DNA from: CAVYHJ01 sp963768165 [NCBI: uncultured bacterium]
Lineage (GTDB): Bacteria; UBP4; UBA4092
NCBI GenBank assembly: GCA_963768165.1
Contig: CAVYHJ010000002.1
Location: forward strand, 496,001 to 560,000
Reading direction: 5' to 3'
Length of the DNA: 64,000 nt
Made by a program: the position numbers and the translations under genes. Below, piece by piece: positions 1-64,000 of the stretch. Each line of letters starts with the position of its first letter. The first letter of the stretch is position 1. The notes under the pieces are model-generated. The model was not told the origin of the DNA, did no database searches, and saw nothing but the letters and a program-made list of their open reading frames with translations.

Positions 1-1653
1 CCAGAATCCATGATTATACAAGTCCCAATCCCACGGTTGTCCGCCACCAGCATACCCGCACCAACCATTGGTACTCACTGTATAAGTTGTGGTCGAAGAG
101 ATTCCCAGCATGATAATGTTGGGTTGCATCGCTCCCTCTACGTCAAAAAAGTCCGGAGCAAATTGTCCCGGCGGGGGCGGGGGGACTTGAATGTATATAG
201 TCATACCGGAAAATGTAGTCGTCGTGGAATACGCCCAGGTCTGCACTACCGCAGTCATTGAATTATAAGCAAAAATTGCCCAGTAGGCATTATCCGGCGT
301 CATCATGGCTATATCGTACAATACCGATACACCCGTGGTTGTACCTGCTTCCGGGAGAAGATAGGTAACATTGGGATTATAGTTGCGGATACGGCCAAAG
401 GCAATACGACCGCCATCAGGAGACAGGTTGCCACCTATGGGATAGAAATGCGTACTAATAGCAGTACGGACAGAATAAACCTGTGTGGTTCGAACGGAAC
501 CTGTCTCTCCCAACCCTGAACCGGCTATATATACTTTATCAATATCAAACAGTTCGGAACCATAATAGGGAGGGTTGTTGGGGTTATAGGTAGACATAAA
601 ATAGGCATAATCATCAATGCCTACCGCGCCAAATTCCTGCCAGCCTGAATCCCAACGAAATAGATCTGCTACGGAAGAAGAGGAGTAATTACTGGCGGCA
701 ATGATATCATTGCTGGTATAAAATAAATTTGTTGCCAACCCATAAAGCACTGTACTACCATCTACTGTAGCAGCAACACTATGGATATACCGGTTGGAAT
801 ATTCAGAGTATTGTTGTAGAGTTGTCCCGCTTAAAAATAGAGTTCCATTTCCACCAGTGGTATCATTCGTGGGATCAATATACCGTACATCCCACCATTG
901 AGTATTCAACACGGTGTTTACTGAAAAATGACCATACAACATTTTCCATTGTCCTTGATACGAGACATCTATACGGGCATAGTAATACAACGCTCCGAAA
1001 TAAACAGCTCTAAATCCGACACCCCCACTGGAGATGGAGGAATCATTAATCGTTGCCATAGTGTAATTGTTCAAGTAAATGATGAAACTGCTACCTGAAA
1101 TATCCACTTTGACGTAAGTCCATTGATGCGGGCTGCCGATGGACGCCGTACTGTAAGAAAAGGATGTCAAAGTAGTCCAACTATTATTAATCACTTTCTG
1201 AACTTTGAATTGACCTATTTCACTAAGTGATAGAGAATATCCATTTTCATTCCCAATAGTATCTCTATTAAACCGGAATAAACTCTCCGACCAAGCCCCG
1301 CCCGGCTGAATTCGCGTAAAATACATGAAACTATAATTCGCCAGTTGATTCCGGTGCACGGTAACCACTTCCTGCGAGGCGCTCCAAGAGGCTACTCCTA
1401 AACAGGACGAGATGTGATACGAATTAGCAACCGTATCCTGAGCGACAAAAACGGTACTATTGGTGGCATTGGTCGCTTCCCAATAAGGATGATACGGTGC
1501 CGCTACAACGCTGGTTGTACAATCCGTAAAACTGTCCACAAATACCGTCCAGTCATTAATAGGCGGCGTAGCTTGTACCCCTTGATATGCGTTTACAAAT
1601 AAACTCAGCATAATCGCTGCAATCCATTTCCATTGCAAGATATATCGTTTCAT
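1..1653 (-). CDS. Secreted protein with a LamG-like N-terminal half, C-terminus outside the window
   Basis: The frame is open from an ATG at 1651-1653 (minus strand) to the window edge, 551 codons without a stop, so the C-terminus is missing. A GGAGG Shine-Dalgarno lies 6 nt upstream of the ATG. The protein starts MKRYILQWKWIAAIMLSLFV and shows a typical Sec signal peptide with probable cleavage after VQA near residue 29. Residues about 70-230 are beta-rich with alternating aromatic residues, reminiscent of a LamG/concanavalin-type jelly roll (inferred from the pattern, not from an alignment). Residues about 280-550 are rich in Tyr, Gly, Ser and Thr and include a segment reading NLSPDGGRIAFGR, which resembles a beta-propeller/TolB-like blade. 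It lies 62 nt downstream of the TPR gene and is probably co-transcribed with it. Probable role: exported surface or periplasmic protein; substrate unknown. Confidence 0.75.
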   Translation of the reverse strand, partial: MKRYILQWKWIAAIMLSLFVNAYQGVQATPPINDWTVFVDSFTDCTTSVVAAPYHPYWEATNATNSTVFVAQDTVANSYHISSCLGVASWSASQEVVTVHRNQLANYSFMYFTRIQPGGAWSESLFRFNRDTIGNENGYSLSLSEIGQFKVQKVINNSWTTLTSFSYSTASIGSPHQWTYVKVDISGSSFIIYLNNYTMATINDSSISSGGVGFRAVYFGALYYYARIDVSYQGQWKMLYGHFSVNTVLNTQWWDVRYIDPTNDTTGGNGTLFLSGTTLQQYSEYSNRYIHSVAATVDGSTVLYGLATNLFYTSNDIIAASNYSSSSVADLFRWDSGWQEFGAVGIDDYAYFMSTYNPNNPPYYGSELFDIDKVYIAGSGLGETGSVRTTQVYSVRTAISTHFYPIGGNLSPDGGRIAFGRIRNYNPNVTYLLPEAGTTTGVSVLYDIAMMTPDNAYWAIFAYNSMTAVVQTWAYSTTTTFSGMTIYIQVPPPPPGQFAPDFFDVEGAMQPNIIMLGISSTTTYTVSTNGWCGYAGGGQPWDWDLYNHGFW

Positions 1654-1715
1654 AAAGTTTCCTCCATTTTCATGGTTTCGTCAATTAATTATTTCTGTAT
1701 ACTATTCACGATTAA

Positions 1716-2723
1716 CTATTGACTGACTGTAACCGGTTGTCCATTGATTGTTGGAACTCCGAAGGCTTCTGCATTTCTCTGCCAGAAGATAATCCGTGCG
1801 GCTTGGGATTCTTGCGTATTGGGATAGAGTGCCATTAATTGGGTGGCGACTTGTTGCGCGGTAGAATTCTGACCCAATTTTCTCAGACACCATGCCTGAC
1901 CGAATAGGGTCGAGCGCAGAATCATGGGATACATATCCGCTGTTTGGTTTTGATAAGTATTGAGAATTGCAGTATACCCTTGTAATGCCGCGGCATAATT
2001 CTTTTGGTCTGACAACATCTGGTTCTGCCAATATTGGGCATAGGCACAATTCACCGAACTGACGGGATATTGATTTAATAAGTTATTGAACACGGTACTG
2101 GCTTGGGTATAATTCTTTTGGTAATAATAAGTCTCTCCAATCATTAATTGGGTCTGTGCCAATATCCCGGAACCGGTTGTGGGATAATTGCTACCCACCA
2201 TCGCCAGCGCACTCCGAACAGAATCATAAGAAATTTCATTCATCAAGGCTTGTTGCAGCATACAACTTGCCAGTTGCATTTGGGTTGGAGCAAGGAGGGT
2301 GGTATTTCCGCTGTTGGCAAGCAGGGTAACGGCGGTTTGGAAACCAGTAACCGTATCATTCAAGGTCTGTGTCGAATTAATGCTAAAAGGCTGTGCGGCA
2401 TTAAGACAATAGGCCAATTGTAATTGTGCCAGGGGAGTGATGGTGTCCGTGGCATAATTGGTGACCACATTCTGCAAGACTTGTATTGCCGCTCTCAGAT
2501 TATTCCATTGGTCATCGGAATTGGAACTTTGAAGAGAATTGTTATAATAGGTGACGCCTAATTGGTATTTGGAGGCAGCATTGTTCAGGGTGATTGCATT
2601 GTTCGCAGTGGCTTGCTCGTACAATGAAGGTTGATAACTGAATCCCGCATTGGCGGCATCGCTGGCATTCAGAGTCACTTCTACAACCGAAGCGTTGTAT
2701 CCTTGGGCTCTCACCAAAATCAA
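1716..2723 (-). CDS. Tetratricopeptide-like repeat protein, start uncertain and possibly truncated
   Basis: A 335-codon frame rich in Ala, Gln, Asn and Thr with helical pairs typical of TPR/Sel1-like repeats, for example YQKNYTQASTVFNNLLNQYP near residues 205-225 and a similar pair near 240-265. Such proteins act as scaffolds in envelope complexes; no catalytic motif is seen. The first possible start is a TTG at 2721-2723 with only a weak AGGA upstream. The frame is open for 11 more codons upstream without a better start, then closed by TAG at 2757-2759. No signal peptide is visible, although the composition resembles exported TPR proteins. The N-terminus may therefore have been lost. It is followed after 62 nt by the secreted protein gene on the same strand. 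Confidence 0.65.
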   Translation of the reverse strand: MILVRAQGYNASVVEVTLNASDAANAGFSYQPSLYEQATANNAITLNNAASKYQLGVTYYNNSLQSSNSDDQWNNLRAAIQVLQNVVTNYATDTITPLAQLQLAYCLNAAQPFSINSTQTLNDTVTGFQTAVTLLANSGNTTLLAPTQMQLASCMLQQALMNEISYDSVRSALAMVGSNYPTTGSGILAQTQLMIGETYYYQKNYTQASTVFNNLLNQYPVSSVNCAYAQYWQNQMLSDQKNYAAALQGYTAILNTYQNQTADMYPMILRSTLFGQAWCLRKLGQNSTAQQVATQLMALYPNTQESQAARIIFWQRNAEAFGVPTINGQPVTVSQ

Positions 2724-3247
2724 GGCAATCCTGGGTGAATTCGGAATGTCCCAGCACTATTTCTGTTATGTTGAACAAACGATTATCTAGCACTTTACTT
2801 TAAATAGGGTATAAAACTGGATCCTTGATCGGGGTTGAGGAAGATAAGTTGGGGTGTGCCATTTTGGCATAGCTAGAAATGCGATTTAAGGGGCTTAAAA
2901 TGTCTCAAAATTGGGTATGGGTTATCTCCGTACCATCTCCATACCATCTCCGTACCATCTCCCAATGAAAAAAAGTGAGGATTTGGCTCGAGACCTGATT
3001 TAAGATTCTTTTAGGTGGGTTCGTTGTTTCTACGTCAATTTTGAGAGGTTTCTGAAGGTTTTAAAAGAGGAGCCGATAATTTTGGTTTTTATAGGGAGAA
3101 ATATCGGGAGGGATACCCAGGAGGGTCTGAGCCTCTTAGGTTACCATCCGTGCCCGAACCGGTTCTTGCGGGTCAGGAATGTCTCCTAAACTGGTTTACC
3201 GAGGGTGTACGTTTTTCTTTTTGCTTACTGTCACAGGGGGAAGAGAG
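2724..3247. other. Gene-free stretch with 11-bp iterons
   Basis: No convincing gene on either strand in 524 bp. It holds a 13-bp palindrome TGCCATTTTGGCA near 2860 and an array of four 11-bp units at 2921-2963, described separately. The same palindrome and a related 11-bp array occur again near 36040-36096 in opposite orientation. The rest shows no recognisable RNA or promoter. Confidence 0.6.
2921..2963 (-). repeat. 11-bp iteron array (copy 1)
   Basis: Four adjacent units with an exact 11-bp period. Read on the minus strand they are (G)GGAGATGGT, ACGGAGATGGT, ATGGAGATGGT and ACGGAGATAAC. Related arrays with the same period occur at 36053-36096 and 56574-56628. Eleven bases is about one helical turn, so units present the same face of the DNA, as in protein-binding iterons; no binding protein is known. 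Confidence 0.7.
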
Positions 3248-4549
3248 CTAAAGTTCGCCTTTATTAATACATTTTTGTATCACTTTATCAATGAGTGGTT
3301 TTTTAAGGATCATAGCCTCTTTGACCGACATTTTGCCAAGGTTAGTGAGTTCGATGGCAGAATCAATGATGTCATAGACTTGTTTATCATCAACAAAAGC
3401 ATCCCCCGCATAGGTATAATTAAGCATTGAGTCCATATAGAGGTTGATGTGAGGTGGCATGATGGGCTGTTTCATAAAGACATCGGAGGTTGCCAAATCT
3501 TTACGAGAGGGCATTGCCACCCCTAATTTCGCCTGCAGGGTTTGAGCTTCTTCACCATAGGTAAGATATTTGAGGAGTTCATACGCTTCTTTGGGATGTT
3601 TAGTTTTACTAGAGATGGCAATCGGCAGCCCGAGGAGACTGACCTTGTTGCCATATTTACCCTTAGGGACATTGACAATATCGTAAGGGAATTTGACATT
3701 TTTCTTATACCCGGCAAAGTTCCATGCCCCGGTGAGAGCCATGGCACAAATCCCGTTTTGGAACAAGTCTCCCCCGAACCCGGAATTTTCGGAAGCCAAA
3801 GGAGCGACATGATATTTAATAGAGAGGTCAACCCACCATTGGATTGCTTCATAGAACTCGGGTTTATCAATCCAAGTTTGCCTACCGTCCGGACTGAGGG
3901 GTGCACCGCCGTTTTCACGGGCGACATCCCTCCAATAGAAAGAATTCCCACCACTGCCCCCGAGTCCAAACTGGTAAACCCGGCCATTCTTTTTCTTGGT
4001 TAATTTAATGGCTTTGTTTAATAAATCATCCCAAGTCCAATCCGCCGTGGGATAAGGTACATGGGACTCATCAAACATTTTTTTGTTATAGGCATAAAAC
4101 AAACAATTGACATCGCGGGGTAAGGCATATAACCTGTTTTTATAGGAACACATATCCAGGGCATGAGGGAAATATTTCGTGGTATCGAGAGTGGGATCAT
4201 GAGCCACCTGGTCGGTGATGTCCATTAAGATTTGCCGGGAAGAGTAAAAGGGCATATCGCCCGGGATAGTCCACATCACATCGGGTGCTATTCCTCCAAC
4301 AGTTAAAACCAGTATTTTCTCCGTGTAATTACCCCACGGAGCATAAACCAGCTTCAGTTTAATTTTAGGATGGGATCTTTCAAAGGCATCCAATATTTTT
4401 TGTTCTTCTGTAAAACTATTTCCACCCGAGAAGGTACAAAAGGAGAGGGTCACCACCCCATTATCCTGTGGTTTATCTTGAGTGCATGACCCCAAGAACG
4501 AGGAGATAACGATAATAAGCAAATAGGAAATAAATTTACACTTTATCAT
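3248..4549 (-). CDS. ABC transporter sugar-binding lipoprotein (extracellular solute-binding family 1)
   Basis: A family 1 extracellular solute-binding protein (MalE/UgpB type) that would capture a sugar or oligosaccharide in the periplasm for an ABC importer. The N-terminus has a lipoprotein signal with lipobox LGSC, the acylated Cys being residue 22 when the ATG at 4547-4549 is used; a TTG two codons upstream (4555) is also possible. Family features include FCTFSGGNSFTEEQKILDAF, APDVMW near residue 85, the WTWDDLLNKAIKLTKK segment, and a late GEEAQTLQA helix. Length (about 433 residues) is normal. No permease or ATPase gene lies beside it, so it is an orphan whose partner must be elsewhere. 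Confidence 0.88.
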   Translation of the reverse strand: MIKCKFISYLLIIVISSFLGSCTQDKPQDNGVVTLSFCTFSGGNSFTEEQKILDAFERSHPKIKLKLVYAPWGNYTEKILVLTVGGIAPDVMWTIPGDMPFYSSRQILMDITDQVAHDPTLDTTKYFPHALDMCSYKNRLYALPRDVNCLFYAYNKKMFDESHVPYPTADWTWDDLLNKAIKLTKKKNGRVYQFGLGGSGGNSFYWRDVARENGGAPLSPDGRQTWIDKPEFYEAIQWWVDLSIKYHVAPLASENSGFGGDLFQNGICAMALTGAWNFAGYKKNVKFPYDIVNVPKGKYGNKVSLLGLPIAISSKTKHPKEAYELLKYLTYGEEAQTLQAKLGVAMPSRKDLATSDVFMKQPIMPPHINLYMDSMLNYTYAGDAFVDDKQVYDIIDSAIELTNLGKMSVKEAMILKKPLIDKVIQKCINKGEL

Positions 4550-4669
4550 ATACAAAATAGAAAGCCCATGAAACTATAGGATTATACAACACGTTCTTTT
4601 AAATTGAAACTTCTGTGAGAAGTGAAGAGATACCATTGGGAAGAATAAAATAGGGATATTGGGGAGTAG

Positions 4670-5881
4670 TTAACCAAAGTCTGATTTGTTGTTTAAATGG
4701 CTGAGGAGACCGGTAACGAGGGAAAAGAGTTGGCCGGTAGCGGTCCAGAGTGTGGTCGCAACGGACAGATTGCCTATAAAGGTAACGGCGGTAAATGCCA
4801 AGATAGTAAATCCAACGAGAGTATCCACATTTTTCCATCCTTTAGAAAACAGGATATAGAAAAGCCAAATCATGGTCAAGAGACCGAGGATACCGAAATT
4901 GGTTGCCATATATAGAAAGATATTATGCGGGTCTTTGAGGTCATTGAAGTTATCTGAGATTTGCGGGGTTTCATATTTTCTCATAGCCAATTGATAACCC
5001 CCTGTACCAGTACCTGACCAAGGATTTTCCGTAAATATTTTTGACGCCTTCTCCCAAATAAAGATTCTCCAGCCGATGGAGGTGTTGGGATCACTATTTT
5101 CATAAGAACGGATATCGTGAAATATAAGAGCTGTACGAGAACGAACAGTCGGAGACAAGAATAAGATGCAGGCACAGGCAAGAGCAATAGCGGTGATTCC
5201 TAATTTATGTTTTTGACCTAGAAGATTGTAACCAATCCACGGGGAAAGAATGACAAAGGCGAGATAACCGGCACGTCCCCAACCCACGAGTAAAGCGACG
5301 ATGTACAGGAGCATGAGTAATAAGAGGAAGATTTTTGTTTTTGTACTGGATGTTTTTGAGAAATAAAAGGATAAAATAAGAATCCCAAAAACAAGGAAAA
5401 GAGTGTGAGTGATATGACCGATAAACCCGGTGGTCATTTCGCCTTTCAAGGGAAAGAGATGGAAGAATTGGAGGATGGAAATGATAGCTGTAATGGAGAG
5501 GCCAGCGAGGAAACAGTTGAGTAGATATTTCATGGCATGTTTGTCAAAAACGAGAGAGGCGATGGCTCCAGCATATAACCAGTAATAGGTTCTTTTGGTG
5601 TAATAGAGACCTGTGGGAAGATCTTTGGTCCAGAGGAGTCCGATGAAGTGGAAGAGGATGAAGAGGAGGACGGGGATAACCCAGAGTCGGTAAAGCCATT
5701 GCCGGCGATCCTGGTAAATTTTGCCGGAGAAAATCCAGATGATGAGAGATAATCCGCCTGTGATGGCGGCGGGGGCGGTTGCCAGAGGCAAGCAGAAGAA
5801 CATCCCGCAGAAACTCCAGAAGAGAAGTTTATTGGACAGTTCCCCCCAATCTGATTTTAAGTTGTCATTTTCAGAAGACAT
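4670..5881 (-). CDS. O-antigen ligase / polymerase family membrane protein
   Basis: A 403-residue polytopic protein with about ten to twelve hydrophobic segments, the first near residues 18-50. The large periplasmic loop carrying WRIFIWEKASKIFTENPWSG and GTGTGGYQLAMRKYE (about residues 275-310) and the following DPHNIFLYMATNFGILGLL stretch are the signature of the WaaL/Wzy O-antigen ligase family (PF04932), which joins or polymerises undecaprenyl-linked glycans at the periplasmic face. The neighbouring GT4 and GT2 glycosyltransferases support a role in surface-glycan assembly. Ligase and polymerase cannot be told apart by sequence alone. It is divergent from the GT4 gene across a 227-bp gap. 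Confidence 0.85.
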   Translation of the reverse strand: MSSENDNLKSDWGELSNKLLFWSFCGMFFCLPLATAPAAITGGLSLIIWIFSGKIYQDRRQWLYRLWVIPVLLFILFHFIGLLWTKDLPTGLYYTKRTYYWLYAGAIASLVFDKHAMKYLLNCFLAGLSITAIISILQFFHLFPLKGEMTTGFIGHITHTLFLVFGILILSFYFSKTSSTKTKIFLLLLMLLYIVALLVGWGRAGYLAFVILSPWIGYNLLGQKHKLGITAIALACACILFLSPTVRSRTALIFHDIRSYENSDPNTSIGWRIFIWEKASKIFTENPWSGTGTGGYQLAMRKYETPQISDNFNDLKDPHNIFLYMATNFGILGLLTMIWLFYILFSKGWKNVDTLVGFTILAFTAVTFIGNLSVATTLWTATGQLFSLVTGLLSHLNNKSDFG

Positions 5882-6108
5882 GGGTTTATTTTACCATTTC
5901 CGAATTTCTAAAATGTATAGCAAGTTTTTGGTTCATGATATAACATATTCGAGGAAAGATACAATGGCAACTAATTGCAGATTTCAGATTTCTATGCGTC
6001 GGGAAATCCACAGTGCTCTCTTCCCGGGGCAGAGAATTGGAATACGCCTTGGATGGTATTTATGAATAAGTTACCTTTGGATTACGAAGTTCGGCGGGGA
6101 CCACGGAG
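5882..6108. promoter_or_regulatory. Divergent intergenic region with hairpin repeat
   Basis: Separates the divergent ligase and GT4 genes, so promoters in both directions are expected. It contains a copy of the 35-nt hairpin repeat at 5996-6030 and, just before it, a short GCAGATTTCAGATTTC stretch that resembles the AAATCTGAAATC simple repeat seen at 43325-43362. No clear -35/-10 pair was identified. Confidence 0.45.
5996..6030. repeat. 35-nt hairpin repeat, imperfect copy
   Basis: Left arm GCGTCGGGAA (5996-6005), 15-nt centre, right arm TTCCCGGGGC (6021-6030). Arm length and the 15-nt spacing match the perfect copies at 59648-59682 and 63902-63936; the right arm has two changes. Confidence 0.6.
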
Positions 6109-7194
6109 ATGAATATTCTCATGATGAACGGAGGGAAAGGATGGGGTGGGATTGAATCTCATTGCGTGACGCTGACTCTGAACCTTCTCAAAAAGGGACA
6201 CAGGGTGATTATCGGCTGTCCTTTCCAAGGGCAGGTGAGAGAACACGCAGAGAAATTGGGACTGCCGATGGCTAATATTACTGTGGTAAATTCAGTAGAT
6301 ATTTTCGCCGTATGGGAAATACGACGGATGGTTTTGGAGAAGAAGATTCAGGTGGTTATTGCGAATCTTGGAAAAGAATATTGGCCGGCGGCGGTGGCCG
6401 CAAAATGGTCTGGTGTGAAAGTCGTTTTTGTAAGACATCAATTAGATTATTTAAAAAAGGTTACCGTCTGGCTGATAGCGAATCAGGTTGACCGGGTGGT
6501 GGCAGACAGTGGCGCGGTAAAAGAAAAACTGATCGCTAGCGGAGTGTCTCCTGAAAAGATTGAAACGATTCATATCGGGATTGAATTGGATAAATTCAAT
6601 CCGAACACGGTGGACCGAGCGGAAGCCAGAAAAGAATGGGGGATTGGCGAAAATGAACTGGTGATTGGAAACGCAGGCAAGCTGGACCCGGGGAAGGGAG
6701 TTCTAGATTTATTGAATGCCATGGAAAAGGTAATTGGGAAATATCCACATGCCCGTCTATTATTTGTCGGGGAAGGTCCCTGTCGGGATGAACTTGAAAA
6801 AAGAGCGGAGATTTTGAAAATCAAAGAGAAAATCATATTTGCGGGATTACGAAAAGACATGGTGAAGATGTATGCGACGATGGATATTTTCGTTTTGCCT
6901 TCCTATCGAGAAGGACTTCCGATGTCTGTCATGGAAGCCATGTCCATGGAGAAGCCAGTGATTGCCACGACGGTTGGCGGGATTCCAGAGCTAATTCATT
7001 CTGAGAAAAATGGGTTATTGGTGCCGCCAAGAGATGGCGGGAAACTTGTGGAAGCGATTTTTCGATATGTAGAAGATAGAAAATTTGCAAAAAAGACAGC
7101 GGCAGAAGGTCGGAAAACCATCGAGACCGATTTTTCGGGTCAAGCGATGGGGGATAAATTCGAAAGGATGCTCAAGGGGATAGGTATTTGTTAA
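6109..7194 (+). CDS. Glycosyltransferase family 4 (GT-B)
   Basis: A retaining glycosyltransferase of the GT4 family that transfers a sugar from a nucleotide donor to a growing glycan at the cytoplasmic face of the inner membrane. The 361-residue length is typical. Visible motifs: the N-terminal glycine-rich loop GGKGWGGIESH for the acceptor half; GNAGKLDPGKG at the start of the C-terminal Rossmann half (about residues 190-200); and the donor-binding E-x7-E element in EGLPMSVMEAMSMEKPVIAT near residues 265-285. The 3' end overlaps the convergent GT2 gene by 23 bp. Acceptor and sugar cannot be deduced. Confidence 0.93.
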   Translation: MNILMMNGGKGWGGIESHCVTLTLNLLKKGHRVIIGCPFQGQVREHAEKLGLPMANITVVNSVDIFAVWEIRRMVLEKKIQVVIANLGKEYWPAAVAAKWSGVKVVFVRHQLDYLKKVTVWLIANQVDRVVADSGAVKEKLIASGVSPEKIETIHIGIELDKFNPNTVDRAEARKEWGIGENELVIGNAGKLDPGKGVLDLLNAMEKVIGKYPHARLLFVGEGPCRDELEKRAEILKIKEKIIFAGLRKDMVKMYATMDIFVLPSYREGLPMSVMEAMSMEKPVIATTVGGIPELIHSEKNGLLVPPRDGGKLVEAIFRYVEDRKFAKKTAAEGRKTIETDFSGQAMGDKFERMLKGIGIC

Positions 7195-7966
7195 TTCCGT
7201 TTTTGCAGAAAAACCCTTCTTCCTTTTGAGCTTTTTCCAGAAGTTCAATATTTTTTTCGAGCCGGTCTCTAGAAAAGTCTTTATGATAAAGATGGTAACA
7301 ACACGCGCGGAATTTAACGTCTTTTTTCTTTAGTCCAAATTTATAGAACCGAACCGTCAGTTCAGAATCTTCCTTACCCCACCCCTGGAAATCCTCATTG
7401 AAACCATTAACCGCAAGGAAATCATGTTTATAAAAACTTATATTACAGCTTCGTATTCCTTTAAGATTTGTAGATTTATTAATTAGCGGAATAGGGAACC
7501 GAATGGCATTTATGGTGTTACTAAGTTGCCTTTTTAATGAAAATTGGACAATTTTAAGGAAAGTAATATTCTTATGTGTAAAATATTCAGAAATTTTCGG
7601 TCCCAATAATACCCTATGTCCTTGGATAAAATATCCATGTTCTGAATAATGAAGATGATCTTCGACCATTGTGGGACAGGGGATTGAATCGTCATCACAA
7701 ATCAATAAATATTCTCCAGAACATTGAGCGATGGCTTTATTGCGAATTTGAGCGACTTTAAATCCCAGGTCTTCCTGCCAGACATGGAGAAGCTTGATTT
7801 TTGAATTTTGTTTTATTTGTTGAACCAAGGAAGAGGTTTCACCAGTAGATCCGTCATCCGCAATAACAATTTCATCTGGCAAATGGGTTTGTGCCAAATA
7901 ACCTTCCAACACCCTTTTGAGATAATCGGGACGATTGTAAGTCGCAATGATAATAGAAACCCGCAT
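7172..7966 (-). CDS. Glycosyltransferase family 2
   Basis: An inverting GT2 (GT-A fold) enzyme of 264 residues. The N-terminus MRVSIIIATYNRPDYLKRVL and the nucleotide-binding IADDGS and DDDSIP (DXD-type) motifs are clear. The C-terminal part around FQGWGKEDSELTVRFYKFG matches the Glyco_transf_7C/galactosyltransferase-like extension with the catalytic ED pair. It probably adds a sugar to the surface glycan made with the adjacent GT4 and ligase genes. Its last 23 bp overlap the convergent GT4 gene, which leaves no room for a terminator between them. Confidence 0.92.
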   Translation of the reverse strand: MRVSIIIATYNRPDYLKRVLEGYLAQTHLPDEIVIADDGSTGETSSLVQQIKQNSKIKLLHVWQEDLGFKVAQIRNKAIAQCSGEYLLICDDDSIPCPTMVEDHLHYSEHGYFIQGHRVLLGPKISEYFTHKNITFLKIVQFSLKRQLSNTINAIRFPIPLINKSTNLKGIRSCNISFYKHDFLAVNGFNEDFQGWGKEDSELTVRFYKFGLKKKDVKFRACCYHLYHKDFSRDRLEKNIELLEKAQKEEGFFCKNGINKYLSP

Positions 7967-8136
7967 GTCTAAATATTCTTATCCTTTATAAAAATAATTG
8001 GTCTATTGAGGCCCTTTGATAAAGAGTTTCGACAAACCTTCTCCAAATGGATACGGTTTTATCTTCAATAAAATCAGTTCTTTGGAATAATATACCATTT
8101 GATGAATATCTGCAATTGGGGGATTTTCAGTGGTCT

Positions 8137-8565
8137 CTATTGCCCCGACACACCGTCAAGACGTACTTTTACAACCCCTTTACCAATCATGTGAATACGT
8201 TGTGCTGCTTCCTTAGAAAGATCAATAATTCGACCTTTTACGAAAGGGCCGCGGTCATTGATTCGGACAATGATAGATTCTCCATTTTCAAGATTGGTCA
8301 CCTTTACATATGTATTAAATGGCAGTGAATTATGCGCGGCAGTTAATTGCCGCGGGTCAAACCGTTCCCCGGAGGAAGTGTTCCGATTATTAAATTCATA
8401 TCCATACCAGGAGGCAAAACCCATCTCAGAATACCCGGTACTCCGTTCCTTGGTACTCGATCGAACCGTAGCGCAACCTGACAATAACAAGATGATAATA
8501 AACTTCGCCATTGGTAATATTTTTTTCAATCTTCCATATGGTTTAATCCGTCGAGAAATAATCAT
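8137..8565 (-). CDS. RlpA-like septal ring lipoprotein (double-psi beta-barrel)
   Basis: A 142-residue lipoprotein with a double-psi beta-barrel, the RlpA family that binds or cleaves denuded peptidoglycan glycan strands at the septum. The lipobox LLSGC puts the lipidated Cys at residue 31. Starting at the internal ATG (8511) would leave only 12 residues before the Cys, so the longer start is preferred, though neither has a good ribosome-binding site. Family motifs: [37 protein letters not shown] and the [18 protein letters not shown] block. The SPOR domain common in RlpA is absent, so this is a minimal form. Confidence 0.93.
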
Positions 8566-8658
8566 AATTAGTGAACTTTTTTTTCTTTGCGTTATTGAGG
8601 TTATCTATAATATACTATTTAGGGAAAGCAGGGGAAGTGCCCTTCTTGAAATTTAGGC

Positions 8659-8687
8659 TTGACATGAGATACCTAAGGGTCTAGACT
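8659..8687 (+). promoter_or_regulatory. Sigma-70-type promoter for the pilus locus
   Basis: TTGACA (8659-8664), 17-nt spacer, TAGACT (8682-8687), ending 39 nt before the ATG of the first PilB gene. The -35 is perfect and the spacing optimal. Confidence 0.65.
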
Positions 8688-8726
8688 ATAGCAAGAAGAC
8701 AGGAGAGGTGAAATTAAAAAAATCCT

Positions 8727-10442
8727 ATGGCATCAACTAATAAATACGATACTTTTGCACGGATGTTAGAAGAAGCACAGGTTGCCAATACCGAAACTAT
8801 CAGTAAAGCGTTACTGGCATCAGAAGAATCCGGCCAGTCATTAAAACAAACGCTGATTTCCACCGGACAGGTAACCGAAGAAGAAATTTTAAAAGTTACT
8901 GCAGAAAAATTAGGGATGGAAATAGTGGATTTGGATCAACTCCTGATTGATCCAAAAGTCAAAGAGGTCGTCCCGGAAAAAGTGGCCAAACATTACCATA
9001 TATTCCCGGTGGCACAGGATAACGGAACGATTACCATTGCCATTGCCGATCCTTTCAATGTCCAACTATCCGATGATTTAAAGATTTTATTGGATGCTAA
9101 CCTGAAAATGGTTATTGCCAAAGAAGAACAAATAGAACGGGCCATCAAAAAATATTATGAAGGGACTGTCGTCGAGCAAATGATTGAAGAATTTGCCCGA
9201 GAACAAAGACAAGATGCCTTGGATTCAATGACCTACGATTTAGAAGCTCTGGATAAAGAATTAGAAGCGGATGATGCACCCATCGTGAAATTTGTCAACA
9301 CATTATTCAAACAGGCCATCCACGACAGGGCATCCGATATCCATGTAGAGCCTTTCGCCCGTACAGTCAAAATACGATTCAGAATAGACGGTGTTTTACA
9401 CGAAATGAGTCCCCCGCCAAAACGCGCACAGAATGCGATTTTATCGAGATTAAAACTAATGAGTGGCATGGATATGGCGGAAAAGAGAATCCCGCAAGAC
9501 GGCCGTATTAAATTACAATTGGAAGGAAAGAATTTGGATGTTCGTGTATCCGCTTTGCCCTCGTTATATGGGGAAAGTATCGTTATGCGTATTTTGGACC
9601 AAAGTACGGTATTATTGGGATTGGAAGATGTTGGATTTTCGCCTTATCACATTGACATGTTTGAAAAACAAATTAAAAAACCCAACGGGGTTTTATTGAT
9701 GACCGGTCCAACAGGGTCTGGGAAAACCACTACACTGTATGCGGCTCTCTCTGCCATTAATACTGTGGATAAGAAATTAATTACCGTGGAGAACCCTGTT
9801 GAATACCAGATTAATGGAATCAATCAGGTACAAGTCAATACCGATACTGGATTAACTTTTGCGGTAGGTTTACGCAGTATGTTACGTCAATCTCCGGATG
9901 TTATTCTCATTGGAGAAATCCGGGATACGGAAACCGCAGAAATTGCTATCCGTGCAGCATTAACCGGCCATTTAGTTTTTTCGACCTTACACACTAATGA
10001 CGCGCCCAGCGCTACCGTTCGTTTAATAGATATGGGAATCAAGCCATTCTTGGTAGCGTCCAGTGTGCAGGCAATTGTCGCCCAACGACTCATTCGCCGT
10101 ATTTGCAATAGTTGCCGAGAAAAGTTTCAACCGGATGACGAGATGGCGAATATTTTAAATATACCATCGGAAAAACGTTCCGAGACAATTCTCTATCGAG
10201 GCCGGGGTTGTGAAAAATGTAGTTTTTCGGGATATAAGGGAAGAACGGCTATCCATGAAATTATGGTGATGAACGATGTTATTCGTTCTATGGTATTGAA
10301 CCGGGAAGCGGCTTCCGTGATAAAACAGAAAGCCCGGCAATTTGGTATGCATTCCTTACGGGAAGACGGTTTTGAAAAAGTTTTGATGGGACAGACGACC
10401 GTGGAAGAAATTATGCGTGTAACCCAGATGGACGTGGGGTAA
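8727..10442 (+). CDS. pilB: Type IV pilus / type II secretion assembly ATPase (PilB/GspE)
   Basis: Hexameric cytoplasmic ATPase that powers pilus or pseudopilus extension. The 571 residues show an MshEN/GSPII_E N-terminal domain (about 1-150), the two-domain ATPase core with Walker A GPTGSGKTTT (near residue 330), Asp box, Walker B ILIGEIRD and His box GHLVFSTLHTNDA, and the zinc-binding pairs CNSC and CEKC (about residues 455 and 497) typical of GspE/PilB. It is the first gene of a long plus-strand locus and has a sigma-70-type promoter just upstream. The AGGAGAGGTG stretch lies about 18 nt from the ATG, longer than usual, so initiation efficiency is uncertain. Confidence 0.95.
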   Translation: MASTNKYDTFARMLEEAQVANTETISKALLASEESGQSLKQTLISTGQVTEEEILKVTAEKLGMEIVDLDQLLIDPKVKEVVPEKVAKHYHIFPVAQDNGTITIAIADPFNVQLSDDLKILLDANLKMVIAKEEQIERAIKKYYEGTVVEQMIEEFAREQRQDALDSMTYDLEALDKELEADDAPIVKFVNTLFKQAIHDRASDIHVEPFARTVKIRFRIDGVLHEMSPPPKRAQNAILSRLKLMSGMDMAEKRIPQDGRIKLQLEGKNLDVRVSALPSLYGESIVMRILDQSTVLLGLEDVGFSPYHIDMFEKQIKKPNGVLLMTGPTGSGKTTTLYAALSAINTVDKKLITVENPVEYQINGINQVQVNTDTGLTFAVGLRSMLRQSPDVILIGEIRDTETAEIAIRAALTGHLVFSTLHTNDAPSATVRLIDMGIKPFLVASSVQAIVAQRLIRRICNSCREKFQPDDEMANILNIPSEKRSETILYRGRGCEKCSFSGYKGRTAIHEIMVMNDVIRSMVLNREAASVIKQKARQFGMHSLREDGFEKVLMGQTTVEEIMRVTQMDVG

Positions 10443-10475
10443 TAAACATAGGATTTATGCAAGAAAGGAATTAAA

Positions 10476-11579
10476 ATGGCAGTTGAATTTAGTAGTGCAA
10501 ATAATAAAGTTGTGATGCAAGATTTATTACAGTTATGTGTTGAGAGAAACGCATCTGATATCCATGTTTCTGTGGGACGTCCTCCGACATTGCGTTTGGA
10601 CGGACGGTTGGAACCTGTTGGTCAACAAGTATTGTCTCCAAAAGATACTGAACGCTTGATGGAAGAAATTACCCCTACCCGCCATCAACAGGCGATTATG
10701 GAGGCAGGTTGTGCCGATTTTGGTTATGCATTTTTGGATATAGCACGATTTCGAGTAAGTGCATTTCGTTCACGCGGTGAAATAGGAATTGTTCTCCGGC
10801 AAATTCCATATAAAATATTGACCTTTGAACAATTGGGACTACCCGCAACATTTATTAAAGAATTATTATGCCGTCCACGTGGATTAATGTTGATTGTAGG
10901 GCCAACCGGTTCCGGTAAAACGACATCATTGGCAACCATGATAGACTGGATTAATGAAAACAGGGACGCCCATATTATCACCGTTGAAGACCCCATTGAA
11001 TATTATCACCCCCATAAAAAAGGAATTGTGACCCATCGTGAATTGGGTGTGGATACTCCATCTTTTGCGGCTGCTTTGAAACATGCATTGCGTCAAGACC
11101 CGGATGTCATCCTAGTCGGTGAAATGCGTGACTTGGAAACTATGGAGGCTGCCATCACGGCGGCGGAGACGGGCCATTTGGTATTCGCGACACTGCATAC
11201 AAATTCTGCTTCCCAGACGGTGGAACGTATTATTGACGCCTTCCCGGTCAATCAACAGGAACAAATCCGTATGCAATTATCCATTTCCATCATTGCTGTA
11301 ATTTGTCAGGCGCTGCTACCCCGTGCCAGTGGACGCGGACGTATTGCGGCGTATGAAATCATGATTAATACGCCCGCTATTTCCAACCTGATTCGTGAAC
11401 GGAAAACTAATCGTATTTTATCCTCTATTCAAACCGGACAAAAATTAGGTATGATTACTTTGGACCAATTTTTATTAAACCTTTATCAACGAGGCGAAAT
11501 AACCGCGGAAATGGCGCTGGAACGTGCCCATGACCCGGAAGATTTACGCGGCAAATTAATGGGGTTCACACCGGCATAG
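10476..11579 (+). CDS. pilT: Twitching motility ATPase PilT
   Basis: Retraction ATPase of type IV pili; 367 residues, the usual PilT length, without the MshEN domain or zinc cysteines of PilB. Visible motifs: GPTGSGKTTS (Walker A, about residue 140), ILVGEMRDLETM (Walker B), GHLVFATLHTNSASQTVERI (His box and arginine), and AAYEIMINTPAISNLIRE, the PilT equivalent of the C-terminal AIRNLIRE retraction motif. It sits between two PilB-type genes with short spacing (33 and 13 nt), so the three are probably one transcript. Presence of PilT argues that the locus builds retractile type IV pili, or a hybrid, rather than a pure type II secretion system. Confidence 0.95.
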   Translation: MAVEFSSANNKVVMQDLLQLCVERNASDIHVSVGRPPTLRLDGRLEPVGQQVLSPKDTERLMEEITPTRHQQAIMEAGCADFGYAFLDIARFRVSAFRSRGEIGIVLRQIPYKILTFEQLGLPATFIKELLCRPRGLMLIVGPTGSGKTTSLATMIDWINENRDAHIITVEDPIEYYHPHKKGIVTHRELGVDTPSFAAALKHALRQDPDVILVGEMRDLETMEAAITAAETGHLVFATLHTNSASQTVERIIDAFPVNQQEQIRMQLSISIIAVICQALLPRASGRGRIAAYEIMINTPAISNLIRERKTNRILSSIQTGQKLGMITLDQFLLNLYQRGEITAEMALERAHDPEDLRGKLMGFTPA

Positions 11580-11592
11580 GAGATTATATAAA

Positions 11593-13476
11593 ATGGCTGA
11601 ATACGGAACACGACCTACACAAGCGGCACGACCTGATGACAATTCTTTACGGAATTTAATGGAAGATGCTACCCGTTCCACGGCAACTCAAATAATGCCG
11701 ATAGAGGAAGCGGGTCAATCCGCAAAAACAGCGTATACACACGACCAAATTGCCGTTAGCGAAATGGACACGCTGAAATTGTTATCGGAACAGACCGGGA
11801 TGCCCTATGTAGAACTGGCGCATTATCAAATTGATTTGGATTTATTAAAAGAAGTACCATTTCACGTCGCTCAAGCGTATAAAATATTCCCTCTCAAACG
11901 AGAAACCGATGGGGGTATTTTGATCGCTATTTCTGATCCCATGAATATTAAAGTATTGGATGATTTACGATTGTTATTGGACAAACCAGTTTCCGGTGCC
12001 ATTGCCAGTGAAGTGGATATCGAAGAAGCCATCGCCATGTATTATGGAATCGGGGATGAAAATCTGGATGCGATGGTGGAGAAATTACACGATGATAATG
12101 TGGAACAGGAAATCCTTAAAGACACCTCACAAATTGACTTGACGAATCTGGAACAAATCGCCTCGGAAGCACCAGTCATTAAATATGTCAATCTATTGAT
12201 GTTGCAGGCGATCAAGGACAGAGCATCCGATTTGCATGTGGAACCTTTTGGAGAGATTTTGCGGATTCGGTACCGTGTGGATGGGGTATTGCATGAAGTC
12301 CCTTCTCCTCCGAAACATTTGCATATCGGAATTCAATCCCGCCTTAAAGTTATGGCAGGAATGGATATCGCGGAACGTAGATTACCCCAAGACGGGCGTA
12401 TTAAATTAAACTTAGCGGGACGACAAATTGACCTTCGTGTCAGTTCTCTGCCTACGGTTTGGGGAGAATCCATTGTGCTACGTATTTTGGACAAGTCCAT
12501 GATGATGATGGGTTTGGAACAGGTAGGCCTTTTACCGGAAGTCCATGAAGTTATGAAAAAATTGATTGATAAGCCCAACGGTATTGTCCTAACAACCGGT
12601 CCTACGGGTTGCGGAAAAACCACCACTCTCTACGCCGGACTTAATGAAATCTTTACTCCAGAATTAAAAGTCATTACTACCGAAGACCCGGTCGAATACG
12701 AATTGGAAGGCGTTGTGCAGGTTAATATCCGTGAAGCTGTCGGACTCACATTTGCCTCCTGTTTACGATCTATTTTGCGGCAAGACCCTGACGTTATCAT
12801 GGTCGGTGAAATTCGTGACTTGGAAACGGCTCAAATTTCTATTCAAGCCGCTCTCACTGGCCACTTGGTTCTCTCCACCCTTCACACCAACGATGCCCCA
12901 TCCACCGTAACCCGGTTAATTGACATGGAAATTGAACCCTTCTTGATCTCCTCCACTCTCGAAGGTGTCCTCGCTCAACGCTTGGTTCGTACTATTTGTC
13001 CTAACTGTCGCGATGTCTATAAGCCTTCCACTGAAATGTTAAATGAATTAAAGATTAGTCCTCAAGAAGTCGCTGAATATACTTTCTATCATGGCAAAGG
13101 GTGTGAAGACTGCAATTTTACCGGATATAAGGGAAGAATTGGTATCTTTGAACTGCTGGTAGTCAGTGAACCCATTCGGGATTTGATCCTTCAACGGGCA
13201 GCTACCAATATTATCGCAAAAAAAGCCAGGCAAGAAGGCATGATGACTATGCGGGAAGATGGTTGGCAAAAAGTATTGGCGGGTATCACGACTATCGAAG
13301 AAATTCTCCGGGTAACTTATGGAGTTGAAGATATTGACCCGGGAATGGGTATCTCCGAGGAACCATTGCCGTTAACTCCCAAGGCCGAAACCCCAGAACT
13401 CCAATCTGAACTGGCGGGACGACCAGGCACTGACAAAGTTGAAACTGGTGAAGAAGCAGACAGAGCAAAAAAATAA
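11593..13476 (+). CDS. Second PilB/GspE assembly ATPase with acidic C-terminal tail
   Basis: A 627-residue paralogue of the first PilB. It has an MshEN-like N-terminal domain (about 60-190), Walker A GPTGCGKTTT (Cys replaces the usual Ser), Walker B IMVGEIRDLETA, the GHLVLSTLHTNDAPSTVTRL box and both zinc-binding pairs (CPNC, CEDC). The last 45 or so residues after GVEDIDPGMGI are charged and low-complexity, rich in Glu, Pro and Lys, and not part of the conserved fold. The start codon has an AGGAGA ribosome site formed by the stop of pilT. Two extension ATPases in one operon may serve two pilus modes or one hetero-oligomeric motor; this is inference. Confidence 0.93.
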   Translation: MAEYGTRPTQAARPDDNSLRNLMEDATRSTATQIMPIEEAGQSAKTAYTHDQIAVSEMDTLKLLSEQTGMPYVELAHYQIDLDLLKEVPFHVAQAYKIFPLKRETDGGILIAISDPMNIKVLDDLRLLLDKPVSGAIASEVDIEEAIAMYYGIGDENLDAMVEKLHDDNVEQEILKDTSQIDLTNLEQIASEAPVIKYVNLLMLQAIKDRASDLHVEPFGEILRIRYRVDGVLHEVPSPPKHLHIGIQSRLKVMAGMDIAERRLPQDGRIKLNLAGRQIDLRVSSLPTVWGESIVLRILDKSMMMMGLEQVGLLPEVHEVMKKLIDKPNGIVLTTGPTGCGKTTTLYAGLNEIFTPELKVITTEDPVEYELEGVVQVNIREAVGLTFASCLRSILRQDPDVIMVGEIRDLETAQISIQAALTGHLVLSTLHTNDAPSTVTRLIDMEIEPFLISSTLEGVLAQRLVRTICPNCRDVYKPSTEMLNELKISPQEVAEYTFYHGKGCEDCNFTGYKGRIGIFELLVVSEPIRDLILQRAATNIIAKKARQEGMMTMREDGWQKVLAGITTIEEILRVTYGVEDIDPGMGISEEPLPLTPKAETPELQSELAGRPGTDKVETGEEADRAKK

Positions 13477-13489
13477 GATTGATTAAAGA

Positions 13490-13554
13490 ATGCATCGGGA
13501 ATTTGAACATTCTGAAGATTACCCTCGAGACATCGAGGGGGATTCCCGATGCAT
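13490..13554. repeat. GCATCGGGAA-arm hairpin with inner stem-loop
   Basis: Outer arms ATGCATCGGGAAT (13490-13502) and ATTCCCGATGCAT (13542-13554) pair over 13 bp. Inside is a second perfect hairpin, CCCTCGA-gaca-TCGAGGG (13522-13539). It sits between the second PilB gene and pilC. Because it is not followed by a T-run it is unlikely to be a strong intrinsic terminator; it could attenuate or stabilise the message. Confidence 0.75.
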
Positions 13555-13645
13555 ATAGACAATAAACTTTTTTTGGAGATATAACGTCATACATAATACA
13601 TATTATTAAGATGCAGAGATAAATGCTGAACGTGAGGTAACGATT

Positions 13646-14881
13646 ATGGCAAAATTTAACTATGAAGCACTGGATAAAGGCGGAAAACCTGTTAAAGGAT
13701 CGATTGAAGCGGATACGGAAGACATGATCCTTGAACGACTTCGAGGAATGGGTTATTTCCCTACCAAAATTACCAAATCCAAAGAGGCCGTGGGGCAAAT
13801 AGATCTTGGAACGTTACCAGGTTTCCGTTGGCTTTTTGGCCGGATAAAGTTACGTCATATCTCTACCTTTACTCGTCAGTTGGCTACTCTTATCGAAGCC
13901 GGACTCCCGTTATTAAGAAGTCTTACCATCCTTGAAGAACAAACAGAAGCCGGTAACCTGAAAAGAATTATCAAAGAATTAGCCGTCGGTATTGAATCCG
14001 GCGGAAATCTCTCCGAAGGGATGAGTCATTATCCCAAGGTTTTCTCTAAACTTTATGTCAACATGGTTAAAGCGGGTGAAATCGGTGGTGTCCTCGAAGC
14101 TGTCCTCGAAAAAATTGCCGTCTTTTTGGAAAAACAACGGGAATTACGCTCCAAAGTCAAATCGGCGATGATGTACCCGACGATGGTTATTTGCGTATCC
14201 GGTCTTATTGTAACTTTCATTCTAGTTTTTATTATTCCCCGTTTTAAAGCAATCTATTCAGAACTACATGCAAATTTACCGGCACCCACCCAAATCCTTA
14301 TTGATATTTCCAATGTTTTGATTGATCCAATTAAAGCTTCCACGGCCCTCGTATGTTTGATCCTTCTAATCGTTGGTTTCAGATATCTGAATAAAACTTC
14401 TCAGGGTAAATTTTATATTGATTCCGTCAAACTCAAACTCCCCGTCTTCGGTCAATTGGTTAATAAAATGGCCATTGCTCGCTTTGCCAGTACTTTGGCT
14501 ACACTCATTACTTCCGGTGTCCCCATTTTACAAGCCCTCGAAATCGTTCGCGAAACCTCCGGTAACGAAGTCGTCGCTCGCGCCATGGTCCAGGTCCATG
14601 ATTCTATCAGAGAAGGGGAATCTATTCACGAACCTCTCGCTAAATTCCCTGTATTCCCGCCCCTCGTCGTTCACATGATTGCGGTCGGTGAAGAAACTGG
14701 GGCTCTTGATGCCATGCTCAATAAAGTAGCGGAAGCATACGAACGAGAAGTGGACGATACCGTAAAAGGATTAACCTCCTTGATTGAACCTCTACTAATC
14801 GTTTTTCTGGGTATCATCATTGGATTTATCGTTATCGCGCTCTATTTGCCACTATTCAATATTGTGAACGTTATCAAGTAA
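13646..14881 (+). CDS. pilC: Type IV pilus / type II secretion inner-membrane platform protein PilC/GspF
   Basis: The polytopic platform protein that couples the PilB ATPase to the pilin pool. It begins with the characteristic YEALDKGGKPVKGSIEA segment and is 411 residues long with two T2SSF domains (about residues 70-195 and 275-395). Three transmembrane helices are visible: near 170-195 (VICVSGLIVTFILVFIIPRF), near 225-245, and at the C-terminus (LLIVFLGIIIGFIVIALYLP). The FTRQLATLIEAGLPLLRSL and MIAVGEETGALDAMLNKVA family motifs are present. A GAGG ribosome site precedes the ATG. Confidence 0.95.
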   Translation: MAKFNYEALDKGGKPVKGSIEADTEDMILERLRGMGYFPTKITKSKEAVGQIDLGTLPGFRWLFGRIKLRHISTFTRQLATLIEAGLPLLRSLTILEEQTEAGNLKRIIKELAVGIESGGNLSEGMSHYPKVFSKLYVNMVKAGEIGGVLEAVLEKIAVFLEKQRELRSKVKSAMMYPTMVICVSGLIVTFILVFIIPRFKAIYSELHANLPAPTQILIDISNVLIDPIKASTALVCLILLIVGFRYLNKTSQGKFYIDSVKLKLPVFGQLVNKMAIARFASTLATLITSGVPILQALEIVRETSGNEVVARAMVQVHDSIREGESIHEPLAKFPVFPPLVVHMIAVGEETGALDAMLNKVAEAYEREVDDTVKGLTSLIEPLLIVFLGIIIGFIVIALYLPLFNIVNVIK

Positions 14882-14911
14882 GTAGGGATGCGTTTACGCT
14901 CGAATAAACTG

Positions 14912-14940
14912 TTGACGTTCTCTGCAAGGGGTAGTATACT
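14912..14940 (+). promoter_or_regulatory. Sigma-70-type promoter for the pseudopilin operon
   Basis: TTGACG (14912-14917), exactly 17 nt, TATACT (14935-14940). It lies 31 nt after pilC and 65 nt before the first pseudopilin gene, and suggests that the pseudopilins can be transcribed separately from the ATPase genes. Confidence 0.7.
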
Positions 14941-15004
14941 TCGCTACAGAAGCTTGTGTGTGGAAAAGTGGAATTTTCTGTCCTGACACAAGAGAAAACG
15001 TTAT

Positions 15005-15577
15005 GTGAAAGTTTTAAATTCGATGAAATGGTATGCGGAAAATAAAAATAAGCCCAATGATTGGAATGGCTTTACTCTAATAGAAGCTTTGGCTGTGGTA
15101 GCCATTGTTGGAGTATTATTAGCAATTTTAGTATTTGGGTATGCATACTTTTTAACAGGCACGGCACTTGAAACAAGTGCAAAAGATGTGGCGGCAACTG
15201 AGAATTTAGCAAGAGAAATGTCTATTGCCGTCAATTCCACATATCGAGTAACTTTTGAATTGAATAATCCTACTGTCATCTCCTACCGCCAAGCCTACTG
15301 GATAGATCAATTGAGTTACGATACAGCGGGAAATCCCGTTTGGCAGCTTCAAATCACCAATATTCATTTTATTCCCGACCAAGTCAAAATAACGGATATT
15401 TCTAGTTCCGATTCAAGTTATGAATTTATCCTTTTTTATCCCTCGGGTACGGCAGATCCAAAAAATGTGCATTTAATCAATAAATCCGATGATACGACCA
15501 ACAACCAAAATTATTATACTGTACAGACATTTCCTGCGACAGCCCGTGCGGAAATTCTACCCAATACCAAATTATGA
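15005..15577 (+). CDS. Minor pseudopilin, GspH/FimT-like
   Basis: A 190-residue prepilin-like protein. A hydrophilic leader ends in the processing site NGFTLIEA, with Gly at -1, Phe at +1 and the conserved Glu at +5, followed by a hydrophobic helix (AVVAIVGVLLAILVFGYAYF). The remainder has the beta-rich organisation of GspH/FimT proteins. The start is either the GTG at 15005 or an ATG at 15023; the second gives a shorter leader starting MKWYAENK. It is the first of five genes that overlap by 1-4 bp, so translation is coupled. Confidence 0.85.
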   Translation: MKVLNSMKWYAENKNKPNDWNGFTLIEALAVVAIVGVLLAILVFGYAYFLTGTALETSAKDVAATENLAREMSIAVNSTYRVTFELNNPTVISYRQAYWIDQLSYDTAGNPVWQLQITNIHFIPDQVKITDISSSDSSYEFILFYPSGTADPKNVHLINKSDDTTNNQNYYTVQTFPATARAEILPNTKL

Positions 15578-15942
15578 AAATAATTATGAAGAACTCAAAA
15601 CTGGTTATGCATGGATTTACCCTTGTTGAAGTATTGGCCAGTCTGGCCATCTTACTGATTGGCATTCTGGCACTGGTCAGTTTGTTTCCACAAGGTATGA
15701 AATCAGCGGAAGTAGCAGAAGATTTATCCGTTGCCACGTTTTTGGGACAACAAAAAGCGGAAGATATTAAAAGACAGGAATATCTCTGGTCAGCGGGAAC
15801 AACCGCTGGACCGACTGCTTTCCCTTTGCAACCGGATTTTCGTTGGGAAGCGACCGTCGTGGCTGCAGGAGGTACAGATAGATTGGTGACTGTCACGATC
15901 TTATGGCGTGACCGCAATTACGAAATTCAAACAAAAATATGA
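15574..15942 (+). CDS. Minor pseudopilin, GspI/PilV-like
   Basis: A 122-residue prepilin-like protein with a 15-residue leader, the cleavage motif HGFTLVEV (Glu at +5) and hydrophobic helix LASLAILLIGILALVSLFPQ. Size and the PQGMKSAEVAEDLSVATFLG region resemble GspI/PilV minor pseudopilins that form the tip complex with GspJ and GspK. Its ATG overlaps the stop of the preceding gene by 4 bp, and its own stop overlaps the next gene by 4 bp. Confidence 0.85.
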   Translation: MKIIMKNSKLVMHGFTLVEVLASLAILLIGILALVSLFPQGMKSAEVAEDLSVATFLGQQKAEDIKRQEYLWSAGTTAGPTAFPLQPDFRWEATVVAAGGTDRLVTVTILWRDRNYEIQTKI

Positions 15943-16571
15943 AATCAAAAATATATCATGGACTTAACTTAAATTGGCGTAACCGTTTCAATGGATTTAC
16001 ATTGGTGGAACTCTTATTTGCCGTAGTCATTACCAGTTTAATCGCAATAACAGTGTATGCCAGTTTTAAAACAGTTGTATTGTCTTATGAGAAGAATGAT
16101 TCTGGAGTCCGTATGATAGAAAATGCCCGTGCCGTGCTGGAGGACATCACCATCAATCTCAAAGCAACACCCGCTGCAACCACACCCTTTCTCGAATCTT
16201 TTGCGGCGAATTCCACTCCTATCATCACCAACATTTTGGACACGGCTTCCATACTTCTTGCAGCCAGAGGTTATAACCAGGATAGTATCGAATTTATTAG
16301 TGCAGGCGATGTGGAATTTACTTATTTTATTGACACTTCCTCCAACCAATTAATGCGCAATACAAATGGAACGGTTCAACCTTTGGCCTTTAGTGTTTGC
16401 AGTATGAATTTTCTTTTTTTTAATCGTGATACCACCAGTCAGGAATGGTACCCTCTTTGGAATTCTTCAACCGATGGTATGCCCCGTTCCATTTATATCG
16501 CGCTTACCGTTCAAGATGAAGAGAAACGCCTTTTACCGCAAACTTATACGACGTTGGTGACCCTGCCATGA
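15939..16571 (+). CDS. Minor pseudopilin, GspJ/PilW-like
   Basis: A 210-residue prepilin-like protein: leader of about 22 residues, cleavage motif NGFTLVEL with Glu +5, and a hydrophobic helix (LFAVVITSLIAITVYASFKT). The downstream GVRMIENARAVLEDITINLK segment and beta-rich C-terminal domain resemble GspJ, the GspK partner in the pseudopilus tip. Overlaps of 4 bp on both sides show tight translational coupling with GspI- and GspK-like genes. Confidence 0.85.
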   Translation: MKSKIYHGLNLNWRNRFNGFTLVELLFAVVITSLIAITVYASFKTVVLSYEKNDSGVRMIENARAVLEDITINLKATPAATTPFLESFAANSTPIITNILDTASILLAARGYNQDSIEFISAGDVEFTYFIDTSSNQLMRNTNGTVQPLAFSVCSMNFLFFNRDTTSQEWYPLWNSSTDGMPRSIYIALTVQDEEKRLLPQTYTTLVTLP

Positions 16572-18457
16572 AAAAAAATCGCAGATTGCAGATTGCAGAT
16601 TGTAGATTAACCATTCAATCTGAAACCTTACATCTTAAATCTAAAATTTCTCAATCCGGTGTCACGTTGGTTTTAGTATTGGCGATATTAACGATATTAA
16701 CCCTATTGGGTGTTTCTTTCACCTTTGTTATGCGGACGGAAATGCAGGCAGCGGATAATTTTGCCAATAAGGTACAAGCCGATTATTTGGCAGAACTGGG
16801 GTTAACCGCAGCTGAAAATCGGTTGATTGCGGAACGGGTGGACTCCAAAGGACATCTAACACCCTATAGCGGTTTTACCAGCAAATCACTGGGAGTTACC
16901 GTTGAAAACGGTATCGTTACACCGGATGTAACAGTTTCGGATGAAGAATCCAAACTGAATTTGGCAGTGGCTTTGGATACGACAAATAAGGACGAATGGC
17001 ATCGCCTGTCTGCAGAACGATTTTTCTATGCTCGTTTAACCACGGCTGGATTCACTTTTACCCGCGTTAGTACCACCATCAATCAACTCTACGCCGCGCG
17101 ACAAAAAAAACAATTAAAAAATATGGATGATTTGAAAAAAGTGGTTGGAAATCAGATTTATAATGCCATCGCTGGTTCGGTGACGTTCTATTCTTTTGAA
17201 TCCAATGTACACCAAAATGATAAACAACGCGTGAATATCAACACGGCATCTGCCAAGGAAATTTATGATCGTTTAACAACCGCAATAAGCAAAGAATGGG
17301 CCGCGAGATTGGCTGTGAATATTGTTGATTTCATGAATAGCGGTGATGTACCCACTCTTTTGACTGTGAATGGAGTTACCTATCGAGGAATTAAAAATAC
17401 GCCTTATCTCAATGAAGTAATGCCTTGGTCAAAAACCCCCGATGATAAGGGGAATGATGGTCAATATGTGGAATTGTTTAATCCCTATCATGATGATATC
17501 CATGTAGATGGATGGCGCTTGGAAGGTGCGTTCGGTTCTATTGACCTGTATGGAACCGTTCCCTCAAAAGGGTATTTCATTATTACCGACAAATATTCCG
17601 ACGATTCGAGTGATGGAGAATCGGACGGATATTCCTACCAAATCAATTATGGGAATGTGGCGAGTGATAATTTGGTAGAAAATCCCACACTAGATTTATC
17701 CAAAAGTGGTGATACATTAAAATTATATGACTCTAACGGCAACATGGTGGATGAATTGACCTATGGTTCCAGTGCCAAAGATGTCTCTTGGGAAAAAGAC
17801 GACCCGCGAGTTAATGATTTAAACCAGAAGGAGCATGGTACACCCTATTATAAAAATAATGCTTATTATCCTCCCAATGGCACAATAGATGAAGATAATA
17901 TGGCCTATATAGCGGACGTGGCGGCTAAATCAATTGCCGATTTAGCGTTTGTCTCTATCGCTTCACCGGAAACCCCTTGGATGACATTACGGATTGATGA
18001 AGCTACTACGGGAATTTCTTTGGATAGTGTGATAGACTGTCTATCGATTGTTGATGACAAACAAAGAATTGGAGCCGTGAATATTAATACCGCATCCTAT
18101 GAAGTGTTGTCTGCGTTACCGGGACTTAATGAGACCTTGGCAAAAGAGATAGTGACCTATCGCAAAGTCCACGGACCTTTTACTCAAATCAGCCAATTAT
18201 TAAAGGTTCCGGGAATGGAAACGCCTATTAGCACCGGAAAAAATTCAACTGACATGTCCACGAATTTGGAACAAAAAATTTCCAATTTTCGGAAATTGTC
18301 GAATTGGGTTTGTGTCCGATCTTTTAATTTTACCATTGATTCCTATGCACGATTGGTACAACGAAAAAAACTACTGGCAGAAAGCCGGATACACGCCATT
18401 GTCAACCGGTCAAATCCAACCATAGTAACTGTTATGGAGAAACGACTTATCCCATAA
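16568..18457 (+). CDS. GspK-like tip pseudopilin with inserted lamin-tail domain
   Basis: A 629-residue GspK-type protein, nearly twice the usual size of GspK. It has an N-terminal membrane helix (about 34-54) without Glu +5, as normal for GspK, followed by VNINTASAKEIYDRL (about residue 222) and VNINTASYEVLSALPGLNE (about residue 503), the helix-hairpin-helix units of the family. Between them, residues about 297-395 (starting GQYVELFNPYHDDIHVDGWR and ending near VDELTYG) have the pattern of a lamin-tail Ig-like domain (LTD, PF00932). The LTD lies in frame and appears native, not a frameshift. The N-terminal leader is encoded by a GCAGATT simple repeat. It presumably caps the pseudopilus tip; the LTD may bind a substrate or DNA (inference). 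Confidence 0.85.
   Translation: MKKNRRLQIADCRLTIQSETLHLKSKISQSGVTLVLVLAILTILTLLGVSFTFVMRTEMQAADNFANKVQADYLAELGLTAAENRLIAERVDSKGHLTPYSGFTSKSLGVTVENGIVTPDVTVSDEESKLNLAVALDTTNKDEWHRLSAERFFYARLTTAGFTFTRVSTTINQLYAARQKKQLKNMDDLKKVVGNQIYNAIAGSVTFYSFESNVHQNDKQRVNINTASAKEIYDRLTTAISKEWAARLAVNIVDFMNSGDVPTLLTVNGVTYRGIKNTPYLNEVMPWSKTPDDKGNDGQYVELFNPYHDDIHVDGWRLEGAFGSIDLYGTVPSKGYFIITDKYSDDSSDGESDGYSYQINYGNVASDNLVENPTLDLSKSGDTLKLYDSNGNMVDELTYGSSAKDVSWEKDDPRVNDLNQKEHGTPYYKNNAYYPPNGTIDEDNMAYIADVAAKSIADLAFVSIASPETPWMTLRIDEATTGISLDSVIDCLSIVDDKQRIGAVNINTASYEVLSALPGLNETLAKEIVTYRKVHGPFTQISQLLKVPGMETPISTGKNSTDMSTNLEQKISNFRKLSNWVCVRSFNFTIDSYARLVQRKKLLAESRIHAIVNRSNPTIVTVMEKRLIP
16585..16612 (+). repeat. GCAGATT simple repeat inside the GspK-like leader
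   Basis: About three and a half head-to-tail GCAGATT/GTAGATT units lie within codons 6-14 and give the residues RLQIADCRL. Similar simple repeats are found at gene edges elsewhere in the window (43325-43362 and near 5978-5992). Confidence 0.55.
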
Positions 18458-19329
18458 TGAAATTATTCCATCACATAACAAGCGCTTTATTTGACACAGG
18501 TAAAGTAGTAGTGGCTATTTTTTGCCTAATCGTTTTCCTTACAGAACCGTTGTGCGCCGACGGAGCTCAAGATGAAACTCCTTATAATCCACCGATTCCC
18601 AGGAGTGCTCCTCAACCATTCAACGCAATTAATAATCCCGGAACTTCCACTCAACAAACCTTGCGCCCTCGTGCTCCGAATAATACGGGTCGTACCGTAC
18701 CAGTGCCTTCCAAACTAAATACACCTGGTAATACGCCGGCTCCCGCACAACCCCCTGTGGCACCACCAGCACCGCAAGTCGTGACCGGAACCGGACGAAA
18801 TTTTGGAAATATTACTTTACGTGTAGACCCGTTGATGATCCGCGCCAAAGAGGGGGATATCATTCAACAAGATATTATCCTGGATAATCCGCGTGGAATT
18901 ACTATTGATGAGGCTGAAATTGTATTAAAATTTTCAACCAAAAATCTTGAAGTACTGGACAGTAACCCCACTCTATCGGGAATTAATATAAAGCCTGTTA
19001 TTACACCTCAAAAAAATCCAGATCTACAAATTGTACTTAATCAGGTAGATACAACCAAAGGACAGATTCATTTTATTGTAAAATCATTGTCCAACAATTC
19101 TTACATGGGAGGAAAATTGGCAACCATTTCTTGGAAAGCAAAAAAAGCCAGTTTTTATACGCCCATCACTTTCGTTTTTCCATCTGATTTTAAATCCCCT
19201 GGAACGAAAGTTCGTAGACAGGGAAGAGATTTATTGGGTGCGGACAGTGGAGGTTCTGAAGGCGTTATTACCGGAGGAATCGCCATTACACCCAAACCTA
19301 TCCCCAAAACAACCAGTGAACTACAATAG
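18457..19329 (+). CDS. Cohesin-like domain protein of the pseudopilin operon, probably truncated by an amber codon
   Basis: A 290-residue exported protein: a signal peptide (residues about 13-35, ending near CADGAQ), a Pro/Asn/Thr-rich linker to about residue 110, then a beta-sandwich with FGNITLRVDP and the MGGKLATISWKAKKA block, a pattern seen in cohesin-type domains of anchoring proteins. Its ATG overlaps the GspK stop by 1 bp, so it belongs to the operon; it may act as a periplasmic or outer-membrane partner of the pseudopilus. The TAG stop at 19327-19329 is followed in the same frame by 63 further sense codons of protein-like composition, suggesting a nonsense mutation or sequence error. 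Confidence 0.7.
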   Translation: MKLFHHITSALFDTGKVVVAIFCLIVFLTEPLCADGAQDETPYNPPIPRSAPQPFNAINNPGTSTQQTLRPRAPNNTGRTVPVPSKLNTPGNTPAPAQPPVAPPAPQVVTGTGRNFGNITLRVDPLMIRAKEGDIIQQDIILDNPRGITIDEAEIVLKFSTKNLEVLDSNPTLSGINIKPVITPQKNPDLQIVLNQVDTTKGQIHFIVKSLSNNSYMGGKLATISWKAKKASFYTPITFVFPSDFKSPGTKVRRQGRDLLGADSGGSEGVITGGIAITPKPIPKTTSELQ

Positions 19330-19521
19330 AATGCGATTGGGGAATATAGGTATGTTTTGACTCGAAATACTGATAATGTGTTGACAGAAAGCGGCGGACG
19401 TAATATATTTACACTGGCCAGTTTGGAACAAAAAGTACGATTTCTGGTGAAATTAAGCGGTTGTGATGAAGGATTATGCAAATGGTTTGTGTCCAAAAGC
19501 AAGAAACAGGATTCACACTGA
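19330..19521 (+). pseudogene. In-frame continuation beyond the amber stop of the cohesin-like gene
   Basis: Directly after TAG (19327-19329) the same frame stays open for 63 codons to TGA at 19519-19521. It reads EYRYVLTRNTDNVLTESGG followed by RNIFTLASLEQKVRFLVKLS, with normal amino-acid balance. The final 46 nt overlap the next pseudopilin gene, so the native end was probably near 19475. No start codon with a ribosome site lies within it. It may be the severed C-terminus of the upstream protein. Confidence 0.4.
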
Positions 19522-20111
19522 TGGAAGTTTTGGTGGTGGTAAGTATTATTGCCATCCTTTCTACCATCGGATTATTAAACTATAAGAGAATCATTGATAA
19601 TTCAAAACGTGGTGCTACATTGGATGAAGTAAAAGATTATGGCTTGCAAGAGGGGATCGCTCGCGGAGATACAGGAGTTTTTTGGAGATTGCAGGATTTA
19701 CAATCTCCATCCATGCCCAATATTGATGTTTATGGCCGTCCGATTAATACAGGTGCTACTAACTCAATCACATTAGATTCAACTCTCTGGAAAGGTCCTT
19801 ATCTCAGTCTTCAAAAAACCGCCGGAACGGATAATAAGTCCAAGTTCGATTCATCTGGGTATCCAATTGATTTTTGGGGGAATCGTTATCAGGTTGCTTT
19901 ACTGAGTACCCAAGGCGGAATCACTACTCTATTAAGTAGTGATACAATTTCATCTGCGGGACTCAACCCAGACTTGGCATTGGTCATCAGTTGGGGACCG
20001 GATAGATTCCCGGGTATTGCAACCGATGGTACCAATTATGATACAAAAACCGCATCTTATTGGCTCTATTTTAATGAACAGGGTTCGGATGATATATACT
20101 ACAGTTTCTAA
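19476..20111 (+). CDS. GspG-like pseudopilin 1
   Basis: A 211-residue prepilin-like protein with short leader, cleavage motif TGFTLMEV (Glu +5) and helix LVVVSIIAILSTIGLLNYKR. The C-terminal globular part has WKGPYLSL and a DFWGNRYQVA segment, matching the WKGPY and DPWGNPY signatures of GspG major pseudopilins, here with Phe in place of Pro; the DPWG loop normally helps build the calcium site. Start is the ATG at 19476 or at 19482. It is the first of five related genes in tandem. Confidence 0.85.
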   Translation: MQMVCVQKQETGFTLMEVLVVVSIIAILSTIGLLNYKRIIDNSKRGATLDEVKDYGLQEGIARGDTGVFWRLQDLQSPSMPNIDVYGRPINTGATNSITLDSTLWKGPYLSLQKTAGTDNKSKFDSSGYPIDFWGNRYQVALLSTQGGITTLLSSDTISSAGLNPDLALVISWGPDRFPGIATDGTNYDTKTASYWLYFNEQGSDDIYYSF

Positions 20112-20122
20112 AAGGATACCTT

Positions 20123-20701
20123 ATGGCAAACAAAAGAAAAAATAAAGTAATCACTAATTTAAAAGGATTTACCGCCGCAGAAATTATTACTGTCGTCGCC
20201 ATCATTGCGATTCTGGCATTGATTGCCATTCCAAAATTCTGGAGCCGGACAGAAGAGGCACGCATTGCAAGTGCCACCGAAGAAATGGCACGAATGGCAG
20301 ATGCCGAATCCCTCTGCTATGCGGATACAGGATTTTATGTGTCGTTAGGAAATCTGCACGGAACGGAACCTGTACCATCGGGAACCGTTGTCACCACGTG
20401 GAATTATCAAAATTGGGTAAGTGGAGGGTCGGGATATACCATAATGACTGTCCAAACATGGAAAGGTCCCTATATTACATATCAAACTTCTCAATTGCAG
20501 GATGAAACGTCCTTTACCCCGCTGGATCCATGGAAAAATCCTTATGTCTTTGTTGGACCTATAACTATTTCAGAGACAGATACAACTCAAAGTAGTAAAA
20601 TTCGGATTTGGAGTGAAGGACCGAATTTATTACCATTTAATAATCAAACAACTTTCCCGTGGGGACCCGCATACAGTGGCGATATTCTTTATACTCGTTA
20701 A
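20123..20701 (+). CDS. GspG-like pseudopilin 2
   Basis: A 192-residue prepilin-like protein. The leader MANKRKNKVITNLKG precedes FTAAEIITV (Glu +5) and the helix VVAIIAILALIAIPKFW. The globular domain carries WKGPYITYQ and LDPWKNPYVF, the GspG signature, with Lys replacing Gly in DPWG. The conserved RTEEARIASATEEMARMADAE segment after the helix is shared with the next two paralogues. An AAAGGA ribosome site precedes the ATG, 11 nt after the previous stop. Confidence 0.88.
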   Translation: MANKRKNKVITNLKGFTAAEIITVVAIIAILALIAIPKFWSRTEEARIASATEEMARMADAESLCYADTGFYVSLGNLHGTEPVPSGTVVTTWNYQNWVSGGSGYTIMTVQTWKGPYITYQTSQLQDETSFTPLDPWKNPYVFVGPITISETDTTQSSKIRIWSEGPNLLPFNNQTTFPWGPAYSGDILYTR

Positions 20702-20715
20702 TTTGGAGGTATCAA

Positions 20716-21381
20716 GTGATACAAAATATATATCATAAAATCAAACTTAATCAATATGGATTCTCGTTATTGGAAATATTAGTCGCTCTTGTGCTGGTAA
20801 GTATCTTGAGTGTACTAGCCGTGAATCGGTATACTTCACGAACGGATGCTGCCAAAATTGCTGCGGCGCAATCAGAGGAAAAAGCCATTGCCTCGGCAGA
20901 ACAACAATGTGAAATTGATACGGGTTACTATGTAAACTTACGTGCGTTAAGTTGCGAACCGGGTATAGGTACTTATGAGCAAGGAAGTGTATTCTTTTAT
21001 AATATTCAATCATTGCCAGTACCTTTTGCGATTGATACCGATGGTTCTATGTTTAACGGAAATTATTTTCCATACTCCAGTTGGAAAGGCCCCTATATGA
21101 CCTATCAAAGTGCGGATATTTCCACAACCGGCAGTCCCAATTCTGGATTGATAGCCTCCCAGCAAACGTATGGAGCACCTTTGGATCCGTGGGGAAACCC
21201 ATATCGTTTGTTTACTCCTTTGACTCTGACCGATCCAGCGCCGGGCGAAGAAACGCAATATAACGGAGCTTTCTACCGGAATGCTATTGTAAGTTATGGA
21301 AAAAACGGTGCGCCGGGAACTGGTCTGCCGGGTTCCAATCCGGGTGATCCCGCCAGCGATGATATCGTGTATTATTTTTAA
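20716..21381 (+). CDS. GspG-like pseudopilin 3
   Basis: The start is a GTG at 20716-20718, chosen because a TTGGAGG ribosome site sits 7 nt upstream; a longer reading frame exists but would overlap the previous gene. The resulting 221-residue protein has leader IQNIYHKIKLNQYG, then FSLLEILVA (Glu +5) and a hydrophobic helix. The globular part has WKGPYMTYQ and LDPWGNPYRLF, a complete GspG-type signature. It lies 14 nt after pseudopilin 2. Confidence 0.87.
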   Translation: MIQNIYHKIKLNQYGFSLLEILVALVLVSILSVLAVNRYTSRTDAAKIAAAQSEEKAIASAEQQCEIDTGYYVNLRALSCEPGIGTYEQGSVFFYNIQSLPVPFAIDTDGSMFNGNYFPYSSWKGPYMTYQSADISTTGSPNSGLIASQQTYGAPLDPWGNPYRLFTPLTLTDPAPGEETQYNGAFYRNAIVSYGKNGAPGTGLPGSNPGDPASDDIVYYF

Positions 21382-21390
21382 TTGTATTTT

Positions 21391-22044
21391 ATGCAAAAAT
21401 TTAAAACGTATAACAAAACAACAAATTCAGGTTTTACTTTGATTGAACTTATCGCAGTCGTAGCGATTTTGGGAATTATTACTTTTTTGGCGGTTGGAAG
21501 TTACACAAATCGAAGCGAACAAGCCAAAGAAACCGTGGCGATGCATGAAATGCAACAAATTGCCAACGCCGAAATAACCGTGGAAGCGAATTACGGATAT
21601 TATGTACCGTTGAGTGTCTTAGAATCTCTTCCCAGTGCTCCCGTGACTGTAACCAACGAAGATATTATTTCAGACAAAGCCAGTTTTTTTATCGTAGACG
21701 CACTAACAACCGGTTCAAATGTTGTCATCGGTGGCAACACCCTAACGATTGGGAATATGTTAAACGGACAATCAAACCAATGGAAAGGCCCCTTTATGAC
21801 GTATCAGAGACAAACTGCATGGAACGGGTCTGCACAAGACGGGTATCTTCCTTTGGATCCTTGGGGAGGATCGTATATTTTTTTAAGTATTAACGGAGAA
21901 GTGATTGATGCTGAAGGAAACGTGGGAGGAAGCCAGGGAGTAATATCGGGATTTTCGAATTTTACCATCGGACATTTTGCGATTGTGAGTCTTGGTCGGG
22001 ATTTAACCCCGGGAAACCCAGATAATTTATATTATACATTTTAA
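21391..22044 (+). CDS. GspG-like pseudopilin 4
   Basis: The ATG at 21391 lies 9 nt after the previous stop; an in-frame TTG three codons earlier is less likely. The 217-residue protein has leader MQKFKTYNKTTNSG, then FTLIELIAV (Glu +5), helix VVAILGIITFLAVGSY, and the globular signature WKGPFMTYQ followed by LDPWGGSYIFL. The ETVAMHEMQQIANAE segment after the helix corresponds to the same position in pseudopilins 2 and 3, so these are tandem duplicates that have diverged. Confidence 0.87.
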   Translation: MQKFKTYNKTTNSGFTLIELIAVVAILGIITFLAVGSYTNRSEQAKETVAMHEMQQIANAEITVEANYGYYVPLSVLESLPSAPVTVTNEDIISDKASFFIVDALTTGSNVVIGGNTLTIGNMLNGQSNQWKGPFMTYQRQTAWNGSAQDGYLPLDPWGGSYIFLSINGEVIDAEGNVGGSQGVISGFSNFTIGHFAIVSLGRDLTPGNPDNLYYTF

Positions 22045-22071
22045 CAAGTTTAAAAAGGGCAGGTAATCATT

Positions 22072-22758
22072 ATGACAAATGTAATTCAAAGGATAATCGA
22101 AAAAGCGCGGATATTTTTGAAATCTAAATTATCCGGGTTCACTCTCGTAGAATTGACCGTGGTCTTGTTGATCATAGGTGTACTTGCCAGTATTTTAATT
22201 CCCGTGGTGACCAACCGTGTTACGGACGCGAAATATACCCAGGCGCTCGCGGACATTGCCAAAATGGAAACGGCTCTTGCCGCGTATGAATTGGATTTGC
22301 AAGATTTCCCTCCTTCAGGAATTACAAATATGACGATGTTCTTGTTACACAGTTCTACTGGAAGCGCTTTTTCGGCTCCCAAGGGTTGGCACGGACCTTA
22401 TCTCGACGTTAAGACGGACCGTATTATAAGTATTGCAACTACAGCCAATCTTTTTGGTACCGGGTCTACACAAGCAATAGTAGATCCGTGGGGACATGTT
22501 TATTCGTATGTCCATTGGCGGGATTATCAGTCATTGGGTACCTATGTTCCCGGAACGTATACAGGTAACACGGTAACTATAAGTACTACAGGTTTACTGT
22601 CTCAAGAAGAAACTTGGTTTAATCCCCGAGGATACCAGATTTATTCCAGAGGAAAAAACGGAATTACCTATGCTTTCCCTTGGGCCGGGCTTGAATCGGA
22701 TGACGTGAATAACTGGTATGGTGATGAACGTCAAAATTACACTCCATTCATTCCATAA
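22072..22758 (+). CDS. GspG-like pseudopilin 5, most like a major pseudopilin
   Basis: A 228-residue protein with leader of about 21 residues, cleavage motif SGFTLVEL (Glu +5), helix TVVLLIIGVLASILIPVV and the MAALAAYELDLQDFPP-type segment (here METALAAYELDLQDFPPSG) found in GspG major pseudopilins. The globular part has WHGPYLD, VDPWGHVYSYV and an ESDDVNNW ending in which an Asp-Asp pair could bind calcium. Last gene of the pseudopilin locus; a weak hairpin followed by T7 at 22790-22815 may terminate it. Confidence 0.88.
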   Translation: MTNVIQRIIEKARIFLKSKLSGFTLVELTVVLLIIGVLASILIPVVTNRVTDAKYTQALADIAKMETALAAYELDLQDFPPSGITNMTMFLLHSSTGSAFSAPKGWHGPYLDVKTDRIISIATTANLFGTGSTQAIVDPWGHVYSYVHWRDYQSLGTYVPGTYTGNTVTISTTGLLSQEETWFNPRGYQIYSRGKNGITYAFPWAGLESDDVNNWYGDERQNYTPFIP

Positions 22759-22784
22759 TCTTAAATAATTTACAATATAAAAAG

Positions 22785-22818
22785 CCGTTTAGAATTTCTC
22801 AAACAGTTTTTTTATTTG
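22785..22818 (+). terminator. Possible terminator of the pseudopilin operon
   Basis: An imperfect inverted repeat (CCGTTTAGAA and TTCTCAAACAG) is followed by TTTTTTTATTT. The stem contains mismatches, so support is modest. Confidence 0.4.
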
Positions 22819-23012
22819 TGAGGACACAAAAAAGAACACTCTTCCTCGCTCAAAATTTACAATAAACAAATAAATGAATTAAGAATGGACTTGGTATATC
22901 TATCGCCGGGACAGGGTGCGGATCTCGAGAAAATATTCCGCTGTAAAGAAAATTCTTTTAAGAAAAACAAACTAAATGAGGTCATCTCTGAATCAAAGAC
23001 TGTTTTGTCAAT

Positions 23013-24836
23013 TCAAGTAGATGTCGTATTGACTCTTGCCACAATAAAATGTGTGTCTTGAAAAAGAATTGTGGCATATTCTCTAACAAATTGCGGACCG
23101 ATTTCATTGGACCGTTTTGTTTCTGTCCAATAACCCGGTAAAACGAGATAAGTAATATGCCATTCCTTAAGCAATTGATACATTTCTTGCGGTGTTTTGC
23201 TATGTTCCAGAATCACCATAAGCGGGGAACGATCAAATTCACTCCCTGCCATATATTTCCGGTTACAATATAAGGCGCCGTATCCCGCCGGTAAAATCAA
23301 AGTAGCATCTTTCGGCAAATGTTCATTGACAAATTGATACGAGGGATAAAGAAACATATTGGATGCAAGGTATTTCGATTGTGATGCCGGACTAAGGAGG
23401 GGGAAAGGGGATTCATCAAAATCTTGATAAAAGACATATTTCCCATAGCCAAAAGTTAGTAACATTGCAACACAAAGGATGGTGGTAACAATAATCTTCG
23501 ATAAACGGGAGATTCGTCGAAGAAGATGCCAAATCATATATGCCGCTACGATAGCCATAAGCGGATAACTGGGATATAGAAATCTTCCATCTGCCCCCCC
23601 CTCGATGATGTTGTAAATACACCAGACTGCGACTCCATAGAACATTAGAAATTTCATTTCTTTTGGCACCGACTTCCAAAATAGCAGAATGACAAAAATA
23701 GATATAAAAAATAAAGGTAACATTCCATTCCCGTTTATTTGAATGGAGGTAAAAGCATTGTACATTCTCTCAAACAATATGGATAGAGTTAATGGAGGTA
23801 ATTGTCGAATATTGTGGAACGAGTTGCCTGCGTAGATATATTCAGGATAACTTTGAAAAACATTGCTTAATAGAGGAAAGACTGGATTTGCGGTATAGAT
23901 ATAATTTCGTAATAACCAGGGAATCACAGGTAGAACCATCAATAAACTAAAGATAATAACTTGATAATATTGGCTCCAAGTCTTTTGGCGGGTAATGATA
24001 TAGATCGTTGCCAAGCTCAATAGAAACGGATAAAAGACAATAACAATAAGCTTGATTGTCATTCCCAACCCACAATATATTCCGGCAAGATAGAGCCATC
24101 GTTGGTCTTGAGTATCCCACCAGTGAAACCAGGTCATCACTGAAAGAACTCCGTAAAACATCCAGCCATTTTCATTGAAAGTCGTGGATGACATCCACGC
24201 AACTTGAGGAAGACTATAAAATAATGTGGCGGATAAAAGAGAAACAGGAAATGGAAAATATCGTTTAGACAATACATAAATCCCATAAACGGACAGAATC
24301 GCCATTCCCGCATGGATCAACTTTGCTAAAGCAGCCCCATGTATTAGTAACGCCATTGTATACAGCATTTCCATGTTCAACGAGTAAAAATGATAAATCA
24401 AATAAGGAATATCCAGCATTTGATGATGGAGCATATAATAATGCGGTACCGAGAGATGATATTGCAAAGAGTCATGACGTAGTTCAGGGGTTAATGCGCC
24501 TAAGATATTGACAATCCCTACGATGCTTAACACAAAAAACATGGAAATGGAAATAAAGTTCAGAGGTAAGTTTCCCCTCTTGTAGAGAGTCTCTTCTTTA
24601 AATAATATTAAAATGATCGTTAAGAAAAAGAGAATAAAGTAAACAACACTTGCATATAGAAAACTAATTTGTCCCAAGCCAAAAATCAGAAAAGCAAAAA
24701 TGCCAAACCCCAGACCTATAGAAAATAGAAATTTTTCTTCTGTATTGCTTTTTGTGACTCCGCAAAAAGAAAGGAAAATATCACCAATCCGATAACCGAT
24801 CCAACATAACCACAAGTAAAGGAGAAGCGCGGTCAC
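23013..24836 (-). CDS. GT-C membrane glycosyltransferase (GT39-like)
   Basis: A 607-residue protein with about ten to twelve hydrophobic segments and a soluble C-terminal tail. The periplasmic loop near residues 118-140, HDSLQYHLSVPHYYMLHHQM, carries the acidic/His pattern of ArnT/PMT (GT39-type) polyprenyl-phosphate-sugar transferases. It probably transfers a sugar from a lipid-phosphate donor to a glycan, lipid or protein at the periplasmic side. It overlaps the next upstream gene by 4 bp and is the last gene of a four-gene operon with three GT87-like genes. Confidence 0.82.
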   Translation of the reverse strand: MTALLLYLWLCWIGYRIGDIFLSFCGVTKSNTEEKFLFSIGLGFGIFAFLIFGLGQISFLYASVVYFILFFLTIILILFKEETLYKRGNLPLNFISISMFFVLSIVGIVNILGALTPELRHDSLQYHLSVPHYYMLHHQMLDIPYLIYHFYSLNMEMLYTMALLIHGAALAKLIHAGMAILSVYGIYVLSKRYFPFPVSLLSATLFYSLPQVAWMSSTTFNENGWMFYGVLSVMTWFHWWDTQDQRWLYLAGIYCGLGMTIKLIVIVFYPFLLSLATIYIITRQKTWSQYYQVIIFSLLMVLPVIPWLLRNYIYTANPVFPLLSNVFQSYPEYIYAGNSFHNIRQLPPLTLSILFERMYNAFTSIQINGNGMLPLFFISIFVILLFWKSVPKEMKFLMFYGVAVWCIYNIIEGGADGRFLYPSYPLMAIVAAYMIWHLLRRISRLSKIIVTTILCVAMLLTFGYGKYVFYQDFDESPFPLLSPASQSKYLASNMFLYPSYQFVNEHLPKDATLILPAGYGALYCNRKYMAGSEFDRSPLMVILEHSKTPQEMYQLLKEWHITYLVLPGYWTETKRSNEIGPQFVREYATILFQDTHFIVARVNTTST

Positions 24837-26086
24837 TCGTTACTTTCCCCGTCACGAAACACAGAACTTAACAAAACATATCCACAAATCCATGCCATAA
24901 TAGCTCCAAAAATGTTCAAATAAAGAAGGATATATAATTTTCTCGGAATAACAAATAAATCCGTAAGCGAGAAAGTCCCATTGATCAATATCCAGGATAC
25001 ACCGAAATAAAACCAAAAATTCTTTGATATATTTTTATCGGCAAATAACAATATACTGCTATAGAGCAGGCATAAATTTACCAGATGATGATGTTCTGTA
25101 TAATGAGTTAGTAACGGAATTAATGCCACCGTCCATCCGTATTCCAAAAGCAGGGTTCTTTTTTGAATTTTTTTATTGTTTAAAGAGAGAATCCGCCGAT
25201 ACCAGACGAATATTAATCCCATTAAAATTATTGCAGTCAGAAATAGGGTGACTTCGAGATTGAGATGAAAAGAATGGGAAAAATCCGTTACCAATGCGTA
25301 AATTGACATATTATTTCCTGTCAATTGCGCCTTATCAAGGATATTCACGGGGTATGTGAAAAACCAATGAAGATACTCGATTTGAAATTGCCAACCCAAC
25401 AAGGGAATTGTGATAAGCCATAAAATAATAACACTGGCAAGAGTTGCCAATACTACACGATATTCCCGTTTTATCAACCAATAGAGAATCAAAAAAGACG
25501 GGGTGAGTTTGGTGAGTATGGCAAGTGCAAGAAAAAAACCGCAAAGATACTTTTGATTCTTTAAAAAGAAGAAAATAGATAAAAGCATAAATAAAAATGT
25601 GAGGAGATTTGCCTGACCAACACGCAGGGTAGACATAATCGGCATGTAATTAAAAAAGAGTACTACCGGAATTGTGATTGCTAACGATGGTATTTGACGA
25701 AACAGTTTATATTCTTTAATCCACCGGATAGACAGGTATACAAACCAAAAAACTATGGCCAAATTACAGACATACCACATTTGTTTGGCAATAGAAAAAG
25801 GAAATGGCGCAAAAGGCAGCAAATATATGGCCCAAAAAGGGGTATAAGGAATTGCGAGGAAAGGGGGCTGGAATATTTTCTCATCTACAGGCGGACTTTG
25901 ATGTCTTATCCAATTATGATACAGTCGAAAATCAACACTGGGATACGTAACGGGTTCCAGAATACCATGTTGGTAAAAATTAATTGTCGTAAACAGAATT
26001 ACAGTCCCGATCAACCAGGGAAATAATCTCTGTTTCCAAAAGGGTTGCAATAAAGCAATTAAATTTGTGGATGATTTTGTTTTCAT
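24833..26086 (-). CDS. GT87-family (DUF2029) membrane mannosyltransferase-like, paralogue 3
   Basis: A 417-residue polytopic GT-C protein. GT87/DUF2029 features: YPSVDFRLYHNWIR with an acidic DxR near residue 50, the LRVGQANLLTFLF helix near residue 155 and ILTKLTPSFLILYWLIKREY near residue 190. GT87 enzymes use polyprenyl-phosphate-mannose donors. It is strongly similar along its whole length to the adjacent upstream gene (26083-27348), which indicates tandem duplication. Overlaps by 4 bp on both sides. Confidence 0.85.
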   Translation of the reverse strand: MKTKSSTNLIALLQPFWKQRLFPWLIGTVILFTTINFYQHGILEPVTYPSVDFRLYHNWIRHQSPPVDEKIFQPPFLAIPYTPFWAIYLLPFAPFPFSIAKQMWYVCNLAIVFWFVYLSIRWIKEYKLFRQIPSLAITIPVVLFFNYMPIMSTLRVGQANLLTFLFMLLSIFFFLKNQKYLCGFFLALAILTKLTPSFLILYWLIKREYRVVLATLASVIILWLITIPLLGWQFQIEYLHWFFTYPVNILDKAQLTGNNMSIYALVTDFSHSFHLNLEVTLFLTAIILMGLIFVWYRRILSLNNKKIQKRTLLLEYGWTVALIPLLTHYTEHHHLVNLCLLYSSILLFADKNISKNFWFYFGVSWILINGTFSLTDLFVIPRKLYILLYLNIFGAIMAWICGYVLLSSVFRDGESNE

Positions 26087-27348
26087 ATGTGTTCACGCAT
26101 AGCTATTTTACCGGAATTTCGAATGGAATGAAGAAAAAAGGTTGTAGTGATCCATACCAGGATTGTTCCATATAAATTATAATAGTGAAGATTAATAGGA
26201 ATCAGGTCGCTAATAAGTATATCCGTACAAGGAAAAGTTCCGTTGATACATATCCAGGATAATACAAAAAGAATCCAATAATATTGTGAAATATGTTTGT
26301 CCGAAAAAAGAAATAGGCTCACATACAACAGACATAAAAATGTAAGATGGTGATCTTCGGTGTAATGGGTCAATAATGGAATCAATGCTATCGTCCAGCC
26401 ATATTCAAGAAGCATTTCTTTCCACTGGTTTTTTTTCGTACCAAAAGAAATAATACAGCAATACCAGAATAGGATAATGCACAAGAGATAAAATAGGAAT
26501 AGGATAAGGGCAGTATGTGGAGACAAGTTGAGATATTTGGTTATATCTGCAAGTAGCGCGTAAAGAGACATATTATTGCTGATGACCTGAGCATTGGCGA
26601 GAATGTGAAAAGGATATTGGCTAATCCATCGGAAATAATCATATTGTAATTGTAATCCCGTCAAAGGAATCGCGGCCAACCACAATAAAAGAGTACTGAC
26701 TATGGTTGATCCTACTACACGATATTCTTTTTTAATCAACCAGTAAAGCAATAGAAAAACCGGAGTAATTTTGGTCAAGATGGCCAACGCAAGAAAAAAT
26801 CCACAGGCTGTTTTATGATTTTTTAAAAATACGATAATAGACAATACGAGAAACAAAAAAGTGAGAAGATTCGCCTGTCCGACCCGAAGAGTCGCCAGAG
26901 TAGGCATATAATTCAGAATCAAAATCATGAGAATTGACTTTGCGAGAAATGGAATTTTGGAAAAAATCAAACTCTTCTTGAACCAAATGGCAGATTGATA
27001 GATAAACCAAAGAAGAATAGATAGATTACAGGCAAACCACATTTGTTTGGCAATAGGAAAAGAAAATGGCACAAAGGGAAGTAAAATGAATCCCCAAAGC
27101 GGGGAATACGGTATGGAGACAAATGGAGCTTGGAATTTGTTCAAATCCAAGGTAGTACCTTTATGGGTTATCCAATCGTGATAAAGACGAAAATCCACAC
27201 TTGGATAAATGATTGGGCGGTAAATTCCATTTTTGAAAAAGTTAAATAGGGTGGCAAGGATTATTACCCATAATAAAATGGGAAAAAGCTGTTGTCTCTG
27301 GATTCGTCTTAACACCTCAATCAAACTACTATATGAGCTGTTTACCAC
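26083..27348 (-). CDS. GT87-family (DUF2029) membrane mannosyltransferase-like, paralogue 2
   Basis: A 421-residue polytopic protein with the same landmarks as its neighbour: YPSVDFRLYHDWI, LRVGQANLLTFLF and ILTKITPVFLLLYWLIKKEY. An acidic residue in the first periplasmic loop, expected in the catalytic site of GT-C enzymes, is conserved. The 3' end overlaps paralogue 3 by 4 bp and the 5' end overlaps paralogue 1 by 20 bp. Donor and acceptor are unknown. Confidence 0.85.
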   Translation of the reverse strand: MVNSSYSSLIEVLRRIQRQQLFPILLWVIILATLFNFFKNGIYRPIIYPSVDFRLYHDWITHKGTTLDLNKFQAPFVSIPYSPLWGFILLPFVPFSFPIAKQMWFACNLSILLWFIYQSAIWFKKSLIFSKIPFLAKSILMILILNYMPTLATLRVGQANLLTFLFLVLSIIVFLKNHKTACGFFLALAILTKITPVFLLLYWLIKKEYRVVGSTIVSTLLLWLAAIPLTGLQLQYDYFRWISQYPFHILANAQVISNNMSLYALLADITKYLNLSPHTALILFLFYLLCIILFWYCCIISFGTKKNQWKEMLLEYGWTIALIPLLTHYTEDHHLTFLCLLYVSLFLFSDKHISQYYWILFVLSWICINGTFPCTDILISDLIPINLHYYNLYGTILVWITTTFFLHSIRNSGKIAMREHI

Positions 27349-28603
27349 GGCTAAATCCTATCAAATATAAAATAGATAACCATACCAGGATGACACCATA
27401 GGTAACGGTATATTTTGTAAAATAACTCATTCCCAGTTGCGCTCCAAAATCGTTTAGATTAAAACCGCCGGTGATAAATAACCAGGAGAGAAAAACAAGT
27501 GCGAGCGCCACTCCCTGTTTTAGTTTGGTTTGATAAATCCAAATCCATATATACGCCGTAAATACCAGGAGATATTGCTGATGTTCCGTGTAAATGACCA
27601 TCAAAAACAGGGCAACCAAAATCAGGCAATATTCCAAACCGGTCTGCAACAAGGAAATTTCTTTAATAGGAATTCTCCAAATCAAATATATTGCCAGTAC
27701 CAGAAAAAATGACAGCGCAACAGTATACATGGAAAAATGTGAAGAAATCAGTCCATGGGATTGAGCCTCCCGCAATAAGGAATAAATCGAAACATTACTT
27801 TGATGGGTCCAATGGTCTAAGGTAAATTGATAATAGATTTGGTTATCCTGAAAAAACTTTGTATAAGAAGCAAAGCCTGTTAGGGGGAGAGTTATGAACC
27901 CTAATACAAAAACCGTAACCAATGCTGTGCCCGCTAATTTCCATTGTTTTTTCCATAGCCAATAAGCCAGGAGTATTAGCGGAAGAATCTTTATCATAGC
28001 CGCCAATCCCAATAGGATTCCAGCATAAGTATATTTTTTTTCTTTGTAAAACCATAAAACGGCAGTTAATAAAAGTAAAATAAGGATGTTGGCCTGTCCA
28101 TGACGCAACGATTCATACAAGGGTGTGAAATTTAGTAATAATATTATAATCACAAAACGATGCTGGAAATTATGTTGAGGATTTTCAGTTTGATCCCATT
28201 TCCAGAGTAAACTTACGAAAACAAGGAGACAGAGTATATTGAATCCAAACCAAATCAATCGAGCGGTTTGATAGGATATCCACGTAAATGGCGCAATTAC
28301 AATTCCCCAGAAAGGCGGATAATAAAAACAGGGATGTTGAGGACTTTGCTGATTTAATAAATAGGGATACCCGGACTGAATATGTTTCGACCAGCGGCAA
28401 TAAATATCAAAGTCTATATTAATATTATTAACCGATTCAAGTATCCCATGCTGCCAGAAATTCCAGAGAGTAAAACAGATAATCAGCAGGTACAGAACTT
28501 TAAACCAGGTTTTTTGTGAAATCTCGATCCAAAGTATCTCTCCCTTGTTTTGTGACGGTGGAATAGATACTACTAATTGTGGGGGAGCTTTTATTTCTTC
28601 CAT
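27329..28603 (-). CDS. GT87-family (DUF2029) membrane mannosyltransferase-like, paralogue 1
   Basis: A 424-residue polytopic protein, first gene of the minus-strand glycosyltransferase operon. It has the family landmarks NIDFDIYCRWSK, LRHGQANILILLL and AAMIKILPLILLAYWLWKKQ, and is more diverged than the other two paralogues. A short hydrophilic N-terminal segment (about 30 residues) precedes the first helix. The region upstream contains a 34-bp perfect inverted repeat. Confidence 0.83.
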   Translation of the reverse strand: MEEIKAPPQLVVSIPPSQNKGEILWIEISQKTWFKVLYLLIICFTLWNFWQHGILESVNNINIDFDIYCRWSKHIQSGYPYLLNQQSPQHPCFYYPPFWGIVIAPFTWISYQTARLIWFGFNILCLLVFVSLLWKWDQTENPQHNFQHRFVIIILLLNFTPLYESLRHGQANILILLLLTAVLWFYKEKKYTYAGILLGLAAMIKILPLILLAYWLWKKQWKLAGTALVTVFVLGFITLPLTGFASYTKFFQDNQIYYQFTLDHWTHQSNVSIYSLLREAQSHGLISSHFSMYTVALSFFLVLAIYLIWRIPIKEISLLQTGLEYCLILVALFLMVIYTEHQQYLLVFTAYIWIWIYQTKLKQGVALALVFLSWLFITGGFNLNDFGAQLGMSYFTKYTVTYGVILVWLSILYLIGFSRGKQLI

Positions 28604-28644
28604 AGTAAGGCACTTTAGTGGGTTTTTGAACTCTTGTCAAGGTC

Positions 28645-28678
28645 TTGCAATGAACGAGATCAGTCTCGTTCATTGCAA
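28645..28678. repeat. ATGAACGAGA-type palindrome
   Basis: Arms TTGCAATGAACGAGA (28645-28659) and TCTCGTTCATTGCAA (28664-28678) are perfectly complementary around TCAG. The core closely resembles the 30-bp palindrome at 56626-56655. It lacks a T-run, so it is more likely a dispersed palindromic repeat or operator than a terminator. Confidence 0.7.
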
Positions 28679-28866
28679 CTTCACTAATTCGATACAAAGA
28701 GTGACATTTCTCTTCTTAGTTGGGAAGAAAACATCTCACTTGGGACCGGTTGAAAAGCAAGGAGCCTATGTTGATATTTTATACATAAAAATTGATGAAT
28801 CGTATAAAAATAGGAAAATCAATTTTATATTATAACAAAATTAACTCCAATTCTCTTTAAAACCAT

Positions 28867-28882
28867 TTGGCATAGATGGTGC
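28867..28882 (+). promoter_or_regulatory. Sigma-54-like promoter of the sigma-factor gene
   Basis: TTGGCAT followed by GTGC, with the GG and GC dinucleotides separated by exactly 10 nt as in -24/-12 promoters. Transcription would start near 28894, giving a 5' leader of about 27 nt that contains the AAAGGAG ribosome site. Confidence 0.4.
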
Positions 28883-28920
28883 GGATTAATACTTAAGAAC
28901 AATAGAAAGGAGTACTAAAT

Positions 28921-29760
28921 ATGATACGCGAGCATAGCCAATCTTTAGGAACCTATCTTACACAAATTAATTATACTCCCTTACTATCGGCAACAGAAGA
29001 AATTGAACTTTGTAAAAAAATACAGCGCGGCGGGAAAGGGAGCCAGGAAGCCCGCCAGAGATTTATCGAAGCGAATCTACGATTCGTAGTCAAACTGTCC
29101 AAAATGTATCGGAATCAAGGATTATCCATGTTGGATTTAATCCAGGAAGGGAATATTGGACTGATTGAAGCAGTTGACCGTTTTGATCCGGAAATGGGAT
29201 TTCGGTTTTCGACATTCAGCGCCTATTGGATTCGGCAGGCTATGCAACGGGCGATTGCCAAAAAAGCGCGCACGATTCGACTCCCGGTTCGAAAACACCG
29301 CTCCGTTGCCAAAATGGAATATTTAAAAGGAAAATTTTATTTGGAATTTGGCCGTTTTCCGCATGAGAGAGAATTGGCAAAACTTTTAAAATTACCTGTC
29401 AGTTCTATAAAACAATTGATAGAATCGAGAGAAATACCCTTATCCATTGAGTCGCCTATCAACGACGATCATACAGAGTTAAGTAATTTCATTGAAGACA
29501 AAATATCCCCATCTCCTCGGAAGGAAGCATTGTCGGACCAATTGCAAACAAAATTGCAAAAAGTTATGAGTTTCCTATCGGAACGGGAAAGAAAAATATT
29601 AATGTGGCGGTTTGGATTTATGGGAGGTAAGGATCTTTCCTTACGTCATATCAGCCGGTATGTTGGATTAAGCCAGGAAGGTGTGCGACGCATTGAAAAA
29701 GAGGCCATTAACAAACTACGCCGGCCTACCATTCGCGCGCAACTGGAGGGTTTCCTATAG
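28921..29760 (+). CDS. RNA polymerase sigma-70 family factor (group 2-like)
   Basis: A 279-residue sigma factor with regions 1.2 to 4 but no region 1.1. Region 1.2 is LSATEEIELCKKIQRG. Region 2 has DLIQEGNIGLIEAVDRFD and FSTFSAYWIRQAMQRAI, the core-binding and -10-recognition helices. Region 3 starts RLPVRKHRSVAKM, and region 4 ends with the helix-turn-helix VGLSQEGVRRIEKEAINKLR for -35 recognition. Size and layout match RpoS/SigB/group-2 factors rather than the primary RpoD. It is a single gene preceded by a good AAAGGAG site. Targets are unknown; stress or stationary-phase control is inference. Confidence 0.93.
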   Translation: MIREHSQSLGTYLTQINYTPLLSATEEIELCKKIQRGGKGSQEARQRFIEANLRFVVKLSKMYRNQGLSMLDLIQEGNIGLIEAVDRFDPEMGFRFSTFSAYWIRQAMQRAIAKKARTIRLPVRKHRSVAKMEYLKGKFYLEFGRFPHERELAKLLKLPVSSIKQLIESREIPLSIESPINDDHTELSNFIEDKISPSPRKEALSDQLQTKLQKVMSFLSERERKILMWRFGFMGGKDLSLRHISRYVGLSQEGVRRIEKEAINKLRRPTIRAQLEGFL

Positions 29761-29782
29761 CCATAAAATGCCCACAAGATGA

Positions 29783-29804
29783 TTCTCCCACCCCTTTGGG
29801 AGAA
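29783..29804 (+). terminator. Hairpin after the sigma-factor gene
   Basis: Stem TTCTCCCA/TGGGAGAA (29783-29790, 29797-29804) with a 6-nt loop, 22 nt after the stop codon. There is no real T-run, so termination is only possible. Confidence 0.35.
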
Positions 29805-29926
29805 CCTTATCGCACGGAGTTATCTCCTATCGTTTTCCCCCTGCATCGGCTAGCTCGTCTGATAACCCGTGCGATTCCTATTTACACTCCCACACTTTTT
29901 ATAATGCACGTTTCAGAAGAACTGGA

Positions 29927-30643
29927 TTACTTTATTGCGTACGAGGCATCAATCGTAATGGTAATATCTTTTTCCCGGGTGGAAGTATTAAAGACTCCTC
30001 CATAGCTTACCTCTGTTGAATAGGGTTCATTGATCTGAAAAGCTCCGGTACGGGCACTGGTTAATTTGGCTATGGTGCCGCCTGAATTTTGGGCAATCGT
30101 CTCCGCCCTTTTGCCAGCATCTTGTATAGCTTCTGCGATTAATTCTCGTTTAATGTCAGGCAATTTTGAAAAATAATATTCCAAAGAAGATGATTGAAGC
30201 GGAATATCTTTTCCCAAAATAAAATTAGGATGCAAAGCCATCTTCTCAATTGTGGGAATATCGCTGGAAATAACAAAGAAACACTGGCTCAGGGTATATC
30301 CAAGTTGCTTTTCATTCTTATCCGTCCTAACTTCCGACTCAATAGGATTTATAGTAATATTTTGTTGATCAATATTATTTGATTTCAATAATTGAAGCAT
30401 ATTATCCATATCTTTTTGAAGTTGCATATAGCCGGCGTTCTTATCATTCAAGTCCGTATTTAATTCCAAAGTCACTTTCCATTTAACAATATCGGATACG
30501 TGCCGTTTAGTCGCTGAACCAATAACACTTATGGTTTCATTTTCTTTATGGCTTTTATAAAAATAGGACCCCAAAATGTTTGAAGATATTATTATGCTGA
30601 TGCCGACAATTGCCGCTATAACAGTTCCTTTGGTTGTTTCCAT
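29927..30643 (-). CDS. SIMPL-domain (DUF541) periplasmic protein
   Basis: The ATG at 30643 is chosen because AAAGGAG lies 5 nt upstream; an in-frame GTG two codons earlier overlaps that site. The protein has an uncleaved N-terminal helix (residues about 8-28, VIAAIVGISIIISSNILGSY), then ETISVIGSATKRHVSDIVKW, GYTLSQCFFVISSD and the AIQDAGKRAETIAQNSGG helix, which define the SIMPL/DUF541 family (BP26/YggE-like, oligomeric envelope proteins of poorly known function). Length of 238 residues is normal. It is convergent with the sigma-factor gene. Confidence 0.9.
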   Translation of the reverse strand: METTKGTVIAAIVGISIIISSNILGSYFYKSHKENETISVIGSATKRHVSDIVKWKVTLELNTDLNDKNAGYMQLQKDMDNMLQLLKSNNIDQQNITINPIESEVRTDKNEKQLGYTLSQCFFVISSDIPTIEKMALHPNFILGKDIPLQSSSLEYYFSKLPDIKRELIAEAIQDAGKRAETIAQNSGGTIAKLTSARTGAFQINEPYSTEVSYGGVFNTSTREKDITITIDASYAIK

Positions 30644-30843
30644 ATACACTCCTTTGAAAATATTCTTGATTATTATCTAAAAAGCAAGCATTGTGCCGAA
30701 ACAAATATTTATCATAAAGACGTTGATTTTATTGATATACACTACCGGAAGTAAAATTTCGTTAGGAGCAATGTGGCAAAAGAAACACGCTTTGTGGAAA
30801 ATTCTACTGTGTATCTTTTGTTATTATTAAAAGGAGATATATT

Positions 30844-31629
30844 TTATTTGAGAGAATCCAATTTGTCTTTAATTTTCAGCAAATCCCCCCAGCAATCCTT
30901 TTTCCAAGCGGGATTGCGTAATAAAGCTGCCGGGTGAAAAGTCGGCATGAGCGGGATTCCATGATATTCATACCAATTCCCCCGCAATTTGCTAATAGGT
31001 GTTTCGGTACGAAGTAAAGTTTGCGCCGCAAATTTACCCAAAGCGCAGATTACTTTGGGTTGAATGATATCCAATTGCTGCAAAAGATAGGGTTCACAAC
31101 AATCAATTTCATCGGGTTCCGGATTACGGTTATTGGGGGGACGGCATTTGATGACATTACAAATATAGACATTGCTCCGTTTGATTCCAAGTGAACGGGG
31201 ATGTTCGATCATATCCGTCAATAATTGTCCTGCACGACCCACGAATGGAATTCCTTGCACGTCTTCATCATGTCCCGGCGCCTCACCCACAAATACTAAT
31301 TCAGCGTCGGGATTTCCCACTCCAAACACCACTTGTGTTCGTGTGGGCGCCAGTTTGCATTGAGCGCATACAATGGCAATCTTCCGTAATTTCTCCAAGA
31401 CACTGACTTTTTCAGGCGTGGCATTGGAATAATCAAAAGTAGCTTTAGGTATGGATACATCAAAGTTCTTAGGTACCCGGATTTCTACCGGTTCCTTTTT
31501 AGGTGATGACCTTTTTACAATTCTGGAGATGGCGGGAAGTGGTTTATCTTTAATAATGTGCTCCAATTGAATATGGCTGACCAGTTGATTGGTCAAATCA
31601 AACAAAATATCTTCAGGATTCTCGCTCAT
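30844..31629 (-). CDS. Uracil-DNA glycosylase, family 4
   Basis: DNA repair enzyme that removes uracil from DNA, of the Fe-S containing family 4 (UdgA). Cluster ligands are visible as C88-x2-C91 and C162-x15-C178. Catalytic and binding motifs: [20 protein letters not shown] (residues about 115-133), [14 protein letters not shown], and [13 protein letters not shown] near the C-terminus. An N-terminal extension of about 75 residues precedes the fold. It is the last gene of the yicC-gmk-coaBC-pilT-like operon, 23 nt downstream of the ATPase gene. Confidence 0.93.
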
Positions 31630-31652
31630 GAATGTGTTTTAAATTGAGATTT

Positions 31653-32753
31653 CTAGTAAATAATCCCTTTTCGATCCGAATCCGCGTAACTGCCGCTGAT
31701 ATTCCGGCGGAACCCAGCGGGATCATCGGAATACAACAACCCGGTATCCATATCTATCAGTTTTTGCTGATAAAGTTTTACTAATGACTGGTTAAAAGTC
31801 TGCATTCCCATTTCCCCGTTTTGAATGACCTGATTTAATTCAGATGCTTTTCCTTCCGCCAATAATTTCCGAATGGAAGGCGTGGCGACCATGATTTCAA
31901 GCGCCGGCACCCGGCCTTTGCCGTCGGTACGCGGAATCAATCGCTGGCAAACAATCGCTTGCACCGTATTGGATAATTGTTTTTTAATTTGAGCATGAAG
32001 ATGCGGCGGATAAAAATCCAAAATACGGTCAATTGCTTGAGAAGCGTTATACGTGTGCAAAGTAGACAAAACCAAATGCCCCGTTTCCGCAATCCCCATA
32101 GTCACCCGCATGGTTTCCTCGTCACGGATTTCACCGATTAAAATAACGTCCGGATCCTGCCGTAAGGCATGTTCCAGCGCGTCCTGGAAAGAAATGGCAT
32201 CGGTCCCAACTTCGCGCTGGCTCACGACACTTTTTTGATTTTGATGAAGATATTCGATAGGGTCTTCGATGGTCAAAATATGATCAAACCGACTCTGGTT
32301 GATTAAATTAACCAGAACCGCCAGTGAGGTGGATTTACCGGAACCTGCCGTCCCGCAAAGCAAAATTAAGCCGCGTTCCATTTTCGCCAAATCATGAAAT
32401 ACATGCTCCAGATGCAATTCTTCCGGTGTAGGGATGGTTAATTTGATGGCGCGGCATGTGATGTCGAAAGTACTCCGTTGGCGGAATACATTGACCCGGA
32501 ACCGCCCCAATCCAGGTGCCGTATAGGCGAAATCCGCGCATCCATTTTCATCCCGCAATTTTTTTAGACGGGGCGTATTACATAACAATTCTGTAAGAGA
32601 AAAAGTTTCCTCCGGTGTTAATTTGGGCATGTCCGTATAATACAGTTTACCATTGATACGAAAGATGGGCGACGTGTGAGTTTTTAGATGTAAATCTGAT
32701 GCCCCTTTATTCATCATTGCAGATAATAATAATTCAAATTCTGTTAGTTCCAT
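31653..32753 (-). CDS. Second PilT-type ATPase (PilU-like)
   Basis: A 366-residue retraction-type ATPase, distinct from the PilT at 10.5 kb. It has Walker A CGTAGSGKSTS (about residue 135), Walker B ILIGEIRDEETM, the GHLVLSTLHTYNASQAIDRI box and a conserved ALEIMVATPSIRKLL segment. The Ala before GSGKS is shared with PilU-type ATPases, which assist PilT during retraction under load; assignment to PilU is tentative. It lies in an operon of housekeeping genes (YicC, Gmk, CoaBC, UDG), far from the main pilus locus. Confidence 0.9.
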   Translation of the reverse strand: MELTEFELLLSAMMNKGASDLHLKTHTSPIFRINGKLYYTDMPKLTPEETFSLTELLCNTPRLKKLRDENGCADFAYTAPGLGRFRVNVFRQRSTFDITCRAIKLTIPTPEELHLEHVFHDLAKMERGLILLCGTAGSGKSTSLAVLVNLINQSRFDHILTIEDPIEYLHQNQKSVVSQREVGTDAISFQDALEHALRQDPDVILIGEIRDEETMRVTMGIAETGHLVLSTLHTYNASQAIDRILDFYPPHLHAQIKKQLSNTVQAIVCQRLIPRTDGKGRVPALEIMVATPSIRKLLAEGKASELNQVIQNGEMGMQTFNQSLVKLYQQKLIDMDTGLLYSDDPAGFRRNISGSYADSDRKGIIY

Positions 32754-32770
32754 AATTTACCTCGTGCAAT

Positions 32771-34033
32771 TTATCGGCTGACCGAAGTCGCTTTTTTACG
32801 TTTTGTCAAACCGGCAATCCGGTCCAAAAGAATATGGGCAATTTCTTGTTTGCTCCGTGGAGAAATCTGTTCGGATTCTTCCCGTGAATTGACCAAGGTT
32901 ACCGCGTTATTATCCGAGGCAAAACCAATATCCGACCGGGAAATATCATTGACTGCGATTAAATCCAAATTCTTTTCCTTTAATTTCTTTTTGGCATTAT
33001 CCAAAAGATTCTGGGTTTCTGCGGCAAACCCGATGAGTATCTTTTGTTCTTTTTGTTGCCCTAATTCCATAAGAATATCCGGTGTCGGTTCAAGTTTTAG
33101 TTCCATTCCGTGTTTGGATTTTTTTATTTTCTGATTAGAATAGGACGCGGGCCGGAAATCAGATACCGCCGCCGTCATAATCGCAATATCTGTATGGACA
33201 TATTCGGAGAGTACTGCCTCACGCATTTCATCCCCCGTTCGCACGGAAATAGTTTTGATACCAAACGGCGCGCGTAAATGCGTCGGACCGCTGACTAAAG
33301 TTACATCCGCGCCGCGCTGATAAGCCGCTGCCGCAATCGCATAACCCATTTTACCGGTTGAAGGATTGGTAAGATACCTTACGGGATCAAGCGGTTCCTG
33401 TGTCGGACCCGCACTCACCAATACTTTCTTCCCGCGCAAATCTTTTTTTTCCTGCAAGGCAAAACCCAGTCCGGCTAAAATATCGTCCGCATCCGCCAAT
33501 CGTCCCATCCCAATTCGGTGGCAGGCCAGGTAACCCTGTACCGGTGGAATCATCAATACACCTCGTTCCAATAATATTTTTAAATTGGTCTGTGTCGCGG
33601 GATTATTCCACATCGCGTCATTCATTGAAGGCGCAATAACTATCGGTTTGGTAAACGCCAACGCGGTTGAACTGATTAAATCATCGGCAATCCCATGCGC
33701 TAATTTCGCCAGGATATTGGCTGTCGCGGGAGCTATCAACATAGCGTGCGCTCGGTCAGAAAGAGAGATATGGCCCATCTGCCAGGTATCTTCATCGTCG
33801 AAAATGTCCGTAAGAACTTTATGTCCGCTGAGTTGTTTGAGGGTTTCGGGAGCAATAAAATGGGTCGCTGTTTTCGTCAATAGTACTTGAATCTCGGCGC
33901 CTTGATCCTGGATTCTGCGTAATATTTCCGCCGATTTATAAGCCGCGATACTTCCCGTTACCGCTAGAATGACGAATTTCCCGTCCCAATCTTTTTTTAT
34001 TTTTTCGGATGAATCCATCGGTTTACCCTGCAT
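32771..34033 (-). CDS. coaBC: Bifunctional phosphopantothenoylcysteine decarboxylase / phosphopantothenate-cysteine ligase
   Basis: Catalyses two steps of coenzyme A synthesis: CTP-dependent joining of cysteine to phosphopantothenate (CoaB) and FMN-dependent decarboxylation (CoaC). The N-terminal CoaC half shows AVTGSIAAYKSAEILRRI, the ASMNDAMWNNPATQTNL segment with the active-site Asn, and GYLACHRIGMGRLAD with the catalytic Cys (about residue 170). The CoaB half starts KKVLVSAGPTQEPLDPVRYL and contains GKMGYAIAAAAYQRGADVTL and VNDISRSDIGF. Total of 420 residues is normal. The start overlaps the end of gmk by 37 bp (22 bp if the ATG five codons downstream is used). No rpoZ lies between gmk and coaBC. 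Confidence 0.96.
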   Translation of the reverse strand: MQGKPMDSSEKIKKDWDGKFVILAVTGSIAAYKSAEILRRIQDQGAEIQVLLTKTATHFIAPETLKQLSGHKVLTDIFDDEDTWQMGHISLSDRAHAMLIAPATANILAKLAHGIADDLISSTALAFTKPIVIAPSMNDAMWNNPATQTNLKILLERGVLMIPPVQGYLACHRIGMGRLADADDILAGLGFALQEKKDLRGKKVLVSAGPTQEPLDPVRYLTNPSTGKMGYAIAAAAYQRGADVTLVSGPTHLRAPFGIKTISVRTGDEMREAVLSEYVHTDIAIMTAAVSDFRPASYSNQKIKKSKHGMELKLEPTPDILMELGQQKEQKILIGFAAETQNLLDNAKKKLKEKNLDLIAVNDISRSDIGFASDNNAVTLVNSREESEQISPRSKQEIAHILLDRIAGLTKRKKATSVSR

Positions 34034-34629
34034 TGTTCCGCCAATAAAATCCCTCGAACTTTTTCCACGGTGTCGTCAATGACATCATTCACCACCGCAT
34101 AATCATATTCGTAGATAGATTCATATTCTACCATAGCGTCCCGGATTCGGACAGTCATGGATTTTCTCGATTCAGTTTTTCTTTTCTTCAAACGGGCACG
34201 CAATTCTCGCATGGACGGCGGTAATAAAAAAATTAAGACCGCGTCCGGATAAATCTTGCGAATATTTTCCGCCCCCTGTACGTCAATAACCAGCAAAACA
34301 ATCCGTCCGGATTTAACAATTCGTTCAAGAAATTTACGCGGTGTCCCGTACAAATGCCCATGGACTTCCGCCCATTCGATAAATATATTTTTCTTGATTA
34401 AACGCTCAAATTGTGGGCGGGAATAAAAAAAATAATCTTTCCCATTCTTTTCTCCGGCACGTTTGGGCCGGCTGGTCGCAGTGATAGTGCGGATGACGTT
34501 AGGCACTCTCTTCAATACTTCATTGGCAATTGTCGTCTTGCCTGCGCCGGAGGGTGACGATAGCACCACCAGTAGTCCAATGGGTTTTTTGCGGATGGCA
34601 GATACACTTTTCGTAAGGGATTTCTTCAT
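33997..34629 (-). CDS. gmk: Guanylate kinase
   Basis: Phosphorylates GMP to GDP with ATP. The 210 residues contain the P-loop SSPSGAGKTTI (about residues 24-34), the GMP-binding TSRPKRAGEKNGKDYFF segment and FIEWAEVHGHLYGTP, then VLLVIDVQGAENIRK. A basic N-terminal extension of about 15 residues precedes the core. It lies in the order yicC-gmk-coaBC, as in many bacteria, but the omega subunit gene rpoZ is missing from its usual place. The 3' end overlaps coaBC. Confidence 0.96.
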   Translation of the reverse strand: MKKSLTKSVSAIRKKPIGLLVVLSSPSGAGKTTIANEVLKRVPNVIRTITATSRPKRAGEKNGKDYFFYSRPQFERLIKKNIFIEWAEVHGHLYGTPRKFLERIVKSGRIVLLVIDVQGAENIRKIYPDAVLIFLLPPSMRELRARLKKRKTESRKSMTVRIRDAMVEYESIYEYDYAVVNDVIDDTVEKVRGILLAEQCRVNRWIHPKK

Positions 34630-34675
34630 AGTAAAATATTATAAACGTATAATGATTTTTCTTAGAGTAAAATTT

Positions 34676-35587
34676 TTATTCGATATTAGCGACTTGTTGT
34701 TTGATTTTATCCAAATCGGTTTTAATATCCACGACTAATCGCCCGATGTCCGCGTCATTAGTTTTGGAACCAATAGTCGTAAACTCGCGGAACAATTCCT
34801 GCAAGATGAAATCCAACCGTCGTCCTGCCGCGTCATCGGAATTAACCGTTTCATGAAACTGCGCCAGATGACTGTCTACTCTAACCAACTCTTCGGTAAC
34901 ATCACATTGGTCTAATAGTGTAATCGCGGCGGCGGCCACCTGATTGGAGTCCAGTTTAAATTCATTTCTTTCAAACAATGCCTTGATATTCTCTTTCAGT
35001 TTCGCCTGGCGGGATTTTATGGCTTGTGGAATGAACTTATGGATTTTCTTAACATTTTGCCCCACCGCATTAATCCGCGCCACAATATCTTTCTGCAATT
35101 CTTCGCCTTCCGTTTTCCGCATGGCGAGTAAAGATTGCAACGCATTTTCCAGTGCGGGCTGAATCATCTCCCAACTCACCGCAACCGGGGAACCATTCCC
35201 CTGCGTTTTAAGAATCCCCGGCAAAGCAAGCAATTGTCCAATGGTAATCTCCAAGGGGACATGCAATTGTGCCGCTAATCCTTGGACAAAACGATAATAC
35301 TGTTTTGCCACTGCCTCATCCAATTCAATGCGAGTTTCCGGCTGACTCATCGGAGAGTTAAACCCAATGTAGATTTCCACACGGCCCCGGCGCAAATATT
35401 GTCCGGCATATTTGATGATTTGATTCTCCAGCAAGACAAAATCCACGGGACTCCGCACCACAATCTCCAATCCCTTATGATTGACCGTCTTAATTTCGAT
35501 AGCCAATTCCCGGTCGCCAATGGATTGGTTTCCCCGGCCATACCCGGTCATACTGACCAATGTTATATTTGTTTTCTTCCCTGACAT
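34676..35587 (-). CDS. YicC/YloC family endoribonuclease
   Basis: A member of the YicC family, RNA endonucleases that are usually encoded next to gmk. The ATG at 35587 gives MSGKKTNITLVSMTGYGRGN, close to the usual MTGYGRG start of the family; the frame stays open 21 codons further upstream, without a better signal. Conserved parts: EIKTVNHKGLEIVVRSP, the FIPQAIKSRQAKLKENI helix, and the C-terminal DEAAGRRLDFILQELFREFT-like segment (here DDAAGRRLDF) followed by TIGSKTNDADIG with the family's acidic and Asn residues. First gene of the operon ending with the uracil-DNA glycosylase. Confidence 0.93.
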   Translation of the reverse strand: MSGKKTNITLVSMTGYGRGNQSIGDRELAIEIKTVNHKGLEIVVRSPVDFVLLENQIIKYAGQYLRRGRVEIYIGFNSPMSQPETRIELDEAVAKQYYRFVQGLAAQLHVPLEITIGQLLALPGILKTQGNGSPVAVSWEMIQPALENALQSLLAMRKTEGEELQKDIVARINAVGQNVKKIHKFIPQAIKSRQAKLKENIKALFERNEFKLDSNQVAAAAITLLDQCDVTEELVRVDSHLAQFHETVNSDDAAGRRLDFILQELFREFTTIGSKTNDADIGRLVVDIKTDLDKIKQQVANIE

Positions 35588-35760
35588 GGGTAGGAAAATG
35601 TTATCAAGTCCATTCCTAAATGTCAAAATATTGAGTCCTTGATATAACAATCCGGTTCTAGCGGAGAATCAATTTTTCTTAGGGTTAGGTAGGAATATTT
35701 TCCTTTTTTAAATCTACAAACTGCAATTACTTGATTATATCCCATTCTGAAAATCCTATT

Positions 35761-35785
35761 AACCCCTAGTTTTCAACTAGGGGTT
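35761..35785. repeat. AACCCCTAGTT hairpin
   Basis: AACCCCTAGTT (35761-35771), loop TTC, AACTAGGGGTT (35775-35785); 11 perfect pairs. It has the same design (stem ending GTT, TC-containing loop, AAC) as the hairpin at 60139-60158. Confidence 0.6.
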
Positions 35786-36052
35786 AGCAACTCATCTAAT
35801 AAACCTCAAACTGTTTTAACAGTTTTCAACTCGTTGGCTGTAGAAATTTGCCTATATTCTAATTGGTTTGTCTATAGGATTTAGGGGTTAGATAAAGAAA
35901 TCCTCCGAGTATAGTGGTTTAGAAAATTCCAATGATACAAAAAGCCCAAAGTTAAGATGAGAGCGAAAAACCTGAAAACCCTCTTTCTGAAAAACCCTAA
36001 AAACATCAAAAATACATCGAATAAACACCGACAAAGGTGTGCCAAAATGGCA

Positions 36053-36096
36053 TGGGAGATGAAGCGGACTTAAACTGGAGTTAAAGTGGAGACATT
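36053..36096 (+). repeat. 11-bp iteron array (copy 2)
   Basis: Four adjacent 11-mers: TGGGAGATGAA, GCGGACTTAAA, CTGGAGTTAAA, GTGGAGACATT. Less conserved than the other arrays but with the same period. It is preceded by the TGCCAAAATGGCA palindrome, also found beside array 1. Confidence 0.6.
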
Positions 36097-36247
36097 GTGT
36101 AGCTTACTTTACACTTTTGGACATTTTTTTAGCACATAATAGGAACGGTTGTTAACTTGAAAAAATCTTTAAAATATCCCCTGACAAATCATTTTTTATA
36201 CTATATGCGCTAGTTTGAATAAACCTACCTTCGTTAGGTTAAATAAC

Positions 36248-36366
36248 TGGTAGTGAGCACGTTCTATTCCAAGAGCTTGACTCCTCTAAAGAAGACTGTG
36301 CCTTGCGGGTCGTCGTTAAAATTATGGTGCCTTGGAGCCTGAACAGGAGTGTTGTTCATTTACCCT
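36248..36366 (+). ncRNA. Candidate structured RNA, class unknown
   Basis: The two ends can pair in a long interrupted hairpin: GGTA with TACC, TGAGCA with TGTTCA (one GU pair), GTTC with GAAC, and CCAAG with CTTGG further in, around a terminal loop. The overall shape is loosely like 6S RNA, but the conserved 6S sequences were not confirmed. No terminator follows. A weak CTGACA / TATATG pair lies upstream at about 36182-36210. Confidence 0.25.
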
Positions 36367-36367
36367 C

Positions 36368-36529
36368 ATGGTAATTAGAACCAAAAGAAATGAAGAAGTA
36401 GCTCAAATGAAAGATGCCAACTTTGAGCAATTCGAACCTAAAAAAGTTATCCTCCTTACGGTACTGGTATTGATACTCATTCCCATTTTATTCAAGTCTG
36501 AGTTTTGTTCACCACACTTTCCACTATGA
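36368..36529 (+). CDS. Possible small membrane protein
   Basis: A 53-residue frame with one strongly hydrophobic helix, KKVILLTVLVLILIPILF, preceded by a charged stretch. An internal ATG at 36407 gives a 40-residue form. Neither start has a clear ribosome-binding site and no family was recognised. It may be chance. Confidence 0.22.
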   Translation: MVIRTKRNEEVAQMKDANFEQFEPKKVILLTVLVLILIPILFKSEFCSPHFPL

Positions 36530-36892
36530 AGCTGTCATTTTGACTTTGGCTTTTTGCACTACATCTTTTATTTATCATTGCGCGAAGTCAGTATTGTTTT
36601 TTAGGACGACATGGGAGTATAATACCCGAATATATATGGATACTAAAAGATGGAATATTGTGAAAAAACTGGGAAGGATATTATTTTTAGAAAAATTACC
36701 GAATAACACTTAATTTTTTACATTCATAAAGCATTGGGAATAAACAGGTTACAAAAATAATGGAAAAATATTTATGATTTGTGTAAGAAAATGGCTTCGA
36801 GATGACACTATTATAGTAGGAGATTAGATGCGAATCTGACTCTTTTAACAAAAATTTCATAAAATAAGGAAAATACTCTGAGGAGGGAAAAA

Positions 36893-39800
36893 ATGAAAAA
36901 TAATAAAGCAAGAATGCTTCGACTTACTTGTATATCATTTCTCTTATCTTTTATTCTAACATTCTCTTTTAGTTCTGCCCAAAATGTGCAACTGGTGGGC
37001 CAGATGGGAGCATATAACGCAGTTGCCATCCAGGGGAATTATGCCTATATTGCCGAGAACGATAATTTGAGTATCTTGAATATTAGTACTGCTTCCAGTC
37101 CGCAGTTAATTGGATCGGTAATATTACCTAGTGGAGCCGGTGGTGTGGCGGTGAGTTCAACCTACGCTTATGTCGCGGATGGGGGTTCCGGATTACAGAT
37201 TATCAATATCAGCAACCCTGCGTCTCCCACTTTAGTAGGGTCCTATGCTACGAGCTCGATTTCTATCTATAGTGTTGCGGTGAGCGGAAACTATGCCTAT
37301 GTGGCGGAGGGGAGTTCCGGATTACAGATTATCAATATCAGCAATCCTGTCTCTCCCGCTTTGGTAGGGTCCTATGCTACGAGCTCGAGCGATGCTGTAG
37401 GTATTATCGCGGTGAGCGGGAATTATGCCTATGTTTCAGAGGGGAGTTCCGGATTACAAATTATCAATATCAGCAATCCTGTCTCTCCCACTTTGGTAGG
37501 GTCCTATGCTACGAGCTCGAGCGATGTTGTAGGTGTCGCAGTGAGTGGAAACTACGCGTATGTGGCGGATGAGAATTCCGGATTACAAATTATCAATATC
37601 AGCAATCCTGCGTTACCGACTCTGGCAGGGTCATACGCTATGCCGTTCTATGCCGTTAGTGTTGCAGTGAGTGAGAACTATGCCTATGTGGCGGGTTGGC
37701 CTTCCGGGTTACAGATTATTAATATCAGCAATCCTGCATTACCGACTCTGACAGGGTCCTATGCTACGCCGATGTATACCAATGGAGTCACGGTGAGTGG
37801 GAACTATGCCTATGTGGTATCTGCTGGGGGTTTAGGGATTCTCAATATCAGCAATCCTGTGTTACCGACTCTGGCAGGGTCCTATGTTACGCCGGGCTTT
37901 GCCGAAGGTGTCGCAGTAAGTGGAAACTATGCCTATGTAGCAAGTCAATGGAACGGATCACAGATTATCAATATCAGCACTGCTTCGTCACCGACTCTGG
38001 CAGGGTTTTGTACTACGGAAGTTGGGACCGATGGTATCGCAGTGAGTGGAAATTACGCTTATGTCGCAACTCCTTCCGGGTTACAGATTATTAATATCAG
38101 TACTACTTCTTTACCGACTCTGACAGGGTTCTATACTACGGCAGCTTGGACCAATGGTGTCGCAGTGAGCGGAAACTATGCCTATGTGGTAGAGGCAGAT
38201 TATTATTCGGGGTCATATAACGGGTTGCAGATTATCAATATCAGTAATCCTGCTTTACCGACTCTGGCAGGGTCATATACTACGGCAGACTATGCCTATG
38301 GTGTAGCGGTGAATGGGAACTATGCCTATGTGGCAGATAATAGGAACGGATTACAGATTATCAATATCAGCAATCCTTCTTCGCCTACTTTGGCAGGATA
38401 CTATGAGGGTATAGGCTTAGCCAATAGTGTCACGGTGAGTGGAAATTATGCCTATGTCGTAGGTGACGGATTACAGATTATCAATATCAGAAATCCTGTG
38501 TTACCGACTCTGGCAGGATCCTATCCGTTGTACGATTACGTTGCACAAGGTATTGCGGTGAGTGGGAACTACGCCTATGTAGCGGATGGTTGGTGCGGGT
38601 TACAGATTATCAATATCAGCAATCCTGCGCACACGACTCTGGCAGGGTACTATACTACACCGAGCTATGCCTATGATGTCGCAGTGAGTGGGAACTATGT
38701 TTATCTGACGGATTGGGAAGCCGGGTTTTGGATATTGCAGTTTACTCCATCCATTCCCCCTCCTGAGTATACTCAAATACCCGCCCTAAAATTATTCACC
38801 AATCAATCCTTAACTCCCGCTTTTGATTTGGATGATTACAACACGGGCGGTGCAGCAACTACTTATTCCATCTTGAGCAATTTCCTAGACTTAAGTTCTT
38901 TCGATAGCAGTTCCGTCAATCAAACTGGATATGGTTCTGCCACCACTGGAACGAATATCTATCTCACCGATAATGCCTACGGTGAAGGCACCGCCACCAA
39001 TGAAGTCAAATACTCCACCTACAAGATTTATAAACTTCCAGAAGTCGGATTAACCTGGGGTTTCTCCTGGGATGTGAATCTCGCCAGTTATACCTATTCA
39101 TCTTCGGGCTTAGCCATTCCCCCTTCTTTCGGCAATCCTGATGCCATCACAGTCAGTGACACAACGTTGGTCTTGGCTACATGGGTTGGCAACACTGTCA
39201 TTGAACTTACTCCCTTGCAAGCATTCTCCAGTCCTGTGGAAGTTGACGTGACGGCTTCTCCCAATGCTGTTGCGCCCTTCGGCAGTGACGTGGACGTGGA
39301 ACGCATCCAAGTCTATCCCAATCTTCTTGCCAATAATACGTTCAGTACCTCGAATGTCACTTCCATCTGGATGCCCTTGGAAATACCTCCGGGACGGTCT
39401 ACACTAGCCTCGCAACAATGGATTCCCAGTTATACGGATTCGGCCGGAACCAAAGCCAATGGTGTCTGGCAATTTACCTTTGCGGATGCCAGTAGCGGTG
39501 TGAAATCGACTCCGGCATTATCGGATTGGATTAATATTACTAACGGACAATGGTATACCTTTAGGATACGCTTAGTCGCGGATACACCGAATAACAATCA
39601 TCTTACCTACTTATATGGATATACCAATTATCCGGGTAGTGGCACCCAGACGGATATCGTCGGGAACGTGTTATTCGGCGTACCGACGGTCTGGACCTGG
39701 CAGGAAGCTCCGTTATTGGCACATGGCAGCAGTACCGCCGGGTATCCACAGTTCCAATTCAAGGCAGGGGGAGCGGGAAGTATCTATGTAGATGAGATCC

Positions 39801-40387
39801 AAATTATCAATGCCACCCCTGCGCTGATGCAAGCGCGCAGTAATACCCATTCCCATTATCTCTACGGACAATTTACTACCGGCAACGATACCACGGGCTG
39901 GGGACAGGAATTATATTATGGTGCGGTTAGCGCACCGGAGATTTCCGTTGACAACGGGTTGGTCTTAAACTTTGTGGGAGCGGGGGTTGGGACAACGGCT
40001 CAGGAAGGAATTAAATGGACAGCGAATAATGGAGTACAAGGACCGGGACATGCCTATACCTTCCCTGTCAATGTGAACCATCAAGTGGGAATCCAGTTGA
40101 TGTTGAACATAGAATCTGGAAGTTTTAACACTTTGGGTATTGTCTTGGTAGCGGCGTATGGTACCCAGACCGCAGGTCAACAAGGCATCGGTAAAATCAT
40201 TGCCGCGGCGGGGGTCGGGGCATTGGTTAGTGGAAATTACTATGCCATTGGTGAGGCGGTATACCCGTATGCTCAAGGCCAATTTGGATTACGCAGTGAT
40301 GCGCCAGGAATTTTAGAGGTCAATAACGTGGATGTTAATGTAGCCAACGACGACCCCAATTTCGGGGATGCATCCTTATTCCCGTAA
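36893..40387 (+). CDS. Secreted LVIVP-repeat protein
   Basis: A 1164-residue exported protein. The signal peptide is clear (hydrophobic residues 10-28, ending FSSAQN). Residues about 40-620 consist of 14 repeats of 36-45 residues, each with a core like VSGNYAYVADGSSGLQII followed by NISNPALPTLAGSY; this is the LVIVP-repeat beta-propeller type found in bacterial surface proteins. Residues about 630-1164 form a different, beta-rich region without recognised motif, with aromatic residues and several Gly/Thr-rich stretches (for example TSIWMPLEIPPG). A GAGGAGG ribosome site precedes the ATG and a strong terminator follows. Probable role: cell-surface adhesion or binding; ligand unknown. Confidence 0.85.
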   Translation: MKNNKARMLRLTCISFLLSFILTFSFSSAQNVQLVGQMGAYNAVAIQGNYAYIAENDNLSILNISTASSPQLIGSVILPSGAGGVAVSSTYAYVADGGSGLQIINISNPASPTLVGSYATSSISIYSVAVSGNYAYVAEGSSGLQIINISNPVSPALVGSYATSSSDAVGIIAVSGNYAYVSEGSSGLQIINISNPVSPTLVGSYATSSSDVVGVAVSGNYAYVADENSGLQIINISNPALPTLAGSYAMPFYAVSVAVSENYAYVAGWPSGLQIINISNPALPTLTGSYATPMYTNGVTVSGNYAYVVSAGGLGILNISNPVLPTLAGSYVTPGFAEGVAVSGNYAYVASQWNGSQIINISTASSPTLAGFCTTEVGTDGIAVSGNYAYVATPSGLQIINISTTSLPTLTGFYTTAAWTNGVAVSGNYAYVVEADYYSGSYNGLQIINISNPALPTLAGSYTTADYAYGVAVNGNYAYVADNRNGLQIINISNPSSPTLAGYYEGIGLANSVTVSGNYAYVVGDGLQIINIRNPVLPTLAGSYPLYDYVAQGIAVSGNYAYVADGWCGLQIINISNPAHTTLAGYYTTPSYAYDVAVSGNYVYLTDWEAGFWILQFTPSIPPPEYTQIPALKLFTNQSLTPAFDLDDYNTGGAATTYSILSNFLDLSSFDSSSVNQTGYGSATTGTNIYLTDNAYGEGTATNEVKYSTYKIYKLPEVGLTWGFSWDVNLASYTYSSSGLAIPPSFGNPDAITVSDTTLVLATWVGNTVIELTPLQAFSSPVEVDVTASPNAVAPFGSDVDVERIQVYPNLLANNTFSTSNVTSIWMPLEIPPGRSTLASQQWIPSYTDSAGTKANGVWQFTFADASSGVKSTPALSDWINITNGQWYTFRIRLVADTPNNNHLTYLYGYTNYPGSGTQTDIVGNVLFGVPTVWTWQEAPLLAHGSSTAGYPQFQFKAGGAGSIYVDEIQIINATPALMQARSNTHSHYLYGQFTTGNDTTGWGQELYYGAVSAPEISVDNGLVLNFVGAGVGTTAQEGIKWTANNGVQGPGHAYTFPVNVNHQVGIQLMLNIESGSFNTLGIVLVAAYGTQTAGQQGIGKIIAAAGVGALVSGNYYAIGEAVYPYAQGQFGLRSDAPGILEVNNVDVNVANDDPNFGDASLFP
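37140..38740 (+). repeat. Tandem coding repeats in the LVIVP gene
   Basis: About 13 direct repeats of roughly 110-140 bp. The core GGATTACAGATTATCAATAT is nearly unchanged from unit to unit, even at third codon positions in units 2-5, which suggests recent duplication or gene conversion within the array. Confidence 0.8.
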
Positions 40388-40849
40388 AGGGTATATCTAA
40401 TCTGAATTTGATAGATTATGTTAGACACCCAGAGTTTTCTCTCTGGGTGTCTATTTTCAAATCGTGGGACATTAACAATATCCAGCTTTTCTATAGTCCT
40501 ATCACGGGATATGATTCATCGTTAGTCGAAGTGAATGAAGATAAATATTCCCGGATAAAATTAGCTTTGATAAATCAACTTGTTTTGCGTCAGGAATGAA
40601 ACAACATGGATTTCTCGACGTCAAAAGAGTCAATCCTAAACTCCGTTAAATTTTGCAGTGTGGGTTTTTAGCAAATGAATGGGTCATTATGAAACAATAT
40701 ATGGGTAAAAAAATAAATTATATAAAACGCTTTGGAATATTAATGGCCTTTACTTTTATAATTAATTTGCTGTTGTTACACTGATGAAAATAATCGCACT
40801 CAAGTATCCCTTTGCATCGTCGTCAAATCTTTCTAAATTCCCGCTTTGT
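40388..40849. other. Gene-free convergent region
   Basis: Apart from the terminator, no gene or RNA was recognised in these 462 bp. A 63-codon frame at 40408-40599 reads through the terminator and is not believed. Confidence 0.5.
40423..40457 (+). terminator. Intrinsic terminator of the LVIVP gene
   Basis: AGACACCCAGAG (40423-40434), 6-nt loop, CTCTGGGTGTCT (40441-40452); 12 perfect pairs followed by ATTTTC, 36 nt after the stop codon. Confidence 0.8.
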
Positions 40850-42625
40850 TTACTGGGCCGTAAGCGGCCAAAACATTGGAACAAAATAAAGCACGACCAA
40901 CATACAGAGTAGAGCCAGGATACAGCCATTTCTCAGGAAATCGGAGAAATGATACTTTCCGGGACTATAAACCAGGGCGCAGACCGGCTCTAATGGAGTT
41001 AGAAAAGTGCAATGGGCGGCCATTGTTACAGTCATTATAAATGTTCTTGGATTCAATTGCAGTCCCACTGCCGTGGACAAGGCAATAGGCGCTATCAAGA
41101 GTGCCGCGCCAGCATTGGACATGGGTTGAGCCAATACGGCAGTCAAGATAAAAAATCCGCCTAATAAACAAATAGGTCCCCACCCGCCGATTAAATGAAC
41201 CATGATAGAGGCAAGGATTTTTGCCAATCCTGTTTTTTCCGTAGCGGTTCCCAGGGAAGTCATCCCAGCAATCAATATAATCGTTGACCAATTCACAGAG
41301 CGATAGGCGTTGTCTAATTTAATGCACCCTGTCAGAACCATCAAGAGCGCTCCAAGTATAACGCTAACTACAATGGGAACGGTTTGTAAACCTGCTAAAA
41401 CCAACATTGCTAGAAATATTCCAATTGCCACAATTGCTTTACGCCGTTTAAACCGGGAGATGGGCAATTCTTCCAACAACATGAAATCATGTCCGGTTCG
41501 CAAAGCCTCAATAGATTCTTTGTCCCCTTGAACCAACAAAACATCTCCTATTGCCAGTTTAACCTTGGATAATTTCAAACGGATCAACCGGCTGTGTTTA
41601 TACAGCGCCAATACCACCAGATTATACTGTTGCAGGAAACGCGTTTCTTTTAATGTTTTCCCTGCCAGTCCTGACAACGGAGTAATTACAATTTCCTCCA
41701 ATTTGATATTTTCATTTTCCAATCCTTGTTCTGCCAGTTTAAAATCGGGTTTAATTTCGATTCCTTGGGTCTCTTTGATTTTTAATATGTCTTCCACCCG
41801 GCATTTTACGAAAAGCAGGTCACCGGCATGGAGAATTTCATTGGGTTTGGGAATAACACGGTTCTTTTCTGGCCGGCTGATTCTAAGAACGGTCAAGTTC
41901 AATTTTTCCTGTACTTGGCTTTCGCGCAGGGTTTTCCCAACCAATGGCGACTTCTCCAGAATCAACACTTCGGTAAGATATTCCCGGAGATTATAATTTT
42001 TTTCAATGTTGACTTCTCCGCGCGCGGGGATGAACCGGTGTCCAATCAAAAGAAGATAAGCAATTCCAAAAACGGAAAGAAGCGCGCCGATGGGGGTAAA
42101 TTCAAATAAGGTAAACGGATGAAGATTATTACGCGCTAGAAAACTGTTCATTACAATGTTTGCCGTCGTACCGATAGCCGTACAGGAACCGCCGAGAAAG
42201 GACGCGAACGCCATCGGCATCAACAGTTTACCGGGATGTATTTTGCTTTGTCCTGACAATTTCATAATCACCGGGATTAAAACCATCGTCGCTGCCGTAT
42301 GGTTCATGAAAGCAGAAAGGACAGCCTCCACGATCATCACCAAAAATAGAATAATCCCAAACGATGACCCGCCGACAATTTGGATTTTATCCACGATATA
42401 ATCGGTGACGCCGGTTTCAATGAGTCCAGCGGACATAATAAACATTCCCGCAAGTATAATAATGGCAGGGTCGCCAAAACCGTTCAATGCCTCCTGCGGA
42501 GTCAGTATTTTTGTCACCACAAGGAGAGAAAGACCAATCATGGCAACCATTTCTATTGGCAGCCATTCCTTGATAAAGAGGATCATGCATCCCGTGATAA
42601 TGACGCAGACCAGCCAAATTTCCAT
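40850..42625 (-). CDS. SLC13/DASS-type transporter with two RCK_C domains
   Basis: A 591-residue inner-membrane carrier. The first membrane half (residues 1-200, starting EIWLVCVIITGCMILFIKEW) has the SLC13/citrate-transporter features SAFMNHTAATMVLIPVIMKL and AFASFLGGSCTAIGTTANI. Residues about 205-375 hold two soluble TrkA_C/RCK_C domains (LREYLTEVLILEKSPLVGKT and LEEIVITPLSGLAGKTLKET). The second membrane half ends with the ILTAVLAQPMSNAGAALLIA motif. Such proteins import sulfate, dicarboxylates or related anions with sodium or protons; the substrate cannot be told here. Sulfate would fit the siroheme/sulfite-reductase genes nearby, but this is only a suggestion. Confidence 0.9.
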   Translation of the reverse strand: MEIWLVCVIITGCMILFIKEWLPIEMVAMIGLSLLVVTKILTPQEALNGFGDPAIIILAGMFIMSAGLIETGVTDYIVDKIQIVGGSSFGIILFLVMIVEAVLSAFMNHTAATMVLIPVIMKLSGQSKIHPGKLLMPMAFASFLGGSCTAIGTTANIVMNSFLARNNLHPFTLFEFTPIGALLSVFGIAYLLLIGHRFIPARGEVNIEKNYNLREYLTEVLILEKSPLVGKTLRESQVQEKLNLTVLRISRPEKNRVIPKPNEILHAGDLLFVKCRVEDILKIKETQGIEIKPDFKLAEQGLENENIKLEEIVITPLSGLAGKTLKETRFLQQYNLVVLALYKHSRLIRLKLSKVKLAIGDVLLVQGDKESIEALRTGHDFMLLEELPISRFKRRKAIVAIGIFLAMLVLAGLQTVPIVVSVILGALLMVLTGCIKLDNAYRSVNWSTIILIAGMTSLGTATEKTGLAKILASIMVHLIGGWGPICLLGGFFILTAVLAQPMSNAGAALLIAPIALSTAVGLQLNPRTFIMTVTMAAHCTFLTPLEPVCALVYSPGKYHFSDFLRNGCILALLCMLVVLYFVPMFWPLTAQ

Positions 42626-42852
42626 AACTCCTCCCGCTCAGCACAAAAAGAAGTGTCTTATTTATTTATAGTTCAGGTTTCGTAATCCGTCAAGAAAAAT
42701 TGAAAGCAACCCTCCGGAGATAGATTGATATGCTAAAGGAGTTGAGGTTATAAACTGATTCTACCCAGCAAATTTTTTCTTTATTCAAGAAGATATGGGT
42801 AAGAAAATAAATTGTAAGAAAAGCAGGGATGGTTTATGCTATTGTGGAACTG

Positions 42853-43353
42853 ATGAAAATAATATCCGCACGGAAGAAAATAAAATCGTTGTCTGCTTTA
42901 CTCAAGGACATACGCCGGTTGCAAAAACAAGGGAAGAAGGTTGTTTTTACCAACGGGGTGTTTGACCTATTGCATATCGGTCATTTGCGGTATTTGGAGA
43001 AAGCGCGCTCGAAGGGGGATGTGTTGGTGGTGGCGATTAATACCGATGCGTCTGTTAAAGAGTTGAAAGGGAATCACCGGCCTTTGCTCCCGCAGAAAGA
43101 GAGAGCGGAATTATTAGCAGGGTTCGCGTGCGTGGATTATGTGACATTCTTTGGCGAGGATACACCATTAAAAACCATTGTGAAATTACATCCCGATGTG
43201 TTGGTGAAAGGTGCAGATTATAAGATACGCGAAATTGTGGGAGCGAAAGAAGTCGTCGGATGGGGCGGAAAAGTAAAACGGATTGCATTTATCAAGGGAT
43301 ATTCTACTACGCAATTTATCCACCGAATTTTAAATCTGAAATCCAAAATCTAA
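42853..43353 (+). CDS. D-glycero-beta-D-manno-heptose 1-phosphate adenylyltransferase (RfaE2/HldE C-domain)
   Basis: Nucleotidyltransferase that makes ADP-heptose for the inner core of lipopolysaccharide. The 166 residues begin MKIISARKKIKSL (ATG at 42853; a frame extending eight codons upstream is less likely). Signature: VVFTNGVFDLLHIGHLRYLE with the HIGH-type motif (about residue 45), LVVAINTDASVKELKG, RPLLPQKERAELLAGFACVD and VLVKGADY; the C-terminus has IKGYSTTQFIHRIL with the STT motif. The kinase half of HldE is not attached, so it must be a separate gene. The last codons lie in an AAATCTGAAATC simple repeat. Confidence 0.94.
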   Translation: MKIISARKKIKSLSALLKDIRRLQKQGKKVVFTNGVFDLLHIGHLRYLEKARSKGDVLVVAINTDASVKELKGNHRPLLPQKERAELLAGFACVDYVTFFGEDTPLKTIVKLHPDVLVKGADYKIREIVGAKEVVGWGGKVKRIAFIKGYSTTQFIHRILNLKSKI

Positions 43354-43362
43354 AATCTGAAA
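43325..43362 (+). repeat. AAATCTGAAATC simple repeat at the rfaE2 3' end
   Basis: Four imperfect 10-11-bp units (AAATCTG, AAATCC, AAAATCT, AAAATCTG) span the last codons and stop of the heptose gene and the gap to the helicase gene. The coded C-terminus, NLKSKI, is thus repeat-derived. Confidence 0.5.
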
Positions 43363-43368
43363 TTGATT

Positions 43369-45375
43369 ATGAATTATCTTGAAAACCTAAATCCCCCACA
43401 GTTGGAAGCTGTGACCAGTTTGGACAAACCGGTATTGGTATTGGCTGGTGCTGGCAGCGGGAAAACCCGTGTGATTACCTATCGGATTGCCTATGTGATT
43501 GCGGAAGGGTATTCTCAGCCGAGGGATATTTTTGCCGTGACGTTTACCAATAAAGCCGCGGGGGAAATGAAATCGAGAGTGGAAAATTTGCTGGGAAATA
43601 GCGTTCCGCGATTATGGATTAGCACGTTTCATTCGTCGTGCGTGCGAATCTTGCGGCAGCACATTGACTTGTTAGGATACAAACGGGATTTTACGATTTA
43701 TGATGAGGACGACCAAGGGCGGGTCGTGCGGCAAATTCTCAAAGAAATGAAGTATGATTCCAAACAATGGAACCCGCGCGCGATCCTTGCCAAAATATCG
43801 CAGGCGAAAAGCCAGATGATGGCACCTGAGGATATTCAGGGAGAGGAGTATCAAATCTTTTATCAAGTGGTGCGAAAGGTTTTCGCGAGATATAACGTCA
43901 TTCTGAAACAAAATAATGCCGTAGATTTCGATGATTTACTGACTCTGACCGTGCAACTATTGGAAAATCATCCAATGGTAAGGGATTATTATCAAAATCG
44001 TTTTAGGCATATTTTGATTGATGAATATCAGGATACTAATCATGTGCAATATCGTATGTTGCGGGCGTTAGCGGAAAACACAAACATGTTGTGCGCGGTC
44101 GGTGACGATGACCAGAGTATTTATGCCTGGCGGGGAGCGGATATTAATAACATTTTGAATTTTGAGCAGGATTATCCCAATGTCAAGGTTGTGAAATTGG
44201 AACAAAATTATCGCTCGACCCAGCCGATATTGGATGCCGCTAATCGATTGATAAAGCAAAATCCCCGGCGGAACAAGAAACATTTATGGACGGAAAAATC
44301 CGAGGGAATTCCTGTCATGTTTAATCAATTAAACGATGAAATGGATGAGGCGCGCTGGGTGTGTGAACAAATTTATACCTGGAAAAATCAAATGTATCGG
44401 GACTATGAGGAAGTCGCGGTGTTTTACCGCACTCATGCCCAGTCGAGGGCATTTGAAGATGCGTTTCGAGGGGCGCGGATTCCCTACGTGCTGATAGCCG
44501 GGACTCGTTTTTATGACCGGAAAGAAGTCAAGGATTTATTGGCGTATTTACGGGTGATTGTGAACCCGCAGGACGAGGTCGCTTTAAAACGGATTATCAA
44601 TATTCCGTCCCGTGCCCTCGGAGAGACGACTCTTGAGAAAATCGCGATTTTTACCACTCAAGAGAGAATCGGTTTTTATGATGCCTTGCAACGGGTTTCG
44701 GAGATTAACACCTTGTCCTCCAAAGTAAAAAGTAAAATTAAAAATTTCGTGGAACTATTGGATACTTTGCGCCAGGTATCCGCCACCAAAAACATATCGG
44801 ATTTTCTGCATTATTTGATTGATACATTGAATTATACGGATTATTTGAAAAAAGATAATCCGTTGGATAGTGAAATGCGGATTCAAAATGTGCAAGAATT
44901 GGTTTCTGCGGCGGCGGATTTTGAACTCGCCAACGATGACGGTTCGGTGTCCGCGTATTTAAATGAAATTGTGCTTTTGACGGATATAGATACCGCGCCA
45001 AGTGATGGCGGAGCGGTGCATTTAATGACGCTTCACGCGGCCAAAGGTCTGGAATTTCCGCTGGTATTTTTGGTTGGAATGGAAGAGAATATTTTCCCAT
45101 CTCTTCGTGAAAATGATATTAATTATGACGAGGAGTTGGAAGAAGAGCGCCGTTTGTGTTATGTTGGGATAACCCGTGCCAAGGAGCAAATTATCTTGAC
45201 CGCGGCAGTAGCCCGGCGGTTATACGGTCAGAAGATGTATAACGCACCGTCCCAGTTTATTGGAGAGATTGACCCGGTCTGGGCAAAATCGGGTATTATA
45301 AACAATACATCATATAAAGAAAGCATTATATCAAGGAGGAATACGACGTATGGCAGAACGTACCGAACCCGTTGA
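43369..45375 (+). CDS. UvrD/PcrA-type superfamily 1 DNA helicase
   Basis: ATP-dependent 3'-5' helicase for repair and replication-fork processing. The ATG at 43369 gives MNYLENLNPPQLEAVTSL, with the Q motif LNPPQLEAV. Other motifs: Walker A LAGAGSGKTRV (about residue 30), TFTNKAAGEMKSR (Ia), LIDEYQDTNHVQ (II), VGDDDQSIYAWRGAD (III), KLEQNYRSTQPIL (IV), MTLHAAKGLEFPLVFLVGME (V) and CYVGITRAKEQI (VI). About 669 residues; it ends shortly after motif VI, and lacks the Tudor-like C-terminal domain normally fused in PcrA. That domain is encoded by the next gene, which overlaps by 26 bp. Confidence 0.95.
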   Translation: MNYLENLNPPQLEAVTSLDKPVLVLAGAGSGKTRVITYRIAYVIAEGYSQPRDIFAVTFTNKAAGEMKSRVENLLGNSVPRLWISTFHSSCVRILRQHIDLLGYKRDFTIYDEDDQGRVVRQILKEMKYDSKQWNPRAILAKISQAKSQMMAPEDIQGEEYQIFYQVVRKVFARYNVILKQNNAVDFDDLLTLTVQLLENHPMVRDYYQNRFRHILIDEYQDTNHVQYRMLRALAENTNMLCAVGDDDQSIYAWRGADINNILNFEQDYPNVKVVKLEQNYRSTQPILDAANRLIKQNPRRNKKHLWTEKSEGIPVMFNQLNDEMDEARWVCEQIYTWKNQMYRDYEEVAVFYRTHAQSRAFEDAFRGARIPYVLIAGTRFYDRKEVKDLLAYLRVIVNPQDEVALKRIINIPSRALGETTLEKIAIFTTQERIGFYDALQRVSEINTLSSKVKSKIKNFVELLDTLRQVSATKNISDFLHYLIDTLNYTDYLKKDNPLDSEMRIQNVQELVSAAADFELANDDGSVSAYLNEIVLLTDIDTAPSDGGAVHLMTLHAAKGLEFPLVFLVGMEENIFPSLRENDINYDEELEEERRLCYVGITRAKEQIILTAAVARRLYGQKMYNAPSQFIGEIDPVWAKSGIINNTSYKESIISRRNTTYGRTYRTR

Positions 45376-45685
45376 ATTTGAACGCGGAGATAAAGTCAAT
45401 CATCCCAAATGGGGAATAGGGACGATATTATATAAAAGCGGTGCCGGAGACCACAGCAAGGTCATTGTTTTATTTCAGGACGTAGGACAAAAAACATTGG
45501 CGGTGAAATACGCCAAATTGGAAAAAATCAGTTCGTCTTCGAGCAAATCGAAAAAGGGGTCTTATGAAGAACACATCCCTCATCCTATCATTCCGGATAT
45601 TCCCGTGGAAGCTGACGATACTGTTAAAGAGGGCATAGAAGAACTTGGTGAGGATGAGGAAGAAGAAGAGGAAGAGGAACTTTAA
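45350..45685 (+). CDS. Free-standing PcrA-type Tudor-like tail (DUF3553) with poly-acidic end
   Basis: A 111-residue protein. Residues 8-60, EFERGDKVNHPKWGIGTIL followed by KVIVLFQDVGQKTLAVKYAK, match the C-terminal Tudor-like domain that PcrA uses to contact RNA polymerase. Here it is a separate gene with its own AAGGAGG ribosome site, starting 26 bp before the stop of the helicase gene in another frame. The presence of that site argues for a real split rather than a simple frameshift. The last 15 residues are almost only Glu and Asp. It may bind the helicase or RNA polymerase on its own (inference). Confidence 0.82.
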   Translation: MAERTEPVEFERGDKVNHPKWGIGTILYKSGAGDHSKVIVLFQDVGQKTLAVKYAKLEKISSSSSKSKKGSYEEHIPHPIIPDIPVEADDTVKEGIEELGEDEEEEEEEEL

Positions 45686-45705
45686 TCAACGAAAAGGATA
45701 CAAGT

Positions 45706-45993
45706 ATGGCGATTTCAGAAAAAGATGTTGAACATGTCGCACTTTTGGGCCGGCTACACTTAACCCCGGATGAAAAAAAGGCGCTCACCCAGGATTTGAA
45801 TACCATTCTGCAATATGTTGAAAAAATCAATGAATTAAATACAGCCAACGTGGAACCCACATCTCACGTTCTCCCGATTCGGAATGTAACCCGCGAAGAT
45901 ATCGTGAAACCGTCTCCCGGTCAGGAAGTCATGCTCAAAAACGCGCCGGATAAAGAGAATGGTTTCTTCCGCGTCCCCCCGGTCATTGAATAG
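45706..45993 (+). CDS. gatC: Aspartyl/glutamyl-tRNA amidotransferase subunit C
   Basis: Small subunit of the GatCAB complex that converts Glu-tRNA(Gln) and Asp-tRNA(Asn) to the amidated forms. The 95 residues carry the family pattern ISEKDVEHVALLGRLHLTPD, ILQYVEKINELNTANVEPTS and REDIVKPSPGQEVMLKNAPD, ending with FFRVPPVIE. It lies 20 nt after the Tudor-like gene and is followed by two hairpins, the second a good terminator. gatA and gatB are not adjacent, which is unusual because gatC often directly precedes gatA. Confidence 0.96.
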   Translation: MAISEKDVEHVALLGRLHLTPDEKKALTQDLNTILQYVEKINELNTANVEPTSHVLPIRNVTREDIVKPSPGQEVMLKNAPDKENGFFRVPPVIE

Positions 45994-46561
45994 AAACTTT
46001 CCGCAGGTGTGGAAAGTTCTGTCTCCAATAAAACAAATGGAATAGAAAACTTTGACCATTTGGTCAAAGTTATTTTTTAAAAAGTCCCCCCGGCATCGAA
46101 AATAATTATTGTACGAATGTGCAATAATTACAAAGGATTGATTTTATTAAGGATAAAAGCTATGGCATTTCCCATAGTTTTTTTAAAGCACTTTTCAGAG
46201 GTCTCAAATGGTAAAAAGTTCATTTTTCAGGGATAAAAGAATTATTCGATAGAGCAGATATCCTATCTAGTTACAATTTATTCTGATGAATCAGGACAAA
46301 TTATTTATGGCAGCGGGAAATTTATTACATTTCATTCCTGTCTTAGAAAAAACTAAAAAGTTAATAATTAGTTTTTCGATTTTTTCCTGGTACTTTCAGA
46401 GTTATTACAGTTTTTAACTTTTTAATATATCCAAACCATCTCGATAATCTCTGAAATTACCAGTTATTCTATTTGATTGAGGTAATTAAGGGAATATAAA
46501 ATAGACACTAAAAAATCGTGATGTTAGAATATCTCACCACTTATTCGATGTAATTATCCGT
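45994..46561. other. Gene-free region between gatC and tRNA-Thr
   Basis: 568 bp, AT-rich. After the terminator it holds one inverted repeat at 46103-46130 (TAATTATTGTAC, GAAT, GTGCAATAATTA; one GU pair). No gene, promoter or RNA was recognised in 46131-46561. Confidence 0.5.
46048..46080 (+). terminator. Intrinsic terminator after gatC
   Basis: AACTTTGACCA (46048-46058), TT, TGGTCAAAGTT (46061-46071), then ATTTTTT. A second hairpin, AACTTTCC/GGAAAGTT, lies just before it at 45995-46018. Confidence 0.85.
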
Positions 46562-46637
<76 letters not shown>

Positions 46638-46777
46638 TTGAGTTTATGGGAGTTGTAAGATTTAAGAATGGGTTGAAAACTTCGTTTGTGTAGCTCGGTA
46701 TACCTTTTTAGATATTTCAATGTTATCTAGTCGGTCAACAGCCTGATGATTAGTTCCTGTTAGGTAAACTGGTGGGA

Positions 46778-47161
46778 CTAAGCGATTTTACAGGGAATTA
46801 CAGCATCTTCATCATAAGAGTAGACCGCGCATAACCGATGGTATCCGTCCGCAATGACAACTTTTCCATGGGCTGAATCTCTTATCAGAAGCAAAGGCGA
46901 CAAGGCACAACCGGACTTTATCTTTTGTTGATCCTTTTTGACATGAGAATTGCTGATTCCAAGCAATGACATACCGGACGCCCTGAAAATATCCTTTGCT
47001 TTGAATTCTACTATCGGTGCACGTTTTAGTTTATTCACATGGGTGGTGGCCGTTTGTTTATCATAGAGCAGGAACAAATACGACAGAGCTGCCGGATAGT
47101 CATGTTCTTCCGGTTCGTTCAACCACTTGATTTCGATTTTCTTTGACGTTTTGTGCATCAC
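46778..47161 (-). CDS. Small ParB/sulfiredoxin-like domain protein
   Basis: A 127-residue protein. The C-terminal part has SPLLLIRDSAHGKVVIADGY followed by HRLCAVYSYDEDAVIPCKIA, the pattern of the ParB N-terminal/Srx-like fold (a DGxHR core). No helix-turn-helix DNA-binding domain is attached, so it is not a chromosome-partition ParB. Families with this fold include NTPases and small uncharacterised proteins; its function is unknown. It stands alone, convergent with the tRNA gene. Confidence 0.7.
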   Translation of the reverse strand: MMHKTSKKIEIKWLNEPEEHDYPAALSYLFLLYDKQTATTHVNKLKRAPIVEFKAKDIFRASGMSLLGISNSHVKKDQQKIKSGCALSPLLLIRDSAHGKVVIADGYHRLCAVYSYDEDAVIPCKIA

Positions 47162-47308
47162 CTAAATCTTTCTTGATCCCTACGTTATTATAGCCTAAAA
47201 ACCAAGCTGAGCCATTCCAGGTTGGAGAGTGAAACGGCTTGCAACAATGATATTCGAGTTTCCATAATCGGTCAATTGTATAACGTGAAGGCAGAGGCGT
47301 ATTGGGAA

Positions 47309-47977
47309 TTACAACAATGCCTTGGTTTTCTGAATTTCTTCCCGGACTTGTGCGGCATTGGGAGAATTCGGATTATTCACCAGCAATTGGTTCCAGGCAT
47401 CAATGGCCTTTTGATATTGTTTCAAATCTTCGCGATAGGTGATTCCCATGTTAAACCAGCTTTGGTAATGTTGAGGTGAAATCTGGCTGGCTTCCTTGAA
47501 ATACGCCAGGGCTTTGTTGTAATTTTTCAGTTCCCGGTACATACTTCCGCAATCTGTCAGTACATCCGGATTTTTTCGGTCGAGTGCCAATGCTCTCTCA
47601 TAGGTCGCAATGGCTTTCTCCGGATTATGACTGTTATAATACAAATTTCCCAGATGAATCAAAAGCTGTAAATTATTCGGATCTGATTTCAATATCTCTT
47701 CCATCTTTGCAATCGCTTGGGGTGTATCAATATTCACCGGTCCCGGCATCGTTTCCTTTTGAGTCACATCCATTGCCGTCCCTGGATTAACCGAAACATT
47801 TGTCATCGGATTGGAAAGTTGGTTATGTGCATTATCTGCAAACCAGATTCCACCGAGAAAACCAACGACCAACGCACCCAGCACCCAAACAGAACCCATG
47901 AAAATGGAAATATGCTTGCCGGATAATTTCTCCGGTAGAGGAATGGACTTGCGATTTTCTTGGTTTTGCCGGCTCAT
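47309..47977 (-). CDS. Membrane-anchored TPR protein next to the cytochrome genes
   Basis: A 222-residue protein with an N-terminal transmembrane helix (about 25-47, ISIFMGSVWVLGALVVGFLG) and at least three canonical TPR units from residue 98 onwards, for example LLIHLGNLYYNSHNPEKAIA and YQSWFNMGITYREDLKQYQK. The layout resembles CcmH/NrfG-type TPR proteins that help cytochrome c maturation, which would suit the multiheme genes immediately upstream; this is inferred from context. A terminator-like hairpin (48002-48031) separates it from the tetraheme gene. Confidence 0.82.
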   Translation of the reverse strand: MSRQNQENRKSIPLPEKLSGKHISIFMGSVWVLGALVVGFLGGIWFADNAHNQLSNPMTNVSVNPGTAMDVTQKETMPGPVNIDTPQAIAKMEEILKSDPNNLQLLIHLGNLYYNSHNPEKAIATYERALALDRKNPDVLTDCGSMYRELKNYNKALAYFKEASQISPQHYQSWFNMGITYREDLKQYQKAIDAWNQLLVNNPNSPNAAQVREEIQKTKALL

Positions 47978-48001
47978 TTCATTACCCTTTCGTGGTAAGA
48001 A

Positions 48002-48031
48002 AGAGAGGTGTAAAATTCATCACACCTCTCT
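48002..48031 (-). terminator. Terminator-like hairpin after the tetraheme gene
   Basis: On the minus strand AGAGAGGTGT, 10-nt loop, ACACCTCTCT, then TTCTTACC; 10 perfect pairs located 17 nt after the stop of the tetraheme gene. The T-run is short. Confidence 0.6.
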
Positions 48032-48047
48032 ATTGTTGAGGATAATT

Positions 48048-48491
48048 TTATCCTTTTCCATATAATTTCTTATTACTGACATGAGGATCATGACAGGTCG
48101 TACATACTGGGACTTTTGTAATTGTATCCTTCTTCTGCTCTTTCGCTGCGGCAACATGTTCACTTCCCGGCCCATGACAGGCTTCACAGGTTACCCCCGC
48201 CAAATCTGGTGTGCTGGTTGCATCTTTGAATCCGGTATCTTTTCCTGCTCCGGTTACGTGACATTTATTGCAAGTAGCGTCTGCCTGTTTATCCGCAGGT
48301 AAATTTTTTAATGCATTCACATGTTCGGGCATATTCTCCTGCCAGCTTTTGTATTGGGCAATGTGGCACATCTTGCATTTATTCGGACCCACATACGTTG
48401 CTTTGTCCGATTGTGCGGCGCCAGACGTATTCACCAACATCCACCCTCCCAATATCAATCCTACGATTCCATAGATATACATTTTTTTCAT
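48048..48491 (-). CDS. Tetraheme periplasmic cytochrome c
   Basis: A 147-residue exported cytochrome with four CXXCH heme sites: CKMCH, CNKCH, CEACH and CTTCH. The start is the ATG at 48491, chosen because GGAGG lies 8 nt upstream; an in-frame GTG three codons earlier overlaps that site. An N-terminal signal peptide (MYIYGIVGLILGGWMLVNTS, ending SGAAQ) directs it to the periplasm. The GPNKCKMCHIAQYKSWQENM and VTCEACHGPGSEH segments resemble cytochrome c-554/multiheme families. It probably shuttles electrons to or from the 18-heme cytochrome encoded 17 nt upstream. Confidence 0.92.
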   Translation of the reverse strand: MKKMYIYGIVGLILGGWMLVNTSGAAQSDKATYVGPNKCKMCHIAQYKSWQENMPEHVNALKNLPADKQADATCNKCHVTGAGKDTGFKDATSTPDLAGVTCEACHGPGSEHVAAAKEQKKDTITKVPVCTTCHDPHVSNKKLYGKG

Positions 48492-48508
48492 CGTACTCAC
48501 CTCCTTCC

Positions 48509-50548
48509 CTAATGAGTTTTTGTAATAGTCGGTAAATCTTTTTTCAATTGCACCAACCGTTTTTTCGCTTCGGTAATCAAATTATCCGAAAATTCCATAT
48601 TATGCGCACCATTGCTCTTGTCACGTTTGAGGACGTCAATCATTAATTGTGTTTCTTTGAATAATTGTTCCTGTTCCTGTGTGGTCCATTTGTGTTTTGC
48701 GAGGGGACTGTACAACTTATCCAATTCTTTTAAACCATCCACCGTATTCTGTTCCCACCCGTCCACCATATCGGGATAATTCTTATCATGGCATGCCACG
48801 CAGGTATCTTTGATTTTTTTCATATCACTACCCTTACTCAAATCGGGATGACATCCTTCACACGGAACTTTTTTTGCCATGATATTCGGGGAAGCTTTGA
48901 CGTTTGCAACGGTCATATCTCCCGTATACATATTGGCTTCAAGGGAATGACATGCCGAACATTGTGCATCCTTTTGCGCATGATGACAGGTCTTGCAATC
49001 ATTTTTTTCAACCAGAATCATGCCGTGCTTCTTTTCGGTATTCTGATGACATTTCAAACAATCCAATTTGGCCTTTTCCAAATGGATCCCATGCGGGAAA
49101 ATCAATCCACCGAGATTTCCGATATTATTTTCAATCCCGAAATGGCAGTTGTAACACTCGGAATTCGGACCGGCATGTTTGATGGGTGCAAATTTCGGTT
49201 GATAACTTGATTTGACTAGTTTTAATGCCTGTTGGATTTGAGATTGGGAGGATTCCAACAATTCCTGGGCATATTGAATATTGTGTACGCCTTTCCCATA
49301 TTGCACAAAGCGCAGGTTGTATTCTGCTTCCGCCAGTAATGCTTTTGCCTGGGAATTTCCTTTTATTTCGGTTTTCGCCCGTGTTAAGGACTCTGTTAAT
49401 TCAGCAACCAATTGTTGCAATTGGTTTTGCCAGCCGGATAAAATCGCCTTGTATTGGTCGCTATGGCAGGACACGCAGGATTCTTTTCCCGCTGTCATTG
49501 TGGCCTTGGTGATTTCGTCTCCATGCGGTTGCGAGTGACATCCTGAACAACTGACCTGTGCCAGGAACATGGGATCCAATTTCTGCGGATGCTCTCCCTT
49601 CCCGCCGATCCCCATGTACATTTCTTTTTGTGCCACATGATGATTGGGATGGCAGGTCTGACAATCAATAGCCACCGATGGTGACATCTTGTTAATCTTA
49701 TGTTGAATTTCCACATGGCAATGCAAACAATCGATGGAATGTTTGGTAACATGGTTGGAATGAATCAAATTAATGTCATTATATTTTTCTAATTTCCAGG
49801 TTTCGTCATGGCAGGTGTAACAGCGTTGTTTGGGAACCGCACCATCTCCCACCACAACATCCACATGGCATCGTTCACAGGAAATCCCCTGTTTAATAAT
49901 TTCTTTATGATCCACCCGAACGCCCTGGAATTCTACTACTTTATCCAATCCGGAATGACAGGCAAGACAACCGGCAACCGATTGGTTCTGTTGTAATCCT
50001 TTGAAATGGCACAAAACACAAGAACTCGGCGTGACGGTTAGATGTTCACCTTGTACAATCTGTGAATGGCAGGAGGTACAACGTAATTTCATTCCCCGAC
50101 GTACTTCTGTTAGATGCGGTGTATGATCAAAGACAACTTTTACATCACCCAGTTGAGCCGTCACTTTTCCTTTTAATAATCGGGTTTGGTGACATCCTTC
50201 CCGCAAACAGGAGGCATCCGGTATTTCCGCCCAGGGTTTACTCCCGTAGGTCTGGGTAAAATATTTCGCCACCATCCCCAGGGCTTGAAATTTGGCGCGA
50301 ATCTCATGGGTCATCCCGGGAGGAATATGACATTCCACACAAGGCACATTTTTATGACCGGATTCCTGCCACGATACAAAATACGGCTTCATAATATGAC
50401 ATGAAATACAAAATTGCGGTCGGCTGGTATATTCAGCAGCAAGAAAACTTAAAACAACGAATCCAATAATACCGATAATTCCAAATTTTAATAATCTAAT
50501 TAGCCATTTTTTAATCAGAATTTTCTTTTCTTTAGTAAACCAACGCAT
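48509..50548 (-). CDS. 18-heme NapC/NirT-anchored cytochrome c with NrfA-like repeats
   Basis: A 679-residue membrane-anchored multiheme cytochrome (an ATG five codons upstream, at 50563, is also possible; the chosen one has AGGTG upstream). An N-terminal helix (about 18-38) and QFCISCHIMKPYFVSW plus VPCVECHIPPG are NapC/NirT-like, so it could take electrons from quinol. In all there are 17 CXXCH motifs and one CLREGCH (CX4CH), 18 potential hemes. Two helical segments after CVSCH (GVHNIQYAQELL) and after CVACH (GAHNMEFSDNLI) resemble the C-terminal helices of NrfA-type pentaheme proteins and are related to each other, indicating internal duplication. Probable role: electron conduit across the periplasm. 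Confidence 0.9.
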   Translation of the reverse strand: MRWFTKEKKILIKKWLIRLLKFGIIGIIGFVVLSFLAAEYTSRPQFCISCHIMKPYFVSWQESGHKNVPCVECHIPPGMTHEIRAKFQALGMVAKYFTQTYGSKPWAEIPDASCLREGCHQTRLLKGKVTAQLGDVKVVFDHTPHLTEVRRGMKLRCTSCHSQIVQGEHLTVTPSSCVLCHFKGLQQNQSVAGCLACHSGLDKVVEFQGVRVDHKEIIKQGISCERCHVDVVVGDGAVPKQRCYTCHDETWKLEKYNDINLIHSNHVTKHSIDCLHCHVEIQHKINKMSPSVAIDCQTCHPNHHVAQKEMYMGIGGKGEHPQKLDPMFLAQVSCSGCHSQPHGDEITKATMTAGKESCVSCHSDQYKAILSGWQNQLQQLVAELTESLTRAKTEIKGNSQAKALLAEAEYNLRFVQYGKGVHNIQYAQELLESSQSQIQQALKLVKSSYQPKFAPIKHAGPNSECYNCHFGIENNIGNLGGLIFPHGIHLEKAKLDCLKCHQNTEKKHGMILVEKNDCKTCHHAQKDAQCSACHSLEANMYTGDMTVANVKASPNIMAKKVPCEGCHPDLSKGSDMKKIKDTCVACHDKNYPDMVDGWEQNTVDGLKELDKLYSPLAKHKWTTQEQEQLFKETQLMIDVLKRDKSNGAHNMEFSDNLITEAKKRLVQLKKDLPTITKTH

Positions 50549-50567
50549 AAACACCTGACCCATCTAT

Positions 50568-50585
50568 TTGTGAAATAATTCACAA
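50568..50585. promoter_or_regulatory. CRP/FNR-type operator before the 18-heme gene
   Basis: The perfect dyad TTGTGAAATAATTCACAA fits TGTGA-N6-TCACA. On the minus strand it starts 5 nt after a TATACA -10-like hexamer (50591-50596), so it would overlap the transcription start and most likely repress. It lies 20 nt upstream of the chosen ATG. Confidence 0.5.
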
Positions 50586-50649
50586 GCAGATGTATAAAAG
50601 AGAATGGTATTGAAATATTTTATTTGTATGAATTTATATGAAAATATAG

Positions 50650-51828
50650 TTAAATCTCAGCGAACACATCGTTTAAGTTATTTTTTTTCATTCTGACCGG
50701 TTCATAGGTACAATACGGTTCCTCATCCATAAAATTCCCTGTGTTATAGAATGCCCGCGCCCGGCAACCTAGGCATACATTTTTGAATTCACATAATCCG
50801 CATTTGCCTGTAAGCTGATTCGGATCACGCAACATTTGAAATTGCTCGGATTTCTCCCAAATATCTTTCAACGATTGTTTCCGGATATTGCCGCATTCTA
50901 CGGGCAAATATCCACAGGGGAAAACTTCACCCTTGTGGGATATGAAGCAAATCGCGCTTCCTGCCAGGCATCCTTTGGTCATGGCCGCCATGCCATGCGT
51001 TTTCGGAGTAACTGTAATCCCTTCCTGTTTCGCCCGCTGCCGGACTACCCGGAAATAATGCGGTGCACAAGTGGCTTTCAAATGCATTTTTCCTTCCCGC
51101 GATTTATCGTAGATCCAATTGAGGACTTCCTCATATTTATCCGCGGTGAGCATATTGGATTGGGCAATCTGCACTCCGCATCCCACCGGGACCAGCATAA
51201 ATAAATGCAGTGCTTCCGTATCCAATTCCAATGCCAAATTATACAATTGCTCCAATTGGTGAACGTTATGTTGGGTCACGGTGCAATTGATTTGCATGCT
51301 CATGCCGAGTTTCCGTAAATGACGAAAACCGTTTAACGCTTTTTCTAATGAACCTTCCTGTTTTCGGAATTCGTCATGGGTTTTCTTGTCAGCCCCATCT
51401 ATGCTGATAGACACCCGTTGAATCCCTGATTCCACAATTTCTTTAGCTTTCTTTTCATCAATCAATGTTCCGTTGGTTGCCAGCGCGACCGTTAATCCCT
51501 TGCTCTTGGCGTAGGATGCAATCTCCAAAATATCAGGTCTGTATAACGGTTCTCCGCCCGATAAAACCAAAATTGGATTCCCCACAGCCACAATTTGATC
51601 CACCAATCTTTTTGATTCCTCGGTCGTCAAATCATCCTTCATCAACATCTTGCTTACATCAATTCTTCGGCAATGGATGCATTCCAAATTACACCCCGCC
51701 GTGGTTTCCCAAAACAACAACCGCATTTCATTCTGTTTGTTCTGCATATACTGGTGCGCGGGATGTGTTCCGCCACCTTGTTTTATTTCCTGAAAGGTTT
51801 GCTTGATATTCATTGGATGACCGCTCAT
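50650..51828 (-). CDS. ahbD: Radical SAM heme b synthase AhbD-like
   Basis: The last step of the siroheme-dependent pathway: oxidative decarboxylation of two propionates of Fe-coproporphyrin III to give heme b. The ATG at 51828 is used because AAGGAGG lies 8 nt upstream; a much longer frame exists but has no support. The 392-residue protein has the radical-SAM triad GCNLECIHCRR (CX3CX2C), GGEPLYRPDILEIASYAKSK, TNGTLIDEKKA and SISIDGADKKTHDEFRK, and a SPASM-type C-terminus, CGLCEFKNVCLGCRARAF with a final PYC, for auxiliary Fe-S clusters. Its neighbours AhbC and a siroheme protein support this; NirJ of heme d1 synthesis is a related alternative. Confidence 0.85.
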   Translation of the reverse strand: MSGHPMNIKQTFQEIKQGGGTHPAHQYMQNKQNEMRLLFWETTAGCNLECIHCRRIDVSKMLMKDDLTTEESKRLVDQIVAVGNPILVLSGGEPLYRPDILEIASYAKSKGLTVALATNGTLIDEKKAKEIVESGIQRVSISIDGADKKTHDEFRKQEGSLEKALNGFRHLRKLGMSMQINCTVTQHNVHQLEQLYNLALELDTEALHLFMLVPVGCGVQIAQSNMLTADKYEEVLNWIYDKSREGKMHLKATCAPHYFRVVRQRAKQEGITVTPKTHGMAAMTKGCLAGSAICFISHKGEVFPCGYLPVECGNIRKQSLKDIWEKSEQFQMLRDPNQLTGKCGLCEFKNVCLGCRARAFYNTGNFMDEEPYCTYEPVRMKKNNLNDVFAEI

Positions 51829-51892
51829 AGAGTCAACCTCCTTGCTAATGTAAAAGCAAATCGAAAGTGAATCCAAATGTGATAAATTTGTT

Positions 51893-52609
51893 TCATACCA
51901 ACTCGCTTTCCCGCTCTTGAATAATAGTTTCGTTGTTTTGGGAATAATTAATTCCCAACCGATTGAGTAAACTACCCAGTCGCTCACCGGGTTTTCCATG
52001 TTCTATCAATAGTTGTAAATGCGCTTCCAATTCTTGATACACTCTCTCTTCGTCAACTAACTCAGCCACCACTTGCGCCAACTGCGGATGCCGGCCCAAT
52101 TTTCCTCCCGCTAATACTCGATATGCCACGCCTTCCGGCATAATCGTTTGAGTCGGACAGACGCGCGAACATTGGCCGCAATGTACACACTCCGAATAAT
52201 CGAAACTCACCTGTTTCATGTTTACGAAAACTGAATTCTCTTTACAGGCTTTGACGCATTGTAAACAAGCAATGCACGGATTTTCTGTTGTTACAGGTCG
52301 TGATTGGCCGTTGACTCCAAAATCTTTGATATGCGGTTCCGAACAGCAATTCGGACATCCCGCCACTGCTACACGAAATTTGTAATGGGTAAGTAAAGGT
52401 CCCTTTACTCTGGATTCAATGACTTTTGGTAAGTCTGATTTTTCAATTCGTTCGGCGATTGTTTGGGCAACTCGTTTGACATCTATCAACGTCATCGGGC
52501 AACCCATGGCACCCCCGCACATCTTCACACTGAAATAACGCGAATCAATCGTTCCTTCCTCTTCTGTCATTTTTTTGATTTTTCGCAGTGCGTCTTCCTG
52601 CCAGTTCAT
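51893..52609 (-). CDS. Small siroheme sulfite-reductase-like protein with two-cluster ferredoxin domain
   Basis: A 238-residue redox protein. The sulfite/nitrite reductase siroheme-Fe4S4 ligand set is complete: CGGAMGC (C-x5-C, about residue 31) and GCPNCCSEPH (C-x3-C, about residue 84). A 2[4Fe-4S] ferredoxin follows, CIACLQCVKACKE and CVHCGQCSRVCP. It resembles the small assimilatory-type sulfite reductases and subunit C of anaerobic sulfite reductase, but is shorter than the latter and has a ferredoxin added. It lies between AhbC and AhbD (18 and 64 nt away). It may reduce sulfite, or handle siroheme for the heme pathway; the sequence does not decide. Confidence 0.82.
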   Translation of the reverse strand: MNWQEDALRKIKKMTEEEGTIDSRYFSVKMCGGAMGCPMTLIDVKRVAQTIAERIEKSDLPKVIESRVKGPLLTHYKFRVAVAGCPNCCSEPHIKDFGVNGQSRPVTTENPCIACLQCVKACKENSVFVNMKQVSFDYSECVHCGQCSRVCPTQTIMPEGVAYRVLAGGKLGRHPQLAQVVAELVDEERVYQELEAHLQLLIEHGKPGERLGSLLNRLGINYSQNNETIIQERESELV

Positions 52610-52627
52610 CGGTTCTCTCTCATTCCC

Positions 52628-53872
52628 TTATGCATTCACAGCAATTCTATCCGTTGCCAATCCAATTTCTTCATCGGTTAAATAACACGCCGGGTCTTGT
52701 GCCCACGGATCGTCGTACACTCGCAATGCCCGCACCCGGAAACTTCCGCCGCATACATCTTTCCATTTGCATTCCGCGCAGCGCCCTTTTAATAACGGCA
52801 GCCGATTCTTGAGTCCCGCGAAAATCGGATTCGTTCTATCCGTCCAAATTTCACTGAATTTTCTTTCTTTAACATTTCCTAAATGCAAGTCCTGCCAAAA
52901 TTGGTCCGGATGGACATTTCCGTACATGTCAATTTCGCCAATCCCCACGCCGGATGAATTTGCGCCCCCGCCGTTCCAACGCAAGAGTTGTAAAACCTCT
53001 TCCGCCTTTTCTGGATTTTCTTGTTTCAATTTCAAATACAAATACGGGCCATCCACATGGTTGTCCACGGTCAATATATCTTTCTGTAATCCCCGGTCTA
53101 CAAAATCTTTTGTCCGTCTCAAGATAATATCCAGTGCGTGCCGGGTTTCTTCATGAGTTAAATCGTCTGCCGAAATCTTGCTCCCTCGTCCGCTATACAC
53201 CAGATGATAAAAACAAGCTCGCGGAATTTCTTCTTTTTCAATAAAATCAAATATTTCTTCCAAACTCTCATAATTTCTTCTCGTTAAGGTAAATCGCAAC
53301 CCCACTTTTTGACCGACGGCTTTACAATGGCGCAACCCATTCAATGCTTCTTCAAACGCTCCCTTTTTTCCGCGGAATTTATCGTTTACTTCTCCCAATC
53401 CGTCAAACGAAATCCCCACGTAAGAAAATCCTGTATCCTTGATCCATTGCGCTTTTTCTGGAGTGATTAATGTCCCGTTGGTCGAAATCGTGAGCCGTAA
53501 TCCTTTCGACCGCGCGTATCGCGCCAGGTCAAAAAAATCCGGTCGGATTAAAGGTTCTCCACCCGAAAGTAACAACGCGGGAATTCCAAATTGCGCCAAA
53601 TCATCTATCATTTCCTTGGCTTCTTCCAGGGTTAATTCGCCGGGATAGAGTTTGTCATGGGAGTCGGTATAACAATGCACACAATGGAGATTGCATCTTC
53701 GGGTAATGTTCCAAACCACAATCGGTTTTCGCTCATTTGCCGATTTGGGAACGGAATGTTCCTGGGTCTCGGTCGCGTGGGGACTCCCGTGTCCCGCGCC
53801 GCGCTTGTGTCCGTATCGCAAAGGATCTCCCGTCGTATCCTTGCCCGCGTATAACTTGGTGATGTCTATCAT
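52628..53872 (-). CDS. ahbC: Radical SAM 12,18-didecarboxysiroheme deacetylase AhbC-like
   Basis: Third step of the siroheme-to-heme route, removing the acetate side chains of didecarboxysiroheme. The N-terminus MIDITKLYAGKDTTGDPLRY is typical of the AhbC/NirJ group. The triad RRCNLHCVHCYTDS (CX3CX2C, about residue 61), LLSGGEPLIRPDFFDLA and TNGTLITPEKA follow. The C-terminal SPASM-like region has GRCAECKWKDVCGGSFRVR and a last Cys in DPACYLTDEE. A GAGGT site precedes the ATG. AhbA and AhbB, the siroheme decarboxylases, are not in the window. Distinguishing AhbC from NirJ needs alignment. Confidence 0.85.
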   Translation of the reverse strand: MIDITKLYAGKDTTGDPLRYGHKRGAGHGSPHATETQEHSVPKSANERKPIVVWNITRRCNLHCVHCYTDSHDKLYPGELTLEEAKEMIDDLAQFGIPALLLSGGEPLIRPDFFDLARYARSKGLRLTISTNGTLITPEKAQWIKDTGFSYVGISFDGLGEVNDKFRGKKGAFEEALNGLRHCKAVGQKVGLRFTLTRRNYESLEEIFDFIEKEEIPRACFYHLVYSGRGSKISADDLTHEETRHALDIILRRTKDFVDRGLQKDILTVDNHVDGPYLYLKLKQENPEKAEEVLQLLRWNGGGANSSGVGIGEIDMYGNVHPDQFWQDLHLGNVKERKFSEIWTDRTNPIFAGLKNRLPLLKGRCAECKWKDVCGGSFRVRALRVYDDPWAQDPACYLTDEEIGLATDRIAVNA

Positions 53873-53900
53873 ACTCTTTACCTCGCTTCTTTTTTGTTCT

Positions 53901-53933
53901 GTGTCGAGAATGAGTTCTTTACTTTCCCGACGC
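53901..53933. repeat. Degenerate copy of the TCGGGAA hairpin repeat
   Basis: Left arm GTGTCGAGAA (53901-53910), 13-nt centre, right arm TTCCCGACGC (53924-53933). The right arm is perfect, the left has two changes. It lies in the 68-bp gap between the NfnB-like gene and ahbC. Confidence 0.5.
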
Positions 53934-53940
53934 CTACCCT

Positions 53941-55344
53941 TTATTTTTGCATGACATATTCATGCATTGCTTTTCCTGCTTTTCTTCCCTGCCCCATCGC
54001 CGAGATGACTGTTGCTTCTGCTGACGCGATGTCTCCTCCCGCGAAAACTCCCGCCCGCTGCGTCATCTGGGTATTTGGGTCAACGGTTAAATATCCATCT
54101 TTATTGGTTTCTAATCCTGCCGTTGTCCGCATAAGTAAATCATTGGATTTCGCGCCAATCGCAACCACTACTGTATCCACCGGTAACACAAAATTTGACC
54201 CTTTGATTGGGACAGGTCTCCGTCGCCCGGAACTATCAGGTTCCGATAATTCCATGCGGATACATTCCATTCCTTCCACCCAACCTTTGGAATTTCCTTG
54301 ATACGCTACCGGACTGGTCAGATATAAAAATTTGATTCCTTCCTCTTGCGCGTGATGTAACTCTTCCAATTTCGCCGGGATTTCTTTTTCCGAACGCCGG
54401 TACACGATATACACTTCCTCCGGCTTCAGGCGTAATGCAGTTCGCGCGGCATCCATCGCCGTATTCCCGCCCCCGATGACCGCAACCCGTTTCCCGCAAT
54501 AGACGGGGGTATCGTGATTCGGGAAATCAAACGCTTTCATTAAATTAACCCGCGTTAAAAATTCATTCGCGGAACAAACTCCGCATAAATTCTCCCCGGG
54601 GAGATGCAAAAAAATCGGGGTCCCGGCTCCAGGTGCGATGAATACAGCCGAATACCCGTCCCCAAATAATTCATCAATGGTGATGGTTCTTCCTACCAGG
54701 GTATTCAACGCAAATTCCACTCCGTGTTTTTCCAGTGCTTGGACTTCATCGTGAACAATATTTTTCGGTAAACGGAATTCCGGTATCCCGTAAATCAACA
54801 CCCCGCCCGCTTCATGCAGCGCTTCAAAGACCACCACATCATGTCCGAGCTTGGCCATATAATCGGCAGCGGTCAATCCGGCAGGACCCGACCCCACTAC
54901 CGCAATTTTCTTTCCTGTGGATTTAGGCCGGACAATGATTTCTGTGATTCCACTTTTCCGTTGGTAATCCGTTACAAATCGTTCCAATGCGCCAATCGCT
55001 ACGGACATTCCTTTGCGTCCCAAAATACAGGTTTTCTCGCATTGGTTTTCCTGCGGGCAGACACGACCGCATACTGCCGGCAAACTATTGGTCTGGCTGA
55101 TGGTCTGGCTGGCATCCTCAAATTTTCCTTCTGCGACCTGTTTCACAAATAAGGGAATATCAATCGCCACCGGGCATCCTTCTGTGCAATAAGGCCGTTT
55201 GCATTGCAAACATCGCTGGGCTTCCTCTATCGCTAACTTTTCGTCGAAACCCATCGCAACTTCATCAAAACAAGTCTGGCGGACCTGCGCGTCCCGGGTC
55301 GGCATGGCATGTCGTGGTATTTTAATTTTTGCTTTATTATCCAT
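53941..55344 (-). CDS. NADPH-dependent glutamate-synthase-beta-type flavoprotein (NfnB/SudA/GltD)
   Basis: A 467-residue iron-sulfur flavoprotein. The N-terminus has the cysteines RCLQCKRPYCTEGCP and CGRVCPQENQCEKTC for two [4Fe-4S] clusters, then KIAVVGSGPAGLTAADYMAK (FAD Rossmann fold), the IPEFRLPKNIV segment, VAVIGGGNTAMDAARTAL (NADPH fold) and GVFAGGDIASAEATVISAMG. The ATG at 55344 or an in-frame GTG at 55353 may be used; either overlaps the upstream gene. With the adjacent NfnA-like subunit it most likely forms an NfnAB-type transhydrogenase or sulfide dehydrogenase (SudAB), not true glutamate synthase, as no GltB is present. Confidence 0.9.
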   Translation of the reverse strand: MDNKAKIKIPRHAMPTRDAQVRQTCFDEVAMGFDEKLAIEEAQRCLQCKRPYCTEGCPVAIDIPLFVKQVAEGKFEDASQTISQTNSLPAVCGRVCPQENQCEKTCILGRKGMSVAIGALERFVTDYQRKSGITEIIVRPKSTGKKIAVVGSGPAGLTAADYMAKLGHDVVVFEALHEAGGVLIYGIPEFRLPKNIVHDEVQALEKHGVEFALNTLVGRTITIDELFGDGYSAVFIAPGAGTPIFLHLPGENLCGVCSANEFLTRVNLMKAFDFPNHDTPVYCGKRVAVIGGGNTAMDAARTALRLKPEEVYIVYRRSEKEIPAKLEELHHAQEEGIKFLYLTSPVAYQGNSKGWVEGMECIRMELSEPDSSGRRRPVPIKGSNFVLPVDTVVVAIGAKSNDLLMRTTAGLETNKDGYLTVDPNTQMTQRAGVFAGGDIASAEATVISAMGQGRKAGKAMHEYVMQK

Positions 55345-56212
55345 GTTGGACACCCGTAGGACACCCTTCAGGGTGGAATTCAGAAACTTGATTCATATGG
55401 CATTGTTCTAGGGATTTATGTTCAAAGTCTCGATACATCCGAGCCCGGTTGGAGAATTCATCGAAATTAACCAAATGCGCGTCAAACTCCGGACCGTCGG
55501 TACAGGCAAATTTCGTTTCGGTCCCTACCTGAACCCGGCATCCCCCACACATCCCCGTCCCGTCTACCATAATGGGATTTAAACTTACAATGGTTTTTAC
55601 TCCACTAGATCGGGTGCATTCGGCGACCGCCCGCATCATCGGTAAAGGTCCTACGGCAATCACCCGGTTCACCCCTCCCTTGTCTCTTAAAATTTCTTGT
55701 AAAGGTTCCGTGACCAGCCCTTTTCTACCTTCTGAACCGTCATCCGTCATTACAATGAGATAATCGGAAACTTGTCTCATAGGTTCTTTCATAATCAGCA
55801 ATTCCCGCGTCCGGGCACCGATAATCGAAGTGAGCATATTCCCTTTTTCATGCAGAGCTTTGGCGAGCAAATGTATCGCCGCAATCCCGAATCCCCCGCC
55901 GAGTAATACTACATGTCCAAAATTCTCTACTTCGGACGGATGACCCAAAGGACCGAGTATATCGGGTATATCATCTCCGGTATTTAATTTGCCTATCCCT
56001 TCCGTGGTTTTACCGATTTCTTGTACCACGATAGTAATCGAACCCTCTTTCGGATTTGTATCCGCGATGGTTATCGGGATTCGTTCTCCCCGCTTGGTAA
56101 CCCGAATTATCACAAATTGGCCCGGTTGGGCATGGGTCGATATCAAAGGAATATGAATTCGCAGATAATGTGTTTTTGGAGCGATTAAATTCTTTGCCAG
56201 GATTTTTGCCAT
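55337..56212 (-). CDS. NfnA/SudB-type FAD-NAD and [2Fe-2S] subunit
   Basis: A 291-residue ferredoxin-NADP reductase/PyrK-like protein. The FAD-binding barrel has RIPITIADTNPKEGSITIVV, the NAD-binding domain LLGGGFGIAAIHLLAKALHE, and the [2Fe-2S] cluster ligands DGTGMCGGCRV with FACTDGPEFDAH (about residues 216-245). It pairs with the glutamate-synthase-beta-type protein whose gene overlaps by about 8-17 bp. In such complexes electrons are exchanged between NADH, NADPH and ferredoxin or polysulfide. First gene of the minus-strand redox operon. Confidence 0.92.
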   Translation of the reverse strand: MAKILAKNLIAPKTHYLRIHIPLISTHAQPGQFVIIRVTKRGERIPITIADTNPKEGSITIVVQEIGKTTEGIGKLNTGDDIPDILGPLGHPSEVENFGHVVLLGGGFGIAAIHLLAKALHEKGNMLTSIIGARTRELLIMKEPMRQVSDYLIVMTDDGSEGRKGLVTEPLQEILRDKGGVNRVIAVGPLPMMRAVAECTRSSGVKTIVSLNPIMVDGTGMCGGCRVQVGTETKFACTDGPEFDAHLVNFDEFSNRARMYRDFEHKSLEQCHMNQVSEFHPEGCPTGVQHG

Positions 56213-56269
56213 TTTACCTAATCCTCACTCATATTTTTAAAATTTATTACAACTTCACTCTTCTTTAGG

Positions 56270-56285
56270 GCAGAATATATGCCAA
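56270..56285 (-). promoter_or_regulatory. Sigma-54-like promoter of the redox operon
   Basis: On the minus strand TTGGCATATATTCTGC has the GG and GC pairs separated by 10 nt, matching TGGCA-N6-TGC. Transcription would start near 56258, 45 nt before the ATG of the NfnA-like gene. Confidence 0.4.
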
Positions 56286-56573
56286 CCTATTACAACTCGC
56301 TAAATTATTGTAAATACTTGATTTGTTTATTGTTATGTAAAATAAACCGGATTAGTTTTGGATAGACTGTTTTAAAGTTGCGTTTGTTAATGTTTCAAAA
56401 GTAAACAGTAAAATATACATTTTTTTGTAGACGATTGATTTATTGATAGATACGTTATTTCGTGAGTGATTTTAACACTGTTCTTATCCCTTACAATCCC
56501 ATATAACCCCTTCCCTACCCAAAAATAGGATGAATGACCCCCATTTTTCCTCCGAAAAACAAACGTATCACAA

Positions 56574-56628
56574 GCGAACCTGAAGCGAAGACAAAACGGA
56601 GATAATACGGAGATGAAACGGAGTTGGG
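56574..56628 (+). repeat. 11-bp iteron array (copy 3)
   Basis: Five adjacent units: GCGAACCTGAA, GCGAAGACAAA, ACGGAGATAAT, ACGGAGATGAA, ACGGAGTTGGG. The three central ones closely match the array at 2921-2963 on its minus strand. Confidence 0.7.
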
Positions 56629-56655
56629 ATGAAGGAGATCGATCTCCTTCATCCC
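56626..56655. repeat. 30-bp perfect palindrome
   Basis: GGGATGAAGGAGATC (56626-56640) followed directly by its reverse complement GATCTCCTTCATCCC (56641-56655). The core ATGAAGGAGATC is nearly that of the repeat at 28645-28678. Confidence 0.8.
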
Positions 56656-56871
56656 TGCCTCATAAACAATTATTAAACAAGACTTTGAAAGATCACCTTG
56701 GCGCATCCCCTAAACCAGCCAATTCCCTCTCTCTTTTTAACTTTAAACCTGTTATTTCTTACTATTATACCCCTCTTTTCCCTTTTGTCAATAGCCAGTT
56801 TCTACGACACTTTAGTGTACGGTCCTCAGGGCTTTAGCCCATAATAAAAGATAAACATCATCCTTATAATT

Positions 56872-56938
56872 CATCGGGAACTTTTGCTTCACCCCGTTAG
56901 AGACACCGTCTTTAATGGGGACCATCTATTCCCGATGC
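56872..56938. repeat. TCGGGAA hairpin repeat with inserted inner hairpin
   Basis: Outer arms CATCGGGAA (56872-56880) and TTCCCGATG (56929-56937). After the left arm comes CTTTTGCTTCACC, the same as in the loop of the 59648 copy read on the other strand. Inside is a stem of 13 pairs, CCCCGTTAGAGAC and GTCTTTAATGGGG, including two GU pairs. Confidence 0.7.
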
Positions 56939-56950
56939 CAGCCTTTTTTC

Positions 56951-56979
56951 TTGACATTCAATTAAACCTATGTTATGTT
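56951..56979 (+). promoter_or_regulatory. Sigma-70-type promoter of the 57-kb small genes
   Basis: TTGACA (56951-56956), 17-nt spacer, TATGTT (56974-56979), 81 nt before the ATG at 57061. Confidence 0.6.
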
Positions 56980-57060
56980 AGTATATTAATGGGTTGGGGA
57001 AAGTCTATAAATTTGTCTGCGATAACAATATGATTTATAGTAGACGGGAGGAAACGCAAC

Positions 57061-57270
57061 ATGAGTATAACCATTCATTACCAGGGCAAAGCCAAAAGTC
57101 TCAAATCCATTGATGAATTAATTGAAACCTTCCAAGAATTCGCCACCGTTTCCCAATGGGAATATCATCTTATTAATGATAATGCCAGAGGTATCCAAAT
57201 TGTATTTGACCCGCGATCCGAATGGTTGGAGTTTATCTTCGACCCTCCAAATCTTCAACTGGTAAATTAA
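57061..57270 (+). CDS. Small hypothetical protein
   Basis: A 69-residue acidic protein beginning MSITIHYQGKAKSLKSIDEL, then a region with several aromatic residues (SQWEYHLINDN and SEWLEFIFDPP). A GGGAGG ribosome site sits 9 nt before the ATG, and a sigma-70-type promoter lies upstream, so it is probably real. No family was recognised. The spacing to the next small gene is 24 nt, so they are likely co-transcribed. Confidence 0.65.
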   Translation: MSITIHYQGKAKSLKSIDELIETFQEFATVSQWEYHLINDNARGIQIVFDPRSEWLEFIFDPPNLQLVN

Positions 57271-57294
57271 AAAACAGACAATTAGAAGGAAATT

Positions 57295-57465
57295 ATGAAG
57301 AAAGAAAAATTAAACATAATTAAAGATGCACTCGAAGAATCCGAATATCTCATTTCAGAGGAGTATCAAAGTTTAATAGATGATGAATTAAAAGAACGTT
57401 ATGACAAGGTACTTGCCAAACTAGAGAATGCTTTAAAGCAAATTAAAAATGACAATCCAAAATAA
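57295..57465 (+). CDS. Small charged helical protein
   Basis: A 56-residue protein (ATG at 57295, TAA at 57463-57465) with an AGAAGGA ribosome site. It starts MKKEKLNIIKDALEESEYLI and ends KLENALKQIKNDNPK; the whole chain is charged and predicted helical, possibly a coiled coil. No family was recognised. It faces the large nuclease-helicase gene, convergent, 89 nt away. Confidence 0.6.
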   Translation: MKKEKLNIIKDALEESEYLISEEYQSLIDDELKERYDKVLAKLENALKQIKNDNPK

Positions 57466-57554
57466 AATAGCAGACAGAACCATATAATGACTTTTGCATA
57501 CGAATTCCATATTTCTGGAAAGAATCACTATCTTACTAATTAAAACCTTATACT

Positions 57555-59531
57555 TTAAATATTTTTAAAACCTATTTCTTTTAAGTATTCAAATGTTGGA
57601 TTATAAAAATCAGGATTACGTGTTGGGTCTTCTATATCGCCATTCGGTACAACTATGACCATTCCCTGTCTCGCACGTGTCAGAAGAACACGGTAGGCAT
57701 TCTTAAGATAGATTTGGCGCTCCACTTTTTTAATATAATTCCACCGATCTCCACAAAACGACCGATACCCCCATCCATTTTGTGTATATCGAAAATCTGC
57801 ATCCCATGTTACGCATGCCCAATCAAGTTCAAGTCCCTGAACATCAAATTCTGTTGCAACATCCTCAAGATAATAAGAAGAACGCACATCCTCTTTACCG
57901 TCTAAAAACCAATGAATTGGGTCCATGGGTGATTTTACATCTATTGCATGAGGCTTTAACCGTTCGGCTTGAGAAGAGACTACAATCCCATAACGCTCCG
58001 ACCCGCGGGCTTGATTCTTAAGCCATTGTTTTGCTTTGGCAAGATTACGTGTGATAACGATTGGATATTTGGTATTTATTTTATCTAATGTCTTTCGAGC
58101 ATCATTAATATCAAGGTCTAACAATTGCTTTACCAACAAGGATACGTGCTCAGCACGAAACGAACGCATTGAAACTCCAAGATGCAATTCATCTTTTTTA
58201 ATGACATTTTTCCGAGTTTTAATTTCTTCTAATATTTTTCCTGCTCCATATTCACTATCGTCAAGTTTAGACGATATGTAAATATGCCAATCTGGAAATG
58301 AACGGTTTAAAGATTCAATCCATTCACTTATCCCTGCCTCTCCCGTGTTAATCTCTTGACCTCCACCAACTAAACAAACAACTACAGCCCAATCTTTATG
58401 ACGATTTAGACAAGAGATGAGAAATTCCGGTTCAGACTGTTTAAAATTAGGTGTGCTCTTTTTCCGAGACATGAAATTTGCTGTTTGTTGTAGATTCCAT
58501 GCACGTTGTGCTTCATCAAATAAAGCCACATGTTCAATAGGTGGATTAATTAAGTTGACTAAGCAATCATCACGAAAGTTATGAACGTTTTGAATAAACA
58601 TTTTAACATCACTCATCGCCACACCCTTTTTTAGTTTATGACCTAAATCTTTTTCATGATGAACCTTATCTCTAGCTAAAGCCTCACGCAAAATAGCAAC
58701 AAGTGGGCCATTACCTGAAAGAAATACGCTGTATAGTTCAGTGTTTTTATCAATATGCTTGGTCGCAATATTAAGTCCCACCAATGTTTTCCCGGCGCCC
58801 GGGACACCAGTCACAAAACAAATGGATTTATGTGATTTATTTTTTGAAGTGCGGATAATTTCTGATATTGCATCCGACGTTTTGCTTAGATTGATAGCAC
58901 TTGCATCACTGCGGGAGATTTCGTTTACTGAGTGTCCCTTATACAGTGCCATAGCCGCTTCGATTATTGTAGGCGTTGGACAATATCTTCCCTGTTCCCA
59001 TTTCTCGGGATTAATATCATCACCATCAGAAAAAGATAAAACACCAGTAATAACTTTACCCAACATTTCTAAGTTAGAATTAATTGGAATAAGTTGTTTA
59101 TCATTGTGTGGGGTTACAGCAATAACTGGTATAGAATTTTCTGCTTTAGTTGCAATAAGAATTGGCGCAATAAACTGTTCGTGGCTTGTTTCGTGAAAAT
59201 TATTTAAGTCTAAAGCATAATCCCAAACCTGATCTTTATCATTTGATGTAAATTCTCTTCCACCTATTTTAAACTCAAGGACAAAAATTACAGGTCCAAT
59301 AAGTAGTACAACGTCAATACGTTTTCCCATTCTTGGAATTGAATATTCAAAATAGATAGAACCATGATGGCCAGGTAGAACCCTTTGTAGAATATTGATT
59401 TCTTCTATCCATGCATCACGTTGATTTTGCCCCAAATCAAAATCATTATTCTCTGTTAATGTACCGAGAATCTCAATAGGTTTAGCTTTTAGAAAAGTAG
59501 CAATCGAATTAGAATAGTAGTATCGTTTCAT
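57555..59531 (-). CDS. Nuclease-like plus Schlafen-type helicase (DUF2075) protein
   Basis: A 658-residue protein. Near residues 70-90, [10 protein letters not shown] and [14 protein letters not shown] give the D and E-x-K pattern of PD-(D/E)XK nucleases. From about residue 235, [19 protein letters not shown] is a Walker A motif, [12 protein letters not shown] a Walker B motif, and near the C-terminus [18 protein letters not shown] plus [19 protein letters not shown] complete an SF1-like helicase of the DUF2075 (Schlafen group 3-type) family. Related nuclease-helicases occur in defence islands, and its repeat-rich borders fit a mobile defence gene, but no anti-phage role is shown. ATG at 59529-59531. 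Confidence 0.85.
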
Positions 59532-59646
59532 GTATTTTTTATTAAATTCTTAAAATTCAAATAAATCCTTAATATTAAGTTATATTGTCCAATAACCTTT
59601 GGGATAATTCAGTATTGTAGCATATTAATAGAAGCAAAAAGGCGGT

Positions 59647-59683
59647 TGCATCGGGAATAGGTGAAGCAAAAGTTCCCGATGCA
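59647..59683. repeat. 35-nt hairpin repeat, perfect copy
   Basis: Arms GCATCGGGAA (59648-59657) and TTCCCGATGC (59673-59682), extended by one T-A pair, around 15 nt. Confidence 0.8.
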
Positions 59684-59698
59684 TCTCATTTATGAAAG

Positions 59699-59816
59699 AC
59701 TGGATACCCGATCAGGTCGGGTATGACAAGAATGGGGAGACTGGATTCTCGATCGGAGTCGAGAATGACGTGATAAGAGGGAGAAGGTCTGGATTCCCGC
59801 TCGGTGTCGGGAAAGA
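59699..59816. repeat. Three tandem CTGGATNCCCG-type palindromes
   Basis: Three units at 59699-59727, 59740-59769 and 59788-59816, each CTGGAT followed by a short hairpin such as ACCCGATC/GGTCGGGT and ending ATGAC or AAGAC. The hairpin pairing is kept although its sequence differs (ACCCG, TCTCG, TCCCG), which implies compensatory change. Confidence 0.7.
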
Positions 59817-60138
59817 CAACCCCACGGGAATAAATCCCTACATTACAAAAAACCAAAAACGAGATTTCTTCGTTCCTCGCAATACTGCAGGGAATGATTT
59901 GAATTTCTGATAAGAGAAGATATGCAATATCCTTGGAGGAAATTCAATGGAATGTAGGTCAATAATAACTTCCCCCAAACCCCTTCACAAACATTACCCT
60001 CTGCATTTCTCCCTCTCCTTACCAAGAGCCTGTCCTGGAAGGAAGAGGGATTAAGGGTGAGGTCAGAGAGGGTTGGGGTGAGGGTAACACTGCATTTCCC
60101 ACATAAATGAATTCTCCCATTGGGAGTAACGATAATAA

Positions 60139-60158
60139 CCCAAGGTTTCAACCTTGGG
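60139..60158. repeat. CCCAAGGTT hairpin
   Basis: CCCAAGGTT, TC, AACCTTGGG; 9 perfect pairs. The CCAAGGTT core recurs in the terminator at 60622-60653. Confidence 0.6.
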
Positions 60159-60236
60159 AGATTAACCCCCCAGACGACTCACAGAGTCCCCCCTACACAC
60201 CTCTCAGAATTTCCCCATCTTTAATTTAATAGGCTT

Positions 60237-60260
60237 TCCCCTCCTCAATTGAGGAGGGGA
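60237..60260. repeat. 24-bp CCTCC palindrome
   Basis: TCCCCTCCTCAA followed directly by its reverse complement TTGAGGAGGGGA; no loop. Confidence 0.7.
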
Positions 60261-60326
60261 CTAAGGGGTGGTCTCCTATCTCCCGATATCCATGACAAAA
60301 TAATTGGATAGTCTTATAATCAATCC

Positions 60327-60617
60327 ATGCCCCAGGAATTTATATGTGAAGAAATCAAAGTAGAATTGGCAGACAAAAATCCATTGGAACCTATTGGTTT
60401 TGAATGGCGTGAAAAGAAATACTCTATTGAGAAAGTAAAGGGAGCCTGGCAGGATTGGTCTTTAGGAAGTGGTAAAGCGACAGTCGGAATGGCTTGGAGA
60501 CAACGCCGCCACCGTAATTATTTCCGCGTAATTACCACGACGAATGAGGAATTCGAGATATATTATGACCGGGGCGGTAAAAATCCCTGCTGGATTTTAG
60601 CGAACCGAATAGCTTAA
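60327..60617 (+). CDS. DUF6504 family protein
   Basis: A 96-residue protein, PQEFICEEIKVELADKNPLE followed by GFEWREKKYSIEKVKGAWQD and RRHRNYFRVITTTNEEFEIY, ending with DRGGKNPCWILANRIA. The succession of short beta strands with conserved Trp, His-Arg and Tyr residues matches the DUF6504 family, of unknown function. No clear ribosome site precedes the ATG. It stands alone and ends at a bidirectional terminator. Confidence 0.8.
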   Translation: MPQEFICEEIKVELADKNPLEPIGFEWREKKYSIEKVKGAWQDWSLGSGKATVGMAWRQRRHRNYFRVITTTNEEFEIYYDRGGKNPCWILANRIA

Positions 60618-60621
60618 GCTT

Positions 60622-60660
60622 AGTGTCCAAGGTTGGTACCAACCTTGGACACTATTTGTT
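60622..60660. terminator. Bidirectional terminator
   Basis: AGTGTCCAAGGTTGGT (60622-60637) and its exact reverse complement (60638-60653), 16 pairs, between convergent genes. ATTTGTTTATTTTC follows on the plus strand; the minus side has AAGCTTAAGC, not a T-run. Confidence 0.75.
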
Positions 60661-60666
60661 TATTTT

Positions 60667-61968
60667 CTAATCTTTCAGATTGCCGGTAATGAAAGCCTCA
60701 TAAGCGGTCAAATCCAACATTCCGTTCCCGCTTAGGTTAAAGAGAATAACGCGTTTCTTACCTTCCTCTTTGGCCTTGAGCGCTTCATCAATAGCGGCAC
60801 GGATGGCATGCGCCGATTCCGGTGCGGGGATAATCCCTTCCGTTCGAGCGAATTGCAACGCTGCTTCAAAAACTTTGGTCTGGGTATAGGCAACCGCTTC
60901 AATCAGTCCGAGTTTATAAAGATGGCTGACGGTCGGTGCCATCCCGTGATACCGTAACCCGCCCGCGTGAATGCTCGGAGGCATAAATTTATGACCCAGC
61001 GTATACATCATCATCAAAGGTGTGGTTTCTGCGGTATCTCCAAAATCATAACGTAATTCTCCCTTGGTAAGAGATGCGCAGACCGAAGGTTCCACGGCGA
61101 CGATTCTATATTTCTTCTTTTCCGTAATCTTCAACCGCACAAATGGAAACGAGATTCCTGCGAAATTACTTCCTCCGCCAATACACCCAATAATCACATC
61201 CGGCTCTTCACCCGCCAACTCCATCTGTTTAATACTTTCCTGTCCGATGACTGTTTGATGCATACAGACGTGGTTTAAAACACTCCCCAGGGAATATTTG
61301 GTATTGGGTGTTTTCACCGTGTCTTCGATCGCCTCACTGATGGCGATACCCAAACTTCCCGGAGAATTAGGGTCTTCACTCAAAACTTTTTTGCCAAACT
61401 CCGTGAATTTAGACGGGCTGGCATGGACTGTCGCACCCCAGGTTTCCATCATCATTTTCCGATAGGGTTTTTGGTGGAAACTCACTTTGACCATGTAGAC
61501 CGTACATTCCAATCCAAATAATTTACAGGCCAGCGCCAAAGCAGAACCCCATTGACCGGCACCAGTCTCCGTGGCAAGCCGTTTGACTCCTGCTTCTTTA
61601 TTGAAATACGCTTGCGCTACCGCGGTGTTAGGTTTGTGACTTCCGGCAGGACTGTTCCCTTCATACTTGTAATAAATATGCGCAGGTGTCTGTAACGCCC
61701 TCTCCAACCGAACGGCGCGGAGCAATGGCGTGGGACGCCACAGTGAATATATTTCTCGTACCGGTTCTGGAATTTCTACCCAGCGATCGGGACACATCTC
61801 TTGCATCACCAGATTCTCAGGGAATATCGCCACCATGTCCTGCAAAGAAACAGGCTGCTTGGTTCCCGGATGCAGCGGGGGAGGCAAGGGTTCTGGAAAA
61901 TCCGGTAAAATGTTATACCATTGTTTGGGTATATCAGACTGTGGTAATGAATATTGTGTTGTGGTCAT
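60667..61968 (-). CDS. TrpB-like PLP enzyme (tryptophan synthase beta, TrpB2 type)
   Basis: A 433-residue pyridoxal-phosphate enzyme. [20 protein letters not shown] contains the Schiff-base Lys (about residue 110), [20 protein letters not shown] the catalytic Glu region, and [19 protein letters not shown] the phosphate-binding loop. The long N-terminus and the [20 protein letters not shown] segment are typical of TrpB2, which condenses indole with serine and is often separate from TrpA. No trp gene lies nearby, so it may salvage indole. An AAGGAG site lies before the ATG (minus strand near 61975). Confidence 0.95.
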
Positions 61969-62093
61969 AACGCGCTCCTTTATATTTTATAAGGTTTGAT
62001 GAATCAAACCCCTACTTATAATTAGGTTTTTAGAATACTAGCATACTAATACGAATTGAACAAACCATTGCATGGTATCTCTTAGGCAATGCC

Positions 62094-63863
62094 TTACGAG
62101 TTGTTTATGTCATCCGGGTTTTTCTCCTGTTCGCGCTTAAATTCATCTGGATGTTTCTTCATCCATTCTTCATACGACATTTTTCCATGCCACCACATCC
62201 GGTTCACCGGATGTTCTTCACTCAAGACAAAGACATGGAACAAGTGCCAGATTAAAATTGCCAAAGTCGCAAGTACCGCTTCAAAGAAATGAATTAAAAC
62301 CGCCATATCAATAACCCATTTGGGCCAGGTCTGCATGAAATACTCTTTGAACCAGATAATCAAGCCCGTGGGAATCATAATCATGCCGCCCCACACGACC
62401 GCCCAATATTCCGATTTCTCTACAAACGTAAACCGCTCATAGTTCGGCAGTGTAGGTTTCCGGCCAATAAAGTAAAGGAGAGTATCCCGTAATTCGCGGG
62501 CGTCGCGTAATCGCGGGAGCAAATGATATAACTCTTGGCGTCCTTCTTTCGTAAACAGAATATAACAAAAATGAAATAAGCAAAGTCCGATAAACACCAA
62601 TGCGGCGGTTCGGTGTATCCATGAACGCATTTGGAATCCGCCAATGAGTTTGACAAAGAGTATCGAGAATGGGCTATCAGGGAAACTCTTGGCGAATCCG
62701 GTAATAACCAGAGTAATAAAACTTAACAACAATACGGCATGTTGAATTCTGGCATTTCGGTTCATTCGCTCGTACCCCAGAATCGGCGGGTTCAACATAA
62801 TTTCATGGCGCAGTTCCAATGCATTATAGAGCAGCATACTGAGGAGTGTGAGCGGAATCATGACCAGATAAAACCAGCGGATAGCAATAACCGTGGGGTC
62901 CGACATGTCCGCTTTATCCACATGAATTTTGGCTTTTGTCCAATTGATATTCGCTCTGGGATGACAGGCGGGTTGTCCGCATGTTTTTGGTAAATTGGCA
63001 AGATTGATAGAGGATGCCGGATCGGATTGCGGTCGTATATTATGAGCGGTATGGCAATCTATACACACTGCCGCTCGTTGATCTCCCAATTGATGAGCGG
63101 CTCCATGAAAAGTCTCCATATAGGTTTTTACCTTGGTCGGATCAATGTTATATTTCTTCATCATGCGCGCGGAAGCGTGGCAATCGGAACAGGTTTGCAC
63201 CACATTGGATTCCGAAACTGGAGAAGAAGTATCTGTTACTTTCTTAATATTATGTTCTCCGTGACAATCCGTACAGGTCGGCGCATCAAAAATTCCTTTT
63301 GCCAAAGCCCGGCCATGAACACTGGTTTTATAATCGGCATAGATTTCCAGATGGCAGGCACCGCAGGTTTTCGCCACATTGGGTTTGCTGACACGGGAGT
63401 TTAAGTCACCGGCATGTCGAATATCATGGGTCCCGTGACAGGATTTACAGGTGGGTGCGTTGGGATTTCCGTTCAATAGGGCTTTCCCATGGACACTATC
63501 ACGGTATTCGGCATATTTCTCCGTGTCGGGAGCACCGATTTTATTCCCCGCAAAATGACATCCGCTGCAATTGACCGGCTGGATATCTTTCTTATGCGGA
63601 ATGGTCGTGATATCCCGGTGGCAATCCGTGCATTGCCGGTTGTGATGCACCGATTGGTCGAATGTTTCTTTATCCACTGTCAGCGGTATGATTTGACCAT
63701 TGGGTAGGGTTTTTGTTAGTCCGGCTTTCCCATGACACATAAAACAGGCATTATTATCAATCGCAAAACCAGGAGATACCATGAAATGGTAATTGACTAA
63801 GAAAAATAAAAATATATATATCAATAATAAATTAAGAGAGAACTTGTAATAACTATTTTTCAT
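62094..63863 (-). CDS. Nine-heme cytochrome c fused to a cytochrome b561-type membrane domain
   Basis: A 589-residue respiratory protein. After a signal peptide or anchor (about residues 8-35) come eight CXXCH sites (CFMCH, CTDCH, CSGCH, CKSCH, CGACH, CTDCH, CSDCH, CIDCH) and one CGQPACH (CX4CH), all before residue 310. Two modules, each SVHG-x-AL and then APTC-x2-CHG, are repeats. From about residue 325 to 555, at least five membrane helices with spaced His (for example SWIHRTAALVFIGLCLFHFC and IHFFEAVLATLAILIWHLFH) form a di-heme b-type domain like the gamma subunit of formate dehydrogenase. It probably passes electrons between the quinone pool and the periplasm. Not in an operon with the 18-heme gene but likely functionally linked. 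Confidence 0.9.
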   Translation of the reverse strand: MKNSYYKFSLNLLLIYIFLFFLVNYHFMVSPGFAIDNNACFMCHGKAGLTKTLPNGQIIPLTVDKETFDQSVHHNRQCTDCHRDITTIPHKKDIQPVNCSGCHFAGNKIGAPDTEKYAEYRDSVHGKALLNGNPNAPTCKSCHGTHDIRHAGDLNSRVSKPNVAKTCGACHLEIYADYKTSVHGRALAKGIFDAPTCTDCHGEHNIKKVTDTSSPVSESNVVQTCSDCHASARMMKKYNIDPTKVKTYMETFHGAAHQLGDQRAAVCIDCHTAHNIRPQSDPASSINLANLPKTCGQPACHPRANINWTKAKIHVDKADMSDPTVIAIRWFYLVMIPLTLLSMLLYNALELRHEIMLNPPILGYERMNRNARIQHAVLLLSFITLVITGFAKSFPDSPFSILFVKLIGGFQMRSWIHRTAALVFIGLCLFHFCYILFTKEGRQELYHLLPRLRDARELRDTLLYFIGRKPTLPNYERFTFVEKSEYWAVVWGGMIMIPTGLIIWFKEYFMQTWPKWVIDMAVLIHFFEAVLATLAILIWHLFHVFVLSEEHPVNRMWWHGKMSYEEWMKKHPDEFKREQEKNPDDINNS

Positions 63864-63901
63864 AAAAATGACCTATTCTTTAACATATTATTCCTCAATA
63901 T

Positions 63902-63936
63902 GCGTCGGGAATGTAACGAAGTGAATTTCCCGACGC
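63902..63936. repeat. 35-nt hairpin repeat, perfect copy
   Basis: Arms GCGTCGGGAA (63902-63911) and TTCCCGACGC (63927-63936) around 15 nt. It lies in the 80-bp gap between the nine-heme gene and the partial upstream gene. Confidence 0.8.
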
Positions 63937-63943
63937 CAATATT

Positions 63944-64000
63944 TTATTTCTTGTGATAACGATCCTCAACCACTCTCTTTTCAAATGAATCGGCTAATTT
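63944..64000 (-). CDS. C-terminal end of a gene entering from the right
   Basis: The minus-strand frame from the window edge reads KLADSFEKRVVEDRYHKK and then TAA (63944-63946), 18 codons. It is too short to identify. It is on the same strand as the nine-heme gene, 80 nt upstream of it, so a related redox gene would be a fair guess. Confidence 0.5.
   Translation of the reverse strand, partial: KLADSFEKRVVEDRYHKK

What the first reader, a model, noticed from the sequence alone, without database searches (positions are those of the whole stretch)
2921..56628. 11-bp iteron arrays at three distant intergenic loci
Arrays at 2921-2963, 36053-36096 and 56574-56628 each hold four or five adjacent 11-mers related to RCGGAGATGAA. 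The period is exactly 11 at all three, and two of them sit beside the palindrome TGCCAWWWTGGCA. Because 11 is not a multiple of 3 and all lie in gene-free DNA, coding is an unlikely cause. One-turn spacing suggests cooperative protein binding, or a degenerate mobile repeat.
Basis: partly seen in the sequence, partly recalled or inferred. Interest (0 to 1): 0.6.

Follow-up and report, generated by a model that had tools for sequence, protein, structure and literature searches.

The report
Dispersed 11-base tandem repeat arrays
Three small clusters of a repeated 11-letter DNA word sit between genes of an unidentified bacterium and look most like landing sites for a regulatory protein that binds side by side along the DNA, though no such protein has been identified and simple repeat growth is not ruled out.

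Summary
Arrays lie at 2919-2962 (A1, minus strand), 36055-36098 (A2, plus) and 56576-56630 (A3, plus). A1 and A3 exceed all 200 simulations on 11-base periodicity; A2 only ties the maximum but is found by a profile built from A1+A3 (0 of 300 simulations). Profiles from A1 or A3 alone recover the other (0 of 400 permuted controls each). All three lie between genes. TGCCAWWWTGGCA occurs exactly twice, near A1 and A2. A3 abuts a perfect 30-bp palindrome holding GGAGAT head-to-head.

Units have a conserved block, [Y]GGAGWTR, and 3-4 variable bases. Flanks share nothing else, so no longer mobile element is seen. The three-unit pattern occurs in 9 of 915 genomes sampled from four phyla, 3 of 915 for the reversed control; two of the three arrays in these 64 kb satisfy it. 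The density looks special to this lineage.

Best reading: operators for a protein binding head to tail every 11 bp, like OmpR/PhoB-type regulators (0.42). Close rival: intergenic repeats grown by slippage. Neither the host genome nor a close relative was available, so regulator and genome-wide count are untested.

The parts
2919..2962 (-). Array A1: four 11-bp units, GGAGATGGTAC x3 (one ending in T) and GGAGATAACCC
   Evidence: sequence, TRF period 11, lag-11 score 27/33 vs simulated maximum 22
2857..2869 (.). Palindrome TGCCATTTTGGCA, 49 bp from A1
   Evidence: 0.02 exact sites expected per simulated window
36055..36098 (+). Array A2: four diverged 11-bp units GGAGATGAAGC GGACTTAAACT GGAGTTAAAGT GGAGACATTGT
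   Evidence: found by a profile built from A1 and A3, 0 of 300 simulations; lag-11 score 22/33 only equals the simulated maximum
36040..36052 (.). Palindrome TGCCAAAATGGCA, 2 bp before A2
35956..36054 (.). Weak 11-bp phasing (A-rich) continuing upstream of A2
   Evidence: lag-11 match 0.41 over 88 positions, reached by 0.8% of window positions; lags 8-15 are also raised in this A-rich stretch (0.29-0.38 against 0.43 at lag 11)
56576..56630 (+). Array A3: three good units (56598-56630) preceded by two degenerate units
   Evidence: TRF period 11; lag-11 score 26/33
56626..56655 (.). Perfect 30-bp palindrome GGGATGAAGGAGATC/GATCTCCTTCATCCC overlapping the end of A3; carries GGAGAT head-to-head
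   Evidence: one of 8 perfect inverted repeats (arm at least 10, loop at most 6) in the window
56764..56791 (-). Promoter-like TTGACA-16-TATAAT (12 of 12) upstream of the gene starting at 56212
   Evidence: consensus scan; a pattern match, not proof of a promoter

Best explanation
The arrays are cis-regulatory operator clusters. Each 11-bp unit presents a 7-8-bp recognition block ([Y]GGAGWTR) once per helical turn, so a regulator can bind head to tail along one face of the DNA and cooperate with its neighbours. That is how OmpR/PhoB-family response regulators read 7-bp repeats with 4-bp spacers. The palindromes would be sites for a second, dimeric factor (A1, A2) or an inverted pair of the same site (A3). 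Shown: the arrays, their fixed pitch, the conserved-block/variable-spacer pattern, the intergenic position, one palindrome near two of them. Inferred: protein binding, its family, cooperativity, any effect on the neighbouring genes.
For: Across 11 units positions 1-4 agree in 43 of 44 cells and position 6 in 10 of 11, while positions 8-10 carry 0.2-0.6 bits; divergence is concentrated outside the block, as expected for a binding site. The pitch stays exactly 11 in all three although A2 units are strongly diverged. All three are intergenic. The exact palindrome occurs twice in 64 kb, both times near an array. Architecture precedent: an abstract seen in a search listing says M. tuberculosis PhoP recognises direct repeats of 7-bp motifs with a 4-bp spacer (PMC4832192); passages of PMC7866108 describe four 11-nt core direct repeat units plus two less conserved ones in a 64-nt region protected by PhoP.
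Against: No regulator gene, footprint or regulon is known, and no response regulator was named among the 38 window proteins scanned. Array strand and distance to neighbouring genes are not consistent: A1 reads towards the minus-strand ORF about 200 bp away, A2 lies between divergent genes, A3 reads away from the gene it precedes and would lie inside its leader if the 12/12 promoter is used. Neighbouring genes (TPR protein, YicC-like and LVIVD proteins, an iron-sulfur oxidoreductase) suggest no common theme. In A1 the spacer GTA is identical in three of four units, which looks like recent duplication. Part of the unit comparison is circular: A2 was picked out by its likeness to the core, and the two degenerate A3 units were left out of it. 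Palindromes of the 5-3-5 form are common (82, with 11 recurring arm sequences).
Confidence: 0.42

Rival explanations
1. Short dispersed intergenic repeats that grew by replication slippage from an 11-bp seed and are tolerated in the large non-coding stretches of a repeat-rich genome; no dedicated binding protein.
For: The arrays lie in three of the five longest intergenic stretches. The window's intergenic DNA is rich in perfect inverted repeats: 8 with arms of 10 or more against 0-1 in 8 simulated windows, 7 of the 8 intergenic. Spacers are somewhat alike within an array (position 10: identity 0.60 within against 0.25 between arrays). Single short arrays with a GGAGAT core, each with its own spacer, appear sporadically elsewhere (G201, G748, G821, G844), and a shuffled heptamer also forms 11-bp arrays in viral contigs (4 stretches against 12).
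Against: Slippage alone does not explain why separate loci share one core (0 of 400 controls) nor why the core is conserved while spacers differ. A shared source would leave shared flanks; none were found.
Confidence: 0.36
2. Iterons of a segregation or chromosome-organising system: a ribbon-helix-helix or similar protein coats each array, as ParR does on plasmid R1 parC.
For: [quoted passage not shown] Arrays are scattered over 54 kb.
Against: Only 3-5 units per array and diverged; none of the 38 window proteins scanned was named as a partition or replication-initiation protein (one type II/IV secretion ATPase had a weak FtsK/SpoIIIE match).
Confidence: 0.1
3. A degenerate mobile element of which the array is one piece.
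For: The array and a palindrome recur together at two loci; the window's intergenic DNA is rich in inverted repeats.
Against: Apart from the 13-bp palindrome the three masked flanks score near simulated pairs (26, 22, 24 against null means 23.9, 23.4, 26.9 and maxima 32, 32, 38 of 100); order and distance of array and palindrome differ.
Confidence: 0.07
4. Chance resemblance of unrelated low-complexity stretches.
For: A2 alone is not exceptional by periodicity.
Against: No control run reaches A1 or A3 in periodicity (200 simulations), A2 in profile score (300) or the mutual recovery of A1 and A3 (400 each).
Confidence: 0.03

Closest known systems
PHO-box type operators of OmpR/PhoB-family response regulators (e.g. 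PhoP direct repeat units of Streptomyces, M. tuberculosis PhoP sites)
   Same: Direct repeats at 11-bp pitch, conserved block of about 7 bp with about 4 less conserved bases, several units in tandem, intergenic.
   Different: Core sequence GGAGWTR is not one I know for this family (recall); no response regulator, footprint or regulon shown; position relative to promoters not consistent.
parC iterons of plasmid R1 (ParR binding sites)
   Same: Tandem direct repeats of one helical turn in blocks of five.
   Different: Three scattered small arrays here, with no partition genes named among the 38 scanned proteins.
REP/REPIN and other dispersed intergenic palindromic repeats
   Same: Short, intergenic, recurring, near palindromes, in DNA with many intergenic palindromes.
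   Different: Tandem 11-mers rather than a single palindrome; no conserved flanks; a REP-associated transposase was not specifically searched for.

Membership tests
OmpR/PhoB-type direct-repeat operators | Direct repeats at 11-bp pitch with a roughly 7-bp conserved block and 4-bp spacer | tested here: met
   Per-position information over 11 units, two degenerate A3 units left out; pitch exact in all three arrays
OmpR/PhoB-type direct-repeat operators | Consistent placement upstream of regulated promoters | tested here: inconclusive
   All intergenic and near at least one gene start, but orientation and distance vary; promoter-like sites are at chance near A1 and A2 (1 vs 1.0, 5 vs 4.7) and somewhat above it near A3 (11 vs 5.8, sd 2.6), including one 12/12 site
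OmpR/PhoB-type direct-repeat operators | Bound by a cognate response regulator | not testable with these tools
   No host genome held; no binding data
Partition-site iterons (parC type) | Array adjacent to genes for a DNA-binding adaptor and a motor NTPase | tested here: inconclusive
   No such family named among 38 scanned window proteins; not every ORF was scanned
Mobile repeat element | Copies share sequence beyond the tandem array | tested here: not met
   Flank alignments near the simulated background except for the 13-bp palindrome
Known structured RNA | Match to an Rfam model | tested here: not met
   Only a tRNA in the window at gathering thresholds; nothing up to E=5 in 35650-36900; the A1 and A3 regions were not searched at the looser setting

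The most novel reading that the evidence does not exclude
A lineage-specific, chromosome-wide family of iteron-like 11-bp arrays, with paired palindromes, bound by an undescribed protein that filaments along DNA and acts as a global regulator or chromosome organiser in an unsampled bacterial lineage.
Probability: 0.12. Interest if true: 0.6.

Novelty: new member of a known kind. Interest (0 to 1): 0.33.

Why it matters
If the window is representative (three arrays per 64 kb), a genome of a few megabases would carry on the order of a hundred arrays or more (extrapolation), enough to define a regulon or a chromosome-wide landmark in a lineage for which no close relative was found here. The core sequence gives an immediate bait for finding the protein. 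If instead the arrays are slippage products, they are a modest addition to bacterial intergenic repeats.

Tried and rejected
Finding relatives: YicC as a query found none. A T2SS ATPase was sought in the genomes of 26 of the 80 loci (25 of 26 match; best near-full-length match 50%, G002). The CoaBC-like protein was sought in 48 of the 80 (43 of 48 match) and in 151 genomes of HRbin16's phylum (145 of 151 match); the best matches are 50-53% identical. The organism stays unidentified.

Viral contigs: the heptamer pattern at pitch 11 has 12 hits, two pairs of which are the same sequence; a shuffled heptamer gave 4. Pitch 12 saturated at 119 or more, so it was useless as a control. A palindrome-plus-array pattern gave none. 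A CGGAGAT pattern gave 4, three of them already seen. I judged these hits to be independent repeats: L093 matches the G821 locus, and L090 and L095 have arrays next to AAA_25 genes. Two-unit matches in 12 genomes picked because they had shown array hits (9) or control hits (3) number 31 in 10 genomes, 0-6 per genome, against 6 for the reversed control: no expansion like the window's, but more than the control, as the selection makes likely.

BLAST of array neighbourhoods: A1, A2 and A3 against plasmids, A1 and A3 against phages. The listed matches had E of 1 or more; A2 had none. A conserved gene stretch had no plasmid match. Literature: three text searches with the core letters or '11-bp' terms (20 of 322 papers listed; 10 of 15,765; both of 2) showed no title or abstract recognisably describing this repeat. 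That is weak evidence: capped lists, open papers only, and sequences are rarely in text.

RNA-level reading (GGAG as ribosome-binding decoys): dropped because array strand is not consistent with transcription direction.
Full report
Observation. The three arrays exist at the stated places to within two bases. In unit register they are A1 2919-2962 (minus strand), A2 36055-36098 (plus) and A3 56576-56630 (plus). Tandem Repeats Finder assigns period 11 to each, and to one unrelated two-copy stretch at 51859-51882. By identity at lag 11 over 33 positions A1 scores 27 and A3 26; the largest value in 200 first-order Markov simulations was 22. A2 scores 22 and so is not exceptional on periodicity alone. 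It is recovered by a profile trained only on A1 and A3 (20.4; maximum of 300 simulations 14.6). The relation between A1 and A3 does not depend on A2: each profile alone finds the other as the best place in the rest of the window, and 0 of 400 column-permuted profiles match that in either direction.

Context. With a gene map built from the ORF list, 13.3% of the window is intergenic and all three arrays lie there, in three of the five longest intergenic stretches. A1 lies between the 3' end of a solute-binding-protein gene and the start of a TPR-protein ORF. A2 lies between the divergent YicC-like and LVIVD-repeat genes. A3 lies upstream of a minus-strand iron-sulfur/NAD-binding protein gene. 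Only small overlapping ORFs, which I judge unsupported, cover the arrays. TGCCAWWWTGGCA occurs exactly twice, 49 bp from A1 and 2 bp from A2, with two more sites at one mismatch inside ORFs; 0.02 exact sites are expected per simulated window. As a caution, the window has 82 palindromes of this 5-3-5 form and 11 of their arm sequences occur at least twice, so the association is suggestive rather than proven. A3 runs into a perfect 30-bp palindrome carrying GGAGAT in both orientations; it is one of eight perfect inverted repeats of the window, seven of them intergenic, against 0-1 in eight simulated windows.

Unit structure. Over the 11 units counted (four of A1, four of A2, the three good ones of A3; the two degenerate A3 units were left out), positions 1-3 are invariant, position 4 is G in 10 of 11 and position 6 is T in 10 of 11. 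Positions 5, 7 and 11 are two-letter, and positions 8-10 carry 0.2-0.6 bits. So the unit is a conserved block of 7-8 bases plus 3-4 variable ones. Spacers are somewhat more alike within than between arrays (position 10: 0.60 against 0.25), a hint of local duplication. Weak 11-bp phasing continues upstream of A2 (0.41 over 88 positions, reached by 0.8% of window positions), but other lags are raised there too; the sides of A1 and A3 are less marked.

Not a larger mobile unit. With arrays masked, the best local alignments between the three intergenic regions score 26, 22 and 24, against simulated means of 23.9, 23.4 and 26.9; the 26 is the shared palindrome itself. No Rfam family matches in the window apart from one tRNA, and nothing up to E=5 in the A2 region.

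Elsewhere. No genome is held for the window, and no close relative was found. The three-unit pattern GGAGAT-N5-GGAGAT-N5-GGAGAT with one mismatch allowed matches 3 of 387, 1 of 291, 3 of 119 and 2 of 118 genomes drawn from the phyla of an Opitutae, HRbin16, a Planctomycetota and a Bacteroidetes record: 9 of 915, against 0, 2, 0 and 1, together 3 of 915, for the reversed control. A first survey with the heptamer pattern gave 1 of 50 genomes, the Opitutae genome that recurs, and 0 for its control. By sequence, A1 (exactly) and A3 (one mismatch) satisfy the three-unit pattern, so the window holds two such loci in 64 kb. I looked at the loci of 6 of the 9 genomes: G201, G748, G821 and G844 hold short arrays with their own spacers, some overlapped by small mechanical ORFs; the G744 and G846 matches lie in longer ORFs. 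In 12 selected genomes two-unit matches stay at 0-6 per genome, 31 in all against 6 for the control. In viral contigs the heptamer forms such arrays in 12 stretches and a shuffled heptamer in 4. So 11-bp arrays of this core do arise sporadically in other genomes, but the density in the window looks particular to its lineage; that it holds genome-wide is extrapolation.

Interpretation. I prefer operator clusters read head to tail by a cooperative regulator, with OmpR/PhoB-type proteins as the closest precedent for a 7+4 pitch. For M. tuberculosis PhoP this rests on an abstract seen in a search listing (PMC4832192), and for Streptomyces PhoP's four core plus two less conserved 11-nt units on passages (PMC7866108). 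Evidence for: divergence concentrated outside the core, exact pitch in diverged units, intergenic position, a palindrome near two arrays. Against: inconsistent orientation and distance to genes, no shared theme of neighbours, no regulator named among the 38 proteins scanned. The slippage-repeat reading is nearly as likely. Partition-type iterons (R1 parC, passages of PMC4949242) share the geometry but lack companions here. REP/REPIN elements were considered from listing abstracts only (PMC3116915, PMC3733652).

Verdict. A real, modest, probably lineage-specific repeat family of a known kind with an unidentified binder; interesting mainly because a single genome assembly could settle it.

Noticed in passing
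59532-60666: A 1.1-kb intergenic stretch packed with palindromic repeats, including three CTGGATTCCCG..CGGGAATGAC-like elements and two perfect palindromes (60237-60260 and 60621-60654).
   Followed up: partly
56869-56949 and 59637-59684: Inverted CATCGGGAA...TTCCCGATG elements flank a Schlafen-group-3 helicase gene (57555-59531) and two small plus-strand ORFs (57061-57270, 57295-57465) with their own promoter-like site at 56951; AT-rich, possibly an acquired island.
   Followed up: no
1716-2723: The TPR-protein ORF upstream of which A1 lies opens with what looks like the middle of a domain and no evident signal peptide; by eye the frame opens after a stop roughly 30 bases upstream of the listed start, so the gene may be 5'-truncated.
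   Followed up: no
36893-40387: A 1164-aa protein with 14 LVIVD beta-propeller repeat matches whose DNA shows strong 126-129-bp tandem repetition.
   Followed up: no
47309-55353: Multihaem cytochromes, NirJ/AhbC-like radical SAM protein and a sulfite-reductase-like protein (matches below the curated NCBIfam cut-offs), suggesting anaerobic respiration and the siroheme-dependent haem pathway.
   Followed up: no
16581-16608 and 43332-43363: Two heptamer tandem arrays (GCAGATT x4; AAATCTA x4.6) at gene starts.
   Followed up: no
L088 positions 1411-1538; L241 positions 7579-7606: A viral contig and an Opitutae genome share the same 11-mer array with spacer ACCG.
   Followed up: partly
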